Shown here: positions 1 through 64,000 of the stretch, one piece after another
Position numbering within the stretch: position 1 is the first letter of the stretch
How the letters are laid out: each line of letters starts with the position of its first letter
DNA from: Parvularcula sp. BBD 1991-13
GTDB lineage: Bacteria; Pseudomonadota; Alphaproteobacteria; Caulobacterales; Parvularculaceae
Direction: 5' to 3'
DNA length: 64,000 nt
Assembly: GCA_001657385.1 (NCBI GenBank)
Contig: LYSZ01000004.1
Span: 1-64,000, forward strand
Program-made: the position numbers and the translations under genes
Notes under the pieces: generated by a model
Database searches by the model: none
What the model saw: the letters and a program-made list of their open reading frames with translations, nothing else
Told to the model about the DNA's origin: nothing

Positions 1-178
1 AGATTAAACCGCCGGAACAGGCGGGCCCCCGGGGGGGGCGCCCCGAAACAAGACCCCTGCCCCGCACACGCCCCGGGGGGGAGGGGGGCCCCCCCCCCCC
101 CCCGGGCGCGCCGCGGTGGAGCCTTCCCGTCTCTCCCGCCCCCCCCCCGGCCCCCGCCTGTTCCGGCGGTTTAATCTG
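1..178. repeat. Foldback inverted repeat around G/C homopolymers
   Basis: The first 25 bases recur as a perfect reverse complement at about 154-178. The DNA between them is almost pure runs of G and C, including a run of about 17 C. Inverted duplication at the very edge plus homopolymers is typical of an assembly or amplification artefact at a contig end; a natural hairpin is less likely. The region should not be used to define the start of the neighbouring glycosyltransferase gene. Confidence 0.8.
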
Positions 179-646
179 CATGAGGAGCGCTGCCCGGAGA
201 CCGTCGTGCCGATGCCGACGATTTCTGGCGCGTGTTTCATGCTGCCGCGCGAGGACTATCACGCGGTTGGCGGCATGGACGAGCGGTACTTTCTGCATGT
301 GGAGGATGTCGATTTCAGCCGGCGTTTTGCGAAAGCCGGCGGCGCGATCTATTTCAACCCTCATGTGGCGATCGTGCATTACAAAAGCTCCAGCCGGGCG
401 AGCCCCCTGCGCATCGAGGCGAGCAAGACGGCGGGTCTCGCGCGGTACTTCAACACGCATTTCGCCGGCGCCCGTCCCGCCCCGCTGATATGGCTGCTCG
501 CCGGCGCCTTGTGGGCGAATTTCGCGCTCCTCGCCCTGCGCCGCGCCGCCGGCCGGGCCTTGCGGCTGGCGGGGCTTGTGCGGCGCGGCGGCGCCGGCGC
601 CGCGCGGCGGGCGCGCGCCATGATGGCGGGCCGCAACACCCGCTGA
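158..646 (+). CDS. Family 2 glycosyltransferase, C-terminal part (5' end missing)
   Basis: Only the last ~160 residues are present. They carry a short stretch typical of the acceptor half of rhamnosyltransferase-like GT2 enzymes: TISGACFMLPRED, then GGMDERYFLHVEDVDFSRR (the ED region binds metal or acceptor in this family) and a PHVAIVHYKSSS segment. A hydrophobic segment (PLIWLLAGALWANFALLAL) and a very basic tail follow. Such enzymes transfer sugars to lipid-linked or surface polysaccharides at the inner face of the membrane. The true N-terminus lies outside the window or is destroyed by the foldback at positions 1-178, so the left boundary is approximate. The next three genes are also sugar transferases, which fits a surface-glycan role. 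Confidence 0.75.
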   Translation: MFRRFNLHEERCPETVVPMPTISGACFMLPREDYHAVGGMDERYFLHVEDVDFSRRFAKAGGAIYFNPHVAIVHYKSSSRASPLRIEASKTAGLARYFNTHFAGARPAPLIWLLAGALWANFALLALRRAAGRALRLAGLVRRGGAGAARRARAMMAGRNTR

Positions 647-686
647 TCCGCATCCGTTAATCCGCACCCGTTGATTTTTACGGGGC

Positions 687-2228
687 TTACAGGGAATTCC
701 CGTAATATCCGGAGATGTCGAAGAAGCTGTAGGCGCGTTTCTCGCCGCCGATGGCGACCTCGTGGGCGCCGAGCGGGGCGATGTCGCGAAAGCGGTAACT
801 GACATGGGCGTCGCTGTCGAGAATGCTGACGAACAGGACGCGCCGCAGCCGCGCCGGGTCGATCGCCATGAAGGCTTCGTAATGGTGGTCGACGCTGCGA
901 TTGGGGTCGAGGGCGACGACGGTGAAATCCCGCGCCCGCTCGTAATAGAGCACCGCGCCCATCAGCGACCGGTCGTCGATGGCGACGGCTTCGTAACGGC
1001 CGGGCGCGGCGTCGAACGCTTCGGCGACGGCCGCGGCGTGCGCCTTCCAGCCGCGGATTTCCATCGTCGCGCGCCCAAGCCCGAGCCGGTCGATAAGGGA
1101 GAAGTTCGTCATGGCGGCCAGGAATGCGGCGGCGAGGGCGGCGTGCAGGCCGACGCTCCCTTTCGCCGCCCAGCCCGCGCGGCGGCGGAACAGGAACGCG
1201 CTCGTCGCAAGGATCGCGGACGGGTAGGCGCTCGCCGCCCAGTTGGCGTGGGCGCGGGAGATGAACGCCTGAACGATGACGATGACGAGCGGCGTCAGGG
1301 CGAGGATGATCAGCGTACGCCAGAGCGCGCCGTCGACATCGTCCGTCGCCCCGGCCCCTGTCCCGACACCCGTCCTGGCCGCCGCCCCGGCCCCCTTCCC
1401 GCCGGGGTTTTTGAACCGCAAGGCGGCCGCCGCCGCGACGGCGAGCGCGGCGACCGGAACCGGTCCCGCGACCGCGATCTGCCCGGCGAGGAAAGCGAGC
1501 AGGTTGAGGGGCTGGAACAGATCGCCGCTCCAGTTGGCGTTCGCGCCCGTGTGGGACAGGGTCTGAAAATCGTTTTGCGCGTTCCAGAGCAGGTTCGGCG
1601 TGACAAGGGCGAGCGCGATCGCGATCGTCGCCGCCATCTGCGGGCGGAACAGCGCGCGGCGGACGGCGGGCGTCAGGGCGGCCGCGACGGCGAGCCCGGC
1701 CGGGAAATAGATCATGGCGTATTTCGACAGCAAGCCGAGGCCGATCATTGCGCCCAGGGCGGCGAAGTCGGACAGCCCCGCTCGCTCGGACTTGACGATC
1801 CGCACCAGGACGTAAATCGCTCCCGACCAGAAGAAAAGCAGCGGCGCGTCCGTGGCGATGATGAAGGAGGACAGGATAACGCCGGGCATGGTGATCCAGC
1901 CGAGCCCCGCCCAGAAAGCGATCCGCCTGTCGAAAAGACGCCGGCCGGCGAGATAGAGGAACGCCGCGGCGCCAAAATGAAAAAGAGGCGCGCTGAGACG
2001 CACCGCCCATTCGGCGTCCCCGAACGCCGCCGTGGTCGCCGCGATCGCCCAGGCGATGAGCGGCGGCTTGGAGAAATACCCGAAGGCCGGGCTCTGCGAC
2101 CAGAACCAGTACTGGGCCTCGTCCGGCCCGAGATTCGCCGGCGTCGCCGTCAGCGCGACAATGCGCGCGGCGGTGAGGAGTGCCGCCAGAAACCAGAACG
2201 ACAGGAAAAAGCGACGCGCGTCCGTCAT
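687..2228 (-). CDS. Polytopic glycosyltransferase, ArnT/PMT (GT39/GT83) type
   Basis: A 513-residue protein with about ten membrane segments. Near the N-terminus it has GPDEAQYWFWSQ; the acidic pair in the first periplasmic loop is the catalytic signature of PMT/ArnT-like transferases, which move a sugar from a polyprenyl-phosphate carrier to lipid A or protein on the periplasmic side. FGYFSKPPLIAW is the conserved second motif of this loop. Length is in the family range. It lies 21 bp downstream of another member of the same superfamily on the same strand, so the two are probably co-transcribed. The acceptor cannot be read from sequence. A DPM1-like GT2 that could charge the carrier is encoded divergently at 4144. 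Confidence 0.8.
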   Translation of the reverse strand: MTDARRFFLSFWFLAALLTAARIVALTATPANLGPDEAQYWFWSQSPAFGYFSKPPLIAWAIAATTAAFGDAEWAVRLSAPLFHFGAAAFLYLAGRRLFDRRIAFWAGLGWITMPGVILSSFIIATDAPLLFFWSGAIYVLVRIVKSERAGLSDFAALGAMIGLGLLSKYAMIYFPAGLAVAAALTPAVRRALFRPQMAATIAIALALVTPNLLWNAQNDFQTLSHTGANANWSGDLFQPLNLLAFLAGQIAVAGPVPVAALAVAAAAALRFKNPGGKGAGAAARTGVGTGAGATDDVDGALWRTLIILALTPLVIVIVQAFISRAHANWAASAYPSAILATSAFLFRRRAGWAAKGSVGLHAALAAAFLAAMTNFSLIDRLGLGRATMEIRGWKAHAAAVAEAFDAAPGRYEAVAIDDRSLMGAVLYYERARDFTVVALDPNRSVDHHYEAFMAIDPARLRRVLFVSILDSDAHVSYRFRDIAPLGAHEVAIGGEKRAYSFFDISGYYGNSL

Positions 2229-2249
2229 GGGGGCCTTTCGCGTTGGCGG

Positions 2250-4004
2250 TTAGGGGACGGACGGTTTATGGCCGGCTTCGCCCGGAATATAAATGGTCAG
2301 GGAAACCGGCCGCCCGTTGGAATAGTTGATCCCCTCAATGACCGCGAGGGCGCGCGCGGCCCTGTCGGCGCCGCCGCGCGCGTCCGCCAGGCCCGCCTCG
2401 AAGGCGGCGGCCGCGCGCGCATCGACAATGGCCGCCGAGATCTCGCCGGCGAGAAGCTGGCGGGCCGCCGCCGCGGCGTCGAGATGGCGCGTCCGCCCGC
2501 CGAGGAGAAAAACCGCCGAAGGCTCGTGGTAGCCCACAAGCGCCGCCGGCGCCGCGCCGCCCTCCGCTTCGGGACGCCGGGGCCGCAAGGGGTGCAGCCC
2601 CGCCGCCTCCAGCGTCCGGGAGATCTGCGGCGAAACGGAGAGCCGCTCAAGACCCGGCAGGATCGCCCCCATCAGAAGCCAGGCGTAAACGCTTGCGAGG
2701 ATCGCGGCGGCGAGCGCCGCCGGCTCGCGCGCGCCGCGCCAGAAAAGGGCGCCCGCGCCAAGCGCCGCAATCGCCGTCGCCGCCGCGCCCAGGGCGTAGA
2801 GGGCGCCATGCGCCGGCCAGAACCCGTAGATGGCCGGCAGAACGACGATGAGCGCCGCCGCGCCGAGCCCGACAAGGCAATATGCAACGGCGCCCGCTTT
2901 TTGCAGCGGCAGACTGCGACGCTGCGGCGGGGCGGTCGCCGCGCGGGCGGCGATGATGGCGAGCGCCGGATACAGCGGCAGCGTGTAATGCGGCAGTTTC
3001 GTCGCCGTCAGTTCGAAGACCGCCCAGGCGGGAACAAGCCAGGCGAAGACGAACCGGGTCCGCCATCGCTCGCGGTCGCGCCATGACTCCAGCAACCCCG
3101 GCAGGATCAGCGCCGCCGCCGGCCAGAACAGCAGCAGCGCCATGCCGGCGTGATATCCGGGCGGCGCGCCATGGCGCTCCTGCGGGACGCCGAGCTTTGC
3201 GAGCATGTCCTCGCCGACGGCTTCGGCGAAAAACCGGCCTTCGGTGGCGATCCCGATCGCGATCGCCCATGGCGCGACGATGAGGCCCGCCCACGCAATC
3301 CCGGCGCGCGGGCGCAGCGCCGCAAGCCCCATACGCGGCCGCGCCGCCGCGAGGCCGAGCCCGGTCAGGCCGGAAATCATCGGTGCGATCGGCCCCTTGA
3401 CCAGCGCCGCCGCCCCTTGCGCCGTCCAGAAGACGGCGGGCCACAGCCAGCCGGGGCCCGCCTTCCCGGGGCCGCGCGCGAGCGCGCGGATGAACGCCAG
3501 CTGCGCCAGACAGACCAGCGCCAGCAAGGTCGCGTCGGTCTTGGCGATGGTGCTTTCGGTCGCCGCGAGCGGCGCCGCCGCCAACAGGACCCCCGCCAGC
3601 AGCCCGGTGCGCCGGTCGTAAAGCGCGGCGGCGGCAAAATAGGTGAACACCGCGGCGAGGACGCCCCCCAGCGCCGAAGGCAGGCGATAGGCCCAGATTT
3701 CACGCGCCCGCACGTCGGAAAACGCCGATACGCTTGCGGCCTGAAGCCAGTGAACGCCCGCCGGCTTTTTGTTGCGTTCCGCGTCCTGGAAGCGGATCGA
3801 GACGAAGTCGCCGCTTTCGAGCATCTGCGCGCTGGCCTGGGCGAAACGCGCCTCGTCGCGGTCGAGCGGCGGCAGGGTCCACACGCCGGCAAGGGACGCG
3901 ACCGCGGCGAACGCCGCGACCGCCAGCCATCCGCCGCGTTCGGCGATCCTGTCCAGGGCGCCAAAGCCGTACGCGTGTCTCATAGGTCCAGTCCGCCGGG
4001 CCAT
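2250..4004 (-). CDS. Polytopic glycosyltransferase, ArnT-like
   Basis: A 584-residue membrane protein with PLDRDEARFAQASAQML after the first membrane helix, the DE motif of ArnT-type (GT83) enzymes, followed by RFQDAERNKKPAGVHWLQA, which matches the second ArnT loop. Multiple Ala/Leu-rich helices follow and a soluble C-terminal periplasmic part begins around residue 450. ArnT proper adds aminoarabinose to lipid A; no arnA/B/C genes are seen here, so a different sugar is likely. An in-frame ATG at 3983 is an alternative start. It is divergent from the GT2 at 4144 across ~140 bp, which should hold promoters for both. Confidence 0.8.
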   Translation of the reverse strand: MARRTGPMRHAYGFGALDRIAERGGWLAVAAFAAVASLAGVWTLPPLDRDEARFAQASAQMLESGDFVSIRFQDAERNKKPAGVHWLQAASVSAFSDVRAREIWAYRLPSALGGVLAAVFTYFAAAALYDRRTGLLAGVLLAAAPLAATESTIAKTDATLLALVCLAQLAFIRALARGPGKAGPGWLWPAVFWTAQGAAALVKGPIAPMISGLTGLGLAAARPRMGLAALRPRAGIAWAGLIVAPWAIAIGIATEGRFFAEAVGEDMLAKLGVPQERHGAPPGYHAGMALLLFWPAAALILPGLLESWRDRERWRTRFVFAWLVPAWAVFELTATKLPHYTLPLYPALAIIAARAATAPPQRRSLPLQKAGAVAYCLVGLGAAALIVVLPAIYGFWPAHGALYALGAAATAIAALGAGALFWRGAREPAALAAAILASVYAWLLMGAILPGLERLSVSPQISRTLEAAGLHPLRPRRPEAEGGAAPAALVGYHEPSAVFLLGGRTRHLDAAAAARQLLAGEISAAIVDARAAAAFEAGLADARGGADRAARALAVIEGINYSNGRPVSLTIYIPGEAGHKPSVP

Positions 4005-4143
4005 GATGGAAATAATCGCCCCGTCCGCTCATGACAACGTCGCGACCGGTTCGGGCCGCCGGCTCGCCGCGATTATGAAGCCTTATTCCGACGCTTTGCC
4101 GACAGATCGTGACCGGCGCGCCCGGATCGGTTATGAGCCGCCC

Positions 4144-5022
4144 ATGGACGCCAATTTTCAGAACGACGATGCGGCGGCGCGACCGTCCGGGGCTCCCGCG
4201 AATAATGACGCCGATGACGCGTCGCCGGCGCTGAGCGTGGTTGCGCCGATGTATAACGAGGCCGGCGGGGCGGCGGCGCTGGTCGATGAAATCGCCGCCG
4301 CGCTGCGCGATCTGCGTCACGAGATCATTGTCGTCGACGACTGCTCCACCGACGACACGCGCCCGGCGCTGCTGGCGGCGCGGGCGCGCCATCCGCAATT
4401 GCGGGTGCTGGTCCATGAGCGCAACGCCGGGCAGAGCCGCGCGATCCACACCGGCGTCGCAGCGGCGCGCGCGCCTGTGGCGGCGATGCTGGACGGGGAC
4501 GGCCAGAACGACCCCGCGGACATTCCCGCGCTTTACGCCGCGCTGACGGCGCCGGATGCGCCAGCCGCCCTCGCCATGGTCGCCGGCGAGCGCCGGCGGC
4601 GCCGGGACAGCGCGGCGAAGAGATGGGCGTCGCGGTTCGCCAACGGGCTGCGCAAAAGACTGCTCAAGGACGGGGCCAACGACACCGGTTGCGGCCTCAA
4701 GGTGTTTTACCGGTCGGCCTTTCTGCGTCTTCCCTATTTCGACCATATGCACCGCTACCTGCCGGCGCTGATGCGGCGCGAAGGGCGCGAGGTTGCGTTT
4801 GTGGAAGTGTCGCATCGCGCCCGCGCCCACGGCGTTTCGAAATACACCAATCTCGGCCGCCTCGCGGTGGGCGTCAGCGATCTGGCGGGGGTTGTCTGGC
4901 TGATGCGCCGCGCGCGCCTGCCCGGGCGCATCCGTGAAGAGGGCGCAGCGCCGCCGGGCGATCTCGCGCATGAATCCGCGAAAGCCGGTTGCGGCGAAAG
5001 CCAGAGGCGTGAAAGCGCGTGA
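4144..5022 (+). CDS. DPM1-like family 2 glycosyltransferase (polyprenyl-phosphate sugar synthase)
   Basis: The catalytic GT-A domain begins at ALSVVAPMYNEAGGA and has EIIVVDDCSTDDT (nucleotide-sugar binding), NAGQSRAIHTGV and AAMLDGDGQNDP (the DxD-like metal site), then DTGCGLKVFYR and HRYLPALMRREG, the acceptor-side motifs of dolichol/undecaprenyl-phosphate mannosyltransferases. HGVSKYTNLGR is also typical. The enzyme would charge a polyprenyl phosphate for use by the neighbouring ArnT-like transferases. The ATG at 4144 starts ~30 residues before the domain; an in-frame ATG at 4075 is also possible and no strong ribosome-binding site decides between them. The last ~40 residues are polar and poorly conserved in appearance. 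Confidence 0.85.
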   Translation: MDANFQNDDAAARPSGAPANNDADDASPALSVVAPMYNEAGGAAALVDEIAAALRDLRHEIIVVDDCSTDDTRPALLAARARHPQLRVLVHERNAGQSRAIHTGVAAARAPVAAMLDGDGQNDPADIPALYAALTAPDAPAALAMVAGERRRRRDSAAKRWASRFANGLRKRLLKDGANDTGCGLKVFYRSAFLRLPYFDHMHRYLPALMRREGREVAFVEVSHRARAHGVSKYTNLGRLAVGVSDLAGVVWLMRRARLPGRIREEGAAPPGDLAHESAKAGCGESQRRESA

Positions 5023-5143
5023 GCGCGACCTGCCGCGCCGGCGGCGCATCTTTGGCGTTTATAGTTAACGGGCGAATGTGCTAGACTATCAAGCGATGGG
5101 CCGCTGAGCGTTCGGGGGGCGGCGGAAACGGGAGAAATCGGTC

Positions 5144-5566
5144 ATGTATCAAATGTTTCCTTTGCTGGCGATCAGCCTGGTGGTCTATGCGGTGTTGTCG
5201 ATCACCGGCGCCGTCGGCGGCCCGGAAACGCCGTGGTTCGACGTCGCGTTCGTTCAGTTGCCCATGGTGTCGGGCGACATGTGGCGGGTTTCCTGGGGGG
5301 ATCTCTTCCTTGTTTCCAGCATGGGCCTGTTGTTCGTCGAACTCCTGCGGTCGACGAAGACCGGGTCGGAATCGATCATGAACCACGCCCTGTCGGTGGT
5401 GGTGTTCATCGTCGCCCTGTTGCTGTTCATTATCGTCGAGGGGTTCGGCAATTCGGTGTTTTTCCTCTACCTGACGATGACGTTCCTCGACTTCATGGCG
5501 GGGTTCATCGTCACCACCGTCACCGCGCGCCGGGATCTGTCGGTTACCGAAGGCATCGCCAAATAG
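5144..5566 (+). CDS. Small four-helix inner-membrane protein, function unknown
   Basis: A 140-residue hydrophobic protein with four predicted membrane helices (around residues 4-24, 48-66, 77-98 and 102-122). The start has a clear Shine-Dalgarno (GGAG at 5131). It follows the DPM1-like transferase by ~120 bp on the same strand. In many bacteria a DPM1-like enzyme is paired with a small membrane partner such as a GtrA-type flippase or a LAB_N protein. This protein shows no clear motif of either, so the link is positional only. Confidence 0.65.
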   Translation: MYQMFPLLAISLVVYAVLSITGAVGGPETPWFDVAFVQLPMVSGDMWRVSWGDLFLVSSMGLLFVELLRSTKTGSESIMNHALSVVVFIVALLLFIIVEGFGNSVFFLYLTMTFLDFMAGFIVTTVTARRDLSVTEGIAK

Positions 5567-6015
5567 GCCCGGGAGCAGGGGCTAAAGCAGGTTCCGAACG
5601 GCCCGCGCCATGGGATCAGGCGCTGACGTCGACGCTCGGGGCCGGGCCGGCGCGATCAATCGTTCTGTAGCGGGAGTAAGCCACCGCCGCGTGGCCGAAG
5701 CGAATGCCGTGGATAATGCGCTGCAAGGGCGCGCCCGCCCGCGTCTGCGGCGCGGATGCGTCTGTGGCGCGTCGCGGACAGGTATCGCTGATCTTGAGCC
5801 CTCCGGTCATGGCCGCCTCAGCGCGCGCCATGCAGGATTGGTTCCAACCCTTTGTGAACGGTCATTTTTCCGGCGTCCTCGATGGGCGTTAAACAATTGT
5901 CAGTGTTAATATCCTAGTCAGCAAGAAAGGCGCCGAAAGCGCTGTCCGAAACTTCAAATTTTATTTACGGCTCCAGGGTTACAGTGCGTCGTTAACAACG
6001 GTTTTGGCTTTGACG
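5567..6015. other. Intergenic region without a convincing gene
   Basis: About 450 bases separate the small membrane protein from the GGDEF/EAL gene. A 71-codon minus-strand frame (5616-5831) and several plus-strand frames are open, but none has a good start, a ribosome-binding site or a recognisable motif. The part from 5890 to 6000 is richer in A and T (TTAATATCC, AAATTTTATTTACGG) and probably carries the promoter of the GGDEF/EAL gene. Confidence 0.5.
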
Positions 6016-7797
6016 ATGAAAAGCGCAGACGCGTTCCAGGTTGAGATCAGCGACGCCGAAGAGGCCAGCCAGAGCCCGTCGTCCCCCGCGCCTGTTGAAA
6101 CGGCGCCCGAAGCGCTCAGCGCAGCCGCGCAAAACGCCATCGTCGAGAGCGCGTCCCAGACCCTGTTCGAGTTCGATCCCGCCGCTGCGCGCCTGCACTG
6201 GTCCGACCCGTCGGCGGCGGCGCACCTGCTCGGCGTCGATCTCAGCGCCCTGCCGGCGGAAACCGATGCTTTCGAAGCCCTGATCGACGGCGATCCCGAT
6301 CCGCAGCGCGCTGCGGCGTTCGAGGGCTTTGCGGAAAGCTACGCCTGCCAGTATCGCCTCACGCGCTGCGACGGCGGACGTCACTGGGTCGAGGAGCGCG
6401 GCGGCTGGATCGGCGCCGGCGAGAACCGCCGCCTGATCAGCGTCCTGCGCTCCGTCGAAGAGCAGAAACGCCGGGAGGATGAGCTTTTCTGGCTCGCCTC
6501 CAACGACGAGCTGACGGGACTGCTGAACCGGGCCTATCTGCGCAAGCAGCTCGACCGCAAGATCCGGCGGCTGCAGAAAACAGGCGGCCATTCCGCGTTT
6601 CTGCTCGCCGGCGTCGACGACCTCGGCGCGATCAACGAGGATTTCGGCTTTGAAGAGGCCGACAAGGTGCTGGTCGCCATCGGCCAGCGCTTGTCGGCGG
6701 AACTCGGGGCGAGCGATCTGATCGGCCGCGTCGCGGGCAGCAAGTTCGGCATCATCATCGACGACTGCGACGAGGACAAGCTGCGCGCCATCAGCGTACG
6801 GCTGTTGAACTCCGTACGCGAACAGGTGATCGGCACGCGCAACGGCGCGGTGGCCGCGTCGGTCAGCATCGGCGTCGTCTCCGTGCCCGACAAGGCCGCC
6901 AGCTCCAACGACGCGGTGTCCAAGGCGGAGGCGGCGCTGGACGAGGCCAAGCGTCTCGGCAAGTCGAGCTGGTCGGCGTTTTCCGAAAAGACCGATGTCG
7001 TCAGCATGCGCCGGCGCAACTCCCACATGTCGGACGTGATCCTGACCGCGCTCAACGAGCGGCGCATCCGGCTCGCCTTCCAGCCGATCGTTTCCGATCT
7101 CGGCGCCCCGGCGAAAAAATTCGAATGCCTGATCCGCATGCAGGACGAGGACGGCCAGGAAATCCCCGCGCCGGAATTCATTCCCGCGGCCGAACGTCTC
7201 GGGCTTGTCCACCTGCTCGACCGCCGCGTGCTGGAACTGGCGACCAATACGCTCGCGGTCTGTCCGGACATTCATCTGAACGTCAACATTTCGATGGAGA
7301 CGGTGAAGGATTTCGTCTGGGCCGAAGGCTATATCTCGCTTCTGCGGGCGAACCATCTGCTCGCCAACCGCATCACGGTGGAACTGACCGAGACGCAGGT
7401 GATCGACGCCATCGAAGCGTCGATCGAGTTCGTCTCCGAGATCAAGAAGCTCGGCTGCGCTTTCGCCATCGACGATTTCGGCGCGGGCTACACCTCGTTC
7501 CGCAACCTCAAGGCGATGGATATCGACATCCTGAAAATCGACGGCTCGTTCGTCACCGGACTGTCGTCGTCGCGTGACAACCAGCTGTTCGTCAGGACCC
7601 TGCTCGATCTTGCACGGAATTTCGGCATGCACACGGTTGCCGAATGGGTCGACAATGAAGCCGACGCCATGCTGTTGAAGGGTCTCGGCGTCGACTATCT
7701 ACAGGGTTTCCTCATCGGCAAGCCGGAAGTCTTTCCGGTCTGGCTGCCGGAGGGCGCGCCGAACAATCCCCTGCAAAAACGCTTCGACGCGATTTAG
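6016..7797 (+). CDS. PAS-like/degenerate GGDEF/EAL cyclic-di-GMP protein
   Basis: Three regions are visible. Residues ~45-150 look like a PAS-type sensor. Residues ~155-320 form a GGDEF domain with the family opening DELTGLLNRAYLRKQ, but the GGDEF loop is replaced by AGSKFGII (near residue 241), so it should not make c-di-GMP. Residues ~340-590 form an EAL domain: the EAL motif is ECL (E370), ELTET is present, and DDFGAGYTSF near residue 486 supplies the metal-binding aspartates. YLQGFLIGKP closes the domain. The metal ligands needed for phosphodiesterase activity appear intact, so it is more likely a c-di-GMP hydrolase or receptor than a cyclase. The ATG at 6016 is preferred over a TTG at 6004. 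A terminator follows at 7811. Confidence 0.9.
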   Translation: MKSADAFQVEISDAEEASQSPSSPAPVETAPEALSAAAQNAIVESASQTLFEFDPAAARLHWSDPSAAAHLLGVDLSALPAETDAFEALIDGDPDPQRAAAFEGFAESYACQYRLTRCDGGRHWVEERGGWIGAGENRRLISVLRSVEEQKRREDELFWLASNDELTGLLNRAYLRKQLDRKIRRLQKTGGHSAFLLAGVDDLGAINEDFGFEEADKVLVAIGQRLSAELGASDLIGRVAGSKFGIIIDDCDEDKLRAISVRLLNSVREQVIGTRNGAVAASVSIGVVSVPDKAASSNDAVSKAEAALDEAKRLGKSSWSAFSEKTDVVSMRRRNSHMSDVILTALNERRIRLAFQPIVSDLGAPAKKFECLIRMQDEDGQEIPAPEFIPAAERLGLVHLLDRRVLELATNTLAVCPDIHLNVNISMETVKDFVWAEGYISLLRANHLLANRITVELTETQVIDAIEASIEFVSEIKKLGCAFAIDDFGAGYTSFRNLKAMDIDILKIDGSFVTGLSSSRDNQLFVRTLLDLARNFGMHTVAEWVDNEADAMLLKGLGVDYLQGFLIGKPEVFPVWLPEGAPNNPLQKRFDAI

Positions 7798-7810
7798 GCG
7801 GCGGTTTTTA

Positions 7811-7837
7811 AGCGGCGGTGATCGCCGCTGTTTTTTT
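7811..7837 (+). terminator. Rho-independent terminator after the GGDEF/EAL gene
   Basis: A perfect 7-bp stem (AGCGGCG / CGCCGCT) with a 5-base loop is followed directly by seven T on the plus strand, 13 bases after the stop codon of the GGDEF/EAL gene. Confidence 0.85.
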
Positions 7838-7905
7838 AGCCGCCGTTGAGGCTGTCATTGCGGCCTCGCGCCGCCGCCGGACGTCGCCGCGATCCGCGCG
7901 TCCGC

Positions 7906-8544
7906 CTATTCATCCTTACCCTGAAGCTTTTCAAGCTCGTTCTGGAGCGTCGCCAGCTGCGCTTTCAGGTCGCTGATTTCGCTTTCGGCGCCGGCGGTCC
8001 GGTTCGTCTCGCCGGTTTCGGTCTGCGCCGCGGGGCCCGCCGCGTTCGGCGCATAGATATTGCTCAGGGGCGCGAACATTTTCATCGCCTGGCCGTACAG
8101 TTCCATATTCTTGCGCACGGTTTCCTCGAACATGGCGTAACCCGGCGCGCCGCTGAACGTGTCGCGCATGCGCTGGCGCATGTCTTCCTGGTTCTGGGAG
8201 AATGCGTTCATGCTCATCTCCAGATAAGAGGGCACGAAATTCTGCAGGCTGTCCCCGTAAAACTTGATCAGCTGACGCAGGAATTCGATCGGCAACAGGC
8301 TCTGGCCTTTGCTCTCCTCCTCGAAAATGATCTGCGTCAGGACGGAATGGGTGATGTCGTCGCCGGACTTGGCGTCGTAGACGACGAAGTCTTCGCCGTT
8401 CTTGACCATCTCGGCCAGAAAATCCAGCGTGACGTAGGATGACGTCGCCGTGTTGTAGAGGCGCCGGTTGGCGTATTTCTTGATCACGGTGGCGCCGTTG
8501 GCGTCGGTGCTGTTGGGTTTTGACGGTTTTGCTCTCTCGGCCAT
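7906..8544 (-). CDS. phaR: Polyhydroxyalkanoate synthesis repressor PhaR
   Basis: A 212-residue protein with the PhaR DNA-binding N-terminus VIKKYANRRLYNTATSSYVTL and the two following PHB-accumulation regulatory segments (GDDITHSVLTQIIFEEE and LPIEFLRQLIKFYGDSLQ). PhaR binds DNA and PHB granules and represses phasin and other PHA genes until granules form. The C-terminus ends in a short coiled coil (SEISDLKAQLATLQNELEKL). It is encoded divergently from phaA-phaB across ~250 bp, the usual arrangement in alphaproteobacteria, and may control that intergenic region and itself. Confidence 0.95.
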   Translation of the reverse strand: MAERAKPSKPNSTDANGATVIKKYANRRLYNTATSSYVTLDFLAEMVKNGEDFVVYDAKSGDDITHSVLTQIIFEEESKGQSLLPIEFLRQLIKFYGDSLQNFVPSYLEMSMNAFSQNQEDMRQRMRDTFSGAPGYAMFEETVRKNMELYGQAMKMFAPLSNIYAPNAAGPAAQTETGETNRTAGAESEISDLKAQLATLQNELEKLQGKDE

Positions 8545-8798
8545 GGACGGTTCCTTCCGATGTCCGCCTCGAAGGCGCGTCCGCCCGTTTCAGGCGGCGC
8601 CCCTTGGTCGGCGGTTTTGCCCAACGCAATGCTTTGTACGCCGGCTCATCTTGCTATACCATGAATCCAGCTTTTGCCTACGCGTTGTCAAACTGTTTTC
8701 TGCGCGTAAGTAATTGAGATGTTTGTTCTATGCGCACCATGCGCCGCCGTCTTCGCGGCGAAGGCGCGCGTGCGGCCAAAACCGGATCAGGAGGATTT

Positions 8799-9974
8799 AT
8801 GAGCGGTGTAGCGATTGTGGCGGCGAAACGGACCGGGATCGGCTCTTTCGGCGGCGGGTTGGCGAGCGTGCCGGCGGCGAAATTGGGCGAGACCGCCCTC
8901 GTCGCCGCCATCGAACAGGCCGGCGTCGCGCCGGGCGACATCGACGAGACGCTGATGGGCCATGTCCTTCAAAGCGCGCAGGGCCAGAACACCGCGCGTC
9001 AGGCCAGCGTCGGCGCCGGCGTGCCGCAGGAGCGTCCGGCGGCGGCGATCAACCAGGTCTGCGGCTCCGGGCTGCGGGCGGTGGCCCTGGCGGCGCAGGC
9101 GATCCGGACCGGCGACGCGCGCATCGTCGCCGCGGGCGGGCACGAGAATATGTCGCAGGCGCCGCATGCGGCGCATCTGCGCGACGGCGTCAAGATGGGG
9201 CCGAAAAACTTCGTCGACACCATGATCGTCGACGGGTTGTGGGACGCCTTCAACGACTACCACATGGGTCAGACGGCGGAGAACCTGGCGGAGAAGTACC
9301 AGATCTCCCGCGAGGCGCAGGACGAATTCGCCGTCGCCAGCCAGAACAAGGCCGAGGCGGCCAGGAAAGCCGGCAGGTTCGAAGAGGAAATCACCCCGGT
9401 CGTGATCAAGACCCGCAAGGGCGAGGTGGTTTTCAGCGAGGACGAGTATATCCGCGAGGGCGTCACCATCGACACCGTGTCGGGGCTGAAACCCGCCTTC
9501 AAGCGGGACGGCGGCACGGTGACGGCGGCCAACGCGTCGGGCATCAATGACGGCGCGGCGGCGCTGATCCTGATGGCCGAGGACGCCGCCAGAGAGCGCG
9601 GCCTGGAGCCGCTGGCGCGCATCGCCTCTTGGGCCCATTGCGGCGTCGACCCGGCGATCATGGGCATCGGCCCCGCGCCGGCCTCGCGTCTCGCGCTCGA
9701 AAAGGCCGGCTGGTCGCTGGACGACGTGGACCTGATCGAGGCCAACGAAGCCTTCGCCGCCCAGTCGCTGTCGGTCGGCAAGGAGCTTGGTTGGGATGCG
9801 GAAAAAGTCAACGTCAATGGCGGCGCGATCGCGCTCGGCCATCCGATCGGCGCTTCCGGCGCGCGCATCCTGACGACGCTGCTCTACGAGCTGAAGCGCT
9901 CGGGCAAATCCAAGGGGCTGGCGACCCTGTGCATCGGCGGCGGCATGGGCATCGCCATGTGCGTCGAACGCTGA
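8799..9974 (+). CDS. phaA: Acetyl-CoA C-acetyltransferase (beta-ketothiolase) PhaA
   Basis: A 391-residue thiolase. The nucleophile motif is [11 protein letters not shown], the C-terminal signature is [17 protein letters not shown], and the second catalytic cysteine lies in [16 protein letters not shown]. It condenses two acetyl-CoA molecules to acetoacetyl-CoA for PHB synthesis. The ATG at 8799 is chosen because of the strong CAGGAGG at 8788 and because [12 protein letters not shown] matches the family N-terminus; the upstream in-frame ATG at 8730 would add an unlikely basic extension. phaB follows after ~90 bp. Confidence 0.95.
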
Positions 9975-10064
9975 CGATCTCGAATCCGGCGGTCGGGCGC
10001 GCCACGCGCCGGGCCGTCGACCGCAAGCGTGACTGAACAGTGAGGCATGATAGGGAGAAGACGG

Positions 10065-10790
10065 ATGACGAGAACCGCAATCGTAACGGGCGGCACCCGC
10101 GGCATTGGCGCCGCCATTGTACATGCGTTGAAGGACAAGGGCTGCAAGGTCGCGGCGACCTACGCCGGCAATGACGAAGCGGCGGCCAGGTTCAAGGAAG
10201 AGACGGGCGTCGACGTCTACAAATGGGATGTGGGCGACTACGACGCCTGCAAGGCCGGCGTCGCCGAGATCGAGGCGGCCCAGGGGCCGACCGACATTCT
10301 CGTCAACAACGCCGGCATCACCCGCGACGGCTTTTTTCACAAGATGGCGCCGGCGCAATGGACGGAAGTGATCCGCGCCGACCTGGACTCGGTCTTCAAC
10401 ATGACCCACCAGGTGTTCCCCGGCATGCGCGAGCGCGGCTTCGGACGGATCGTCAACATCTCCTCGATCAACGGTCAGAAGGGCCAGTTCGGTCAGACCA
10501 ATTATTCCGCCGCCAAGGCCGGCATGATCGGCTTTACCCGTGCGCTGGCCCAGGAGGGCGCGCGCAAGGGCGTCACCGTCAACGCCGTGGCGCCGGGCTA
10601 TATCGGCACCGACATGGTCGCCAAGCTGGATGAAAAAGTGCTCGACGGCATCGTCGCGCAGATACCGGTCGGCCGGCTCGGCGAGCCGGAAGAAATCGGC
10701 GCTTGCGTTGCGTTTCTCGCCGACGACCAGGCCGGCTTCATCACCGGCGCGGTGCTCACCGCCAATGGCGGCCAGTACATCGCCGCTTAA
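10065..10790 (+). CDS. phaB: Acetoacetyl-CoA reductase PhaB
   Basis: A 241-residue short-chain dehydrogenase. It has the NADPH-binding GGTRGIGAAI, the NNAG motif (LVNNAGITRD), the catalytic Ser in VNISSINGQKGQFGQ, and the YxxxK pair in NYSAAKAGM. FFHKMAPAQWTEVI and the GQFGQTNYSAAK segment are typical of PhaB. It reduces acetoacetyl-CoA to (R)-3-hydroxybutyryl-CoA. The ATG at 10065 is preferred over 10047 because it follows GGGAG with good spacing and starts the Rossmann strand directly. Together with phaA it forms a two-gene operon; no phaC synthase lies in this window. Confidence 0.95.
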   Translation: MTRTAIVTGGTRGIGAAIVHALKDKGCKVAATYAGNDEAAARFKEETGVDVYKWDVGDYDACKAGVAEIEAAQGPTDILVNNAGITRDGFFHKMAPAQWTEVIRADLDSVFNMTHQVFPGMRERGFGRIVNISSINGQKGQFGQTNYSAAKAGMIGFTRALAQEGARKGVTVNAVAPGYIGTDMVAKLDEKVLDGIVAQIPVGRLGEPEEIGACVAFLADDQAGFITGAVLTANGGQYIAA

Positions 10791-10838
10791 ACGCCCGGCG
10801 AGGGGGCGACGCCGCCGAAAAAAGCGGAACATTCGCTC

Positions 10839-10864
10839 GCGCCGGCCCGTTCCATGGCCGGCGC
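10839..10864 (+). terminator. Strong GC hairpin after phaB
   Basis: A perfect 9-bp stem (GCGCCGGCC / GGCCGGCGC) with an 8-base loop lies 48 bases after the phaB stop codon. It lacks a T tract, so it could be a transcript-stabilising or weak termination structure. Confidence 0.45.
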
Positions 10865-11088
10865 GCATCTCGGCTGCGAGCGGCCTGCGCAGCGTATGCG
10901 CGGGTCTGGAAGCCCTTTTTTCACCAAATTCAGTATATATGTTGTCAGGCGTTACAGGACGGGGGCGTTCTGAAAAGTAAAGCGCGTCATTGGTCTTCAG
11001 GAGGCGGGCGGCGGCGGCGTGCATCGGCCTTTCGTTGCGCATCGCAGCGTCCGCGAAGGAAGCGCCCGCATCGTGCTGGAGTAAGGCA

Positions 11089-11985
11089 TTGGTCGTCTTG
11101 ACGGCAGAACAAAAAAGGGTCCGCGCGCGCAAGCCAGCCAGGGGCGTTGCGGCCAGCGCCGCCGCGCTCGCGGCGTGGTCCCTCATGTCCTGGTCGACGT
11201 CCTGCGTCGACGCCCTCGCAGGCCCTCTTTCCGGTCCCCTGATGGCGCAGAACAACCCGTTTTCAACCCTTGTCGGCAGGCCGCGCCGCAGCGAAGAGCC
11301 GAAAGGCGTCGAGCGTTACGTTCTCGCCAGCGACGAGCGGATCTTCCTGTTCGAGAACGGCGGCGCGACGGCGCGCATCCAGTTCCTGTGCGGCGACAAT
11401 GACGAGCGCATCGAATGCGCCATCGATCCGCAGGCGCCGGCGGCGGAGATCTATCCCCTTGAGGCGACCCGCGCCCCCCGCGGCGACGTGGTCTACCGCA
11501 ACGCCAGCGGCGAGGTGTTGCTGCGCATCGCGTCCTATGGCGGGGCGACCGTCTTCTGGCCGGGCGAGCCCCGGGGCCGCGCCGCGTCGCGGTCCTTCGG
11601 CGAAACCCCGCGCCTTGACCTCCTGTTCACCGAATACGAAACCGCCCGCCGCCGCGCCCGGACGGCGAGCGCGATGATCAGCGCCAAGACCGGCGGGACC
11701 ATCCGGTTCGACCTCGGCCCGCCGCCGGCCGCGGAGGGCGCGGACGCCGCCGTCCTGTCCGACGCCGTGGTCATGGCGGCCAAGGGGCTCAATCTCGTTT
11801 CGCGCGACCCGACGGGGGCGACGGTGATCGCCAGCCGGATCGACCGGGTGTCCTTCGCGCCGGCCGCCAGACCCGGCGTCGCTCTTGACGGGGCGACCCT
11901 GCAAATCGGCTACCGGCCCGGCGCCGGTCTGGACGGGCGTCCGTCTTCGGCGGCGGTGGCGCGTTATCTGGAAGAAAATTTATGA
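11089..11985 (+). CDS. Secreted DUF4908-like protein of unknown function
   Basis: About 298 residues. An Ala-rich hydrophobic stretch after KRVRARKPARG suggests a signal peptide. The mature part begins around NPFSTLVGRPRRSEEPKGVERYVLA and has the feel of the DUF4908 family of Caulobacterales-type bacteria: ERYVLASDERIFLFENGG, a Cys-containing strand (FLCGDNDERIECAI) and a later GGATVFWP segment. The start is uncertain: there is no good ATG, and TTG at 11089 is chosen because GGAGTAAGG lies just upstream at 11078. Its stop overlaps the start of the next gene by four bases, so the two are translationally coupled and probably work together in the periplasm. Confidence 0.6.
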   Translation: MVVLTAEQKRVRARKPARGVAASAAALAAWSLMSWSTSCVDALAGPLSGPLMAQNNPFSTLVGRPRRSEEPKGVERYVLASDERIFLFENGGATARIQFLCGDNDERIECAIDPQAPAAEIYPLEATRAPRGDVVYRNASGEVLLRIASYGGATVFWPGEPRGRAASRSFGETPRLDLLFTEYETARRRARTASAMISAKTGGTIRFDLGPPPAAEGADAAVLSDAVVMAAKGLNLVSRDPTGATVIASRIDRVSFAPAARPGVALDGATLQIGYRPGAGLDGRPSSAAVARYLEENL

Positions 11986-12440
11986 CGAACGCTCCGCTCA
12001 GTTTCGGCGGGCGGGCCGCCCGCATTGCGCTTGGCGCGGCGGTCGCCTTCGCCGCGGCGCTGGGGCTCGCGCCGTCGCCGGACGGCGCCGCCCAGTCCCT
12101 GAAGGAAATGCGCGCCCGCGACGCCGAGGAGAGGGCGTTGCAGCGCGAGGCGGATTTCACCGGCCGCGTCTGTGGCGCGTCGATTACGGCGTCGTTCGAC
12201 TGGTCCACCTTCGACGACTGGCCGGAGGGGGCGAGCGCGACCAGCGCCTGCGACGGCGCCCTCGCTGCGCTGGAGGCGCTGTGCCGCGACGGACGCGGCG
12301 CGGGCGGCGCGGTGTCGAGCTTCGTTTGCGCCGGCGACGGCGCGGGCGCCAGCCTCAGCGGCGGGGAGCTGACCTACAGCGCGTCGCCCGGCGATAACGG
12401 CTTCGATGATGCGATGGCCGTGCTGGAAAGCAATTTTTAG
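11982..12440 (+). CDS. Small secreted protein, four-cysteine mature part, unknown function
   Basis: A 152-residue protein with a signal peptide (Arg-rich start, then ALGAAVAFAAALGLAPSP and likely cleavage near AQS). The mature part has four cysteines (in RVCGASI, SACDGAL, ALCRDGR and SFVCAGD) that could make two disulphides. No family is recognised. The start overlaps the stop of the DUF4908-like gene (ATGA), which ties the two into one translation unit. Confidence 0.65.
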   Translation: MTNAPLSFGGRAARIALGAAVAFAAALGLAPSPDGAAQSLKEMRARDAEERALQREADFTGRVCGASITASFDWSTFDDWPEGASATSACDGALAALEALCRDGRGAGGAVSSFVCAGDGAGASLSGGELTYSASPGDNGFDDAMAVLESNF

Positions 12441-12511
12441 AGCCAACCCGCGCTCGACGCGATTCACCATTGGCGCTGGTCACAATCGGCTCTGGATTCT
12501 CAAGTAGAGCA

Positions 12512-12549
12512 TGTTGCAGCAAAACCGCTGATCCAGCGTTGCTGCAACA
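12512..12549. repeat. Palindromic intergenic element
   Basis: Perfect 11-bp arms (TGTTGCAGCAA at 12512 and TTGCTGCAACA at 12539) with an inner CGCTG/CAGCG pair form an almost continuous hairpin in the gap between convergent genes. There is no T tract. It resembles dispersed intergenic palindromes (REP-like units) but no second copy is visible in this window. It may also act as a bidirectional end-of-transcript structure. Confidence 0.5.
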
Positions 12550-12627
12550 CGCTTTAAGCGTTCGCATAAGGTTTTGAAAAAGATTTCAAAGGCGCGCGGC
12601 GCCATGACGGCCCGCGCACGGCCGGGT

Positions 12628-13200
12628 TTACCGCGCCGCCGCGTCCCGCGCCTCGCCCTGTCCGTCCTCGGCGACCCGTTTCAGGTTGGCGAGGCCTTCC
12701 TCGTAAACCGGGCCCATGAAGTCATCCATGAAAAAGCCCATATAGGTCGACATCGGCTGCATGCGGAGGGGTACGCCTTCGCGCATATTCGTCTCCAGGC
12801 TCCAGATGACCCTGGTGTTTCCCTCCGTTGTCGGAACGAGTCTGAAATGGGCCTTCGCCCTGCCCATGTCGCCGAAATCGAGATCCGTCGTCATCAGGGC
12901 GGGCGGATCGAGAACCGTGACGACCTGCGAGCCGCTGCCCACTTCCCGATGGTCGCTTTTCCATTCCATTTTCTGCCCGACGCCTTCGCCGCTCAGCGTA
13001 TATTCCGCATCGGGATCGATCTGCGCCCAGGGCGACCAGCGCTCCCATTCGCCGAAATCGCTGATGAGCGCGAACACCTCTTCTTGTGGCGCGTTAACGA
13101 TAATCTGGCGTTCGACTTCCGCCCGGTCGGGCAAAACGAAGCCGAGGCCGATAACGATAATCACAAGGGCGGCCACGCCGCCGAGAATTTTTCCGATCAT
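12628..13200 (-). CDS. SRPBCC (START/Bet v1-fold) family protein, membrane-anchored
   Basis: A 190-residue protein. One N-terminal membrane helix (ILGGVAALVIIVIGLGFVL) is followed by the START-fold opening VERQIIVNAPQEEVFALISDFGEWERWSPWAQ, typical of polyketide cyclase/dehydrase-like SRPBCC proteins, and ends with the long C-terminal helix. These proteins bind small hydrophobic ligands; no substrate can be named. The ATG at 13200 gives the anchor helix directly. It lies downstream of rplS on the same strand but a terminator separates them. Confidence 0.8.
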   Translation of the reverse strand: MIGKILGGVAALVIIVIGLGFVLPDRAEVERQIIVNAPQEEVFALISDFGEWERWSPWAQIDPDAEYTLSGEGVGQKMEWKSDHREVGSGSQVVTVLDPPALMTTDLDFGDMGRAKAHFRLVPTTEGNTRVIWSLETNMREGVPLRMQPMSTYMGFFMDDFMGPVYEEGLANLKRVAEDGQGEARDAAAR

Positions 13201-13271
13201 GTCGCCGCTCTCCCCTAGCAACGGTTCCAGTATACGCCGCGCGGGCGGTCGCGTCAGCCGTCCGCGGCAAC

Positions 13272-13298
13272 AAAAAACGCCCGGCGTTCGGCCGGGCG
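13272..13298 (-). terminator. Rho-independent terminator after rplS
   Basis: Read on the minus strand, a perfect 8-bp stem (CGCCCGGC / GCCGGGCG) with a 5-base loop is followed by six T. It lies 30 bases after the rplS stop and ends the trmD-rplS transcript. Confidence 0.9.
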
Positions 13299-13328
13299 CT
13301 GGAATGGGCGGCGGGGAAGGCGGGCCGG

Positions 13329-13706
13329 TCAGGCGTCGCCTTTTTTCTGGCGGCGATCGACCTTTTCCGCGATGCGCGCAGATTTGCCGCGGCGCTCGCG
13401 CAGGTAGTAGAGCTTCGCCCGGCGGACCTTGCCGCGGCGGACGACGTTGATCGAGTCGACCAGCGGAGAGTAGATCGGGAACACCCGCTCGACGCCTTCG
13501 CCGAAAGAGATCTTGCGCACGGTGAAGCTCTCGTTCAGGCCGCCGCCGGAGCGGGCGATGCACACGCCTTCGAAGGCCTGAATCCGCTCGCGGTCGCCTT
13601 CCTTCACCTTCACATTGACGCGCACGGTGTCGCCCGGGGCGAATTCCGGCACGTCCTTGTTCAATTCTTCCATGTGCTCTTTTTCGAGCTGTTCGATAAT
13701 GTTCAT
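13329..13706 (-). CDS. rplS: 50S ribosomal protein L19
   Basis: A 125-residue protein with the L19 hallmarks [24 protein letters not shown] (segment), [21 protein letters not shown] and the C-terminal [20 protein letters not shown]19 sits at the 30S-50S interface. The start overlaps the trmD stop by four bases (ATGA), the classical coupled order. A terminator follows. Confidence 0.97.
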
Positions 13707-14452
13707 GGCGCATCGTCCTTGTCGTTGCCGCGCCGGATAGGACCGCCCTCTACATGCCGCCGGTAGAGGTCCGGTCGTCGCGTCCGCGTTATTTCTATCG
13801 CTTTGTCGCGCCGCCAGTCGGCGATTTTCTGGTGATCGCCTGACAGCAGCACGTCCGGAACAGCCCGGCCTTCGAAGTCCCTGGGGCGCGCATATTGGGG
13901 ATACTCCAGGAGCCCGCCCTCGAAACTCTCCTCGCCGAGCGAGGAAGCGCAGCCCAATACCCCGGGAATGAGCCTGACGCAAGACTCGATCAGAGCCATG
14001 GCGGCGATTTCTCCGCCCGCCAGCACGAAATCCCCGATCGAGATTTCCTCCACCTGCCGCGCCTCGAATAGCCGCTCGTCGACGCCCTCGAAGCGCCCGC
14101 ACAGGGCGATCAGACCGGGGCCTGCGCTCAGCGCCCGGGCGCGGGCCTGGGTGAGCGGCGCGCCGCGCGGGGTCAGGCAGATCACGGGTCGCCCCTCGCG
14201 GTCGACGGAATCGATCGCGGCGGCGAGAATGTCCGCGCGCATGACGAGGCCCGCCCCGCCGCCGAAGGGCGGCGCGTCCACCGAGCCGTAGGCGTTGTCG
14301 GAAAAGTCGCGGATATTGACGGTTTCAAGCGCCCAGCGCCCCGCCGCCCGGCCGCGGCCAAGAACGGACGCGTCGAGCGGTCCCGGGAACAGGTCCGGAT
14401 AAAGGGTCAGCACAGTGGCGCGCCAGGGCGATGTCGAACACGGGGATGCCAT
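13703..14452 (-). CDS. trmD: tRNA (guanine-N1)-methyltransferase TrmD
   Basis: A 249-residue SPOUT methyltransferase. The N-terminus [17 protein letters not shown], the DDAPYGGG-equivalent [14 protein letters not shown], the SAM-binding knot [15 protein letters not shown] and [17 protein letters not shown] are all present. It methylates G37 of tRNAs to prevent frameshifting. The family usually starts close to the WRATVL strand, so the ATG at 14452 (14 residues earlier) is an estimate. It is coupled to rplS. Upstream, a trypsin-like protease gene separates it from rimM, which is unusual. Confidence 0.95.
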
Positions 14453-14536
14453 GGCGGTCCATGTGGCATGGGGGCATCGCAGCGGCAAGACGGACCCCGC
14501 CGGCGGCCGGGCCGCCACGGCGCTTTGCCCGCGCCG

Positions 14537-16465
14537 TTACGGCGCAGCCGGCTCGGCCTGCTCCGGCCGGGGGTAGGCGGCCGAGACCGGCTCGGCGCAG
14601 GCGCCGTCCCGCCCCGCGCCGAGGCGGCACTGGGTGAAATTCGCGATTTTCGAGGCGGTCGCGCGGGCGGGCGAGCCGGGACGGGACAAGTCGAAGGCCG
14701 CTTCAAGGACCGCGCCCGCGCCGTTCTCCTTCTCTTCCTCATCCTTCCAGGAGACGACGCCGACGAAGAACGGTTTCGAGGCGGACGGACAGAAAGGCCG
14801 GTAAAAAACGATCTGGTGCGGGGCGAACCTGCTGATCCGGCGTTTGTTGTCCCCGCCCGAACTGTCGCCTGCGCCGGCCTCCGCGCCGGCGCGCCCCTTG
14901 TCCGCGGCGCTTTTTTGCGCGCCGCCGTCCCCCCCGGCGTCTTGTTTTTTCTTCTCGCCGATGCGGATCGGGCTGATGTAATGGACCGGCAATGCGCTTG
15001 CGGGCTGCGGCCTGAACGTATCCTCCCCGAACCGGCGATGATAATACCCGATGCGGCAGTAGCCGTCGTTGTTATAGGTCACCGCATAGTCGAATGCGAA
15101 CACGGCGTAGTGGCGATCACGGCGCGGACGGATCGTGAAGGTTTCGTACTGGCCGAACGCTTCGAATTCGAAAACGGGCGTCGACGAAACGCCTATGCTT
15201 TCCCGCCTGGGCCTTCTCGCAGACGCGCTTGCAGACGGGGAGCCGGCGGGGGTGCGCTTGTTTTTCTCCTCGGACGCCTCCTTGCGCTCGCGCAGGTCGT
15301 TTGCTTTGAGCAGGTAGGACATCCGGGCGTCGCTGAATTCAAGGTCGATGATCGAGACGTCGAACGGCTTGTCGGCGTCGAGGTCAAGATCCCTGAACGT
15401 CGTTTCGCGCTTCGGCGCTTCGCCGACATCGTATTTCCTGTAGCGGCGATAGATCGTATAGGGAAGAACGTCCTTCGCCTTCAGCCAGCGCGACAGCCGC
15501 TGTTCCCAGTCCGGGATCTGGTTGGTGGCGACGGTTTCCTCTTCCTGCAGGACGCTCAGCAGGTCGTAGATCACGTCCGCGCGCTGGCCCATGCCGTCCC
15601 CGTTGGACTGAAGCGAATCGTAGCCGTGGGTGTGGATGCCGATGACCTCGCCCGCCTTGTTGAGCAGCGGGCCGCCGCTGTTGCCGCCGGCGGTCGCCAT
15701 GCGGTGAATGATCAGGCTGTTGGCCGCGGGGTTGTTGCTGGCCTCGACGAGGTCGATGGGCGAGACCATCGACGCGATGATCCCGCGCTCCGAGCGGCTG
15801 GCGGCGCTTTTCTCCGGGTTTGCGCTCATGGCGTCGCTGGGAAAGCCGATTACCGCCAGCGGCTCGCCCGCCTGGAGTTTCAGGAGGGACGCCCGCGACG
15901 CGACAGGAAGGTTCGGACCGAGAATGTTCCCGCCGGTTTCAGGGTCGATGGGATCGACGAACAGGATCCCGGCGTCGTTGGAAAAATCGTGCAGGGCGAT
16001 GGGCTTGGGAGAGACGACGCGGCTGTCGGGGTCGATCGGCTGATAGGTTTCCACGAAATCGCGGAACGCGCCGTAGCCGGCGTGCATGCGTCCGGCGCGG
16101 ACCGCTAGGGGCTTGGCGCTGTGACGGTTGAGCACCGCATATTCCGCCTCGGGATTGTCGAGCTTCATGGCGTCGATGACATGCGCCGCGGTGGCCAGCA
16201 GTCCGCGGTCGCGGTCGACGACGAACGCGGTGCCGAAATATTTCTCGTCGTCGATGATCATGTAGACCGATTTGTCGGCGTTGCTGACCACGTCCGGTTC
16301 GATCACCGCGTTGAGGGCCGCTTCGGCGTTGGTCTCGGCCGTTTCCAGGCGCTCGATGATGTCCTGCGCGTTCCGCGTCTGCGTGAAACGCGAATACTCG
16401 CTGAACGCCAGCCCGGCGCTGAGCAGGCCGACGATCGTCAGCGTAAGAATTCTTTCCAGTTTCAC
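14537..16465 (-). CDS. Membrane-anchored trypsin-like serine protease
   Basis: A 642-residue protein. One N-terminal membrane helix is followed by a short coiled coil (~residues 35-55) and a chymotrypsin-fold domain. The catalytic triad can be read: H95 in LATAAHVID, D164 in FSNDAGILFV and S263 in AGGNSGGPLLN. No PDZ domain is seen after it. The C-terminal ~300 residues are polar with low-complexity Ala/Ser/Gly/Lys stretches and probably a second beta-rich domain (FEAFGQYETFTIRPRRDRHYA). It would act in the periplasm. It lies between rimM and trmD in an otherwise conserved translation locus, on the same strand, with ~80 bp on either side. Confidence 0.85.
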   Translation of the reverse strand: MKLERILTLTIVGLLSAGLAFSEYSRFTQTRNAQDIIERLETAETNAEAALNAVIEPDVVSNADKSVYMIIDDEKYFGTAFVVDRDRGLLATAAHVIDAMKLDNPEAEYAVLNRHSAKPLAVRAGRMHAGYGAFRDFVETYQPIDPDSRVVSPKPIALHDFSNDAGILFVDPIDPETGGNILGPNLPVASRASLLKLQAGEPLAVIGFPSDAMSANPEKSAASRSERGIIASMVSPIDLVEASNNPAANSLIIHRMATAGGNSGGPLLNKAGEVIGIHTHGYDSLQSNGDGMGQRADVIYDLLSVLQEEETVATNQIPDWEQRLSRWLKAKDVLPYTIYRRYRKYDVGEAPKRETTFRDLDLDADKPFDVSIIDLEFSDARMSYLLKANDLRERKEASEEKNKRTPAGSPSASASARRPRRESIGVSSTPVFEFEAFGQYETFTIRPRRDRHYAVFAFDYAVTYNNDGYCRIGYYHRRFGEDTFRPQPASALPVHYISPIRIGEKKKQDAGGDGGAQKSAADKGRAGAEAGAGDSSGGDNKRRISRFAPHQIVFYRPFCPSASKPFFVGVVSWKDEEEKENGAGAVLEAAFDLSRPGSPARATASKIANFTQCRLGAGRDGACAEPVSAAYPRPEQAEPAAP

Positions 16466-16545
16466 AGCCCCGCCGCCGGCCCCGCTTCAGGAAAAGCACA
16501 ACAAAAGCGCAGATCGTGCGCTCGTATGTCTGAAAGCGTATTGGA

Positions 16546-17130
16546 TCAGGCCTTTTCTGCCAAGTCTTCTTCCGCGCCGTCCCCGTCTTGCCTGTCGGTC
16601 CCGTCGTCGAGCGCCGCGAGCGCGACGGTGATGCAATGCGCGTCGAGGTCGACGGCCGGGACCGCGGCCCTGGTGAAGGGAACGAGGCGCGCGCCCTTCT
16701 CGCCCGGCGCGCCGCGCAATTCCAGCAGGTCGCCGGCGCCGAAATTGTAGACGGCGGCGACGCTGCCCCTGGGCGCGCCGGTTTCATCGACAGCGGCGAG
16801 GCCGACAAGGTCGTCGAGGTAGAATTCGTCCTCGTCCGGCGCCGGCAGGGCGTCGCGCGCGACGTAGAGCCGAACGCCCTTGAGCGACTGCGCGTCTTCG
16901 CGGTTCGTCACCTCCGGCGCGCCGGCGATGACGACGCCGTCTGCCTGCACCCGGAGGATCGAGAGCGTGAAGCGGCGCCGCGCGTCCTCGCTTTCGACGG
17001 GACCATAGGCCGCGACGCCCTCCGGCGTTTCGGTGAAAGTCTTGATGCGCATGGCGCCGCGCACGCCATGGGCGCCGGCGATCGCGCCGAGGCAGATGCG
17101 CCTGTCCCCGCCACGGCCCGCGCGGGTCAT
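16546..17130 (-). CDS. rimM: 16S rRNA processing protein RimM
   Basis: A 194-residue protein. The RimM N-domain reads ICLGAIAGAHGVRGAMRIKTFTE (segment), followed by the PRC-barrel with FYLDDLVGLAAVDETG and LLELRG, and ending LDAHCITVA. RimM assists 30S head assembly by binding S19. The C-terminus has an acidic extension. Its ATG overlaps the stop of the upstream MFS exporter gene by four bases, so the two are translated together, an odd partnership. Confidence 0.93.
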   Translation of the reverse strand: MTRAGRGGDRRICLGAIAGAHGVRGAMRIKTFTETPEGVAAYGPVESEDARRRFTLSILRVQADGVVIAGAPEVTNREDAQSLKGVRLYVARDALPAPDEDEFYLDDLVGLAAVDETGAPRGSVAAVYNFGAGDLLELRGAPGEKGARLVPFTRAAVPAVDLDAHCITVALAALDDGTDRQDGDGAEEDLAEKA

Positions 17131-18437
17131 TGCGCCTGGGTCTCTTCGGGCGCCTGGGCCTCCTCGGGCGCCTGCGCGTGCGGCTGGAACAGCCGGCCCT
17201 TTTCCGTCCACAGCGCCGCGGCGAGGGCGAACAGGCCCAGCGTCGCGAAGCCGATCAGGATCGGCATGGTCGTGCCGTCGTAAAAGCGGCCGATGATCCC
17301 GCCGATCAGCCCGGCGATGGTGGTGCCGGCGAAGCCCGTCGCCGCCGCCGCCGCCCCGGCGTTCTGTCCCATGGGCTCCATCGCCATCGCGGTGCAGTTG
17401 GGACCGATCAGGCCGAGGCAGAAAAACGCAACGCTCATGAACGCCATGAACAGCAGGAACGTCTCCCCCGACGACCCGGCGACGGCAAGATGCGCAAGGC
17501 TTGTGGCGAGAAAGACGATCAGCGCCCCGTGGCACAGGCGGCGCATGCCGAAACGCGAGACAAGGCGGGCGTTGATAAGGGTTGCGGTCCCCAGCGACGC
17601 GGCGATGGCGGCGAAGGCGATGGCGAAGTTCTGCCCGAGTTCGAAGGTTTCGAGGAAAATCTGCTCTGCGGCGCTGATGTAACCGAACAGCGCGCCGAAG
17701 CACAGGGCGGAAACAAGGGTGTACCCGATGGAAATCCGATTGCGGAGGAATGTCGCATAGGCCGCCGCGACAGCCCCCGGACGCAGGGTTTTGCGGTTTT
17801 CCGGCGCGAGCGTTTCCGGCGCCCGCAGGCCGACCCAGACCGTCAGCACCAGGCCGTATGCAAGAAGCGCCAGGAAAATGCCGCGCCATGGAAAGGCCAG
17901 CAGGATCAGTTGCCCGAGGCCGGGCGCGAGGATCGGCGCGGCCATGAAAATGGTGATCGCGAGCGACATCACCTCGGCCATCTTCCGGCCGGCGCACTGG
18001 TCGCGGACAATCGCGATCACGGCGACCCGCGTCGCAGCGGTCATCACGCCCTGGAAGGCGCGCGCCGCCAGGAGCATCGAGAAGGTCGCGGCGACCACGC
18101 TCAGCAGCGATCCCGTCACATAGCCCGCCAGCGACCACATCAGCACGCGCTTGCGCCCGAACCGGTCCACAAGGGGGCCGAAAAAAAGCTGCGCCACGCC
18201 GTTGCTGACTACATAGATCACAATGATCAGTTGACGGTCGTTATCGTGCAGCGCGCCGAGATCGGCGCCGATCTGGCCGAGCGCCGGCAGCATCATGTCG
18301 ATGGCGAGGGCGTTCAGCGCCATCACCGCGGCGGTGAGGGCGACAAGCTCGACGAAGGGGAGCCGCGGCGCGGTCTTCGGCGAGGATCCCGGCCCGGCGG
18401 GCGGCGACGGGACGGCGGATTTTGAAGGAACATCCAT
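17127..18437 (-). CDS. Bcr/CflA-type multidrug MFS transporter
   Basis: A 436-residue protein with 12 membrane helices. The signature of drug:H+ antiporters is present: DMMLPALGQIGADLG in helix 1, GPLVDRFGRKRVL between helices 2 and 3, and a motif-C-like glycine-rich helix 5 (ILAPGLGQLILL). These carriers export drugs or sulfonamides. The C-terminal tail is a Glu/Gln/Ala repeat (APEEAQAPEETQ). It is coupled to rimM by a four-base overlap, so transporter expression may follow ribosome-assembly expression. Confidence 0.85.
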   Translation of the reverse strand: MDVPSKSAVPSPPAGPGSSPKTAPRLPFVELVALTAAVMALNALAIDMMLPALGQIGADLGALHDNDRQLIIVIYVVSNGVAQLFFGPLVDRFGRKRVLMWSLAGYVTGSLLSVVAATFSMLLAARAFQGVMTAATRVAVIAIVRDQCAGRKMAEVMSLAITIFMAAPILAPGLGQLILLAFPWRGIFLALLAYGLVLTVWVGLRAPETLAPENRKTLRPGAVAAAYATFLRNRISIGYTLVSALCFGALFGYISAAEQIFLETFELGQNFAIAFAAIAASLGTATLINARLVSRFGMRRLCHGALIVFLATSLAHLAVAGSSGETFLLFMAFMSVAFFCLGLIGPNCTAMAMEPMGQNAGAAAAATGFAGTTIAGLIGGIIGRFYDGTTMPILIGFATLGLFALAAALWTEKGRLFQPHAQAPEEAQAPEETQAQ

Positions 18438-18495
18438 GGCGCCGGGTTACGCCCGCGGGGCCCGGTTGGCAATGGGGCGGGACGCGCCTGGAGGC

Positions 18496-19677
18496 TTACC
18501 CGGCGCGGCGCTCGGCCGCGGCGAGATCGAGGGCGTCGAGGGCGCCTTCGCGGTCGCGCCGGTCGTCGATTGCCGCGGCCGCCTTGCGATAGGCCGCGGC
18601 AAGGGCGGGCGACGCGGCGGCGCCGTTGGCGATGGCTTCCAGGGCCAGCCGCTGATCGCGGCTCGTGTCGATCCCGGCGAAACCGTCGAACCAGGCGTCG
18701 ACAAGCGCCCCGGAGGCGGGCAGGTCGGGCGCGGCCGTTTCCAGCAGAACGCGCATGTCGCGGTCGCCGTCGATCCGCCCGGCGGCGGCGGCCAGCGCCA
18801 GCGCCCGCTGGTCCGGGGTCAGCGCGCCGCTTTCGAGCAGCGCTTCGGCGGCCTTGCGCAAATCGTGATCGCCGTCGATGCGCCCGTAAAGGCGTATGAC
18901 CTGCGCCATGCCTGCGTCGTCGAGGGGGCCGGCGGCGGCGCTTTCAATCAGCTTGCGGATATCGTGGGCGCTTTCCATGCCGCGCGCCGCCTCAAGGAGC
19001 GAGCGAACCGCCGGCGCGCCGATCCCGTCCGTCTCCAGAAGGCCGCTCAGCGTCAGGCGCAGATCCTGATCGTTTTCCATTCGTCGCAAAATGTCGCTCA
19101 ACGCCGCGATGTCCGCGCCGGACAATTCGTGCAGGTCGTTCAGGGCCAGGACATACCGCCTGACGGCGAGGTCGCTTTCAAGGGCGGCGATTTCGGCCAG
19201 CGCCGCGCCGGCCCCCGCGCTGTCGAGGATCGCCCGGACGCGCTGGTCCGCCTGCACCCCGCTGACGCGCATGAAGGTGGCGAACGCCGCCGCGGCGCCG
19301 GCCTCAGCCTCGGCGCCCTCGGCTTCCTCCCCGTCGCGGAAATAGCGTCGGCGCACCCCGTCCCGGCGCGGCTCGAAAATCGCCTTTTCCGAGCGGGCGT
19401 CCCTCTCAAGCGCGATCCACAGCTTGCCGTCGAGGCTCGCCACGTCGTCGCCTTCGGCGTTAAGGGTGAAGTCGCCGCGCCATTCCGCTTCGACTTCAAG
19501 CGCGTCGCCGCGGTAGCGGAACGCGCCCTGGTCGCCCTCGCGAACAAAGGCGACCGTGCGCGAGTCGTCCGCGTCGAAATCGATATCCACAGTCCTGTCG
19601 CGAAGGGCGCCGGCGTAAAACGCCGCGACGATGATGGCGGCGCCGGTGAGCCAGGCGAGCGTGCGCAGGTTTTTCAT
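18496..19677 (-). CDS. Anchored protein with ~36-residue alpha-helical repeats
   Basis: A 393-residue protein with an N-terminal membrane anchor (LAWLTGAAIIVAAFYAGAL), a beta-rich part to about residue 110, and then about six helical repeats. Each repeat contains a DxDxR element followed by a helix, for example MENDQDLRLTLSGLL, MESAHDIRKLIESA, IDGDHDLRKAAEALLE, IDGDRDMRVLLETA and IDTSRDQRLALEAI. Such units recur in the C-terminal part of some BlaR1/M56-like and secreted alphaproteobacterial proteins; the family name is not certain. It may be a periplasmic scaffold. The gene lies upstream of the Bcr/CflA-rimM pair on the same strand. Confidence 0.7.
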   Translation of the reverse strand: MKNLRTLAWLTGAAIIVAAFYAGALRDRTVDIDFDADDSRTVAFVREGDQGAFRYRGDALEVEAEWRGDFTLNAEGDDVASLDGKLWIALERDARSEKAIFEPRRDGVRRRYFRDGEEAEGAEAEAGAAAAFATFMRVSGVQADQRVRAILDSAGAGAALAEIAALESDLAVRRYVLALNDLHELSGADIAALSDILRRMENDQDLRLTLSGLLETDGIGAPAVRSLLEAARGMESAHDIRKLIESAAAGPLDDAGMAQVIRLYGRIDGDHDLRKAAEALLESGALTPDQRALALAAAAGRIDGDRDMRVLLETAAPDLPASGALVDAWFDGFAGIDTSRDQRLALEAIANGAAASPALAAAYRKAAAAIDDRRDREGALDALDLAAAERRAG

Positions 19678-19763
19678 GGGCGAACCCCGTGCGTCGTCGG
19701 TCGGTCGTCAGTCGTCAATCTGTCTTCATTCTAGGCGGTCCGGCGCGCGATGGGAACTGTTCG

Positions 19764-20948
19764 TCAGCCGCCGGCGTCGCCCCCCGGCCTCGGCTCGCCG
19801 TTTTCCGCCCTGCTGTCCGCGTGCGGCGCGGCGGCGAGATACGCGGTCCCGCGCATTTCCCTGAGCCTGGAGGCCGTGCGCTCGAACTCGAACGCGCCGT
19901 CGCCGGTGCGGTAAAGCGCTTCGGGCTCGGTCTCGGCGGAACAGACCAGCTTGGCCCGGGCGTCGTAGAGCGTGTCGACAAGGGTGACGAAGCGTTTCGC
20001 CTCGTTGCGGCTTTCCGGCCCCATCTGCGGGATGCGGTCGATGAAAAACGCGCCGTAGTGGCGAGTGAGGGCGAGGTAGTCCTCTGCGCCGAGGGGGCGT
20101 GCGCACAGTTCCGCAAAATCGAACCGCGCCGCGCCCCTGGCCGCGCGGCTGACCGTCAGGGTGCGCCCCTTCACGGCGAAGGTCTCGCGCCGCTCGCGCG
20201 CGCCGCAGATCATCCGCGCCCAGGCCGCATCCATGGCCGCGTCCGCGTCCGGGCCCAGCGGGGTGTAATAGACGGGCGCGCCCTCAAGCTTTTCCAGGCG
20301 GTAATCCCGCGCGGCGGCGAGTTCGAGGATGTCGAGCCGTTCCTTCAGCATGTCGATGAACGGCGTGAACAACTGCCGGTTGACGCCGTTCCGGTAAAGA
20401 TGGTCCGGCGGCCGGTTCGAGGTGGCGACCACGATGACGCCATGGTCGAAAAGCGCGCTGAAGAGCCGGCCGAGCAGCATCGCGTCGGCGATGTCCGTGA
20501 CCTGCAACTCGTCGAAGCACAAAAGCCTCGCCGCCGCGGCGATGTCGTGCGCGACAAGGGGAATGGGATCGTCGGGCGCCTTGCGCGACCAGGCCCCGTG
20601 CCTGCGCCGCTCGGCCGCCGGCGCGGCGCGCCAGGCGGCGATGCGCTCGTGGATGTCGACCATGAATTCATGGAAGTGCGCGCGCCGTTTGGCCGCATAC
20701 GCCGTATTGTTGAAAAAGAGATCCATCAGGAGGGTCTTGCCGCGGCCCACGCCGCCCCAGAGATAAAGCCCGCGCGGCGGCGCCGGGCGGCTCCCGAACA
20801 GTCCCGCCAGCGGGCCGGCGCGGCGTCGCGTCAGGGCGGCGGCGAGCGCCTGGAGGCGATCGACGGCGTCTTCCTGGGCCGGATCGGGCGCAAGCTCGCC
20901 CGCGTCAACGAGCGCCTGGTATCGCGGACGCGGTCCCCTCTTCGTCAT
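19764..20948 (-). CDS. zapE: Cell division protein ZapE (AFG1-like ATPase)
   Basis: A 394-residue P-loop ATPase. Walker A is WGGVGRGKTLLMDLFF and Walker B is LLCFDELQVTDIADAM; RRAHFHEFMVDIHERI and TSNRPPDHLYRNGVNRQLF are diagnostic for the AFG1/ZapE family. ZapE interacts with FtsZ during constriction. The ATG at 20948 is chosen because MTKRGPRPRYQALV matches the family N-terminus; an upstream frame would add a basic tail. Confidence 0.93.
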   Translation of the reverse strand: MTKRGPRPRYQALVDAGELAPDPAQEDAVDRLQALAAALTRRRAGPLAGLFGSRPAPPRGLYLWGGVGRGKTLLMDLFFNNTAYAAKRRAHFHEFMVDIHERIAAWRAAPAAERRRHGAWSRKAPDDPIPLVAHDIAAAARLLCFDELQVTDIADAMLLGRLFSALFDHGVIVVATSNRPPDHLYRNGVNRQLFTPFIDMLKERLDILELAAARDYRLEKLEGAPVYYTPLGPDADAAMDAAWARMICGARERRETFAVKGRTLTVSRAARGAARFDFAELCARPLGAEDYLALTRHYGAFFIDRIPQMGPESRNEAKRFVTLVDTLYDARAKLVCSAETEPEALYRTGDGAFEFERTASRLREMRGTAYLAAAPHADSRAENGEPRPGGDAGG

Positions 20949-21009
20949 GGTCCGGGCTATAGCCGCTTTGCGCGAGCGCGTCACGGGGCCCCTCAAATCA
21001 GCGCGCGTC

Positions 21010-21441
21010 CTAGTCGTTCGGCCGGGCGGGGCGGTTCCCGTTCTCATCCAGGATCATGGCGCCGTCCTCCTTGAAGAGGGGGCCATGCGGCAGGCGCGTC
21101 AGCAGATCCAGCACCGTTTCCGACGGACGGCACAACCGCACGCCCTTCGGAGAAACGACGATGGGCCGGTTCACCAGCACGGGATGCGCCAGCATGGCCT
21201 CCAGCAGCGTTTCGTCGCTCACCGTCTCGTCAAGCAGGCCGAGTTCGGCCGCCGGCGATTTGGTCGTGCGCAGGGCGGTCCGCGGCGTCAGGCCGGCGGC
21301 GGCGAACAGCGCCAGCAATTGCGGCCGCGTCCAGCCGACGCGCAGATAGTCGACGATCTCGTGGTCTTCCCCGGACTTGCGGATAATGTCGAGCACGTTG
21401 CGGGAGGTGCCGCAGTCGGGATTGTGGTGAATGACGATCAT
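21010..21441 (-). CDS. arsC: Arsenate reductase ArsC (glutaredoxin-dependent type)
   Basis: A 143-residue thioredoxin-fold protein. The active site is HHNPDCGTSRNVL, with the single catalytic Cys of the glutaredoxin-coupled ArsC class, and the arginine site is PIVVSPKGVRLCRPSE. It reduces arsenate to arsenite for export. Last gene of the arsR-arsI-acr3-arsC operon, three bases after the acr3 stop. Confidence 0.93.
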   Translation of the reverse strand: MIVIHHNPDCGTSRNVLDIIRKSGEDHEIVDYLRVGWTRPQLLALFAAAGLTPRTALRTTKSPAAELGLLDETVSDETLLEAMLAHPVLVNRPIVVSPKGVRLCRPSETVLDLLTRLPHGPLFKEDGAMILDENGNRPARPND

Positions 21442-21444
21442 GGC

Positions 21445-22491
21445 TCAGCTTTCCGCAAAGCGCCGCCGGGTGCGGTTGGCGAGGGCGACCAGCGAGAGCA
21501 TGACCGGCACTTCGACCAGCACCCCGACAACCGTTGCCAGCGCCGCGCCTGAGTTCAGCCCGAACAGGCTGATGGCCACGGCCACGGCGAGTTCGAAAAA
21601 GTTCGATGTGCCGATCATCGCGCAAGGAGCGGCGATGCGGTGGGGCACTTTCAGGACATAGGCCGCGCCGTAGGCGAGGGCGAAAATCCCGTAACTCTGT
21701 ATCAGGATCGGCACGGCGATCAGCACAATGATGAAGGGCTTTGAAAGAAGAACTTCGCCCTGCAATCCGAACAGGATCGCCACGGTGGCGACCAGGCCGA
21801 TGACCGACATCGGCTTGATCCGTGCGGTGAACGCCTCCACGGCGTCGGCCGATCCGAGGGCGCGCCGCGTCATCAGGCCGGCGGCCAGGGGCAGGGCGAC
21901 GTAAAGAACGGTCGCAAGAACGAGCGTTTCCCAAGGCACGGCGATATCCGTCACTCCCAGGAGAAAGGCGACGATCGGGGCGAAGGCGACAACCATGATG
22001 AGATCGTTCGCCGAGACCTGCACCAGCGTATAGGTGGGGTCTCCGCGCGTCAGTTGAGACCATACGAACACCATCGCCGTGCAGGGCGCGGCGCCCAGAA
22101 GAATGAGGCCCGCCGTATACTGCGCCGCGTCCTGGGGCGATATCAACGGCGCGAATACGATATCGAAGAACAAAACGGCCAGCAGCGCCATGGTGAAAGG
22201 CTTGATCAGCCAGTTTACCGTCAGTGTAATGAGCAGTCCTTTCGGCTGGCGCGCGATCCCGGCGACGGCGCCGAGATCGACGCCGACCATCATGGGATAG
22301 ACCATGGCCCAGATCAGCGCCGCGACGACCAGGTTGATGGACGCCGCCTGCGCGGCCGCGATGGCGTTGAAGGCGCCGGGAGCGAGCGCGCCGCCGCCGA
22401 TTCCGGCGACCATCGCCAGGGCGACCCAGAGGGACAGGTAGCGTTCGAAAACGCCGAGGTCGCCGTCGCCGGTCTTCGTAATCTCGGTCAT
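21445..22491 (-). CDS. acr3: Arsenite efflux permease of the ACR3 family
   Basis: A 348-residue protein with ten membrane helices. Key elements are the conserved Cys in [33 protein letters not shown] and the [19 protein letters not shown] segment of helix 9. It extrudes arsenite using the proton gradient. It starts eight bases after the arsI stop and is followed by arsC. Confidence 0.95.
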
Positions 22492-22499
22492 GGGAAGCC

Positions 22500-22925
22500 T
22501 TACGGGCCGGTGGCGGGGGAATCGGCGTGCAAATCCGCTTCCGCGCCATAGGTTTCACTGTCGGCATAGGTCTGAAACAGCTCCCAGACCGTGCCGTGAG
22601 GATCTTTCAGCCAGTACTTGTTGCTCCGGGCGTAGCAGCATTGAGTCTGCTTTTCCGGCGCGAGATCGGCGTGACCGTCCAGCCTTTCGGCGAAGGCGGC
22701 AAGCTCCGCCTCGGTCTCGATGGAGACGCCCACATGATCCAGTCCCGTCGCGCCCGCGCCGGGCCGCGCCCGCGTCGACACCGAGACGTTGGCGCGCGGA
22801 TCGTCGAGCAGCCATTTGGCGTAGTCCGGCTCCAGCCTGGTCGGCGGCTCGCCGAAAAGGGCCGTGTAAAAGGCGACGGACCGGTCGAGATCGTCGGTCT
22901 TGAAATGCAGGTGCAGTCTTTTCAT
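22500..22925 (-). CDS. arsI: ArsI/CadI-family VOC dioxygenase (C-As lyase)
   Basis: A 141-residue vicinal-oxygen-chelate protein. The metal ligands expected for ArsI can be placed: a His near residue 5-7, H64 in GLDHVGVS, and E115 in [10 protein letters not shown]. The vicinal cysteine pair that binds trivalent organoarsenicals is at C96-C97 (QTQCCYARS). ArsI splits the C-As bond of methylarsenite, making arsenite for the Acr3 pump. The ATG at 22925 shares one base with the arsR stop (TGATG), so the two are coupled. Confidence 0.88.
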
Positions 22926-23251
22926 CACGCGCTCTCCTTGATGACGTAAGGGCCGCAAAGGCGTTTGTCGCCGCCGCAGCAATCGGCCAGGAGGAAGTCT
23001 ATGAGGGCCCTGACCCCGCCGTAATCGGCGGCGTAAATGACGCTGCGCCCTTCCTTGCGGGAGAGGATCAGGCCCGCCCGTTCCAGCGCCTTGAGGTGAA
23101 AGGACATGGTCGGCGCCGGGGTTTCCATCGACGCCGCGAGGGCGCCGGCCGCCATGCCCGCCGGTCCCGCCTGGATCAACGCTTTCAGCGTGTTCAGCCG
23201 CGCCGGCTGGGACAGCGCCGAGAAAGCTTGGACAGCGTTTGAAGTTTCCAT
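22925..23251 (-). CDS. arsR: ArsR-family metalloregulatory repressor
   Basis: A 108-residue winged-helix regulator: FSALSQPARLNTLKALI, the recognition helix region PAPTMSFHLKALERAGLI and the wing RKEGRSVIYAA. A C-terminal Cys pair plus one (LLADCCGGDKRLCG) is a likely As(III) site, as in C-terminal-sensing ArsR proteins; the classical alpha-3 CVC motif is absent. First gene of the operon, with its own operator just upstream. Confidence 0.92.
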   Translation of the reverse strand: METSNAVQAFSALSQPARLNTLKALIQAGPAGMAAGALAASMETPAPTMSFHLKALERAGLILSRKEGRSVIYAADYGGVRALIDFLLADCCGGDKRLCGPYVIKESA

Positions 23252-23257
23252 AATTCG

Positions 23258-23273
23258 ATAATTATGAAATTAT
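23258..23273. promoter_or_regulatory. Probable ArsR operator
   Basis: A 6-4-6 palindrome (ATAATT ATGA AATTAT) lies six bases upstream of the arsR start in an island of A/T in otherwise GC-rich DNA. Its position, overlapping the expected promoter and ribosome-binding region, fits autorepression by ArsR released by arsenite. Confidence 0.6.
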
Positions 23274-23470
23274 AAAAATAATGTCAATCCCCGTTACGCA
23301 CAGGGCCATTACGCATAGGTGCAGGGAGGCGTGCGCCTGCGCCTCATAAGATGACGATAACCGCGCTGCGACGCTTCACGCTTCGAAGTTCATGCTTGTG
23401 GGAGGGAGGGAGGGCAGGCGTTTCGACCGGCGGCGGGCCGTTTCGGCGTTGCTCAAATTCAGCCCGGCGC

Positions 23471-23758
23471 TTACTTCCGGCGTGCCAGAAGCCGAGCGAC
23501 GATCCAGATCGGGACGACTACGGCGGCGCCGATGAGCAGATAAGCGCCAAGGGTCATGAAGACCTCGCCGACATTGTCTCCGATCGCGGCGATGACGTCG
23601 CGCGCGCCGGAAAAGATCCCGCTCCAGAACGCTCGCGGGCTGAGTCCGAAAAACGAGAACACCGCGCCGACGATGATGCTGGCGACGACAAGTTTCAGGA
23701 TGGCGCCGCCGGCGTTGCGGCCGAGAATGCGCGATTTGAGACTATCGTTTTCCGCCAT
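23471..23758 (-). CDS. DUF6460-like small membrane protein
   Basis: A 95-residue protein with two membrane helices (residues ~19-41 and ~65-90) separated by SPRAFWSGIFSGARDVIAAIGD. The pattern LKLVVASIIVGAVFSFFGLSPR followed by a Trp-containing amphipathic segment fits DUF6460 of alphaproteobacteria, whose function is unknown. The start at 23758 removes a basic, non-hydrophobic extension. It lies downstream of mscS on the same strand. Confidence 0.65.
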   Translation of the reverse strand: MAENDSLKSRILGRNAGGAILKLVVASIIVGAVFSFFGLSPRAFWSGIFSGARDVIAAIGDNVGEVFMTLGAYLLIGAAVVVPIWIVARLLARRK

Positions 23759-23920
23759 GGCGGACCTCGCTTTGCGGCGCCCGTGAATCCCTTCGCCGAC
23801 TTTATCGGCGGGCCTGTCCCGATGCAATTGACCCAGATGCAGTTGACGAAGGTGATCGGGGCCGGGCCTGCGCTCGCCCGGCCGCGCTCAGGCCCGGCTC
23901 GGGCTTCGCTCGGGCCCGGC

Positions 23921-24787
23921 TCAGGCGGCGCTTTCCTGGACCACGGTTCTGGTCGGGAACGGGATCGACACCCCTTCGGCGTCGAAGCGTTCCTTCACCG
24001 CCTTGACCAGCGTCCACTTCACGCCGAAGTAATCGCCTCCTTCGACCCATACGCGGCAGACGATGTTGACCGAGGAATCGCCAAGCTCGTCGACTTCGAT
24101 CACCGGCGCAGGCTCGGACTTGATGCGCGTTTCCTTGCCGACTTCCTCGCCGATCAGCCGCTTGGCCTTGTCGAGGTCGTCGCCATAGGAAACCCCGAAC
24201 ACGAGATCGACGCGCCGGGTCGGATAGCCGGCGTAGTTGGTGATGACGTCGTCGAAAATCTTGCCATTCGGAATGATGATTTTCTTGTTGTCCGGCGTCG
24301 CCAGTTCCGTCGTGAACAGACCGATCTGCTTGACGGTTCCCGACTTCCCGGCCGCTTCGACGAAATCGCCCACGTCGAAGGGTCTGAAGCCGAGCATCAT
24401 CACGCCCGAGGCCACATGACCGAGGGTGCCTTGCAGCGCCAGGCCGATGGCCAGGCCCGCCGCGCCGATGATCGCGGCGAAGCTGGTCGTCGGCACGCCG
24501 AAGACGCCGAGCGTCGTGATGATGACGAGGGCGACCAGGCCGTAATAGACAAGGCTCGACAGGAAGCCGCCGAGGGTCTGGTCGATGCGCCCGCTCCTGT
24601 CCATCGCCTTGCGCACGAGGCCGCGCATCCGCCCCGCGACCCACATACCGATGACGAGAACCGCCAGGGCGCCGACCACGCTCGGCAAAAACGCGACCGC
24701 CTTTTCCACAAGTCCGTTGATGAAGGTGACGGCGACGTCTATGTTCTGTCCGGCTGCGCCGGCCGCCGCGGCTGAAATCAAGTGCAT
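23921..24787 (-). CDS. mscS: Small-conductance mechanosensitive channel, MscS family
   Basis: A 288-residue protein with three N-terminal membrane helices. The pore helix reads GAAGLAIGLALQGTLGHVASGVMMLGFRPFDVGDFVEAAG (in part) and is followed by the beta domain (TPDNKKIIIPNGKIFDDVITNY) typical of MscS. It opens under hypo-osmotic membrane tension. The ATG at 24787 follows AGGGAGAGAACG and gives the usual N-terminus. Confidence 0.93.
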   Translation of the reverse strand: MHLISAAAAGAAGQNIDVAVTFINGLVEKAVAFLPSVVGALAVLVIGMWVAGRMRGLVRKAMDRSGRIDQTLGGFLSSLVYYGLVALVIITTLGVFGVPTTSFAAIIGAAGLAIGLALQGTLGHVASGVMMLGFRPFDVGDFVEAAGKSGTVKQIGLFTTELATPDNKKIIIPNGKIFDDVITNYAGYPTRRVDLVFGVSYGDDLDKAKRLIGEEVGKETRIKSEPAPVIEVDELGDSSVNIVCRVWVEGGDYFGVKWTLVKAVKERFDAEGVSIPFPTRTVVQESAA

Positions 24788-24999
24788 GTCGTTCTCTCCC
24801 TGCCTGCTGGCGCACGTGCTTACTGCGATCCGATGCGCGTGAAAAGCGTTCGCGCGGCTTTTCAAAACCTTTGCGGCGGAATTGCGGCGGCGCTTCGCGC
24901 GCCCCGCGGCGCCGCCGCCCGCGGCCGCTTTCGGTGAAGACTTATCCTCAGCCATGCGCCGGACGCATAGGATGCCGGCGCATCAACCGGGACAAGCCC

Positions 25000-25470
25000 A
25001 TGCAGATTTCACAGGCCGGCGCAGACTTCATCAAGTCCTGGGAAGGGTTCGAGGCGCGCGCCTACCGGGACGCGGGCGGCGTTTGGACCATCGGTTATGG
25101 GCATACGGAGGGATTTGCCGACGGCCGCTTCGACGCCGGTTCCGTCATCACGCAACAGGACGCCACGAAGCTTCTTTACAGGGACCTTGAGCCGCGCGAG
25201 GAGGCGGTCTCCGGCGCGGCCAAGGTCGCGCTCGCCCAGCACGAGTTCGACGCTTTGGCGAGCCTTGTCTTCAACATCGGCGCCGGCGGCTTTCGGACCT
25301 CGACGGTTCTGCGCCTTCTGAACGAGGGCGACCGCGCCGGCGCCGGCGCGGCGTTTCTGATGTGGGACAAGATTACGATTAACGCAGAGCTGCGGACCTG
25401 CGCCGGCCTGCAACGCCGGCGTCAGGCCGAAAGCGAGATGTTTCTCAAAGGGCTGTATCGGCCGGCTTGA
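25000..25470 (+). CDS. Phage-type lysozyme (GH24)
   Basis: A 156-residue muramidase. The GH24 site SWEGFEARAYRDAGGVWTIGYGHT contains the catalytic Glu, the Asp/Thr pair and the usual spacing; LAQHEFDALASLVFNIG and the C-terminal GLQRRRQAESEMFL complete the T4-lysozyme pattern. It cleaves the MurNAc-GlcNAc bond. There is no signal peptide, as in endolysins that depend on a holin. No other phage genes are nearby, so it may be a domesticated endolysin. It overlaps the end of msrB by 26 bases in convergent orientation. Confidence 0.9.
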   Translation: MQISQAGADFIKSWEGFEARAYRDAGGVWTIGYGHTEGFADGRFDAGSVITQQDATKLLYRDLEPREEAVSGAAKVALAQHEFDALASLVFNIGAGGFRTSTVLRLLNEGDRAGAGAAFLMWDKITINAELRTCAGLQRRRQAESEMFLKGLYRPA

Positions 25471-25981
25471 AGACCAGCGCCACGCCGTTGTTGCAATAGC
25501 GCAGGCCCGTCGGCGCCGGACCGTCCTCGAAAACATGGCCCTGATGGCCGCCGCACCGCGCGCAGTGATACTCCGTACGCGGCAAAAGCAGCTTGTAATC
25601 CGTCTTGGTGTCGAGCGCGTTCGGCAGATGGTCGTAAAAGGACGGCCAGCCGGTGCCGCTGTCGAACTTGGTTTCCGAGGAGAAAAGATCGTAGCCGCAG
25701 CCGGCGCAAGCGTAGACGCCGGCGCGCTTTTCCTCGTTCAGCGGGCTGGTGTGCCGGCGCTCCGTCGCCTCCCGGCGCAGAACCGCATAGGCTTCGGGCG
25801 ACAGGCGCTCTTTCCATTCCTTTTCGGAAAGCTGCCATTTGTCGTAGTCGGGGATGGCTGACGGGTCGGGGCCTTGCTTGGCCATGTCTTCCTCCTTCGC
25901 CGCGGCCGCGCGGGCCGCGGCGGCGGCCAGGATACCGCCGGCGAGGCCCGCCGTCACGCGGCGTCTGGTTGGGTTGGTCAT
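25445..25981 (-). CDS. msrB: Peptide-methionine (R)-S-oxide reductase, Tat-exported
   Basis: A 178-residue protein. The N-terminus TRRRVTAGLAGGILAAAAARAAAA is a twin-arginine signal with an Ala-rich core. The MsrB domain has the zinc Cys pairs CAGCGYDLF and CARCGGHQGHVFEDG, the substrate site GTGWPSFYD and the catalytic Cys in GLRYCNNGVAL. It repairs methionine sulfoxide in periplasmic proteins. Family members end shortly after the catalytic Cys, as here. Confidence 0.93.
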   Translation of the reverse strand: MTNPTRRRVTAGLAGGILAAAAARAAAAKEEDMAKQGPDPSAIPDYDKWQLSEKEWKERLSPEAYAVLRREATERRHTSPLNEEKRAGVYACAGCGYDLFSSETKFDSGTGWPSFYDHLPNALDTKTDYKLLLPRTEYHCARCGGHQGHVFEDGPAPTGLRYCNNGVALVFKPADTAL

Positions 25982-26049
25982 GTTGTCGTCTCGCGTTGCC
26001 TGTTGATCGCCTGTTGATCATTCGGCCCCTTACGTAGGGCGCGGCGATC

Positions 26050-27027
26050 TCAGATCATAGCCGCGACGGCTTCACAAAGCGGCGCCAGCAGCAAGAGCAG
26101 CCCCGCATTCCTGTTGGATTTGAACAGGCTCAAGCAAATGTGAGAGTCGTGGATATCGAGCCGGCGCGTCTGCCGCGCCAGATGCAGGCCGGCCGGGACG
26201 AGCGCGATGAAATAGACCGGGGAGGCGCCGGCGAGCGCCCCCGCGAGCGCGAACAGCACGATCGTCGCGGCGTAAAAACCCCCGAGCCAGGGCCGCGTCC
26301 GCTCGCCCAGGACAAGGGCGGCCGACTTGACGCCGATCAGCGCGTCATCTTCCGCATCCTGATGGGCGTAGATCGTGTCGTAGCCGATGGTCCAGAAAAT
26401 CCCCGCGCCGTAAAGCGCGAAAGCCGCCGGGGTCAGGACGCCCGCCGCGGCGGCGTAGCCGACAAGCGCGCCCCAGTTGAAGGTCAGCCCGAGCCAGGCC
26501 TGCGGCCACCAGGTGATGCGTTTCATGAACGGATAGGCGGCGACGAGCCCCAGCGAGCAAAGCCCGACGATAATGGCGGCGCGGTTGAACTGGAGAAGGA
26601 CGACAAGCCCGGCAAGGCAGAGCCCGACCAGGAGGAGGACAGCGTTCCTCACCGATACGGCGCCGGACGGTATCGGCCGCAGGGCGGTGCGCGCCACCCT
26701 GGCGTCGATGTCGCGGTCGACGATGTCGTTATAGGTGCAGCCGGCCGCGCGCATGACATAGGCGCCGACGCCCATCAGCGCCGCGTAATAAAGCAGGACC
26801 GGCGCGGCGAACCCCGACGCGGCCGCCAGGGCCAGGCCCCACAGGCACGGAATGAAGAGGAGCCACACGCCCACCGGCCGGTCGGCCCGCATCAGTTGCA
26901 GGTAGGGCTGAAGCGCCCTGGGCGCCCGGCCGACCCAGCTTCCGGGCACGGCGTCGGGCGTCGCCGCGTAGGGTGCCGGGCCGGCGGCGGCTTGTGAGGC
27001 GTCGGGATCGGCGGATGATTTGGTCAT
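26050..27027 (-). CDS. ubiA: 4-hydroxybenzoate polyprenyltransferase UbiA
   Basis: A 325-residue membrane enzyme. The two aspartate-rich sites are AGCTYNDIVDRDIDARVART and YDTIYAHQDAEDDALIGVKS, which bind Mg and prenyl diphosphate. GVWLLFIPCLWGLALA and RAAGCTYNDI are typical of UbiA. It attaches the isoprenoid tail in ubiquinone synthesis. The start at 27027 follows AAGAAAGATCC and is preferred over 27063. Divergent from rsmE by ~45 bp. Confidence 0.93.
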   Translation of the reverse strand: MTKSSADPDASQAAAGPAPYAATPDAVPGSWVGRAPRALQPYLQLMRADRPVGVWLLFIPCLWGLALAAASGFAAPVLLYYAALMGVGAYVMRAAGCTYNDIVDRDIDARVARTALRPIPSGAVSVRNAVLLLVGLCLAGLVVLLQFNRAAIIVGLCSLGLVAAYPFMKRITWWPQAWLGLTFNWGALVGYAAAAGVLTPAAFALYGAGIFWTIGYDTIYAHQDAEDDALIGVKSAALVLGERTRPWLGGFYAATIVLFALAGALAGASPVYFIALVPAGLHLARQTRRLDIHDSHICLSLFKSNRNAGLLLLLAPLCEAVAAMI

Positions 27028-27071
27028 GGATCTTTCTTGACCCGGAAGCCGGGCGGCGGTCAAACGTCTTC

Positions 27072-27839
27072 ATGATCCCGCGACTTTACATCGACGCGCC
27101 CCTGGCGTCAGGCGGCGCCGCGCCGCTGTCGGCGGACCAGGCGCATTACCTCAGAACCGTGCTGCGCCGGGAGATCGGCGCGCCCTTGCGGCTGTTCAAC
27201 GGCCGCGAGGGGGAGTTCGCCGGCGAGATCGCCGACCTCGGCAAGAAGGGCGGGATCGCCGCCATCGCCGGGCGGACGCGGGCGCAGGACGCCGAGCCGG
27301 ATCTGACGCTGTTCTTCGCGCCGGTCAAACGCGCGGCCGTGGAGATGATCGCGCAGAAGGCGACGGAGATCGGCGTGCGTCGTCTCGTTCCCGTCATCAC
27401 CCAGCGCGTGACGGCCCCGAAGCCGAACCTTGCGCGCCTTCGCGCCATCGCCCTTGAGGCGGCGGAACAGTGCGGCCGGCTGACCGTTCCCTCCGTAGAC
27501 GAACCGGTCAAGCTGGCGGACCTGCTTGAGGCGCCCGGCGTTGACCGGCTGCTGTTCTGCGACGAGGCCGGCGACGACGAAGCCGAGGACTGGGGCGGGC
27601 GCGAAGGGCGCGCGGCGCCGGTTTTAGAAGCGCTAAAGACCTTCGATAGAGATGCTGAAGCGTGGGGCGTCGCCACCGGCCCGGAAGGCGGCTTCACCCC
27701 GGCGGAGCGCGCCTCCTTGCGCGCCCGCGATTTCGTCACGCCCGCCACTCTCGGCCCCCGCATCCTGCGGGCGGACACCGCGGCGCTGGCCGCGCTTGTC
27801 CTCTGGCAGGCGGCGGCTGGCGACTGGCGGCGGCGTTGA
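27072..27839 (+). CDS. rsmE: 16S rRNA (uracil1498-N3)-methyltransferase RsmE
   Basis: A 255-residue SPOUT methyltransferase. The PUA-like N-terminus has DQAHYLRTVLRREIGAPLRLFNGREGE; the knot region carries QKATEIGVRRLVPVITQR, ALEAAEQCGRLTVP, ATGPEGGFTPAERASL and LGPRILRADTAALAALVLWQ. All are RsmE hallmarks. It methylates U1498 of 16S rRNA. Confidence 0.95.
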   Translation: MIPRLYIDAPLASGGAAPLSADQAHYLRTVLRREIGAPLRLFNGREGEFAGEIADLGKKGGIAAIAGRTRAQDAEPDLTLFFAPVKRAAVEMIAQKATEIGVRRLVPVITQRVTAPKPNLARLRAIALEAAEQCGRLTVPSVDEPVKLADLLEAPGVDRLLFCDEAGDDEAEDWGGREGRAAPVLEALKTFDRDAEAWGVATGPEGGFTPAERASLRARDFVTPATLGPRILRADTAALAALVLWQAAAGDWRRR

Positions 27840-27867
27840 GGCCTGGGGGCTGCAGGCCGCGCCGGCG

Positions 27868-27913
27868 GGGGGTAAACTATCGGTGATGGCATTAGGGCTT
27901 GGCCTTTACCCCC
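27868..27913. repeat. Inverted repeat in the rsmE-gshA gap
   Basis: A 9-bp inverted repeat (GGGGGTAAA at 27868 and TTTACCCCC at 27905) with a 28-base spacer lies just upstream of the glutamate-cysteine ligase gene. It could be a regulator site or a transcript hairpin. No known motif is recognised. Confidence 0.4.
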
Positions 27914-27989
27914 GGTCGGATTACAGCGAACAGGGATGTTGCGATGGCGCGGAACGCCCTGGAGGGCGGCCCCCGCGCGGGAGAGGCGC

Positions 27990-29345
27990 GTGAGCGAACC
28001 GGGCGAACCAGTTGAATCGATCGATCAGTTAACAGCCTATCTGGAATCCGGCTGCAAGCCGAGGGACAGTTGGAAGATCGGCACCGAACATGAGAAATTC
28101 GTCTTTTGTCGGACCAATTTGCGGCCGATCCCCTATGACGGCGAGACCGGCATCCGCGCCATCCTCGAAAAATTGAGCATCGAGACCGGCTGGGACGTGA
28201 TCCGCGAGCGCGACCTGCCCATCGGTCTGAAGGGCGAGGGGGCGTCGGTTTCCCTGGAGCCGGGGGGGCAGTTCGAGCTGTCGGGCGCGCCGCTCGACAC
28301 CATCCACGAGACCTGCGACGAGGTGCACCGCCATCTGGCGGCGATCGAGAAGGTTTGCGAGCCCATGGGCGTCGCCTTTCTCGGCATGGGGTTCGCGCCC
28401 ACCTGGACGCTGGACGAAACCCCGCGCATGCCCAAGGGGCGCTACGACATCATGCGCCGCTACATGCCGCAAAAAGGCTCCCTCGGTCTCGACATGATGC
28501 ACAGGACGTGCACGGTGCAAGTCAATCTCGACTTCGCGTCCGAGGCGGATATGGCGATGAAGTTCAAGACGTCGCTGGCCTTGCAGCCGATCGCGACGGC
28601 GCTGTTCGCGAATTCAGGCCTTTATGAGGGCCGGCCCTCGGGCTACGCCTCCTATCGCGCCCATATCTGGACGGACACCGATCCGGACCGCACGGGGCTG
28701 TTGAATTTCGTCTTCGAGGACGGGTTCGGGTTTGAGCGCTACACGGACTATATGCTCGACGTGCCGATGTACTTCCTGCGCCGTGAGGGCGGCTTCGTCG
28801 ATGCGGCGGGGCAGTCGTTCCGGGACTTCATGAGAGGCGCCTTGCCGGCCGCGCCGGGCGCCCGGCCGACCATGGGGGACTGGGAAGACCATTTGTCCAC
28901 GGCCTTTCCGGAAGTCCGTATGAAGACCTTTCTTGAAATGCGCGGCGCCGATTCCGGGCCGTGGGCGCGCATCTGCGCGCTGCCGGCCCTGTGGGTCGGG
29001 CTGCTTTATGACGATGACGCGCTCGCCGCCGCCTGGGATATCGCGAAAGGCTGGACCCGCGAGGCGCGCGAACAGCTTCGCGTGGACGCGGCGCGGCAAG
29101 GGCTGAAGGCGCGCGTCGACGGTCGTTCGGTGCGGGAGATCGCGCTGGAGGCGCTCGCCGTCGCCCGCGAGGGGCTGCGCCGGCGCGCGCGCCGCGGCAA
29201 CCTGAAGGAGGACGAGACCACTTATCTCGACCCGCTGGTGAGGATCGCCGAAAGCGGGGAGACCATGGGCGAGCTGACCGTGCGCCTGTTCGAGACCGAA
29301 CTGGGCGGCGATCCCAAGCGCCTGTTCGAGGCGTGCAAGTATTAG
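27990..29345 (+). CDS. gshA: Glutamate-cysteine ligase, plant/alphaproteobacterial type
   Basis: About 451 residues. The domain opens with WKIGTEHEKFVF and contains GASVSLEPGGQFELSGAPLDTIHETCDEV, GFAPTWTLDETPRMPKGRYDIM and MMHRTCTVQVNLDF, the pattern of the plant-type GCL found in alphaproteobacteria. It makes gamma-glutamylcysteine, the first step of glutathione synthesis. The start is uncertain: GTG at 27990 follows GGGAGAGG and removes a basic 18-residue extension; the in-frame ATG at 27936 is the alternative. alkA starts four bases after the stop. Glutathione also supports the glutaredoxin-dependent ArsC encoded in this window. Confidence 0.92.
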   Translation: MSEPGEPVESIDQLTAYLESGCKPRDSWKIGTEHEKFVFCRTNLRPIPYDGETGIRAILEKLSIETGWDVIRERDLPIGLKGEGASVSLEPGGQFELSGAPLDTIHETCDEVHRHLAAIEKVCEPMGVAFLGMGFAPTWTLDETPRMPKGRYDIMRRYMPQKGSLGLDMMHRTCTVQVNLDFASEADMAMKFKTSLALQPIATALFANSGLYEGRPSGYASYRAHIWTDTDPDRTGLLNFVFEDGFGFERYTDYMLDVPMYFLRREGGFVDAAGQSFRDFMRGALPAAPGARPTMGDWEDHLSTAFPEVRMKTFLEMRGADSGPWARICALPALWVGLLYDDDALAAAWDIAKGWTREAREQLRVDAARQGLKARVDGRSVREIALEALAVAREGLRRRARRGNLKEDETTYLDPLVRIAESGETMGELTVRLFETELGGDPKRLFEACKY

Positions 29346-29349
29346 CGCC

Positions 29350-30006
29350 GTGACGGCGCCCGCAACGCCCGACGTCTTCGGCGACGTCTCGGCCGGCTGC
29401 GATGCGCTCGCCGGCAAGAACAGGTTTCTCGCCGCCGCGCTGGAAGCGATCGGCGCGCCGCATATCCGCCGCCGGCCCGGTGGCTTTGAAGGGCTGTTCC
29501 GCATCATCGTCGAGCAGCAGGTTTCGGTGCCGAGCGCCCAGGCGATCTGGGGGCGGTGCCGCGCCGGGCTCGATCCCGTCACCCCGCAGGGCGCCATGGC
29601 CATCGGCGCGGACGGGCTGAAGGCGTTCGGGCTGTCCTCGCCCAAGGCGCGTTACGTGATTTGCCTCGCCGAGGCGCTGCGCGACGGCGCGCTCGATTTC
29701 GACGCCGTCGCCCGCCTTGACGACGCGGCCGCGGCGGCGGCGCTGCAGCGCGTCAAGGGCGTCGGCCCATGGAGCGCCGGCATCTACCTCCTGTTCTGCG
29801 AGGGGCGGATCGACATCTGGCCGCCGGGCGACGTGGCGCTTCTCGCCGCCTACAGGGCGGCCCGCCAGGCGATGAAAACGCCCGGCCCGGCGCCGGCCAT
29901 GGCCGGCTTCGACGCCCGCGCCGCGGCGTGGGCGCCGCATCGCGGGCTCGCGGCGCATATTCTGTGGACCTATTACGCCCATTTGCGGGGCCGTGCGCCA
30001 ATTTGA
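29350..30006 (+). CDS. DNA-3-methyladenine glycosylase II (AlkA-like)
   Basis: A 218-residue HhH-GPD glycosylase. The first part carries FEGLFRIIVEQQVSVPSAQAIW. The helix-hairpin-helix is LQRVKGVGPWSAGIYLLF and the catalytic Asp lies in IDIWPPGDVALLAAYR. It excises alkylated bases. The AlkA N-terminal beta domain is absent, so this is the short form. The start is GTG, four bases after gshA, so the two form an operon. Confidence 0.88.
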   Translation: MTAPATPDVFGDVSAGCDALAGKNRFLAAALEAIGAPHIRRRPGGFEGLFRIIVEQQVSVPSAQAIWGRCRAGLDPVTPQGAMAIGADGLKAFGLSSPKARYVICLAEALRDGALDFDAVARLDDAAAAAALQRVKGVGPWSAGIYLLFCEGRIDIWPPGDVALLAAYRAARQAMKTPGPAPAMAGFDARAAAWAPHRGLAAHILWTYYAHLRGRAPI

Positions 30007-30201
30007 CAGCGCCGTTTCGCGCGCGCCGGGCCGGAATTCTCCGCAATCGTCAAACTTCTGTCATGGAGAATCAGCTATGAGTTTTCCACAAGACCTGATA
30101 CCTTAACGCCGCAGTGAGGAGATTGCTGTCTTCAAGGATCAGCATCAACATTGTTTCGGTGACATGGCCGGCGCCCGCCCGGCGAAAAGGGGCGGCTCGC
30201 C

Positions 30202-30771
30202 ATGGTGAACCTTGCGGCCCGCGCGCCCGACGCCTGTCCGGCGCTGGTTCTGAACGCGGATTTTCGTCCTCTCAGCTACTTTCCGTTGTCGCTCTGGTCG
30301 TGGCAGGACGCGCTCAAGGCGGTGTTCCTCGATCGCGTCGACGTGGTCGCGCAATACGAAACCACGGTGCGCAGCGCCAAGTTCGAAATGCGCCTGCCGT
30401 CGGTGGTGTCGCTCAAGACCTATGTCAGCCACTCGCGCACGCCGGCCTTCACCCGGTTCAACGTCTTCCTGCGCGACAGCTTCACCTGTCAGTATTGCGG
30501 GTCGACCGCGCGCGACCTCCTCACCTTCGACCATGTGATCCCGCGCTCGCGCGGCGGGCGCACGACCTGGGAAAACATCGTCGCCGCGTGCAGCCCCTGC
30601 AACATCAGGAAGGGCGGACGCAGCCCGAAACAGGCGGACATGTTCCCCGCCCGCGCGCCGGCGCGCCCGACCATGTTCGAGCTGAACGAACGCGGACGCG
30701 CCTTCCCGCCGCATTACCTGCATGAAAGCTGGCAGGATTTCCTCTACTGGGATTCCGAACTGGAGCCCTGA
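30202..30771 (+). CDS. HNH endonuclease family protein
   Basis: A 189-residue protein. It starts with ALVLNADFRPLSYFPLSLWSWQDALKAVF and then the HNH core: FTCQYCGSTARDLLTFDHVIPRSRGG, where DHV is the His-containing strand, ending in NIVAACSPCNIRKGGRSP. The two CxxC pairs bind zinc. This compact HNH class is a common single-copy gene in alphaproteobacteria and is not linked to a restriction system here. The role is unknown. Confidence 0.88.
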   Translation: MVNLAARAPDACPALVLNADFRPLSYFPLSLWSWQDALKAVFLDRVDVVAQYETTVRSAKFEMRLPSVVSLKTYVSHSRTPAFTRFNVFLRDSFTCQYCGSTARDLLTFDHVIPRSRGGRTTWENIVAACSPCNIRKGGRSPKQADMFPARAPARPTMFELNERGRAFPPHYLHESWQDFLYWDSELEP

Positions 30772-30839
30772 TCGCGGAGGTTTTGCCGTCCTCCATTCCG
30801 GACGTTAAGGTCCGTGACAAGACATATCAGGGGGGCGTT

Positions 30840-31952
30840 ATGTCCATTCGCTGCATGATCGGCGCTTTATGCGCGGGCGCGCTCGCCGCGGGGGCCGCGG
30901 GTGTGGACAGGGCCGGCGCGCAAACCGCCGCTGACGGGCGCGCGGCTGACAGGGGTGCGGATTACGGGGGCGCGGATTACGGGGAAACTGGGAGCGCGCC
31001 CTATCTCGGTCCCGTGATCGACATGCACCTGCACGCCTATCCCGCGAACGGCAACGGCCCGCCGGGCCAGTTCATGTGTCCCGGAGAGGTGGCCGCGGAC
31101 ATCCGCTACGACCCGGAAATTCCGTGGCCGCAAAAATTCACCGAGCGCGGCTTCAACCCCGCCTGCGACGATCCGATCCCGAGCCCCATGACCGATGAAG
31201 GGGTTCGCGACGGGACCATCGAGGCGCTGAAACGCAACAACGCCATCGGCGTTCTCAGCGGCTCGCGCGAGGCGCTGGCCGACTGGATGGCCGCGGGGCC
31301 GGGGCTGTTCATACCGGGGCCGAACTTCGGGTCGCGTCCGGCAGATCCGAGTGCGGACGATCTGGCGGCGCGTTTTCGCAGCGGCGAGCTGAAAGTCTTT
31401 GCGGAAATCACCAGCCAGTATCGCGGCGTCATGGCCGACGATCCGGAGCTTGCGCCTTACTGGGAAATGGCGGCGGCCCTCGATCTGCCGGTGGGCATCC
31501 ATGTGGGCGTCGGGCCGCCGGGGGCGCACCTGCTGGACGCGCCTGAATTCCGCATCCAGAACCCGATGCATCTGGAGCCGGTGTTGCGCCGCCACCCGTC
31601 GCTCCGGGTCTACATGATCCATGCGGGGTTTCCGTTCGTCGACGAGGTCAAGGCGCTGCTCTATGTGCATCCGCAGCTTTATCTCGACACCGGCGTCCTG
31701 CAGGCGGCGCTGACCCGCAAAGCGTATTACGCCTTCCTGGAAGAGCTGGTGGACGCCGGGTTCGCCGACCGCATCATGTTCGGCTCCGATCAGATGAACT
31801 GGCCCGGCCTCATCGACGAGGGTATCGACGCCATCAACGCGGCGCCGTTTCTTAGCCATGAACAAAAGAAAGCGATCCTTTACGACAACGCGGCGCGTTT
31901 TCTGCGCCTTGACCAAGGCGGCGGCCCGCGCGGCGCCGAGGGCCCACATTGA
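30840..31952 (+). CDS. Exported amidohydrolase (amidohydrolase 2 family)
   Basis: A 370-residue protein with a signal peptide (SIRCMIGALCAGALAAGAAG). The TIM-barrel metal site begins at VIDMHLHAYP (HxH), with later ligands in VGIHVGVG, YMIHAGFPFVDE and RIMFGSDQMNWP. These enzymes hydrolyse or decarboxylate cyclic or aromatic substrates; the substrate is unknown. The ATG at 30840 has a strong AGGGGGG just upstream. A short repeat in the linker after the signal (DYGGADYGE) is low complexity. Confidence 0.82.
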   Translation: MSIRCMIGALCAGALAAGAAGVDRAGAQTAADGRAADRGADYGGADYGETGSAPYLGPVIDMHLHAYPANGNGPPGQFMCPGEVAADIRYDPEIPWPQKFTERGFNPACDDPIPSPMTDEGVRDGTIEALKRNNAIGVLSGSREALADWMAAGPGLFIPGPNFGSRPADPSADDLAARFRSGELKVFAEITSQYRGVMADDPELAPYWEMAAALDLPVGIHVGVGPPGAHLLDAPEFRIQNPMHLEPVLRRHPSLRVYMIHAGFPFVDEVKALLYVHPQLYLDTGVLQAALTRKAYYAFLEELVDAGFADRIMFGSDQMNWPGLIDEGIDAINAAPFLSHEQKKAILYDNAARFLRLDQGGGPRGAEGPH

Positions 31953-32011
31953 GCCGCACCGCCGGATGATTTATGGTCCGCAGGGCAGGTGGGGACAAGG
32001 GAGCTCGATCC

Positions 32012-32809
32012 ATGAAATTTGAAGCCGGCAGAACCGTGACCATGTCGCGGCGGGAAATCATCCGCGGACTTGCGACGGGCAGCGTCGTCGTCATCGCGCC
32101 GGGCTGCGCCTACAATGAACAGCTAGGCCGCAGCCAGCTTCTTTTCGTCTCGCAGGGGCAGATGGCGCAACTCGCGAGTTCGGCATGGACCGACCTGAAA
32201 CGCCAGGAGCGGGTCACCAACGACCCGCGTTACGTCAACCGCATGCGCCGCGTCGCGCCGCGCATCATCCAGGCGGCGGGCGGCGACCCCTCGCAATGGG
32301 AAGTTCAGGTGTTCCAGTCCGATCAGCTGAACGCCTTCGCCCTGCCCGGCGGGAAGATCGGGTTTTACACCGGCATTCTCGACATCATGGAGAATGACGA
32401 GCACATCGCCACCGTGATGGGGCACGAGGTGGCGCACGTCAATTTCAACCATTCCGGCGAGCGCTACAGCCAGTCCTCCCTCGCGACCGCCGGCCTGTCG
32501 GTGGCGCAGGTGGCGGTCTCCGGCAGTCAGTATCAGAACCAGATCATGGGCGTCCTCGGCATGGGCGCGTCGCTCGGCGTGATCCTGCCGTTCTCGCGCC
32601 GGCATGAGCTGGAGGCCGACAAGTTCGGCGTCCGCTATATGAGCCGGGCCGGATACAACCCGGCCGAGGCGATCACGTTCTGGGAGAAAATGGCGGCGGC
32701 GAAGTCCGGCGGCGGCCCGCCGGAATTTTTGTCTACCCATCCGAGCGACGCCACGCGCATCGCCCAGCTGCGCCGCGAGGTCGCCCTCCTGCAGCAGGGG
32801 CGCGTCTAG
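32012..32809 (+). CDS. M48-family metalloprotease, lipoprotein-like
   Basis: A 265-residue protease. The zinc motif HEVAH is at residues 138-142 and the third ligand is E in RRHELEADKFGVRYM. The N-terminus MSRREIIRGLATGSVVVIAPGCAYN combines a twin-arginine-like start with a lipobox-like Cys, so it is probably exported and lipid-anchored. It resembles the LoiP/YcaL/BepA group that degrades misfolded outer-membrane proteins. The protein ends HPSDATRIAQLRREVALLQ, the usual M48 ending. A tRNA-His gene follows ~130 bases later. Confidence 0.9.
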   Translation: MKFEAGRTVTMSRREIIRGLATGSVVVIAPGCAYNEQLGRSQLLFVSQGQMAQLASSAWTDLKRQERVTNDPRYVNRMRRVAPRIIQAAGGDPSQWEVQVFQSDQLNAFALPGGKIGFYTGILDIMENDEHIATVMGHEVAHVNFNHSGERYSQSSLATAGLSVAQVAVSGSQYQNQIMGVLGMGASLGVILPFSRRHELEADKFGVRYMSRAGYNPAEAITFWEKMAAAKSGGGPPEFLSTHPSDATRIAQLRREVALLQQGRV

Positions 32810-32941
32810 CGCGGGTGTTGAGGGTGCTCGCCCGGCGCGCCGGCGGCCGCGCCCTCTTGCATTGGCCGTGACAGGGGCGTAGGTTCCGCGCTTCAAAACG
32901 CATCGGCCCGATACGCATCCGCGCCGTCGGCCCCGCGATAA

Positions 32942-33018
32942 GCCGCCTTAGCTCAGTCGGTTAGAGCGCTTGATTGTGGATCAAGAGGTCCCCCGTTCGA
33001 ACCGGGGAGGCGGTACCA
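32942..33018 (+). tRNA. tRNA-His (GTG), G-1 absent, CCA encoded
   Basis: A full cloverleaf of 74 nt plus encoded CCA. The acceptor stem pairs GCCGCCT with AGGCGGT (G1-U72), the D arm is GCTC/GAGC, the anticodon arm CTTGA-TTGTGGA-TCAAG gives anticodon GTG (His), and the T arm is CCCCG-TTCGAAC-CGGGG. The base before G1 is A and base 73 is A, so the usual His identity pair G-1:C73 is missing. This loss is known in one clade of alphaproteobacteria. The 3' half is the left attachment site of the island that follows. Confidence 0.96.
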
Positions 33019-33027
33019 CCTAAATCC
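32972..33027 (+). repeat. attL of the tRNA-His island
   Basis: The 56-bp copy inside and just after the intact tRNA-His. The central 28 bases (32986-33013, T arm and acceptor strand) are identical to the copy at 52773-52828. Four mismatches lie in the anticodon-arm part and the CCA region. The match continues 9 bases beyond the CCA. Confidence 0.92.
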
Positions 33028-33084
33028 CTGATATTACTTAGTAAAATAAATGATCAGAATCTAGGATTTGGCCCAAAATCCCAA

Positions 33085-33106
33085 TTAGGTTCATTTTTAG
33101 GTTCAT
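33085..33106 (+). promoter_or_regulatory. Pair of probable integrase arm-type sites (left)
   Basis: TTAGGTTCAT occurs at 33085 and 33097, in direct orientation 12 bases apart, just before the integrase start. The same box recurs as pairs at the right end of the island. Such repeats inside att regions fit binding sites of the integrase N-terminal domain and may also autoregulate the integrase gene. Confidence 0.7.
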
Positions 33107-33125
33107 CTTTTGCAGGGTGGACCGA

Positions 33126-33299
33126 GTGACCCAGATCAGTTTCACAGACCGTTGGCTTCGCAACCTAAGGCCGGACGGAACCCCGTCCGAGTTCACGGAC
33201 GCCTCATGCCCGAACCTGCGATTGCGGGTCGGCAAGCGCTCCAAGACCTTCTCCGTGATGATTGGCGTCGCGAAATCCCGCCGCCGCGTCATGCTGTGA
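33126..33299 (+). pseudogene. int: Tyrosine integrase, N-terminal fragment
   Basis: The frame reads VTQISFTDRWLRNLRPDGTP, then SEFTDASCPNLRLRVGKRSK and TFSVMIGV. This is the arm-binding (DUF4102-like) N-terminus of tRNA-targeting P4-type integrases, which normally run to ~400 residues with a catalytic R-H-R-Y set. Here the frame ends at 33299, right where the left terminal repeat of an IS21-family remnant begins (33295). GTG at 33126 is the probable original start. No C-terminal catalytic part is found elsewhere in the window, so the enzyme is dead. Confidence 0.85.
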
Positions 33300-33420
33300 A
33301 TATCGGTGCAAAAGTGTGCCGGCTGGCCGCCTGATTCTGGCGGCGTAAAAGTGGGCCAATGAGCGTGTCGCGGGATATTTTCCCGGGTTTTGCGAGGAGC
33401 ATGGCCCCGGGGATGTACGG

Positions 33421-33576
33421 CGTGAGCTTATACGAACAGATCGTATCCGCCTCAATGGAGGCGTAGGCGTAAAGCTGGGCGCGATCGCGTTTGACTTGGA
33501 CGCCTTCTACGACGGTGTTGCGGCGGATGGCTTTGAAAGCTACGGCGTCCGGCTTGGTCTAGGTAGCTCGTTTTAA
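33421..33576 (+). pseudogene. C-terminal beta-barrel fragment of an outer-membrane protein
   Basis: An open frame without start reads TDRIRLNGGVGVKLGAIAFD, then LDAFYDGVAADGFESYGVRL and GLGSSF before a stop. Alternating hydrophobic strands and the terminal aromatic Phe are typical of the last strands of an autotransporter or porin barrel. Upstream is IS21-end sequence, so only the tail remains. Confidence 0.5.
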
Positions 33577-33748
33577 TCGAGGGCAGTCGCCGGCTGTAGT
33601 CTTTGTGCAGACTGCTGTTATGTCCGATAACTCTGGCGGACTCAAAGGGTCGACGCAACGCGAGCCAATTGGGCACACGCCTTCACGTTGAATGGAAATG
33701 TTTTCCCGCTTCGAGTAGAGTCCTGTTTTGACCTCTTGGAAGCTGTGC

Positions 33749-34186
33749 ATGCTTAAAAGAACTCTTTGGTATCTGGGGATTGTTCTATTTTTCGGGACAC
33801 TTAGGGGACTCTCTTCGGAACCCAACCCCGACCTGCCAGCCTACTATGCCTATATTGAGGGCTACGTGTTCATGGCTTTGATTTGGGGCATGATCTATTT
33901 CAATGCCGTCATCAGCCAGGTTCCCGTTTCGGGCAGCATAAAGGTGCTTTTGACACTCATGACCGCCATGGCTGCGGGATTGATCGCGTTCTCGTTCTAC
34001 AAAACCCTTGGAAGCGGAGAAGTCATGGAAAATATTAAGGCCGGTTGGGGAGATGATATAGAATCGTACACAGAGTACCCAATAAAGGGATACCAATTGG
34101 TTGGAACATTGATTTCATTATTATATTTGGTTGTTGGCGTTGCGCAGTGGTTTTTTTCGCTTGCTCAACGAGCGTCCACTAAGTAG
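33749..34186 (+). CDS. Low-GC membrane protein, function unknown
   Basis: About 145 residues with four predicted membrane helices (near residues 5-17, 36-54, 63-84 and 117-138) and an acidic loop (GSGEVMENIKAGWGDDIESYTEYP). The GC content is clearly lower than that of the flanking chromosome, so it is foreign. Its last codons abut the truncated end of an IS3 remnant, so the C-terminus may not be the original one. ATG at 33749 is chosen over 33728. Confidence 0.55.
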   Translation: MLKRTLWYLGIVLFFGTLRGLSSEPNPDLPAYYAYIEGYVFMALIWGMIYFNAVISQVPVSGSIKVLLTLMTAMAAGLIAFSFYKTLGSGEVMENIKAGWGDDIESYTEYPIKGYQLVGTLISLLYLVVGVAQWFFSLAQRASTK

Positions 34187-34846
34187 CTGCGTATTCAGGC
34201 ACTCCGCTCGTAGCCGGCCATTAAACGCTTCGATGAATGCGTTGTCGGTTGGTTTGCCGGGGCGGGAGAAGTCGAGCGTCACGTCGTTCTGATACGCCCA
34301 CAGATCGACATCCCGAGAGATGAACTCCGAGCCCTGATCGACCCGGATTGTCTCCGGATAGCCGATCGCCTTGCAAACGCGTTCCAGGGTTTCGACGACA
34401 TCTTCACCGCGATAGCTAAAGCGCGGATCGATGACGGGCGAAAAACGTGAGAACGTATCTACAACAGTCAAGATGCGGATCTTTCGGCCTGTCGCCAGCT
34501 GGTCGTGAACGAAGTCCATGGCCCACGTTTCGTGCGGTCCCGTGGCGTCTTTTCGGTCATCCCGCAGCTTCGCCTTCACGCGCCGTTTTGGCGGCTTTTT
34601 CCTAAGCTGCAGGCCCATTTCGTTATAGATCCGGCGCGTTTTCTTGTGATTGATCTCCCAACCTTCACGCCGAAGCATCACGTGCACGCGCCGATAGCCA
34701 TAGCGCACACGCGTTTCACGGATTTCCTTCATCCGCTGTTCGATCGCGGCCTGGTCGGGCCGACGAGATTTGTAGCGATAGCTCTTCGGATCGAGTTGAA
34801 TGACGCCACACGCTCGGCGTTGCGACACCTTCCAGATCGCCTGCAT
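34121..34846 (-). pseudogene. IS3-family transposase OrfB, 3'-truncated
   Basis: The frame has the OrfB helix-turn-helix part (VSQRRACGVIQLDPKSYRYK), HTH_21 (YGYRRVHVMLRREGWEINHKKTRRIY) and the rve core with DDE residues: D in TWAMDFVHD, D in IRVDQGSEFISRD, and E in NAFIEAFNGRLRAECLN. After LRAECLNT at ~34190 the protein departs from the family and runs into the neighbouring membrane-protein gene, so the last ~50 residues are lost. Confidence 0.88.
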
Positions 34847-34878
34847 CTCGTCGACCAGCGTCCTCTTCCGAGCAGGCC

Positions 34879-35040
34879 TCAGAGCTTTCGCTTGATGACG
34901 TCCTGGAGCATCTCCTTGTCAAGCGCGAGGTTGGCGACGATCTTCTTCAGCCGCGCATTTTCCTGCTCAAGCTCGCGCATCCGTTTCATCTCGGACGGCA
35001 TCATGCCCGCGTACTTCTTCGTATCCGGGCGGCGAAGTTC
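34879..35040 (-). pseudogene. IS3-family transposase OrfA, C-terminal fragment
   Basis: The readable part is KKYAGMMPSEMKRMRELEQE followed by NARLKKIVANLALDKEMLQD and VIKRKL. This is the leucine-zipper end of IS3 OrfA, in the correct order before OrfB with the frame change expected for programmed frameshifting. Upstream of the KKYAG segment the sequence switches abruptly to IS21 istB, marking the junction of the two insertion sequences. Confidence 0.82.
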
Positions 35041-35046
35041 CCCGCC

Positions 35047-35604
35047 GTGAAAAGCCTCGATACGTTCGACTTCAAGGCGATCCCGAAGCTGAACAAGACA
35101 TTGGTTCAGGACCTGGCGCGCTGCGAATATATCGGCCGCCGCGAGAACATCATCGCCCTGGGCCCGAGCGGAACCGGCAAAACCCATATCGCCCTGGGGC
35201 TTGGTCTCGCCGCCTGTCAGAGAGGGCTCGCCGTGGGCTTCACAACGGCTGCCGCGCTCGTCCACGAATTGATGGAAGCGCTGGACGAGAAACGGCTCCT
35301 GCGTCTTCAGCGCCAGATCGCCAATCTGAAGCTCCTGATTATCGACGAACTCGGTTTTGTGCCGCTGTCGAAAACCGGCGCGGAACTGCTGTTCGAGGTG
35401 TTCTCGCAGCGTTACGAACGCGGGGCGACCATCGTCACGACCAATTTGCCGTTCGACGAATGGACCGAAGTGTTCGCCTCCGAGCGTCTCACCGGGGCGC
35501 TGCTCGACCGGCTCACTCATCACGTCCATATCCTGGAAATGAACGGCGAAAGCTATCGGCTCTCAGAGGCCAAGAAGCGCCGAGCCGAAAAACCGGCGTC
35601 ATAA
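35047..35604 (+). pseudogene. istB: IS21-family helper ATPase IstB, 5'-truncated
   Basis: About 185 of the usual ~250 residues. It begins at KSLDTFDFKAIPKLNKTLVQ, which corresponds to about residue 60 of IstB. Walker A is GPSGTGKTHIALGLG, Walker B is LKLLIIDELGFVPL, and TIVTTNLPFDEWTEVF and LLDRLTHHVHILEMNGESYRL are hallmarks. The N-terminus has been replaced by the IS3 remnant. It cannot transpose because istA is absent. Confidence 0.9.
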
Positions 35605-35904
35605 GAATACTGAAAATCTTTCGCCCGGCCGAAGGGCTGAACTCATGGAAAAGGCGCGCTTTGACTCGTGGGCGGTCAGCGCGCTTTCCCACAGTTCAGC
35701 GCACATCACGCCAGCCTCAGTGGTACAGTTTTACGGCGCCAGACTGGTACGTTTTTACGCCGCGATTGACAGACTCCAAGGCCCGGCGCGCATTGATAGA
35801 ACTTATCTTAACTGCCATATCGGGCTGCCAATTCAACATAAACTGCCATATATCGCGGTTAGCATATCCGTGGCGGCGTTGAAATAGTTGGTCAGTGGCA
35901 CGCC

Positions 35905-36165
35905 CGGCGCCTTATCCGGAGAGACTCTTGTCCGAAATCTGTAGGCAGATTTCGGACGGGCTTTGGCTTTGGCAGGCATGCCCATATCTTGAGATCCGCC
36001 GGCCGCAGAATTTCCTGTGCCGTGACGAGTTCGCAGGTTCCTCTGCGCCTGGGCCGCGACGGCGCAGTACTACAAATACTCGCATGCCAGCATCCAAAGT
36101 GTGAGGTTTCGTATCACATTGGCAAGCTGGTCGGGCGGCCTTCAGTGGCCTGCTAGTCTTGTGCG
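35905..36165 (+). pseudogene. Possible terminase-small-subunit remnant
   Basis: One frame reads LLSEICRQISDGLWLWQACP, which recalls the 'eICrrlsdGesLr.IC...gMP' start of phage terminase small subunits. A second frame contains WAATAQYYKYSHA, which recalls the later part of the same family. They are separated by a frameshift and stops. This is weak, motif-level similarity only. The 575 bases from 35776 to 36350 hold no intact gene. Confidence 0.3.
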
Positions 36166-36381
36166 AGGGTAAGAATAGTGAGTTGAGGCTACGCCGGCGG
36201 CGTGACGAACCCTCTGCACCTGGCGGCAAAAGCATGGGAAATCTCACAGGCCGAAGAAACACCAGGCCGGCCGCTCCGATCACTCCATGGTGAGGCTTTC
36301 AACCCTGGCTGATTGGGAGCCAATGGGCCGCTGATTGGAAGTGTGGGTGGCAATCCACACAGCGGGGCGCGGTTCCTCAAC

Positions 36382-36684
36382 ATGCATGCCGCAGCCAGCG
36401 TGCCGGAGGAGAACATGAAGCTCGCCTTCGTCATTCACGGCCGCGCGGTCTATGACGTGACGCGGCAGGATCTGTACGGGGAGGCGGTCTGCGGTGAAAA
36501 CGCGACCGCGCCGCTTGTCGCCGCGCTGATCGAAAAGGGCGTTGACATATATGTCTGTGGACAGAGCGCCGCTTACTACGGCGTCACGACCGCCGATCTT
36601 CTGCCCGGCGTCAGGATGGCCCTGTCCGCGATGACGGCGCATGCGCTGCTGCAACAGGACGGCTATACGGGCATTCCGTTCTAG
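36382..36684 (+). pseudogene. DsrE/DsrF-family protein, probably 5'-truncated
   Basis: About 100 residues of a DsrE-fold sulfur-relay-like protein: SGARFLNMHAAASVPEENMK begins in the middle of the fold, before KLAFVIHGRAVYDVT. The Cys in KGVDIYVCGQSAAYYGV matches the conserved position of the family. The first beta-alpha unit (normally ~40 residues) is missing, as the sequence upstream of 36360 is unrelated. It may still be translated from ATG at 36382. The Crp-type regulator gene follows 110 bases later. Confidence 0.65.
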
Positions 36685-36793
36685 GGTTTTCAGGCGCGTT
36701 GGCTCGTGGTGGTCAAGCCCGATCATATAACCTATTATAGCCGCGCGCCGGGGAGCGCTGTACCGCCCGTCGCAGGGAGGGCGGCTTAGAGAC

Positions 36794-37483
36794 GTGGCCG
36801 GACTTTTAGATCACGGAAGCCTTAGACTGGTCGATCTCCTGAGCGAGTCGGCGAACAGGGCGATCGAGTCGATTGAACGGCGTTTCACCTATGAAGACGG
36901 GCGCGTGATTTTCGCGGCCGGCGATGTGGATCAGCGCCTGCTGATTGTGCGCTCGGGCGCAGTAAAAATAGGCCGCATCGGCGCTGACGGGCGCGAAACG
37001 ATCCTCGCCGTGCTGGGGCCGGGCCATTTCGTCGGCCTGGTCGGCGTCATGGTCGGGCGTGTGCGCGGCCAGAACGCGGTCGCCGTCGGCGAAACGACGC
37101 TCGGCCATCTGGATAAGGACGACTTTTTCGCGCTGATGGATGCTCATCCGGAGATCGCCCGCGCGGCGCTTCCGGCCGCCCTGAGCCGGTTGAGCGCGGC
37201 CCTGAATTTCATCGACGACGTGCGCCGCCTGCCTCTCGCTGTCCACACGGCGGTCTTTGTGCAGAGCATGCTGAAGGCGTCCGGGGAGGACGGCGTCATC
37301 CGCTGGAGCCAGTCGGATATCGCGCTCGCCGTCGGCGGCTCGCGGGTCTCGGTCGGCAAGGCGCTCAAGCGCCTGGAGAACGCCGGTTTCATTCGTCAGA
37401 AATACGGCGTTATCGAAGTTTGCGATCCGCAGGCCCTGGCCGCGTGGATCGATGCGGCGAGGGCGACGCATATGAATGATTGA
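36794..37483 (+). CDS. Crp/Fnr-family transcriptional regulator
   Basis: A 229-residue regulator. The cyclic-nucleotide-binding fold runs from FTYEDGRVIFAAGDVDQRLLIVRSGAVKIGRIG (in part) to ~residue 125, and the C-terminal helix-turn-helix has WSQSDIALAVGGSRVSVGKALKRLENAGFI. There are no N-terminal Fe-S cysteines as in Fnr. It starts with GTG and has AGGGAGG 13 bases upstream. It is convergent with the DUF1254 gene and may control the receptor cluster on the opposite strand. Confidence 0.88.
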   Translation: MAGLLDHGSLRLVDLLSESANRAIESIERRFTYEDGRVIFAAGDVDQRLLIVRSGAVKIGRIGADGRETILAVLGPGHFVGLVGVMVGRVRGQNAVAVGETTLGHLDKDDFFALMDAHPEIARAALPAALSRLSAALNFIDDVRRLPLAVHTAVFVQSMLKASGEDGVIRWSQSDIALAVGGSRVSVGKALKRLENAGFIRQKYGVIEVCDPQALAAWIDAARATHMND

Positions 37484-37495
37484 GCCCGGCAGGAG

Positions 37496-38974
37496 TTACG
37501 GCGCGGAGACGGGCTCAAGCGGGGGCAGGGCCAACTCGCGGTCATAAAGCGACCGGGTGGTCTGCGCGGTCGGCGAATAGATGCGGAACGTCACCCGGTA
37601 CGGCCGGCCCTCGGGAGAGGGCAGCCAGTTGCGGTTGAGTTCGCCCCCCGGCGCGTCGGGCTGGATGTAGAGATCCAGCGATCCGTCTTCGTTGTATTTC
37701 AGATCGTGGCGGCTGCCGATGGAATAGCGGTTGATGGGATTGTCGACCAGGAGATAGCTGTCGCCGTCATACATCGTGACGGACCAGAAGCCGAGGTCAT
37801 TGATCTCGGGGATGTCCTCCGGCTCGAAGCGCATCGTGTAGCGGCGCGCGCCGTCGAGCGGTTCGTTCTCCGCGTCGAAATACGTGTAGAAATAAATCGC
37901 CTCCTCGGGGTCGTTGCCCAACAGGCCGACAAGCGAGATCGCCGCGCGGGCCGCGTAGTCGAAGACGATGTTGTCGGCGTACCGCGCGGTGTCCCAGCCG
38001 GTGGGGAAGCGTCGGCCGCGATTGCGCCGCAGATACTCCATGACCGCGGGGCCGTCCTGAAGCGCGCGCAACACCCCGGCGCGCGTGTCCGGGTCGAGCG
38101 CTTCCGGATCGAAAGGCCGCCCCGGCTCCAGACCGATGCGCCACAGCGTTGCGTTCATTGCCGCGTGGCGTTTGGGCGGCGGGTTTTCGCCGAGCAGCAC
38201 CGCGGCCTTTTCAAATCTTGCGAACGGCCCCTTGAAGTCCTTTCTTGCCTTCGGTGCCGGAATGGCGGGCCGGATGTCGGTCGGACCGTCAGCCCATGCC
38301 GAAAGCGGCGTCAGCGACATCTGGTCCTGATAGGCGCGCACGGTGGCGAGATCCTGTTCGTTCCGCCGGACCGCAAGGCGGATAGCGAGAACAGCGGAAT
38401 TGGTGTCGACCTCGACCTTTTCAACACCGGGCGGCAGCGCGCCGTCCCAGTCCGGCCCGACGAAGGCGAGCTGCGCCGCCTCGCCGCCATTGACGCGCGG
38501 CGAGTAATGGTAGGTCTGGTTTTCCATGTAGGCGTTCGTGGTCTGCACCACGGCGTAGCGGTCCTGAATGGCCGGCATGTCGAGAATCACGGGCTCGGCG
38601 GCGAGGTCCAGCGCGACGCCCGTGTACACCGTGTCGTTATTCGGACTGTAGGGCATGTCGCTCCCGGCGTCCGCGAGCCATGACATGTGTCCCAGCCGGT
38701 TCAGCGGCGCCATCGGGCCATTGGCCTGCGCCTCGGTCAGCGTTTCGCGGCGCTTGCGTTCGCGCTCCAGGATGAATAGCGGATAGGTGTAAAGATAGGC
38801 CTGAAGCGCGAGGCTGTAAGCCAGCGCCTCGCGCCCCTGCGCGTCGGTCTCGCCGATGACGACCGTTTGCGCGCCGGTCTGGGTCCCGGTCTCCGCGCCG
38901 GCGGGGGGCGGGGCGGGCGCGCAGGCGGTGGCGGCTGTCGCGGCGGCGGCGAGGAGCGAGTGCTTCAAGATCAT
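37496..38974 (-). CDS. DUF1254/DUF1214 lipoprotein
   Basis: A 492-residue protein. The signal peptide ends in a lipobox-like ATACAP. DUF1254 is recognisable by NRLGHMSWLADAGSDMPYSPNNDTVYTGVALDL (segment) and the following QDRYAVVQTTNAYMENQTYHY. DUF1214 follows with DLGFWSVTMYDGDSYLLVDNP and RYSIGSRHDLKYNEDGSLDLYIQ. The function of the family is unknown. It is the last gene of a three-gene minus-strand cluster with a TonB receptor and a secreted protein, so it may process what the receptor imports. Confidence 0.85.
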   Translation of the reverse strand: MILKHSLLAAAATAATACAPAPPPAGAETGTQTGAQTVVIGETDAQGREALAYSLALQAYLYTYPLFILERERKRRETLTEAQANGPMAPLNRLGHMSWLADAGSDMPYSPNNDTVYTGVALDLAAEPVILDMPAIQDRYAVVQTTNAYMENQTYHYSPRVNGGEAAQLAFVGPDWDGALPPGVEKVEVDTNSAVLAIRLAVRRNEQDLATVRAYQDQMSLTPLSAWADGPTDIRPAIPAPKARKDFKGPFARFEKAAVLLGENPPPKRHAAMNATLWRIGLEPGRPFDPEALDPDTRAGVLRALQDGPAVMEYLRRNRGRRFPTGWDTARYADNIVFDYAARAAISLVGLLGNDPEEAIYFYTYFDAENEPLDGARRYTMRFEPEDIPEINDLGFWSVTMYDGDSYLLVDNPINRYSIGSRHDLKYNEDGSLDLYIQPDAPGGELNRNWLPSPEGRPYRVTFRIYSPTAQTTRSLYDRELALPPLEPVSAP

Positions 38975-38990
38975 TAAACGAACCTTTCGA

Positions 38991-41351
38991 TCAGAATTGA
39001 GCGGAGAGACGCGCGCCTATCGTGCGCGGCGCGCCGGTGTTGCAGCGAACGAACGTCCCGCCTGTCGTCGGGTCGGTCAGCCCCAGTTGGCCGCCGAGCG
39101 GCTGGTAGAAGCTGACGTCGCAAAAGCCCTTGTCGGTGAGATTTTCTCCGAACACGGAGACGCTGACCATCTCGCCCGGCGCGCTGACCGTGAGGCGAGC
39201 CGACACCAGCGCGTAGCCGTCCTGCAAGACCTGCGGGTTGTTGTCGATCGCGCCGCCGACGAATTGCGAGCCGATATAGTTGAAGCCTGCATTCGCCCGC
39301 CAGCCCCAGTCCGCAACGGCGCCGTCCAGGTTGACAAAGAGGTTGCCGGTCCATTCCGGCGCGAAATGGTTGCGCCCGCCGGTGAGGTCCTGAACCGACC
39401 GGTTGCCGCCGACCGGGCCGCAGCCGTCAATCTCGGGGCTTGAGGGCCTGCATCCGGGCAGCGCCTGGGCGCCCTCGAACGAGGTAAATTCGGAATCGAG
39501 ATAGGCGAGGCCGCCGGTCAGCTCGACGCCGTCGGCGATCCGAAGCGAGCCGTCCGCCTCGACCCCCTGATGGACGAGCGATCCGGCGTTGCGGGTGAGA
39601 AAGTCCACCCCGTCAAAACTGCGCGCCTGGAAATCTTCCAGCTCGGTGCGGTAAAGCGTTAGAGCCACATCGAGCCGGTTGTCGAAAAAGAGGCTTTTAA
39701 ACCCGACCTCGAAATTATCCGCGGTCTCGCTGTTGAAGGTGCGATCCTCGGCGGTGAGAACGGATGTTCCGCCGCCGGAGTTAAAGCCGCCGGATTTATA
39801 GCCCGTGCTGTAGGAAGCAAAGACGAGGCTATTCCCGGTCGGCGCGTAGTTGAGCCCGACGCGCAGGGTCGGCCTGTCGTCGGAGAAGGTCAGATCCGTG
39901 TCGGCGGGCGCGCGGAAGGCGATCCCGGCGAAGGGGTTCGCGGCTTCCTGCAGGAAACGCCCGTCGCGTTCGTCCCATGTGTACCGCGCGCCCAGCTGAA
40001 GCGTCAGCGCGTCGGTAAGCACAACCTCGCCCTGGCCGTAAATCGCGATGCTGTCGGAATCCTGCGACATGCGCAGGTCCGTCGCTTCTCCGCGCGGCGC
40101 GTTGAGGCAGGGTGCGCGCAGCGGCGGCGGGGCGAAGCTCGCGCACAGGGCGGGCGTCAGCGACAGCGTTTCGGAGAACAGCGCGTCCTCATGCGAGACG
40201 TAAAGGCCGGCGACGAAGCTGAAACGATCGTTGAGCAGCCCCTCCGGCGACGCCAGCCGCAACTCGTGCGACCAGCTTTCGCTCTCAAGGCCGGAGACGC
40301 GCCCGGTCAGGGGAACGGTGAGGAAGAAGATGTCCTCATCCACCTGCTGGTTGTCGTAATCGCGCCAGCCGCTCACAAGGCTCAGTGTGTAGCCGTTGTC
40401 GAAAGCGTAGCTGAGATCGCTCGAGACGCCCCACTGGACGTCGGACAAATCCCCGCCGACGATATGGTTCACCCGGAAGTCGAACGGATCGTCAAGCTCG
40501 GGGAGATTGTCGGCCCCGCCGAGAAGGGCGGTCAGCGTCGCGCGCCCCTGCGGCGTCAGCGTGTCGCCGAGCGCTTCGGCGGCGCTGCGCCCGTCGCCGC
40601 TCAGCCGGGTGTGGTCAAGCCGCACCGTCCAGCTCAAGGCGGGCGTGACGTCGAACGCCGCGCTGGCGCGAAAGGCGCTCGTGCTTTCGAACCCGAAATT
40701 GCTTTCATCACTGATCAATTCGCCGAACCCGTCGAATTCCGACGCCTGGGCCGCGAACCGCAGGCGCACCGAGTCGTTCACCGGCATGTTGACGACGCCC
40801 TCGACCTGGCGGCGCCCGAACTCGCCGAACTCCACGGAGCCGCGCGCCTCGAACTCATCGCCGGGCGTGGCCGAGTTCAGGATCACGCCGCCCGCGGTCG
40901 AGTTGCGGCCGAACAGCGTTCCCTGCGGCCCGCGCACCACCTCGACGCTCGCGATGTCGAGAAAGGAAGCGTAGAGGATTGACGGGCGCGGGATGTAGAC
41001 GCCATCGAGGAAAAAGGCCGTGCTCTGATCGGCGGCGGTGTTGCCCGCCGTGCCGATGCCGCGCACTACGATGCGCGTGTTCGCGGCCACCGCGCCGCGG
41101 GCCGCGTAGAAATTCGGCACGGCCCGCCCTAGTTCGAGGACGGAGGTTATGTTGCGCGCTTCAAGGTCTTCGGCCCCCGCGGCGACGATCGACAGCGGCA
41201 CGTCGCGAATGCTCTGATCGCGTTTTTGCGCTGTGACCATGATCACGTCCACCGTGTCCGCCCCGGCCTGATCCTGCGCGGCGGCCGGACCGCTCAGGCA
41301 AAAAGTGAGTGTAAGGATCGATCCTCCGAGCAAGATCTCTTTTTTCATCAT
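38991..41351 (-). CDS. TonB-dependent outer-membrane receptor
   Basis: A 786-residue receptor. Signal peptide (LGGSILTLTFCLSGPAAAQ), TonB box-like DTVDVIMVTAQKRDQSIRD, plug domain with VPLSIVAAGAEDLEARNITS and VEVVRGPQGTLFGRNSTAGG, then a 22-strand barrel with SLVFASYSTGYKSGGFNSGG and the terminal aromatic ARLSAQF. The sequence type is that of Caulobacter-like receptors for siderophores, carbohydrates or hydrophobic substrates. The substrate is not predictable. DUF1254 starts 16 bases after its stop. Confidence 0.93.
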   Translation of the reverse strand: MMKKEILLGGSILTLTFCLSGPAAAQDQAGADTVDVIMVTAQKRDQSIRDVPLSIVAAGAEDLEARNITSVLELGRAVPNFYAARGAVAANTRIVVRGIGTAGNTAADQSTAFFLDGVYIPRPSILYASFLDIASVEVVRGPQGTLFGRNSTAGGVILNSATPGDEFEARGSVEFGEFGRRQVEGVVNMPVNDSVRLRFAAQASEFDGFGELISDESNFGFESTSAFRASAAFDVTPALSWTVRLDHTRLSGDGRSAAEALGDTLTPQGRATLTALLGGADNLPELDDPFDFRVNHIVGGDLSDVQWGVSSDLSYAFDNGYTLSLVSGWRDYDNQQVDEDIFFLTVPLTGRVSGLESESWSHELRLASPEGLLNDRFSFVAGLYVSHEDALFSETLSLTPALCASFAPPPLRAPCLNAPRGEATDLRMSQDSDSIAIYGQGEVVLTDALTLQLGARYTWDERDGRFLQEAANPFAGIAFRAPADTDLTFSDDRPTLRVGLNYAPTGNSLVFASYSTGYKSGGFNSGGGTSVLTAEDRTFNSETADNFEVGFKSLFFDNRLDVALTLYRTELEDFQARSFDGVDFLTRNAGSLVHQGVEADGSLRIADGVELTGGLAYLDSEFTSFEGAQALPGCRPSSPEIDGCGPVGGNRSVQDLTGGRNHFAPEWTGNLFVNLDGAVADWGWRANAGFNYIGSQFVGGAIDNNPQVLQDGYALVSARLTVSAPGEMVSVSVFGENLTDKGFCDVSFYQPLGGQLGLTDPTTGGTFVRCNTGAPRTIGARLSAQF

Positions 41352-41411
41352 AGCCTCCCAAGGCGTCTTCTTATTATATGGTCTTTTATGGAGTCGGGCC
41401 GCCCCTTCGGC

Positions 41412-42809
41412 TCACCGCGCCGGGCAGGGGAAAAAGGCCTCGACCTGATTTGTCTGCAGATATTGCGTGCGCGGCATGTAAGGGCCGAGCGTTTCCGCCA
41501 GCGCATCCTGGCGCTCGACGCGCTCGATCGAGTTCGCGAAGTCCTCCGCGCCGAGCATGTGGCGGATCTGAACGACGGTTGCATCCTCGTCGAACATGCC
41601 GTCGCCGTCTGCCGCCATGGGCAGCCAGCTGACGCCGCATTCGGGCCGCGCATTGCGGGGCCGGTCTTCGGCCCGGCTCACCGCCACGGTGAAGAAGCCT
41701 TGCGGATCGACCGGGATTTCCTCGTCGAAGAGACAGTCGTTCACCCGCGTGTTCACGAAACCCTGATTGGAGCAGATCGACCAGTAGCGCAACTGGCCGC
41801 CGCCCATGACCGGGTCGCCGCCGACCGTCTGTGGCGTGGACGGCGCTTTGGCGCGCACCAGGAAGACGGGCCCGTGTTTGCGATTGACGATGGTGCGGAT
41901 ATAGAAATTGTCCGGGTTAGGATAAAAGCCGCCCTCCGACCTCCGCGCATCCTCGTTGATCTCGCCGGTGTAAATGCCAAGGAGGCTCTCGCGGTCGAGC
42001 TGGATGTACCACTGTGCAGGCGTTTGCGCGGGCCAGGTGTCGGGCCGGTCCGGTTGCGTGATAAGCTCGCGGTAACGCGCGGGCGGGATGCTGGCCGCGT
42101 CGGCGGCGAGGGCGACCGGCTGGCGCGTGCGCAGCGCCGCGCAGGCCTCTTGCCCCTTCAGCGTCTCGCCGGACGCCAGTTCCAGCACCGGCCGGGGCAG
42201 CGGCGCGCCGCCTGCCGGGGCCGTCCCGTCATCGGGCAGGTAGATGCGGTAGAGAACTGATTGCTGACCCCTTGCGCCGTAGCCGGGCGCGTGCAGCACG
42301 TTCGCCGCTCCGGCTGCCATTTCGGCGGCTTGGCGCGACCCGATAGCGCGCACGGTCTCGGGCGGGGCGTCGCGGACCTCGATCGCATAGCTTTGCGCGC
42401 GGCCCGCGCGCCCCGAGCCTTCGACGAACGGGTTCGCGCCCGCCTCCGGCGCGATCAGGAAGTCGGGCAGGGATTCAACCGGCCGTCCGGCTGCATCATA
42501 AGATGCGAAAGACATATAACGACTGGTGGGATAGCGCCCCTCCAGCCGCAGGCGGGCCCCTTCAGGCATGGTGAACACGCTGCCCCAGTAGAAGACATTG
42601 GCGTCCGGATAGGCGATATTGATGTACGGATCGGCGCTGAACGGGCCGCGCCGCCAGAAACAGTCGCGCGGGCCGGGGATGGCGCCGGTTGCGGCCCCTC
42701 TCTGCGTCCTTGACTTCGTCCCGGTTTCAGTTTGGGCGATCGCGCCGTCCGGCGCAGCGATCATCGTCGTCGCCGCGCATGCGATCGCGGTTACAATGCG
42801 CTTGAGCAT
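41412..42809 (-). CDS. Large secreted protein of unknown function
   Basis: A 465-residue protein with a signal peptide (MLKRIVTAIACAATTMIAAP, cleavage near AIAQ). The mature part has GPRDCFWRRGPFSADPYINI, PDANVFYWGSVFTMPEGARL, SRYMSFASYDAAGRPVESLP and RYWSICSNQGFVNTRVNDCL. Cysteines near the ends may form disulphides. The alternation of strands resembles the beta domain of DUF1214 proteins, but no family can be named. It is the first gene of a cluster with the TonB receptor and the DUF1254 lipoprotein. ATG at 42809 is used; a TTG precedes it. Confidence 0.65.
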   Translation of the reverse strand: MLKRIVTAIACAATTMIAAPDGAIAQTETGTKSRTQRGAATGAIPGPRDCFWRRGPFSADPYINIAYPDANVFYWGSVFTMPEGARLRLEGRYPTSRYMSFASYDAAGRPVESLPDFLIAPEAGANPFVEGSGRAGRAQSYAIEVRDAPPETVRAIGSRQAAEMAAGAANVLHAPGYGARGQQSVLYRIYLPDDGTAPAGGAPLPRPVLELASGETLKGQEACAALRTRQPVALAADAASIPPARYRELITQPDRPDTWPAQTPAQWYIQLDRESLLGIYTGEINEDARRSEGGFYPNPDNFYIRTIVNRKHGPVFLVRAKAPSTPQTVGGDPVMGGGQLRYWSICSNQGFVNTRVNDCLFDEEIPVDPQGFFTVAVSRAEDRPRNARPECGVSWLPMAADGDGMFDEDATVVQIRHMLGAEDFANSIERVERQDALAETLGPYMPRTQYLQTNQVEAFFPCPAR

Positions 42810-42945
42810 CAAGCCTGTCCTCCCATGGCGCGCCGGGAGGTTCCATCCCCCCTGATCTTAGCCCATGAGAAAACAACGGTTTGCGCCCGGATGTCTGCTA
42901 ACCGCTTAGCATTTCCGCGTCCCGGACGGGCGCGGCTGTTCGCAT

Positions 42946-43691
42946 ATGCGGAAAACCCCTCTGGCGCTGGTCCGTGAACGTTCGCGGCGAGCTGACGCCG
43001 CCGTGGATGCGATGCAACGCGCCTTGTTGATCGCCCAAGACCTCGGTGACGCCCTGTATGAAATTCAAACCCTTAGCAATTTGGGCCTCGTCCACGGCCA
43101 GGATGGGGATCTCAAGGCTTCACAAGACCAATTGCTCGAAGCTGCGCGTGTGATCAACGAGCTTGATGCGGAACCGAAGTTCGGGGTGGTCGAGATCATC
43201 GACGGGGACACAGTCCGATACAAACTCGCTGGCGATGTCCTGCCCGATGAGGAGCCGCTGGTCAGACAGGGGATCGGGCATGCAGGGGATCGGGCATGAT
43301 TGGGCGCCTGCGAAGCGTCTACGACGCGGCCCCCCGCGAAGCGGTAGGGCAGCTCCGCAAGCTTATCGGCATGATCGGCAATGTTGAAGGAAACCTTGGC
43401 GGCAACGCGCTGGAAGCAGGCGACGTCCAGGTGGCGGAGAAGCGGTTCGAGAACGCGATGCCGTGCTACATTGAGATTCAGGCCGGTGAACGGATCGCGC
43501 AAACCCTTGCAAACTTGGCCTTGGCAACAAGTAGACAGAACGAGTTGGAGAAGGCGTGCAAATACTGGAAAGAGAGCATTTCGGTATATGGGCAGCTGAA
43601 AGATCATGATGCAGGCGGCCTGAACGAGATTCGGTGGGACGCAGCCATCACGCGCCTCCAACAGGACATGGAAGATGCCGGCTATTCCTGA
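42946..43691 (+). pseudogene. Tetratricopeptide-repeat protein, broken into two frames
   Basis: The first frame (to 43299) carries one TPR unit: AVDAMQRALLIAQDLGDALY followed by EIQTLSNLGLVHGQDGDLKA. The second frame (43296-43691) carries more: NALEAGDVQVAEKRFENAMP, QTLANLALATSRQNELEKAC and KYWKESISVYGQLKDHDAGG. The linker between them shows no TPR pattern, and neither piece is a complete protein. This looks like the remains of a longer TPR (TPR_12 type) gene with deletions. The partner or role is unknown. Confidence 0.55.
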
Positions 43692-43792
43692 CGCCTTAGG
43701 TGTTTTCACAACATTTCGCCAAGGGGCGACGGCTGAGTGAAAGGCTCCTGACGTTACGTGCGGATTGGTCTTATTTGTGAAGTAAATAGACA

Positions 43793-43985
43793 TCATTTCA
43801 ATTTTTGCATGGCGAGATCAATCTTGTAATTTTGTTCCCTGATGGGCTCATTCTCGATTTCGTATTTCGCGTCGATCTCAAATTGGAATAGTGTCTTTGA
43901 ACTGAGTTCATGGAGTCGTTCGACCGGCGCCTTGCCGCCTAGCGATGAATGCGGGCGATGCCAGTTATACAACTCGACGCCACAA
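43793..43985 (-). pseudogene. C-terminal fragment of an integrase-core transposase (IS481-like)
   Basis: Read on the minus strand, the frame ends YNWHRPHSSLGGKAPVERLH, ELSSKTLFQFEIDAKYEIEN and EPIREQNYKIDLAMQKLK before the stop. YNxxRPHSSLGGxxP is the hallmark of the last part of rve transposases, and the NYKIDLAMQKLK ending is seen in IS481-like and related elements. The DDE catalytic part is missing. Confidence 0.75.
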
Positions 43986-43991
43986 CGCCCA

Positions 43992-44271
43992 CATTACCGA
44001 ACAACGGGAACTGCTTTATCCATGGCATCCTTGGTATGGACGCCGCGTTTTCGCACATGAAGCAATCGACAAGGCGGGTGCTGAAGTTTTTCGCTGCAGC
44101 CTGTCCGGCCGTACATCGGACAGATGGCTCGAGATCCCGGTTTGGATATTCGATCGGGCGGCAAGCACAGATTGGCGGTTGAACCGCTTACACAGAATAT
44201 CTGACAGGCTCGCTTACACACAATTCCTGACACTTCCCAAATATTGTCGGTTGCCGCGAGAATCCGCGTAA
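43992..44271 (+). pseudogene. Possible transposon-linked small protein (DUF5372-like) remnant
   Basis: The frame reads QRELLYPWHPWYGRRVFAHE followed by AGAEVFRCSLSGRTSDRWLE and IPVWIFDRAA. A start rich in YPWHPLxG and an ending IPxWMFD is seen in small proteins that accompany transposases on alphaproteobacterial plasmids. It has no clear start codon here and adjoins the IS481-like fragment, so it is probably debris. Confidence 0.4.
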
Positions 44272-44493
44272 GCAATTGTCTTCTCATCCAGCACTTCCAG
44301 GAATCCGCGGCGGGCCGACGCGAAACTGCGCATCGGCCCATCCGGTTTCGGATACGGTCGCCTGATAAAAGCCGTCCCGCTCAATGATAAACGCAATTTC
44401 CCGCTCGGTCAGTGCGTCGCCGCCATCGGCTTTCGAAGGCAGGAGCTGTGCGTAGCCCGGCGCCGAGCCTTGCTGTTCTTGAACATTACGCAC
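44230..44493 (-). pseudogene. Pyridoxamine 5'-phosphate oxidase-like fragment with frameshift
   Basis: The first frame gives LTEREIAFIIERDGFYQATV and SETGWADAQFRVGPP. The reading then shifts to another frame with RGFLEVLDEKTIAYADSRGN and RQYLG. The two halves join into the FMN-binding split-barrel start of a PNPOx-family flavoprotein. After ~44235 the similarity stops, so the gene is frameshifted and truncated. Confidence 0.7.
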
Positions 44494-44562
44494 CGACGGT
44501 GTGAAGGCAATTTCTGCAAAGGCGTGGGGCGCGTCATCCTTCTCCCTGAAGAATTATTCAGC

Positions 44563-44997
44563 TTACAAACAGCGGTCAGAGTCACGGATCGGCATATCAT
44601 TGATGCTGGCGTAGCGTTTCTGCATCAAACCGTCAGCCGCGAATTCCCATAATTCGTTGCCGTAGCTTCTAAACCACTGGCGATTCCTATCGCGCCATTC
44701 ATATTCGAATCGAACGGCGATGCGGTTGTCTATGAACGCCCAGAGTTCTTTCTTCAGCTTGTAGTCCAGCTCCTTCGCCCATTTGCGCGCAAGGAAAGCT
44801 TTGACGTCGTCGCGACCGTGCAGAAATTCGTCGCGATTGCGCCATTCGGTGTCCGGCGTATAGGCGAGACTGACTTTCTCAGGGTCACGGGTGTTCCATG
44901 CGTCTTCGGCGGCCTGGACTTTGGCTCGGGCGGTTTCTTCGGTGAACGGCGGCAGGGGCGGTCGCATTTCGGGGGGGCCTTTTCTATCGTTTTGCAT
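44563..44997 (-). CDS. DUF1348 (SnoaL/NTF2-like) protein
   Basis: A 144-residue protein with the DUF1348 pattern: [60 protein letters not shown] and [20 protein letters not shown]. The NTF2-like cone binds small ligands. The function is unknown; members often lie near oxidoreductases and regulators. On the same strand as the YHS and isochorismatase genes, at the 3' end of that set. Confidence 0.85.
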
Positions 44998-45051
44998 TTG
45001 AGAGAGATTGCGGGCTGTCGAGAGGGATGGTTCAACCGCCCGCTTGAGCGG

Positions 45052-45537
45052 TTAGAGGTCTTTCACCGCCGTGTGCTGAATTGACGGCCAGGTCGCTTCA
45101 GCTTTTTTGAGAATGTTCTTTTTGTCTCTTTTGTATTTCTCAAAAATCTCCGCATTGACGAAGAGATAGAGTTTGCCGTCGACAATGTCGGCGTAATGCG
45201 GATCGCCGTCGAACTTCTTGCCGAGGGCGACAGCGAAAGCGCAGAAGCCGCCATATTGCGGTTTGTACTGGTCCGGCGCTGATTTGAACCGGCGCGCCGA
45301 TTCCGCCGAGGCGAAGTAATACGCAACGCCGTCATCGACGACGGTGTGCGCCGCATCGCCTTCCGCAACCGCATTCAGCGTCGTAAGCGCAACGGCGTCG
45401 ACGCCGTGGAGGCCGAGGGGAACGCCGGCGGTGGTGACGCCCGTCGAGACGTTATGTTCGTCGGCGGCGTAAGCGGACAAGGATGTTGCGAGAGCGACTG
45501 CGATCGCGGCGATGGAGGTTTTAACAAGGTTTGTCAT
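45052..45537 (-). CDS. Exported YHS-domain protein
   Basis: A 161-residue protein with a signal peptide (SIAAIAVALATSLSAYAADE). The YHS-like core has GLHGVDAVALTTLNAVAEGD, YYFASAESARRFKSAPDQYK and PQYGGFCAFAVALGKKFDGD; the Cys in GGFCAFAVA is conserved in this family, where metal or copper binding is suspected. It lies between the isochorismatase-like and DUF1348 genes on the same strand, in a likely TetR-controlled operon. Confidence 0.85.
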   Translation of the reverse strand: MTNLVKTSIAAIAVALATSLSAYAADEHNVSTGVTTAGVPLGLHGVDAVALTTLNAVAEGDAAHTVVDDGVAYYFASAESARRFKSAPDQYKPQYGGFCAFAVALGKKFDGDPHYADIVDGKLYLFVNAEIFEKYKRDKKNILKKAEATWPSIQHTAVKDL

Positions 45538-45675
45538 GGGTTTTTCCTTCTCTGGGTTGAGGAATAGTCAAGTCGGGTAGGCGGGGGGCGCGCCCGGCTC
45601 GCGAAGGGAATGGGGGGCGGTCGCGACGCCGGGCGCAGGAAAGCCGTCCAGGGGGAAGAAGACGGCTGTCCGGGG

Positions 45676-46524
45676 TCAGCGCTGATACGCAGCCCTGACG
45701 GCGTTCACCGTGTTTTCAGTGTTGTCGACCGCGCTGGCGATCATGCGGAAGTTGGTGAGCGAAGCGGCGTAGCCGTTGTAATGTTCGGTGATGGCGCCGG
45801 CGGTCGCGTCGGTGACGACCATTACTTCAAAACCGTTTTCGATGAGGGCGCGCATATGCGATTCAGTGCAGAGGTTTGACGACATGCCTGCGAGGATCAC
45901 CTTGTTGACGCCGGCTTTTCGAAGCTGCAGCACGAGGTCGTTGCTGTCGGGGCCATAGACCTTGTGCGGGCTCGTCACGACGGTTTTGCCGTTGTTGATG
46001 TAGGGCTTGTACTGGTCGAGCCAGTCGGCGCCCGAGCCTTCGAAGGCTTCAAGGGTCAGCGCGTGCGGACGATCGAACATGCCGATATTGTGCATGAGCG
46101 TTTCGAGCGTTCCTTCGAACCGCCATTTGTGATCGTGCTCGAAATAATAGTGCGGCGAGACGAAGACCGGCATGCCGGTTTCACTCGCAACCTTGAACAA
46201 CGCGCCGATATTCTCGACCGTACCGTTCTCGGTGATGCTCTTTCCGACAACGCCCCAGGTGACGCCGTCCGGTGAGAGGAAATCGTTTTGCGGATCAGTC
46301 ACGACGATCGCCGTGTCGCCGGCGGTAATGTTGAAACCCGGCGCCGGCAAGCCGTCATTGATCGGCGGCGTCTTCGCCGTGGCGGCGCGCGAAATTTCGT
46401 CGGCGGCGTAAGCCGGCGGCGGCGCCAGGAAATAGGCGGCGGTCATGACGCCGGCGATCAGCGCCAGGTTGGCGAGGGTGCTGACGGCGAGGGCGTTGGC
46501 GGCCCGGCTGTAGAAATTGTTCAT
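45676..46524 (-). CDS. Isochorismatase-family cysteine hydrolase, exported
   Basis: A 282-residue protein. An N-terminal hydrophobic segment (LANLALIAGVMTAAYFLAPP) acts as signal or anchor. The cysteine-hydrolase fold has the catalytic Asp in VVTDPQNDFLSPDG and the nucleophile Cys in LAGMSSNLCTESHMRALIEN. EVMVVTDATAGAI is typical. These enzymes hydrolyse amides such as nicotinamide or ureidoacetate; the substrate is unknown. The ATG at 46524 follows AGGGAGATGAAC-type sequence. It is divergent from the TetR regulator, with three operator-like motifs between. Confidence 0.87.
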   Translation of the reverse strand: MNNFYSRAANALAVSTLANLALIAGVMTAAYFLAPPPAYAADEISRAATAKTPPINDGLPAPGFNITAGDTAIVVTDPQNDFLSPDGVTWGVVGKSITENGTVENIGALFKVASETGMPVFVSPHYYFEHDHKWRFEGTLETLMHNIGMFDRPHALTLEAFEGSGADWLDQYKPYINNGKTVVTSPHKVYGPDSNDLVLQLRKAGVNKVILAGMSSNLCTESHMRALIENGFEVMVVTDATAGAITEHYNGYAASLTNFRMIASAVDNTENTVNAVRAAYQR

Positions 46525-46604
46525 CTCCCTGTTCCTTTCCTTCAAAGGCGATGATGCGTCGTTTGAGGAGCGGCCCGGCCGCCCGGCTCGCCGATCGAAC
46601 ACAT

Positions 46605-46783
46605 TTACCGATCGGTGAACCTTGAATAGATTACATGTACCAATCGGTCAATGTGTAAAATTTAAAAAATGAGAATTCGACGCGAATTTCTTCCTGAACA
46701 TGCGTATCAAATTGAAAACAATCACAAAAAAGTTTGTTCCCTTGCATGTTGATGGTGAATCTCATACTTACCGGTCAGTAAGT
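46605..46783. promoter_or_regulatory. Three TetR-operator-like motifs
   Basis: The motif TACC(G/A)(A/G)TC(G/A)GT occurs at 46605-46619 (TTACCGATCGGTGAA), 46638-46651 (TACCAATCGGTCAA) and 46766-46783 (ACTTACCGGTCAGTAAGT, a perfect 6-6-6 palindrome in its arms). They lie between the divergent isochorismatase and TetR genes. This is the expected layout for a TetR protein that represses itself and its neighbour. Confidence 0.75.
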
Positions 46784-46807
46784 GTAAAAACGCAGGAAAG
46801 CCCCGGA

Positions 46808-47383
46808 ATGAGTGCTTCAAAACGCGACGAACTGGTGCAGAAGGCGCTGCGCGCTTTCTATCAGGGCGGTTTTCACGCCATCGGCATGGACCGCCTGGCG
46901 AAAGAGACCGGCGTTTCAAAAACTGCGATCTACAAACATTTCCGCACCAAGGAAGAGCTGATCCTGGCGACCCTGCGCCTGCGGGACGAGCAGTTCCGCA
47001 ACTGGCTCCTGCGCCGCGTCGAGACGCTCGCTGCGGATCCGAATGGTCAGCTGCTGGCGATTTTCGACGCGCTGGCGGAGTGGTTCGAAAAGCCGGAATT
47101 CAAAAGCTGCATGTTCATCAAGGCGTCATCGGAGTATCAGGATCGGGCCCATCCGATCCACGCTGCTTCCGCTGAACACAAACGGCTGCTTGCGGTCGAT
47201 TTCACTGAACGCGCGAAGAAGGCCGGCGCAAAGGATCCGGAAGCGCTGGCGCGCGAGTTGTTGCTGTTGAAGGACGGCGCTATCGTCCTTGCTCATCTTC
47301 ACGACGGCGCGCAGGTGGCGAAGGACGCGCGCCGGGCTGCTGAAAAAATAATCAGTGCATCAATTTATTTGCAGAAAGACTGA
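46808..47383 (+). CDS. TetR/AcrR-family transcriptional regulator
   Basis: A 191-residue regulator. The HTH is KRDELVQKALRAFYQGGFHA followed by IGMDRLAKETGVSKTAIYKH and FRTKEELILATL, the classical TetR DNA-binding domain. The C-terminal ligand domain resembles TetR_C_6-like sets with FKSCMFIKASSEYQD. The ATG at 46808 is chosen; the upstream open frame overlaps the operators. It probably controls the divergent isochorismatase-YHS-DUF1348 genes. Confidence 0.92.
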   Translation: MSASKRDELVQKALRAFYQGGFHAIGMDRLAKETGVSKTAIYKHFRTKEELILATLRLRDEQFRNWLLRRVETLAADPNGQLLAIFDALAEWFEKPEFKSCMFIKASSEYQDRAHPIHAASAEHKRLLAVDFTERAKKAGAKDPEALARELLLLKDGAIVLAHLHDGAQVAKDARRAAEKIISASIYLQKD

Positions 47384-47506
47384 TTTTGCCTTTGCAATAT
47401 CGGAACCAGCGCACGTGAGTGAGACCTGTCGACGGGCGTCCATATGAAATCGCATTTGAGGCGAATGTCGATTTTCAGAAGGTTGGATAAAGACTGACGC
47501 CAGCAG

Positions 47507-48442
47507 CTACCGCCTTCGTGCGCGATATTCATATGGGCTTTCGCCTTTGATCCGTTTGAACGCAGCGCTAAAAGCGAAAGGACTTCTATAGCCGACTTTC
47601 TCCGAGACTGTCCCGACGGTTTCATCCGGACGGCTGAGCAAGTCTTCCGCCAACGCCATGCGCCAGTTCTTGAGGAATGTCATCGGCGGTTCACCGACGA
47701 TGTCATTGAAGCGGCGCGCCAAAGACGCGCGCGAGGCATTCGTCTTCGAGGCTAGCTTGTCCAGGGTCCACGCATATGCAGGGTCCTTGTGTATTAGCCG
47801 AAGCGCCCGCTCCACAATCGGATCGCCTTGTGATTGCCACCAAGCAGGGCGATCTGAATCTCTGGTGGCGATCCATGACTTCAGCACAGCGGTCAAAAGC
47901 AGATCGAGCAGCCGATCGAGCACAGCGGCTTGCCCCGGTTCGTCCTTTGTCACTTCGTCGGCCAGAATAGGAACCAGCGGTGAGTTCCAATCGTCTTTGT
48001 TTAGAGCCAAGACTGGCGGCAGCGTTTTTGCAAGTTTGTCGCTCACGGTGCTCAAATGCTCATACGCGCCGACAACAAAGACACATTCGCCCGCAGGATC
48101 GTTTCCCCAGGTTCGGACGCCATGTGTCATTTCTTCGAGTACGGAATTTCCTTCAAGATCGCAGCAGCGCTGTTCGGGATGGATAATGATGTCCGGCTTC
48201 GTATCGAGAGCGCCCACGACACTGTAATGGTCAGGCGCACGCGTTACGGCGACGCCGCCCGGCCTGATATGAAGCGGTTCCGCATTGTCAGGCGCAACCC
48301 ATAAATCGCCCTCAACCGCAGCGATAAGTGTCGCCGGGGATTCCGCCAGAATGCGCAATCCCCAGGGCGGGCTCATGGCGCAGCGAAGCGCAAACGCGCC
48401 GCGGGCGCGCGTTCCTTCCAAAAGATTGGCGATCGCGTCCAT
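47507..48442 (-). CDS. AraC-family regulator with cupin-type N-domain
   Basis: A 311-residue protein. The N-terminal part matches the AraC cupin_6 type (WGLRILAESPATLIAAVEGD, LHIRPGGVAVTRAPDHYSVV). The C-terminal double HTH has WTLDKLASKTNASRASLARR, FNDIVGEPPMTFLKNWRMAL, AEDLLSRPDETVGTVSEKVG and YRSPFAFSAAFKRIKGESPY. It is divergent from DUF1772 across ~100 bp and probably controls the DUF1772-MBL-serine hydrolase set. Confidence 0.92.
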   Translation of the reverse strand: MDAIANLLEGTRARGAFALRCAMSPPWGLRILAESPATLIAAVEGDLWVAPDNAEPLHIRPGGVAVTRAPDHYSVVGALDTKPDIIIHPEQRCCDLEGNSVLEEMTHGVRTWGNDPAGECVFVVGAYEHLSTVSDKLAKTLPPVLALNKDDWNSPLVPILADEVTKDEPGQAAVLDRLLDLLLTAVLKSWIATRDSDRPAWWQSQGDPIVERALRLIHKDPAYAWTLDKLASKTNASRASLARRFNDIVGEPPMTFLKNWRMALAEDLLSRPDETVGTVSEKVGYRSPFAFSAAFKRIKGESPYEYRARRR

Positions 48443-48546
48443 GCGGCGAATTTAGACGATTTCGTATGATTCTGAATAGCCCGCGCATGGCCGATCAGAA
48501 GTTCGGAGCCTAGGTTTTAGGCGCAACAAGCTGATCGGATCACCCC

Positions 48547-49023
48547 ATGTTCCAACTATCTCTCACAGCAATTCTATGGTTTTGCGCCGTAGGCGCCGGG
48601 CTCATGGCTGGCGTTTACTTCGCATTCTCGAGCTTCATTATGACCTCGTTGGCGCGGATTGAAACATCGGCGGGCATTCTCGCCATGCAATCGATCAATG
48701 ACGTCATCCTCCGCTCGGCTTTTATGCCGATTTTCTTCGGAACATCCTTCGCCGCCGCTGGTGTTACAGCGATAGCATTGTTGGACCTGTCTAGACCGGG
48801 CGCGCTCTCAATGATGAGTGCGGGGATCATCTATTTTGGCGGCATGTTTCTCAGCACGATCATTTTTAATGTGCCGCTGAACAACAAGCTCAAAGATGCG
48901 GACTCACATTCGGCTTACGGCGCAGAAGTTTGGGACTTGTACCTGTGTCAATGGACGCGCTGGAACCACGTCCGAACTGCTGCGTCCATCGCTTCGAGCG
49001 CTCTCTTTTTCATCGCAATCTAA
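48547..49023 (+). CDS. DUF1772 (anthrone-oxygenase-like) membrane protein
   Basis: A 158-residue protein with four membrane helices. GLMAGVYFAFSSFIMTSLAR, MQSINDVILRSAFMPIFFGT and the FNVPLNNKLKD motif are the marks of DUF1772/anthrone oxygenase-like proteins, followed by WTRWNHVRTAASI. Some family members oxidise anthrones without a cofactor, but most are uncharacterised. First gene of a three-gene plus-strand set. Confidence 0.88.
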   Translation: MFQLSLTAILWFCAVGAGLMAGVYFAFSSFIMTSLARIETSAGILAMQSINDVILRSAFMPIFFGTSFAAAGVTAIALLDLSRPGALSMMSAGIIYFGGMFLSTIIFNVPLNNKLKDADSHSAYGAEVWDLYLCQWTRWNHVRTAASIASSALFFIAI

Positions 49024-49034
49024 GGAGTCTTAAC

Positions 49035-50108
49035 ATGAAAGCATTAAAATTTATTGCGTTCGCCCAGTTCTGCCTCGGGTTGTCAGCGCTTGCGCTGCAA
49101 CCAGGTTACGCCGCGGTCGACAACGACCCGTCACCCCAATTTAACTCCGGCGACGATGTCAGCATGGCGCCCGGTCACCCCAATCACTTCACGGCGTTTG
49201 CGACGGAATCACCGGAAATGCTGGCCCGCATGCCCGCTATCGACCCTGAAACGGGATTACATGTTTCAGAAATCAAGCCAGGATTATTTTATGTGACTGA
49301 AGGCGTCTATCAATCGGCGTTTCTCGTCACCGAGCAAGGCGTCATCATCTTTGACGCGCCGCCGAGTTTCGCCCACAAATTGCCCGACGTTATTGCTGAG
49401 CACGCGCCCGGCATAATAATCCGCTACCTCGTCTACAGTCATGGTCATAGCGATCATATTGGCGGCGCCAGCGTATTTGGAGATGTTGAAGGACTGCAGA
49501 TTGTCGCCCATGCGGCGACCGTGCAAAGCATGGAACGAGCGGCCCGTCCCGGCATTCTCGTCCCGACCATAACATATGATGCGCCCTATGAATTCTCGCT
49601 TGGCGGCGAAACCGTAGAGCTCACGCCAGCGTCCTTTCATGCCGAGGATATGGATACGATCGTGTATCTGCCGCGGCAGAGATTTGTCATGGCGGTCGAC
49701 ACCATCACGCCCGGCGAAGCTGCGTTCATGAATTTCGGCGCCACGTCTGATGTCGGCGCCTATATGACGTTCTTCGATACGATCCTGGCGTATGAATTTG
49801 ATCATATTCTGTCAGGTCATGTTTCGGTACTGGGCGCGCGCGAGGATGTGATCATGGCGCGCGACTATGCGCATGATGTCTGGCGAACCGCCGGCGCCGG
49901 CATGGCGACTTTTCTCGATCGCTTCAACACAACGCTGGCCGCTCTTGAATACAAGAACGCTAATCTCGCCTATCGGGCGACAATCGAAGCTGTGCGGCGA
50001 GACTGCGCAAGAGAAATAATCGACCGATGGACCGGGAAATTGTCCGTAGTTGATGTGTGGGCTGACAGCCACTGCCAGACCGTGATTCTGTACAACATCA
50101 TGCATTAG
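49035..50108 (+). CDS. Exported metallo-beta-lactamase-fold hydrolase
   Basis: A 357-residue protein with a signal peptide (ALKFIAFAQFCLGLSALALQ). The zinc motif is YSHGHSDHIGG, with H136, H138, D140 and H141. Further ligands probably lie in ASFHAEDMD, RFVMAVDTITPGE and DHILSGHVSVLG. This group includes exported lactonases and alkylsulfatase-like enzymes; the substrate is unknown. The ATG at 49035 has AAGGAGTCTTAAC upstream. It starts 11 bases after the DUF1772 stop, so the two are co-transcribed. Confidence 0.88.
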   Translation: MKALKFIAFAQFCLGLSALALQPGYAAVDNDPSPQFNSGDDVSMAPGHPNHFTAFATESPEMLARMPAIDPETGLHVSEIKPGLFYVTEGVYQSAFLVTEQGVIIFDAPPSFAHKLPDVIAEHAPGIIIRYLVYSHGHSDHIGGASVFGDVEGLQIVAHAATVQSMERAARPGILVPTITYDAPYEFSLGGETVELTPASFHAEDMDTIVYLPRQRFVMAVDTITPGEAAFMNFGATSDVGAYMTFFDTILAYEFDHILSGHVSVLGAREDVIMARDYAHDVWRTAGAGMATFLDRFNTTLAALEYKNANLAYRATIEAVRRDCAREIIDRWTGKLSVVDVWADSHCQTVILYNIMH

Positions 50109-50152
50109 CATAGAAGCGCGGCGCCGCTGACCCTGGCGCGCGGAGCGAAAAG

Positions 50153-51400
50153 ATGAAATTGTTGAAACCTATCTTTGTTGTTCTTGGCTCAATAGCAGCA
50201 ATCGCCGCCTGGTCCGCCTTGGCCGTCTTTGTAGGGTTTTATGGCTGGTGGATGAAGCCGGTTGCGCCACGAGACGACCACGCCGCGTTCTACGCCGAAG
50301 CGGTGCGCATCATCGAGGCGTCCAATCTCGGCAATAGCGCGTTCGTTTTGATGGAAAACGGAGACGTCGTCGGTCAACACTATTGGCAAGACCGGCATGG
50401 CGTGGATAAAAACACCGTTTTTCCGACGGCCTCATTCAGCAAGTGGATTACGGCGCTTGGCGTCTTGTCACTGGTCGAAGATGGGCTGATCAATCTCGAC
50501 GACCCGGTATCCATTCACCTGACGCGCTGGCGGCTGCCGGATAGTCCATACGACGAAGACGGCGTCACAATTCGCCGCCTTCTCAGTCATACAGCGGGCC
50601 TCACTGACGGCTTGGGGTTTGGCGACTATGAAGCCGACGAAACCTTGCCGACGATTGAACAATCATTGATCAAACCCCGCGCGTCATCGGGGCGAAATGT
50701 CGAAGTCGCGATCGGCGCGGAACCCGGAAAGGAGTTTGCATATTCCGGGGGCGGTTATCTCATCCTGCAACTCCTGATCGAAGAGGCGTCGGGCCAGGAC
50801 TACCAGAGCTATATCAAAGAGAAGATATTGGATCCGCTTGGGATATCGAATTCGTCATTCGACTTTATTGGCGGTATCGGCGGCGCGACGAAGTCATTTG
50901 ATGCGACGGGCAAACCGGCGCCGCAATATCAATACGCCGCCGCCGGCGCCACGGGGTTCGCGAGTTCCGCCGCCGATTTGACACGCCTCGTGAAGGCGAT
51001 TGCGGTCGCCGACCCGGCGCTTGGTCTCGGCGCGCAGACTCTGCAGTCCATGCGTGAACCGGAAGCCTTCGTTTATGGCGCCGGCATTTGGGGGTTTGGG
51101 ACAATGCTTTATGCGCCGACACAATCCGGCGACTCAGTTTTTGGTCATGATGGCGCTAATGAACCGGCGATCAATGTGTCGGTGCGCATTAATCCAGAAA
51201 CAAATGATGCGTATATCATGCTCGTGAACGGTCACTCGTCGCTGGCGTCCGATATCGGTGCTGAGTGGGTGCTTTGGCAGTCGGGTAAGCCCGATTTTTT
51301 GTCGACGGAACGAGTTCTGAAAAGCGCCCTTTTGCCTGCGATCCTGGGAAGCGCTTTTATTCTGTTCCTGTCCCTTCTTTTGTCGAGGCGACGAAGCTGA
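50153..51400 (+). CDS. Serine hydrolase (class C beta-lactamase/DD-peptidase fold), membrane-anchored
   Basis: A 415-residue protein with an N-terminal membrane helix and a C-terminal one (LLPAILGSAFILFLSLLLS). The SxxK motif is S94-F-S-K97 in FPTASFSKWITALGV, the second motif is YSGGGYLILQLLIEEASG, and the third region holds FGHDGANEPAINV. These are the elements of penicillin-binding/EstB-like hydrolases. The role could be peptidoglycan or ester hydrolysis. It is the third gene of the DUF1772-MBL set. Confidence 0.88.
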   Translation: MKLLKPIFVVLGSIAAIAAWSALAVFVGFYGWWMKPVAPRDDHAAFYAEAVRIIEASNLGNSAFVLMENGDVVGQHYWQDRHGVDKNTVFPTASFSKWITALGVLSLVEDGLINLDDPVSIHLTRWRLPDSPYDEDGVTIRRLLSHTAGLTDGLGFGDYEADETLPTIEQSLIKPRASSGRNVEVAIGAEPGKEFAYSGGGYLILQLLIEEASGQDYQSYIKEKILDPLGISNSSFDFIGGIGGATKSFDATGKPAPQYQYAAAGATGFASSAADLTRLVKAIAVADPALGLGAQTLQSMREPEAFVYGAGIWGFGTMLYAPTQSGDSVFGHDGANEPAINVSVRINPETNDAYIMLVNGHSSLASDIGAEWVLWQSGKPDFLSTERVLKSALLPAILGSAFILFLSLLLSRRRS

Positions 51401-51429
51401 CCGGTGCGCGGCACAAGTTGATCACTTTC

Positions 51430-52442
51430 AATGGCGCAAACCAGTTGTGCGCGGACCCCGCGGTGAAGTCTCATCGGCGATGAGTTCTGCAGCGCGCGCC
51501 TCCTGATAGACGGCTGACAATTCCGTCGGGCGCGCTTCGGCGAGAACCGTGATGAGGGGTCGCGCCTGCTTCCTGATCCTTCTCCGATTGCGCGCGGCCA
51601 GGACCCTGGCGCCGCGTGGCGACAATCAGTTTGTGTACGGTGTAGCGTTCAGGCTGCGGGATCTGGACGAGAACGCCTTCGCGGTAAAGCGCGACGGCGG
51701 GGATCGGGTTCCGGATGAGGAAGTTCAGAAAATGAAGGTCCCGCGCTCAGACGCCGAGCCCTTCGAGTTTCTGCGGGCCTTCCTGTTCGTCAAATGAGGG
51801 CGAAAGGAAATCCACGACGAAGTCGCCGGGCGTCATGCGCCATCGCGTCGGTCGTTTCTGGTCGAGTGAGCTGATCGGGGAGAGGCCAAGCGAGGCAAGC
51901 ACCTGGGGGAGTTTGGCGTCGGCGCGATCGTCTACGGTCAGCGAAAGCTTTTCAAACCAGGTGATATCGATATCAGCGGTGATGGCCGTCGTTGTTGACG
52001 ATATCCTGACGCCGAGCTCCAGGTCGTAAAGCTGGAAGGCGTGCGTGCCTGCTAGGACGCCGCCGAGGCGAAAGGCGCCGGCCCGGGCAAGGGCGCGCAT
52101 AACCTTTCCGGTTGTCATGTCGAGGGCGGGGAGGCGCGCCGCCCTCAACGCTGCAGCTTTTTCCGACGCGTTTGCGCGAAAGGACATTGTGTTTTCCTGG
52201 GCCATGCGCCAGCCATCAATCCGCGTACGGGTCTTTTCATCGTCCGCACCGATGAATTGCTGCCTGTGACGCCCTCCCGGCTCGCGGACCGTGACGCACC
52301 AATACGCTTTGCCGCCCGTTTCGCGCAGATGCGGCGAGCCCGTCATCTCTTCCGGCGCATGGTGGAGACGGGCTTGAACGAGGTCTTGATAACGGGTCTG
52401 GAGGGTGAGCGGGATACTGTCTATGACGTCGCTATACCGCAA
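51430..52442 (-). pseudogene. GSU2403-family nucleotidyltransferase-fold gene with in-frame stop and frameshift
   Basis: The open part (52442-51747) has the family's signature: RLGGVLAGTHAFQLYDLELG, ADIDITWFEKL and PTRWRMTPGDFVVDFLSPSF. It ends with KLEGLGV at a TGA. The same frame continues directly after the stop with ARDLHFLNFLIRNPIPAVAL, YREGVLVQIPQPERYTVHKL and IVATRRQ, which is still family sequence. A later shift of frame gives QARPLITVLAEARPTELSAV. So the gene carries a nonsense mutation and a frameshift. The family is common on mobile islands, with unknown role. Confidence 0.8.
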
Positions 52443-52510
52443 ACTTTTTTTGTGGTGCGTGATTCTATAAGGGACTGAATAAAAAAGTTTTTTCTTTAGG
52501 TGGCTGAAAA

Positions 52511-52643
52511 ATGAACCTAGAATGAACCTAAAACACCGAAAAATGCGCTAGAATCTAGCAAAAAGAGCCAGAATGATAGAGGATTTATCGTCGCCGGGCC
52601 GATTTCGGGCGAAAATCGGTTTTTAGGTTCATTTTAGGTTCAT
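52511..52643. promoter_or_regulatory. Two pairs of probable integrase arm-type sites (right)
   Basis: The first pair is in reverse orientation (ATGAACCTA at 52511 and ATGAACCTAA at 52522). The second pair is in forward orientation (TTAGGTTCAT at 52623 and 52634). The boxes in each pair are 11 bases apart. They match the left pair at 33085-33106. A shared AGAATCTAG also occurs near both ends (about 33057 and 52550). The arrangement fits the two arms of an integrase attachment site. Confidence 0.72.
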
Positions 52644-52772
52644 CGAAGCCCTGGATTTGCGTGGATTCCCGTGAACCCGCGTGGATGCGGATTCAACCAT
52701 AAAATGAATTAAGATATTGAAAATAAATGATTAAATCGGCTGAAGCGCTTGGGTTGGAAAAACCAGTGAATA

Positions 52773-52828
52773 GATTGTGGCTCAAAAGGTCCCCCGTTCG
52801 AACCGGGGAGGCGGCGCCACCTAAATCC
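52773..52828 (+). repeat. attR of the tRNA-His island (tRNA 3'-end copy)
   Basis: It contains the anticodon-arm remains, the complete T arm and the 3' acceptor strand of tRNA-His, plus 9 flanking bases, with four mismatches to attL. The 5' half of a tRNA is absent, so it is not a working tRNA gene. Confidence 0.92.
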
Positions 52829-53164
52829 ATGCTTTCCAACAATAAAAATCACAGGAAGCCGTCCTTGACCCGGGGCGTCGCCGTGGCGCGTCATCCTGCG
52901 AAAAGGCGCGGACGTTCAGGCCGCGGGGCTTTTGCTTCTCGACAGATCCCGCTGCGGCGAGCGCGATAATCGCACGATGCTGGGAGACAGAATGCCGGGA
53001 GACGTCGTTATGCGGCCCGCCGCCGCGCCGGTATGAGAAATCGGGGTTTTCGGGATGGAAAAATTGTTTATAGTATAAATCCAGTAAAATTTCAATTTGG
53101 CGCCCAAGGTTGATTTCAGTAAACCAAAATCAAGAATGATAGAATATTGTGCGGGGCCAATACA
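52829..53164. promoter_or_regulatory. Leader of the four-gene operon
   Basis: About 335 bases without a convincing gene. The first part is GC-rich; the last 110 bases are A/T-rich. TTGTTTATAGTATAAAT near 53064-53080 offers a promoter-like element, and an inverted repeat (AAATTG at 53061 and CAATTT at 53093) surrounds it, possibly an operator. No regulator gene is linked to the operon in the window. Confidence 0.4.
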
Positions 53165-55060
53165 GTGAGCCAGGATTTTTCTAATCATCGCGGGTTTTAT
53201 TGCGAGCAAATAGTCGACGCTTCTTATTTGCACACGACCGATTGCTTTTTCATCGGTCCTTTCGCATCCTTGGTGAGTTTTTATTCTCAGCAGCAGCGGG
53301 CGCTGGACCTCGTCGGCGCGCTGGCGGCCCAGCAGCGGCTCATATCGGCCTCGACGAAAAAGCCCAAGAAAACCGCCGTCATCGGCGCCGGCCTGTCCGG
53401 CCTGACGGCGGCGGCGGCGTTACGCGCTTACGGCTGCTCTGTTGATATTTTCGAGCAGTCGAACTCATTCGACACACAGCATGCGGCCTATCACAGGATC
53501 ATCCACCCCCTTCTGGCCAGGTGGCCGTTTCAAACGCTTACGCATCCGACGATCGCACACAATACGGAGATCAATTTTCTCGATTGGCTGGCGGGCCCGT
53601 GCAGCCTGCTGACCGAAGCGCTGCTCGATCACTGGGAGGAGTATCTTTCGCCCGGCGGCGATGACGAAGCGTTTCGATTTTTCAAGGAAACGCGGGTCAC
53701 GACCCTCGCCAAGGACCAGGGGCAAAACGGGAGGGTGCTCGTCGAATACCGGCCGAGCGCGCCCGATTGCGATGGCGAGCCGTCGAGCGAGACCTATGAA
53801 CTTGTGATTTGCACTACCGGTTACGCGACGGAAAACAGCATAGAACTTGGAGGGGCGACCTCTTACTGGAAGCCTGACTGGATCGCTGAAAACGCGGATC
53901 GGTTAAGGGAGGTAAGACAGAGCCCTGACAAAAACCGCAAGGTTGTTATCAGCGGTTGCGGCGACGGCGCCTTGATCGACGCCCTACGCCTCGTCCACGG
54001 CGATTTCAGAGACGGGTGGCTGGCGATCGAGCTTGCGGCCGAGATCGAGGAGCCGGTGTGCAAAACGATCCGGGACGGCGAACGAAACGCCTTGATGGCG
54101 ATGCGTTCGGTCAAGACGCTGCCGAGCGAGATCGAAAGGTCGGTAAACCGCACGCGCCGCGTCGCCGGCAAAGGCGGCAAGTCGAAAAGAGACATCGCCA
54201 ACGCGCTGATGAATGAGCGCCTGGACGGAGACATAACGCGGAACCTGAAAGACTGCTACAATGAAGCCGTCGAGCAGTTGCAGGGCCTTCAGCCCGATCT
54301 CGACGAAAAGCTCAAAGCCTCTCTCAATAAAGGTTTTCTCGACGCAAAAAGGGTCGAACTCGTGCACCCGGAAGAGGCGCCGTTCGTGACGACCGCAGCG
54401 CCTATCCACAAGCTTATGCTTGCGCACGCCGCTTGTGCGAAATCTCAAATGAAGATTTATCCGGTGCGCGGCGTGATCCTGAAGAATAATGCGAAGCCGG
54501 CGCTGTTCAAGCCGGACTCGGTAAAACCGATTTCCATCGCTGAAGAAGACCTGGTCGTCAGGCACGGGGCGCTGCCGAGTATCGAGAATATCATCAGTGA
54601 CGACGAGCACACGGTAAGCCTGGCGCTCAGGCAGTTTCTGATCGCGGATTATCTGGACCAGGAACAGCGCATTATCCCGCCCGGACGGGTTCCGGAAGGC
54701 TACCCGATTTCGCCGTCCCGGCTTGCCTTGTACCAGAACGGCGCTGACGCCTCCAGCGACGCCAACGCAACGTCAATCGGCGGTTCGACCTCCCCCGAGG
54801 ACGCCGTGGCGTTTGCCGAATCCCGTTTCGCCATGGTGAATAAGATGATCCGGTCATGGGCGAAAAATGCCTATGTCGATTTGAACATTGAGGGCGAGAG
54901 ATACGAGTGCCGCACCCATGAGACATTAAGTCAGGATAATGAAAACTATTGTGTCGCCAGGTTCGACAGGATTCAAACGCCTGTTTTTGGGGTTGAACTT
55001 CTGGATCTGCGAGAAGAGGACGCGCCTTCCACGATGCCCGCGCTGACGCCGAATGACTGA
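53165..55060 (+). CDS. FAD/NAD(P)-binding protein, first gene of a candidate novel operon
   Basis: About 631 residues. After ~40 residues and a helix (FYSQQQRALDLVGALAAQQR), a Rossmann dinucleotide-binding motif follows: AVIGAGLSGLTAAAALRAYG at ~71-90 with the acidic end VDIFEQS. Later there are ELVICTTGYATENSIELGG and a second glycine-rich motif VVISGCGDGALIDALRL, as in two-dinucleotide-domain flavoproteins. The last ~300 residues match nothing recognised. The start is uncertain: GTG at 53165 is chosen, TTG at 53147 is an alternative. GC content is lower than in the flanks. The next gene begins inside its last codons (8-base overlap), so the proteins are made together. Confidence 0.7.
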   Translation: MSQDFSNHRGFYCEQIVDASYLHTTDCFFIGPFASLVSFYSQQQRALDLVGALAAQQRLISASTKKPKKTAVIGAGLSGLTAAAALRAYGCSVDIFEQSNSFDTQHAAYHRIIHPLLARWPFQTLTHPTIAHNTEINFLDWLAGPCSLLTEALLDHWEEYLSPGGDDEAFRFFKETRVTTLAKDQGQNGRVLVEYRPSAPDCDGEPSSETYELVICTTGYATENSIELGGATSYWKPDWIAENADRLREVRQSPDKNRKVVISGCGDGALIDALRLVHGDFRDGWLAIELAAEIEEPVCKTIRDGERNALMAMRSVKTLPSEIERSVNRTRRVAGKGGKSKRDIANALMNERLDGDITRNLKDCYNEAVEQLQGLQPDLDEKLKASLNKGFLDAKRVELVHPEEAPFVTTAAPIHKLMLAHAACAKSQMKIYPVRGVILKNNAKPALFKPDSVKPISIAEEDLVVRHGALPSIENIISDDEHTVSLALRQFLIADYLDQEQRIIPPGRVPEGYPISPSRLALYQNGADASSDANATSIGGSTSPEDAVAFAESRFAMVNKMIRSWAKNAYVDLNIEGERYECRTHETLSQDNENYCVARFDRIQTPVFGVELLDLREEDAPSTMPALTPND

Positions 55061-55844
55061 GAAACTGCTTCGCTTGCCTGGCCGTGCAAATCAGTTGAAT
55101 CCCAAGTTTACTGGCCGCGTGTCGCTTGTTGCGAAAAAGCGATGTCATAAAAAAGAGTCAAACGACGACCTGTTCGCTGTATTACTGAGTCTGCAAACGG
55201 GACAGAAATTCCCGGGCTCTTCAGAGAATATTGTGGATTGCGGCCGATTATTCTCGGTTGAACCGATTCCACACGGGATGACCGTCGTCATGGCCAACGA
55301 AAACAAGCAATTCAGGACCATCGCCCGCCCGGACGCCGTGCTGGCCGAGCTTTTACAGTGTCATCGGCCGGACGGCACGCGCTCGCCCTGCCGGGCGACA
55401 TACCACCGCGGCATATCCAGCGTATCCTATGGCGACATCAAATACGAAATCGCAAACCTGATCGAGATTCAATTGATGGCGAAAAAGTCTTTTCACGACG
55501 AGTATGATCAGGAGATCACCTCAAGCGACGCCGATGACTTTTCCGCGCAGGATGCGGGCGCCATTGTGACCAGCCGCCAGGGCGATGTGGTGGGGGTCAT
55601 TGTCGCGGCGAGCGGCGATACGGCCCGGATTGCGCCCCTTTACAGGCTCTTCCGCGATCGCGGGCTGACACCGGCCACTATGAAAAATACGTCGCGCTTT
55701 CTCATTTCCTCAGAAGACGGAATGCCGACGGGAAAACCGGCCCCCCTGTTGGACGTGAATTCAGTATCGATGCTCGCGGACGACCTTCTGTTTTACGAGC
55801 CGTTGAGCATCAAGCTCGACGATGAAGACGACGAGGCGGCGTGA
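55053..55844 (+). CDS. Trypsin-fold-like protein without the active serine (predicted)
   Basis: A 263-residue protein. Near residue 165 it has FSAQDAGAIVTSRQGDVVGVI followed by VAASGDTARIAPL. This recalls the end of a chymotrypsin-like domain, GDSGS(L/P)VV..G..VG.LFAGSGD....NP, but the GDSG serine would be alanine (Q166-D167-A168-G169). If the match is right, the protein is a pseudo-protease that may bind a peptide or partner. The C-terminal tail is acidic (KLDDEDDEAA). No signal peptide, so cytoplasmic. It overlaps the genes on both sides (8 bases upstream, TGATG downstream). Confidence 0.55.
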   Translation: MTEKLLRLPGRANQLNPKFTGRVSLVAKKRCHKKESNDDLFAVLLSLQTGQKFPGSSENIVDCGRLFSVEPIPHGMTVVMANENKQFRTIARPDAVLAELLQCHRPDGTRSPCRATYHRGISSVSYGDIKYEIANLIEIQLMAKKSFHDEYDQEITSSDADDFSAQDAGAIVTSRQGDVVGVIVAASGDTARIAPLYRLFRDRGLTPATMKNTSRFLISSEDGMPTGKPAPLLDVNSVSMLADDLLFYEPLSIKLDDEDDEAA

Positions 55845-58594
55845 TGGGGCCGAATGACGATCACCCGGCGCTGGAAAGCGTAATTCGTCATTGCTTACAG
55901 TTTTTATCTATTGGCCGGGATCTGGAAAGACTCAGCGAGGACATTGAATTCGCGGCGTCGTCCGACGAAGCGGAGATAATCTATATTTTCGACGCCAATC
56001 TTTTTGAATTGTTCGTGGCGCCGCAAAAGCAGCGTGGAAACGAACTGAGCTTTCACAGTCGCAACTGGGATACGCCCAGGGGCGCATATGGACGCGGCCA
56101 TTCGGACAGGTCCCGGGCGATGGAGCGGCATTGCTGGGAGAACACGCTCATCACGTTCGAATTCCTGTTTAACGGGGGGCTTCCGGGACAGCGCGGCGGC
56201 TCGTTCTGGATGACCTATGAGCATATGAGCGAATGGGCGTTCAGAAGCGCGAAAATATCGAAGGAGCTGCTTGAAAAGCTGGGTAAGGCGTCCGAAGAAA
56301 ACGCCATTGATCTCCGTATACAAATAGAAGATGAAGTGCGCCGGTATCACCGCGCCGCCTCGACCAATGATGAGACGGGTCTGGACTACGAGGATCGCCG
56401 GCTCGTCGACGACGTCAGAAACATGCTGAGCGGCGGATCCGCCGATACGGCGCTTATCGACTCGCTGCTTCGTTCAAGCATCGGGGTGCGGTTGCTGGCC
56501 AAGGACGAGATCTTTGAACCGGCGCAACAGGTCAATAGGATACTCGATGGCGGCTTCAGAAAACGAATCAAGCTGCTCGACCGGTTGGTGCGGAACAAAG
56601 ACCGCGAGACCATATCGTCGATTGAAAAGCTCGCCCGCTTCTGGCGGGAGCAGATCGAGTCGGAGTGCGAAACTTACGAACGCATTCAAATAAAGCGCGC
56701 CAGCGAGATCGACGACGTCGCCGATCGCGACATACGCGTGCGTTCCCTTGGCGCGGTGATAACCGATGCGAAATCCATTGCATTGTGCGAATATCTGTCC
56801 GCGTCAAACACCAACGCCAATGTCCGTTTCGTGTTTCTGACCGCCGACAAGATTCTCTTTAACGCCTATCGCCGGTGGTACTCGTCGATCGCGCCGGAAA
56901 GCGGAGAATTCGGCCAGCCTTTTCTGATGCGGTATGTCGGCCAGTATGTTCCTCTTTTCACGCTGGCGGACAACACGGCCGCCAGCGAAGAGAATTTCTT
57001 CCCCGCCTTCAAGCATACGCTTGAACAGGTCGTGGAGATATCCGCGTTGCCCCTCAATCTGTCATATATCGAAAACACGAAATCGCGGGCGCCGATTTCA
57101 AGAAAGCGCGACTTGCGTGCGCTGGATATTGTTGAGTTGAACGTAGGGCCGGCCGAGGGGAAAAAACCCATTCTCGAACGGGAGGATTACCGCCGGCTCA
57201 TCGACGAGATTCGGGAGGCGGAAAGGGATGGCGGCGACGTTGGCGCGGGGCTCGATTCCAAATCGCTGTCCGGGGTCATCTCCACATGGCGCACCATGGA
57301 GCGTGCTGCTGTGTCGTTTCGGTCCGACCTGCTTGATCACCGGCTGCCGCGAATGGACGCGGCGCAGAACGACAACGATCCGCGCGGGCGGATCGCCGAC
57401 TTCATAAAGTCGCTCCGCGCGCAACTGCTTGAAAACTCGATTGCCTGCTGGATACCTCTTGCTGAAGCGATCATCGAGACTTTTTTCGACGACCCGCCGG
57501 CCGACCCGATCCGCGTACCGCTTGTGCTTCACCCGGAACTCGGCGGGCCGCCCAGCGACGTGCGCGGTTGGGCGGACGGCCTTAAAAAGAACAGAGAGGA
57601 GGCCGGCGACGCGATTGAGAACGCCGAACTGACTTTTGCGGTCGCCTCGGCCATCGCCCTGAGCGCAAGCGACTGGAATAACGCCACGCAATTTACCGAT
57701 ATGGCCCGGCAGGCGTATCAGGTCAGACTGTTCGATCGTGACGGCAGGAGCGACGGCGCGCAGGGAAGGACGATATATATCGACATCCTCTATTTAAGAG
57801 GTCTGGCCTATCGTTTCCGTATCGGCGCGATCGGCGCGCCGCAGTCCCCGGATGCCCTCAATCGCATCAACCTGGCGCTGTCGGAGGGGCAGGAAGCGCT
57901 GACGCAGTCTCTTGATATTCTTTCCGCATCCGAATTTCCGGCTAAAGACTTCTTGCTCCTTCGCGCCTTCTCGGAGGCCGCGGCGCTTCATATTTTCCAC
58001 GCATGGGCGGTCGCGCCTGTAACGTCCGGCGCCGATCGGGCGTCGGCGTCGACACTCAAAGACGCGGCGAAACTCGTAAGGCTGCGCCTGTCGCTCTCGA
58101 AACGGGAAAACGCATCGCCGCTTCATGCGGACAGCCTGGCGGTAAGGGCGTGGGAAAGTCTACAGCATGCGGAAAAGTATCTGGCGCTGTTCTACGCACT
58201 CGACAGCCGGCTGACGGACATTGCCGATGGCTGGGAAAAATTCATCCGGCGTCTCCGCGTTCAAAGCGCGATCAATTTCGTTTCGGCGGCGGTTCTTCGC
58301 GATATTCTCAGCGTCTCCACCGGGTCGCCGGCGACAATGGACCGTGTGCGTAAAACCGATCAGCGCTTGCTCAAATACGAAGCCCATGAGGACCTTGTGG
58401 AGCGCAGGCTGGACGAGCAACTGAATGTGGACCCCGCCACCTGGATAGCGGAATACGCCGCATATTGCCGGATTAGGGAAAAAACAAATAGAAAATCCGC
58501 CCAATGGAATGATAAAATGTCTTCGGATGCGGCGCTTCTTTTGGATCGGCAATGCATCGAGGCAATCAAGACGATCTATTTTTCCACCGACTAG
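55844..58594 (+). CDS. Large protein with predicted PIN-like nuclease core and helical C-terminal half
   Basis: A 916-residue protein (917 if the GTG at 55841 is used). Residues ~44-345 look like an enlarged PIN domain: EIIYIFDANLFELF holds the first acidic residue (D50), VITDAKSIALCEYL holds D308, and VRFVFLTADKILFNAYRRW holds D335 in the LTxD position of PIN nucleases. Between them lies a long charged helical insert (~residues 120-300). From ~450 to the end the protein is helical with TPR-like pairs (AELTFAVASAIALSASDWNN, ATQFTDMARQAYQVRLFDRD). If correct, it would be an RNA or DNA nuclease with a sensor half. Third gene of the overlapping operon. Confidence 0.6.
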   Translation: MGPNDDHPALESVIRHCLQFLSIGRDLERLSEDIEFAASSDEAEIIYIFDANLFELFVAPQKQRGNELSFHSRNWDTPRGAYGRGHSDRSRAMERHCWENTLITFEFLFNGGLPGQRGGSFWMTYEHMSEWAFRSAKISKELLEKLGKASEENAIDLRIQIEDEVRRYHRAASTNDETGLDYEDRRLVDDVRNMLSGGSADTALIDSLLRSSIGVRLLAKDEIFEPAQQVNRILDGGFRKRIKLLDRLVRNKDRETISSIEKLARFWREQIESECETYERIQIKRASEIDDVADRDIRVRSLGAVITDAKSIALCEYLSASNTNANVRFVFLTADKILFNAYRRWYSSIAPESGEFGQPFLMRYVGQYVPLFTLADNTAASEENFFPAFKHTLEQVVEISALPLNLSYIENTKSRAPISRKRDLRALDIVELNVGPAEGKKPILEREDYRRLIDEIREAERDGGDVGAGLDSKSLSGVISTWRTMERAAVSFRSDLLDHRLPRMDAAQNDNDPRGRIADFIKSLRAQLLENSIACWIPLAEAIIETFFDDPPADPIRVPLVLHPELGGPPSDVRGWADGLKKNREEAGDAIENAELTFAVASAIALSASDWNNATQFTDMARQAYQVRLFDRDGRSDGAQGRTIYIDILYLRGLAYRFRIGAIGAPQSPDALNRINLALSEGQEALTQSLDILSASEFPAKDFLLLRAFSEAAALHIFHAWAVAPVTSGADRASASTLKDAAKLVRLRLSLSKRENASPLHADSLAVRAWESLQHAEKYLALFYALDSRLTDIADGWEKFIRRLRVQSAINFVSAAVLRDILSVSTGSPATMDRVRKTDQRLLKYEAHEDLVERRLDEQLNVDPATWIAEYAAYCRIREKTNRKSAQWNDKMSSDAALLLDRQCIEAIKTIYFSTD

Positions 58595-58614
58595 GAACGG
58601 GAAGCGGGGGCGTC

Positions 58615-59472
58615 ATGTGGAGGATCTTTCGTTACATAGGCCTCGTCACCGGGGTCCTGTCGCTCGTGCTTCTGGTCCGCTTCGCATTCGATACGGACTT
58701 CGTGAGCCCGCTGCTCGTTATCCTCGAATTCTACGACTCGCTCGTCTCGCTGCTCCTGATTTGGATGGATCCGTTCCTGAGCGCTGTTGCGCGCCGGGTT
58801 AGCGGTATTATTGGCGTCGATATCCAGATCGCTTCCCACTGGCGACATATATTTGTGCTGCTCTGGCTTTATCTAACGGCGGACGCATGGGCGAACTGGA
58901 GCCTGGGGCGAAAAGGGTTTGCGGTCTTCTCTATCGTTTGGGGCGGGATTGTCGCATTCCTGATAAGCGCCGTTGTGGGCGCCATAGAGCTTGAGGCCGC
59001 AAGCAGCAGGTTGATTACCGCTGTCGGCGTGGCCGGCATCGTTGCGTTTGAGGGCGTGCGCATCGTCTGGAGCGTTTCTTTGTACAGCGGCGCCAATGGA
59101 ACGCGGGCCGGCTTCTCCGCGAACTCGACGGAGCGATTGAAAGCGATTGCGTATTATCTCGTGAATTTTCTTTTGCCCGTGATCCTGGTCGGGCTCTTGA
59201 CGATCGCTGTCGTCGGCCCCCTGATCGATTTGTGGATCGACACGCGGGCGAACGGTCTCCTGGCGTTCCTGTGTTTCGTGCTTCTTCTCTCGGGCTACTG
59301 GATGATGCGCGGGGCGTGGATAGGTCTTGTCGACCGCGGCCAGGATGAAACATGGCGATCGCGATTTTCCCGGTCCGGAAGCAGCCGGTTGGGCATCGCC
59401 GTTTTTCAGGTGATCGCCGGCGGTATCATCTACTTGCTATTCAACGCGGGGTTGAGCGTCTGGATGACCTAG
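58615..59472 (+). CDS. Polytopic membrane protein of the candidate operon
   Basis: A 285-residue protein with seven to eight predicted membrane helices, beginning IFRYIGLVTGVLSLVLLVRF. There is one charged loop (GRKGFAVF), a long polar loop (SGANGTRAGFSANSTERLKA) and a C-terminal pair of helices. No transport motif is visible. It starts ~20 bases after the nuclease-like gene with AAGCGGGGGCG as ribosome-binding site and is the last gene of the four. A membrane partner would fit an effector or localisation role, which is inference. Confidence 0.65.
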   Translation: MWRIFRYIGLVTGVLSLVLLVRFAFDTDFVSPLLVILEFYDSLVSLLLIWMDPFLSAVARRVSGIIGVDIQIASHWRHIFVLLWLYLTADAWANWSLGRKGFAVFSIVWGGIVAFLISAVVGAIELEAASSRLITAVGVAGIVAFEGVRIVWSVSLYSGANGTRAGFSANSTERLKAIAYYLVNFLLPVILVGLLTIAVVGPLIDLWIDTRANGLLAFLCFVLLLSGYWMMRGAWIGLVDRGQDETWRSRFSRSGSSRLGIAVFQVIAGGIIYLLFNAGLSVWMT

Positions 59473-59643
59473 GCGGGCCCCGCCGGGCCGTTCTGCCCGC
59501 CCGCCGCCTTGCCCGGCGCGCAAAAGCCGTGTTCAAGGGAAAGCGCGCGACGGCTTCGCTTGGCGCGTTATCGAACAGGGGCTTCCTTGGAGGGCGCGCC
59601 CGCGGGGGCGAGTCTCGCCGGAAGTGACGGGGAGGGACGGATC

Positions 59644-60831
59644 ATGAACGGTGTCGTCTGGCCGAAACGGCCGGTATTGTCGGCGATGTGCGCCGCGGCG
59701 TTTATCCTTGTCATTGCTGTCGCCCTCGCCTCCTGCGGCGGCCGCAACGCGACGGGGGCGGCGGCGCCGGTAACGGGCGAGACGCTGCAAGACCGCCTGG
59801 ACGCGCTCCAGGCGGCGCGGCCCGACGTGGCGGGCTTCGCCTTGGCGCTGGTCCTGCCCGACGGGACCATGCTTTCCGCTGCGACCGGCGTGGCCGATCC
59901 CGACGGGCGCGCGATGACCGCCGGCGTCCCGGTTCGCATCGCTTCCATCACCAAGACCGTGGTTGCGGCGGCGGTCCTGCGTCTGTGGGAAGAAGGGCGG
60001 CTCGATCTCGACGCGCCGGTCAGCGGGCTGATCAGCGCGGCGCATGACCGGACCCTGCGGGCGGACGGATACGATACCGACGCGATCGCCGTCCGCCACC
60101 TCTTGATGCATGCGGGCGGCCTCAACGATCATTTCGCCACGGACGCTTTCAAGGATATGGCGTTGCGCGAGCCGCGGCGCGTGTGGACGCGCGCGGAGCA
60201 GGTCCGTGTCATGACGGATACGACCGATCCGGTTGCGGCGCCGGGCGCAAGGTTCTCCTATTCCGATACCGGCTACCTGCTGCTTGGGGACGTTATAGAA
60301 CGGATCGCGGACGAGCCCCTCGGTCAGGCCGTCAGGAAACTGACGAAGTTCGACGAAATCGGCCTGGACGCGGTCTGGTGGGACGCCGCGGAAACGCCGG
60401 CGCCGTCGGCGCCGGCGCGCGCCCACCAATGGCTTGGCGATATCGACACCCATGGCCTGCACGGCAGCGTCGACGCCTATGGCGGCGGCGGGCTCGTGGC
60501 GAGCGTTGAGGACGTCGCCCGGTTTTTCGTCGCGCTTTTCGGCGGCGCTGTGTTCGACAAGCCCGAAACCCTGTCCCTGATGATGGCGGCGCCGGGCCGG
60601 CCCGAGGGCAGCCCTTACCGCATCGGACTTTTCGCCGGAGCGCTCCATGGCTACGAGACCTATCGGCATGGCGGCTTCTGGGGAACGGATGCGCTGGCGC
60701 TGCCGGACGCCGGCCTCTTCGTCGCCGGGGTCGCGCTGAACCAGAGCGGCGTTCGCGATCTGCGCGCGCTGGAGGCGGATCTTGCCGCCATGGCGCTGGG
60801 CGTATCGGATGAGGCCGACGCGGGCGAGTGA
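59644..60831 (+). CDS. Serine hydrolase lipoprotein (beta-lactamase/EstB family)
   Basis: A 395-residue protein. The signal peptide ends in a lipobox (ALASCGG), so it is a lipoprotein. The SxxK motif is S101-I-T-K104 in RIASITKTVVAAAVLRLWEE, the YxN-like motif is YSDTGYLLLGDVIERI, and a glycine-rich third motif follows (YRHGGFWGTDAL). It resembles D-aminopeptidase/EstB-type hydrolases. The second serine hydrolase of the window, but not a close copy of the one at 50153. The ATG at 59644 has GGGGAGGGACGG upstream. Confidence 0.9.
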   Translation: MNGVVWPKRPVLSAMCAAAFILVIAVALASCGGRNATGAAAPVTGETLQDRLDALQAARPDVAGFALALVLPDGTMLSAATGVADPDGRAMTAGVPVRIASITKTVVAAAVLRLWEEGRLDLDAPVSGLISAAHDRTLRADGYDTDAIAVRHLLMHAGGLNDHFATDAFKDMALREPRRVWTRAEQVRVMTDTTDPVAAPGARFSYSDTGYLLLGDVIERIADEPLGQAVRKLTKFDEIGLDAVWWDAAETPAPSAPARAHQWLGDIDTHGLHGSVDAYGGGGLVASVEDVARFFVALFGGAVFDKPETLSLMMAAPGRPEGSPYRIGLFAGALHGYETYRHGGFWGTDALALPDAGLFVAGVALNQSGVRDLRALEADLAAMALGVSDEADAGE

Positions 60832-61081
60832 CGCCGCGCGCCTGAGCTGGCTGGGCCGGCCTAGCCCTGCCGGAATGTAAATAAATTTCATTTCAGGTGA
60901 GCTTGAATGCGCCGCCATAGGGTCCGGCGCGCCGTCCCCGATTAGAAAAAACCCTGACCTTACAGTAAAAAGGAACGCTTTTCAGGGATGCGCGGCGTCT
61001 TTCGCCGGCGGGGCGGGCTCGACACGGCGACGCTTTTGCGTAGTATTTGCAAAAAATTACATCAACCGGACAGGCCCTCCG

Positions 61082-62686
61082 ATGAGAAAACCGGCGCTCA
61101 GTTTTTGGCAGATCTGGAACATGTGTTTCGGGTTCTTCGGGATACAGGTCGGTTTCGCCCTGCAGAACGCCAATGTCACGCGGATTTTTCAGACCCTGGG
61201 CGCGGAGGTGGACAAGGTGGCGATCCTGTGGATCGCCGCGCCGATGACCGGGCTTCTCGTCCAGCCGGTCATCGGCCATATGAGCGACCGCACCTGGGGG
61301 CGGCTCGGCCGGCGCCGGCCGTACTTCTTTTACGGCGCCATCGCCACGACGCTGGCGCTTTTCATCATGCCGAATTCGCCGGCGCTTTGGATCGCCGCCG
61401 GGATGCTGTGGATCATGGACGCGTCGATCAACGTGACGATGGAGCCGTTTCGCGCCTTTGTCGGCGATATGCTGCCGCACCGTCAGCGTACGGCCGGTTT
61501 TTCCATGCAGAGCTTTTTCATCGGCGTCGGCGCCGTGTTCGCCTCCGCGCTGCCCTGGGTGCTTGCCGAATGGTTCGGCGTCGCCAACACCGCGCCTGCG
61601 GGCGTCGTGCCGGATTCGGTCAAAATCGCTTTTTATGTCGGCGCAGCTTGCGTTTTCATCGCGGTGATGTGGACGGTGTTTTCAACGCGGGAATATCCGC
61701 CGGCGGATCTCGCGGCCTTCGAGGCGTCCGAGCCGCCCATCGGCGCCGGCGCCGAGAGCGCGGGGCGGGGCGGCGCGCGGTCTTCCCCCCGCCGGTTTTA
61801 CAGCCTCGGCGGCGTCTTTTTCCTCACCGGCGGGCTTGCGAGCGTCATCGTCGCCCAGGTCGCCGCCGGCGGCATCCGCCTGGCTGAGGATGCGCTGCAA
61901 GTCAACGATCTATACTTTGTCACCGCGGGGCTCGCGGTTTTCGGCCTGATGCTGATCGCGGCCGGGCTGTTGAAACAGCGCGGCGCCGTCGATAATCCGT
62001 TTTCGGAGATTATGGACGATCTCTTCGCCATGCCAAGGCGCATGCGCCAGCTTGCCGTGGTGCAGTTTTTTTCCTGGTTCGCGCTTTTTTCAATGTGGAT
62101 TCACACCACGCCGGGGGTGACGGCTCATCACTACGGCGCGACGGACGCGACGTCTCTCGCCTATAATCAGGGTGCGGACTGGGTCGGTCTGCTGTTCGCC
62201 GTCTACAACGGCGTCGCCGCGCTCGCGGCCTTCATCATCCCGTGGCTGGCGGCGCGCACCTCGCGCAAGACGGCGCATGTGATCAATCTCCTGCTCGGCG
62301 GCGCGGGCCTCGCCTCGTTCGCGGTGATTCGCGACCCGGCGCTGTTGTGGGTCGGGATGATCGGCGTCGGGTTCGCCTGGGCGTCGATCCTGTCGGTGCC
62401 CTATTCCATCCTGTCGGGCGCCTTGCCGGCGCGGAAAATGGGCGTTTATATGGGCATATTCAATTTCTTTATCGTCATTCCGCAACTCCTCGCCGCTAGC
62501 GTTCTTGGCGTGTTTGTGAAATATGTCGTTGACGGACAGGCGATTTACGCGCTCGTTCTTGGCGGCGCGTGCATGGGGCTCGCCGCCCTTGCAACCCTGT
62601 TCGTCGACGATCCGGCGCGGGAAATGGGGCGAGAGACGGGGCGAGAGACAGGGCGATTGACGGAAAAAGGCCTTGAAGGACGATGA
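61082..62686 (+). CDS. MFS transporter of the sucrose/maltose (SLC45-like) type
   Basis: A 534-residue protein with 12 membrane helices. [39 protein letters not shown] and the [16 protein letters not shown] segment are typical of sugar transporters of the SLC45/GPH-like branch in Caulobacter-type bacteria. It probably imports a disaccharide or oligosaccharide. A short tandem repeat near the C-terminus ([10 protein letters not shown]) is a local duplication. A LacI regulator gene starts four bases after the stop, which supports a sugar role. Confidence 0.88.
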
Positions 62687-62690
62687 ACCA

Positions 62691-63704
62691 GTGAAGCGGA
62701 GCGTGCGCCTTGAAGATCTTGCGGCGCTGGCGGACGTCTCCATTGCGACGGTCTCGCGCGCGCTGAACGACAGCCCGGCCGTCAACGAGGCGACCAAGCG
62801 CCGGATCTGGCAGATCGCGCGCGACAATGATTACGCTTTCCGCCCCCACATGCCGGCGATGCTGACCAGCGCGTCGAAAACGGTCGGCGTGGTGATCCCG
62901 ACGCCCCAGGGGCGCCGGGGCAGCCTGGCGGATCCGTTCTTTCTCGAACTTCTGGGCGGCATCGGCGAAGCGGCGCGCGACGCCGGCTGCGACATGATGG
63001 TTTCGCATATCGCGCCGAAAAACTATGACGATCTGTCGGGAATCCTGTCGTCGAGCCGGGCCGAAGGCGTGATCTTCCTTGGTCAGAGCTTTCTCCATGA
63101 ACGGTTCAACCGGCTGGCCGAGCAGAACGATGCGCGCTTCGTGGTCTGGGGGGCGGCGCTGCCCGGGCAGCGCTATTGCTCCGTGGGCAGCGATAATATC
63201 AAGGGCGGCAGGCGGGCTGCGTCGCACCTGGCGCGCCTCGGCCGCCGGCGCATCGCGTTTCTCGGCGACACGGAGGCGCCGGAAGTCATGCAGCGCTACC
63301 AGGGCTATTTGCAGGCGCTGGACGAGGCGGGGCTGCCCGAGGACCCGTCGCTGGTGGCGCCCGCCCATTTCGAAATCGAATCGGCGGAAAGCGCCATCGA
63401 CCAGTTCGTCTCCAGCGGCGTTACCTTCGACGCCGTGGTGGCGGCGAGCGACCAGATCGCGCTGGGCGCGATCCGCGGCGCCATGCGCAGCGGCCTGCGC
63501 GTTCCCGACGACATCTGCGTCGTCGGATATGACGACATTCAGCTTGCGCGCTACAGCCAGCCGGCGCTGACCACCATCTCGCAGGACGTCATGCTCGCCG
63601 GGCGTCTCATGCTGTCGAAGGTGCAGAGCCTAGCGCTCGGCCACGAGATCCGTTCAGAGCGTCTGCCTACGGAGTTGATCGTTCGCGAGTCCTGCTCGGC
63701 TTGA
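62691..63704 (+). CDS. LacI-family transcriptional regulator
   Basis: A 337-residue regulator. The HTH is RLEDLAALADVSIATVSRAL followed by NDSPAVNEATKRRIWQIARD, and the periplasmic-binding-protein-like domain ends with ICVVGYDDIQLARYSQPALT. GTG at 62691 is chosen because AAGGA lies 9 bases upstream; TTG at 62673 is the alternative. It follows the sugar transporter directly and probably represses it until the sugar is present. Confidence 0.93.
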   Translation: MKRSVRLEDLAALADVSIATVSRALNDSPAVNEATKRRIWQIARDNDYAFRPHMPAMLTSASKTVGVVIPTPQGRRGSLADPFFLELLGGIGEAARDAGCDMMVSHIAPKNYDDLSGILSSSRAEGVIFLGQSFLHERFNRLAEQNDARFVVWGAALPGQRYCSVGSDNIKGGRRAASHLARLGRRRIAFLGDTEAPEVMQRYQGYLQALDEAGLPEDPSLVAPAHFEIESAESAIDQFVSSGVTFDAVVAASDQIALGAIRGAMRSGLRVPDDICVVGYDDIQLARYSQPALTTISQDVMLAGRLMLSKVQSLALGHEIRSERLPTELIVRESCSA

Positions 63705-63760
63705 CGTCCGCGCGGCAGCGCCAATCCGGACAATGGCGGCGGCGCGCTGAACCGGCCCGT

Positions 63761-64000
63761 TTATCCGTCAAAGCGAAATGGCGAGGCGAACGCGGCCCAG
63801 CTTTGCGCGCCGGCGTCCTTCTCTGAAAGAAGGGCGTCCTTCGCCGTCGGCCCCCAGTCGATAGCAAGGTCCGGATCGTCCCATTTCACCGCGCCGTCGC
63901 TTTCCCGGTCGTAATAGGCGTCGACCTTATAGGCGACGGCGGTGTCGGGTTCGAGGGTGATGAAGCCGTGCAGGAACCCTTTCGGGACGAAGATCTGCCT
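63761..64000 (-). CDS. rfbC: dTDP-4-dehydrorhamnose 3,5-epimerase, C-terminal part
   Basis: The last 79 residues of the gene, running off the right edge. The sequence has the cupin end RQIFVPKGFLHGFITLEPDT, VAYKVDAYYDRESDGAVKWD and DPDLAIDWG, all diagnostic for RmlC/RfbC. The product is part of dTDP-L-rhamnose synthesis. Together with the glycosyltransferases near the left edge it suggests rhamnose-containing surface glycans. Confidence 0.93.
   Translation of the reverse strand, partial: RQIFVPKGFLHGFITLEPDTAVAYKVDAYYDRESDGAVKWDDPDLAIDWGPTAKDALLSEKDAGAQSWAAFASPFRFDG

Follow-up and report, generated by a model that had tools for sequence, protein, structure and literature searches.

A probable decayed integrative element at tRNA-His in Parvularcula sp. 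BBD 1991-13 and a low-GC FMO-type operon beside it

Mobile elements of Alphaproteobacteria have been described at tRNA-His before: Mesorhizobium ICEs adjoin this gene (PMC8627217) and the intH region of a Bradyrhizobium symICE has a tRNA-His site (PMC9239051). A further paper (PMC5704250) defines the cis-mobilizable element (CIME) as a decayed ICE or IME, and describes the accretion of elements at one site. Our literature search found no paper that mentions both Parvularculaceae and genomic islands. Here we analyzed a 64-kb stretch of contig LYSZ01000004.1 of Parvularcula sp. BBD 1991-13, a relative of Marinicaulis; we call this stretch the window, and in it an earlier note had placed a 19.8-kb integrative island in tRNA-His. 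This island shares its target with the Mesorhizobium and Bradyrhizobium elements. It resembles a CIME, as defined in PMC5704250, in that attL and attR are kept at a tRNA 3' end with a possible tandem neighbor, while integration and transfer genes have been lost as far as the 27 island ORFs (Pfam) and a tblastn search tell; it differs in that the fuller element found to match it resides in another genus. The conjugation genes of its own that would mark an ICE were not found among the 27 ORFs. The features that delimit the island are as follows.

32942..33018, + strand: tRNA-His(GTG), intact, the integration target; sole complete tRNA-His match reported for the assembly, where 16 of the 184 first-look candidates in this genome were scored
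32972..33030, + strand: attL, tRNA-His 3' part plus 12 nt (repeat, alignment scan)
33086..33106, + strand: two TAGGTTCAT motifs at the left end, with GGTTCA at 33088 and 33100; putative arm sites of the integrase
33126..33296, + strand: integrase remnant, 57 aa; no Pfam match alone, but in four relatives the corresponding part gives a match to Arm-DNA-bind_3 (PF13356)
52512..52528, - strand: right-end inverted TGAACC pair (motif scan)
52626..52642, + strand: right-end direct GGTTCA pair, starting 147 bp before attR (motif scan)
52773..52831, + strand: attR, displaced tRNA-His 3' part plus 12 nt (repeat, alignment scan)

The tRNA-His at 32942-33018 is the only tRNA that ARAGORN finds in the window. 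From its anticodon arm to 12 nt beyond the CCA runs a direct repeat (32972-33030 and 52773-52831, spacing 19801) of 59 nt, identical at 54 of 59 positions (92%), with five mismatches at repeat positions 9, 14, 43, 44 and 57. The 56-bp repeat reported earlier therefore contains exactly four mismatches, as had been stated, and the repeat finder extends it. The right copy, which has no tRNA 5' half, folds no better than its shuffles do (z = 0.41), compared to z = -1.98 for the intact gene; the description of one copy in a whole tRNA and one without its 5' half thus holds, and the 3' part is duplicated at the far end while the target stays complete. A local-alignment scan of 100 kb (the window and the next 36 kb of the same contig) placed attL and attR as the only sites at or above the threshold of 16, with no third copy; attR scored 46.5, compared to 10, 11.5 and 12 in three mononucleotide shuffles of a 30.7-kb interval. 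In 18 stretches of 15.7-20 kb from 17 relatives, scanned at a threshold of 15, there was no second half-tRNA copy, and the other matches were short and all inside the tRNA itself.

The integrase start lies 107 nt after tRNA-His, where IS debris truncates it. It has matches in 10 of 62 family genomes, our own included (E <= 0.001), and the five closest relatives, which are tyrosine recombinases, each start 100-119 nt downstream of a tRNA with the same orientation: tRNA-His in genome G048, tRNA-Arg in G054, and tRNA-Tyr in G005, G021 and G008. Four of these five are about 400 aa long, and the one in G008 ends at 135 aa; all four long relatives carry Arm-DNA-bind_3, and three carry Phage_integrase (E <= 0.01), one of them below its cut-off. 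The remnant repeats the layout of the longer relatives, with an integrase gene beside the target tRNA. No integrase catalytic domain was found in the island, the contig's only Phage_integrase match being at 395.8 kb, and tblastn with the five relatives returned nothing beyond the 57-aa remnant (next best E 0.013).

Pairs of GGTTCA spaced 10-13 occur three times in the 100 kb, all at the two ends of the island; 300 Markov sequences averaged 0.013 such pairs and never contained more than 1. They are presumed to be integrase arm sites. Such pairs also stand at both ends of the related elements of G048 and G054, where they lie 138 and 139 bp before the two G048 attR-like copies and 136 bp before one G054 copy, compared to 147 bp here. 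The pattern has gaps: exact pairs at the integrase end are missing in two of six elements (G021 and G008), the second attR-like copy of G054 has no pair nearby, and a G048 pair at 79825 has no att copy nearby. Within the 20 kb examined, a far end marked by a motif pair was found in none of G005, G021 and G008, although 2.8 kb into the G008 stretch there is a half-tRNA copy that lacks such a pair.

The closest counterpart is the ICE-like element of G048, from the same family and another genus. It has the same order of M48, tRNA-His and integrase, a 66% match over the integrase fragment and a repeat that, in our own reading, starts at the same anticodon-arm base. In contrast to the 19.8 kb of the island, its attR-like copies lie 74 or 84 kb away, and between its ends it encodes a T4SS coupling protein as well as a Type III methyltransferase, neither of which was found in the island.

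The interior of the island holds the following features.

33295..35793, no strand assigned: IS debris, an IS21-type remnant containing an IS3-type piece; outer ends from our own sequence reading
34121..34846, - strand: IS3-type transposase piece with HTH_21 and rve (Pfam domains, from which we made the IS3 assignment)
35047..35604, + strand: IstB (IS21) piece (Pfam)
36313..36684, + strand: DsrE family protein (Pfam)
36794..37483, + strand: Crp/Fnr-type regulator (profile match)
37496..38974, - strand: DUF1254/DUF1214 protein (Pfam)
38991..41351, - strand: TonB-dependent receptor (Pfam)
42946..43691, + strand: TPR protein over two frames, probably broken (ORFs and Pfam)
44563..44997, - strand: DUF1348 (SnoaL-like) protein (Pfam)
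45052..45537, - strand: YHS-domain protein, below the curated cut-off (Pfam)
45676..46602, - strand: isochorismatase-family hydrolase (Pfam)
46700..47383, + strand: TetR regulator (Pfam)
47507..48442, - strand: AraC regulator with cupin domain (Pfam)
48547..49023, + strand: anthrone-oxygenase-like protein (Pfam)
48930..50108, + strand: metallo-beta-lactamase-fold protein (Pfam)
50153..51400, + strand: serine beta-lactamase-fold hydrolase (Pfam)
51561..52456, - strand: nucleotidyltransferase-like gene (PF12281) with an in-frame stop, a probable relict (Pfam and sequence reading)

This content agrees with the integrase remnant, IS debris, regulators and metabolic genes attributed to the island earlier, the debris being IS3 and IS21 pieces and the regulators of the Crp/Fnr, TetR and AraC types. 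A Pfam scan of the 27 island ORFs, which covered the short ones in part, found no relaxase or T4SS family. For the hydrolase at 50153..51400, the listed resistance-enzyme models score far under their cut-offs. GC is 0.54-0.59 at 33-36 and 43-53 kb, compared to 0.665 on the left, and host-like (0.61-0.68) at 36-43 kb, indicating that the interior is a mosaic. Part of the cargo (about 44.2-51.4 kb) is also present in G003 with its gene order preserved, at a distance of some 860 kb from the tRNA-His of that genome, and is therefore not specific to the element.

Taken together, the half-tRNA repeat, the integrase start and the GGTTCA pairs that recur at the ends of related elements agree on one element at 33.03-52.77 kb, and we consider it very probable that this element entered the tRNA-His 3' end by tyrosine-recombinase integration and is now a CIME-like relic. 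The earlier claim of an integrative island is supported by the same evidence at both ends. Its attP would have carried the tRNA-His 3' part, so that a whole gene remained at attL while the original 3' part was displaced by 19.8 kb to become attR. The integrase would have bound the paired GGTTCA sites at each end and, judging from the border of the repeat, cleaved within the anticodon-loop region. Later, the integrase may have been truncated behind its arm-binding domain by an IS21-type element and an IS3-type piece, and part of the cargo genes may have broken. With neither an integrase catalytic domain nor a transfer gene found, the element is probably unable to move by itself.

Both ends of the element could thus be fixed, as had been claimed, but the repeats do not close off the foreign DNA. 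It runs past attR, as far as about 59.5 kb judging by composition and about 63.76 kb judging by gene order, and what the repeats bound is therefore the most recent element rather than all of the variable region. GC stays at 0.55-0.60 from 43 to 59 kb, low on either side of attR, and is host-like at 59.5-63.75 kb; the chromosome shared with G020 restarts only at about 63.76 kb. Comparison with relatives was the check proposed in the earlier note. The interval is absent from the 18 stretches of 17 relatives, none of which keeps it as core genome in the same order, and blastn with 33.03-63.7 kb (E <= 1e-5) gave no matches other than the tRNA part and a single 43-bp stretch of IS debris. An exact single-repeat site was not among them, and the exact pattern of the tRNA end plus the 9 nt that open the flank common to attL and attR occurs in no other of the 62 family genomes. 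G020 comes closest to an empty site, its tRNA-His being separated from the shared right flank by 1.1 kb. There, rfbA lies between tRNA-His and rfbC (named by eye), while its match in our genome is on another contig, so G020 cannot serve as a clean ancestor; its stretch there is not readable as a single frame. Two blocks lie to the right of attR.

53147..59472, + strand: low-GC operon of FMO-like, 263-aa, 917-aa and 306-aa (membrane protein by eye) proteins, outside the element
59509..63704, + strand: beta-lactamase-fold hydrolase, MFS transporter and LacI regulator, with host-like GC, outside the element

The foreign DNA beyond attR may have come from an earlier insertion at this tRNA-His. Under this explanation, 52.83 to about 59.5 kb would be the remnant of an older element at tRNA-His, whose attL the 19.8-kb element later entered, and whose distal att was lost, a form of accretion described in PMC5704250; we regard it as a serious possibility that falls somewhat short of an even chance. 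The identity of attL and attR extends 12 nt beyond the tRNA, into a flank present in none of the 18 relative stretches, and over 71 bp attL plus flank can be aligned at 84.5% to the second of the two attR-like copies in G048. Outside G048, CTAAA after tRNA-His was seen only in G051, the matches in G022 and G055 not being tRNA and those in G009 and G074 left out. A relative of the FMO protein lies near a related integrase in G021, and one of the 306-aa protein lies inside the G048 island. However, right of 52.83 kb there is no motif pair, third att copy or tyrosine-recombinase match. Direct repeats that might close the block are only short and mostly GC-rich.

A single insertion from 33.03 to about 63.76 kb, with the repeat at 52.77 kb as an internal secondary att copy, would account for the late restart of the G020-shared chromosome and the low GC on both sides of attR, and G048 and G054 each have two attR-like copies in a row. 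We nevertheless consider it unlikely, given that the 100 kb contain only two att copies, none of them near 59-64 kb, that the motif pairs stop at 52.64 kb, and that GC is host-like from 59.5 to 63.75 kb. That the right copy is a chance tRNA gene fragment in an ordinary strain-specific region made by IS activity would fit the IS debris and the GC mosaic, but is highly improbable beside the integrase start, the paired motifs at both ends and the comparable distances that relatives show, whether at this tRNA or at others. An integrative element ending at 52.77 kb is the reading that we retain.

The island itself is of an ordinary, well-known kind, and the neighboring operon is the better lead. 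About 270 aa of its FMO-like first protein match Lamassu LmuA of the FMO type (PADLOC PDLC03858, 1.3e-39), a domain shared by plasmid genes whose annotation is ABC-three component system protein. From this likeness, Lamassu seemed likely at first. The definition of Lamassu includes an SMC-type ATPase, LmuB. In contrast, a Walker A motif is absent from the operon's first three genes, and neither the LmuB nor the LmuC models matched the operon (limit E = 10), because of which the Lamassu reading was rejected; the partner genes also match no informative PADLOC, NCBIfam or Pfam model. Solved structures gave no match for the 917-aa protein up to E = 1, one for the 263-aa protein (E 0.3), and weak ones for the nucleotide-binding part only of the FMO protein (best E 0.0027). 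Trypsin-like and PIN readings of the 263-aa and 917-aa proteins were our own motif readings only and were set aside as assignments; AlphaFold2 models from single sequences were useless (mean pLDDT 32.6 and 35.1, respectively).

The first three genes recur on an Asticcacaulis plasmid, whose third gene is a relative of the 917-aa protein (6e-51), and the second genes show weak matches (6e-06 and 3e-04). The third gene of the G020 operon agrees by position only, with no detectable likeness to the 917-aa protein (E 1.5) or the plasmid third gene (E 0.60). Among 40 relatives' genomes, the FMO protein has matches in eight (E <= 0.001, by the tool's tally), the only strong ones besides its own being in G020 (6e-32) and G021 (1.5e-20). 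In 385 genomes of the class, our own included, of each of which the two or three top candidates were scored, both the 917-aa protein (E <= 0.001) and the FMO protein (E <= 1e-8) had matches in our genome only, and viral contigs yielded no FMO relative. Searches around Lamassu, FMO and PIN found no such operon in titles or abstract openings. It is conceivable, though doubtful, that 53147-59472 is an undescribed mobile immune module, with an FMO sensor or effector, the 263-aa protein, a PIN-like (by eye) 917-aa protein and a membrane protein, and without an SMC ATPase, that travels on islands of a tRNA-targeting integrase clade and on plasmids, and is what is left here of an earlier element that had used this tRNA-His.

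These results establish where an insertion begins and ends in a group that has been little studied, and provide a signature of a tRNA-targeting integrase clade, a half-tRNA repeat with paired GGTTCA about 140 bp inside attR, that can be used for locating the ends of other islands in the family. The adjoining FMO operon is in turn a concrete candidate for a defense system without a known partner set.

The tRNA-His gene, the only tRNA gene in the window, holds a decayed integrated mobile element with both ends fixed by a direct repeat, an integrase remnant and short motifs. This evidence bears out the earlier note, which had proposed an element in this gene with two defined ends. The relevant features are:

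32942–33018, tRNA-His(GTG)
32972–33030, attL, 3' part of tRNA-His plus 12 nt
33126–33296, integrase start, 57 codons
33295–35793, IS debris, beginning directly after the integrase start
52512 and 52523, inverted GGTTCA pair
52626 and 52637, direct GGTTCA pair
52773–52831, attR, displaced copy of the repeat
53147–59472, operon for an FMO-like protein and proteins of 263, 917 and 306 aa (the last a membrane protein by eye)
59509–63704, serine beta-lactamase-fold hydrolase, MFS transporter and LacI regulator
from about 63.76 kb, dTDP-4-dehydrorhamnose epimerase (rfbC) and ribonucleotide reductase small chain (Pfam)

The repeat starts in the anticodon arm of tRNA-His and ends 12 nt beyond its CCA, with 54 of 59 nt identical; the previous count of four mismatches over 56 bp was correct. 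A local-alignment scan of 100 kb (the window and the next 36 kb of the contig) placed att copies at just these two positions, the right copy scoring 46.5 against at most 12 in three shuffles of the interval, and when applied to 18 tRNA-His stretches drawn from 17 relatives, the same scan revealed no second half-copy within any of them. In folding, the right copy does not surpass its shuffled versions. Because the gene at 32942–33018 was the sole complete tRNA-His match reported in the assembly (16 of 184 first-look candidates scored), the intact copy is presumably essential. Elsewhere, on contig 2 of the relative G015, 58.5 kb separate two complete tRNA-His genes (loci L047 and L048), the first adjoined by an integrase domain; this is perhaps another island that imported a whole second tRNA-His.

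The 57-codon integrase start had no Pfam family match by itself, and was matched at E ≤ 0.001 in 10 of 62 family genomes, including its own. Its five closest relatives begin 100–119 nt downstream of a same-strand tRNA, compared to 107 nt here: tRNA-His in G048, tRNA-Arg in G054, and tRNA-Tyr in G005, G021 and G008. A tRNA was also present at six of seven weaker loci (Lys, Met, Thr), L073 being the one without. Four of the five closest integrases are about 400 aa long, while that of G008 ends after 135 aa; all four match Arm-DNA-bind_3 over the stretch surviving here. Three of them additionally hit Phage_integrase with E ≤ 0.01, in one case under the curated cut-off. Only the arm-binding part seems to be left in our element, since a tblastn search of 33–53 kb with the five relatives turned up no more integrase pieces (next best E 0.013) and the contig's sole Phage_integrase match is at 395.8 kb. 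The adjoining IS debris is an IS21-type remnant containing an IS3-type piece, and its ends resemble IS21 terminal repeats by eye.

The gap from attL to the integrase start contains AATTAGGTTCATTTTTAGGTTCAT. GGTTCA pairs spaced 10–13 bases apart occur three times in the 100 kb, all at the element's ends, compared to a mean of 0.013 and a maximum of 1 in 300 composition-matched first-order Markov sequences. An exact pair is found at the integrase end in four of the six elements compared (this one, G048, G054 and G005), with looser versions by eye in G021 and G008. At the far end, a pair precedes attR by 147 bp here, the two attR-like copies of G048 by 138 and 139 bp, and the first of two such copies in G054 by 136 bp; the second G054 copy has no pair, a further G048 pair, at 79825 of the joined stretch, stands away from any att copy, and the 20 kb covered for G005, G021 and G008 yielded no far-end pair. 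From their position and the arm-binding domain, we infer that these pairs are integrase arm sites.

The left flank is colinear with loci L031, L032 and L033 from 23.5–25.5 kb up to tRNA-His. Among named records, the M48 peptidase beside this gene is closest to those of Marinicaulis sp. MAGs, with amino-acid identities of 86% and 83% over the best segment; this genus is placed in taxonomy under Hyphococcus, Parvularculaceae, Alphaproteobacteria. On the right, G020 has the rfbC epimerase 1.1 kb from tRNA-His, G023 and G001 have it at about 6 kb, and G010 at 14.6 kb; in G014 the reductase lies at 14.7 kb. For the 12 remaining relatives out of 17, neither gene fell within the stretch taken. By blastn, the 18 relative stretches share with 33.03–63.7 kb no more than the tRNA part and a single 43-bp segment of the IS debris. 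Because the right-flank distances differ and the interval is missing in relatives, tRNA-His is followed by inserts of differing length, and the variable region here spans 30.7 kb, including the 19.8-kb att-bound element. The search for an exact empty site was negative: among the 62 genomes, this one alone has the tRNA end joined to the 9 nt of flank. A looser search for CTAAA gave matches in G048, G051, G022, G055, G009 and G074; of the four inspected, those in G048 and G051 follow a tRNA-His, and those in G022 and G055 are not tRNA.

The 30.7 kb could also reflect two arrivals, an older element leaving a remnant from 52.83 to about 59.5 kb and the 19.8-kb element later entering its attL, a tandem history that we regard as quite conceivable, if somewhat short of an even chance. 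Just two att copies were detected here. The closest relative, G048, belongs to another genus of the family, shares the M48 gene and tRNA-His, and has an integrase 66% identical over the preserved fragment; its att-like copies lie 74.2 and 84.4 kb off. Its island contains a T4SS coupling protein and a Type III methyltransferase, and therefore resembles an ICE, or perhaps a tandem of two. Our attL and flank align over 71 bp (84.5%) with the second of its attR-like copies, extending beyond the tRNA end. The two attR-like copies of this tRNA-His element, on G048 contig 12 (L095, L096, L104–L106), lie 10 kb apart.

Within the att-bound island (33.03–52.77 kb), Pfam identified DsrE, DUF1254/DUF1214, DUF1348 and YHS proteins (the last under its cut-off), Crp/Fnr, TetR and AraC regulators, a TonB-dependent receptor, TPR pieces in two frames, an isochorismatase-family hydrolase, an anthrone-oxygenase-like protein, metallo-beta-lactamase-fold and serine beta-lactamase-fold proteins (the latter a hydrolase), and a nucleotidyltransferase-like gene with an in-frame stop. 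Among the matches listed for the two lactamase-fold proteins (25 of 30 and 14 of 14), all resistance-enzyme models scored far under cut-off. By GC the island is a mosaic (0.54–0.58 at 33–36 kb, 0.61–0.68 at 36–43 kb and 0.55–0.59 at 43–53 kb; 0.665 to the left). Part of the cargo is an accessory cluster of the genus, since 44.2–51.4 kb is colinear in G003 (71–73%), about 860 kb from its tRNA-His. Family names suggest that the island may function in nutrient uptake and small-molecule turnover, and support nothing more precise.

Right of attR, the four operon genes run in the same direction with overlapping ends; the operon is low in GC, and its 917-aa protein has PIN-like motifs by eye. Its first three genes keep their order on plasmid pASEM-1 of Asticcacaulis excentricus, where an integrase follows after 1.4 kb, and in G020, where the third agrees by position only, beside a tyrosine recombinase and a relative of the 306-aa protein. 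A relative of the latter also lies in the G048 island, and G021 has an FMO relative near its tRNA-Tyr integrase, with no relatives of the second or third gene found. The FMO-like protein matches the LmuA model at 1.3e-39; by its usual definition Lamassu was rejected, because the first three genes have no Walker A motif. The operon may be a defence system not yet described. Beyond it, 59.5–63.75 kb has host-like GC, and several family genomes have its MFS–LacI pair, in colinear form, at different locations. The tRNA-His element itself belongs to a known kind, and the part worth following is this adjoining block with its unusual FMO operon.
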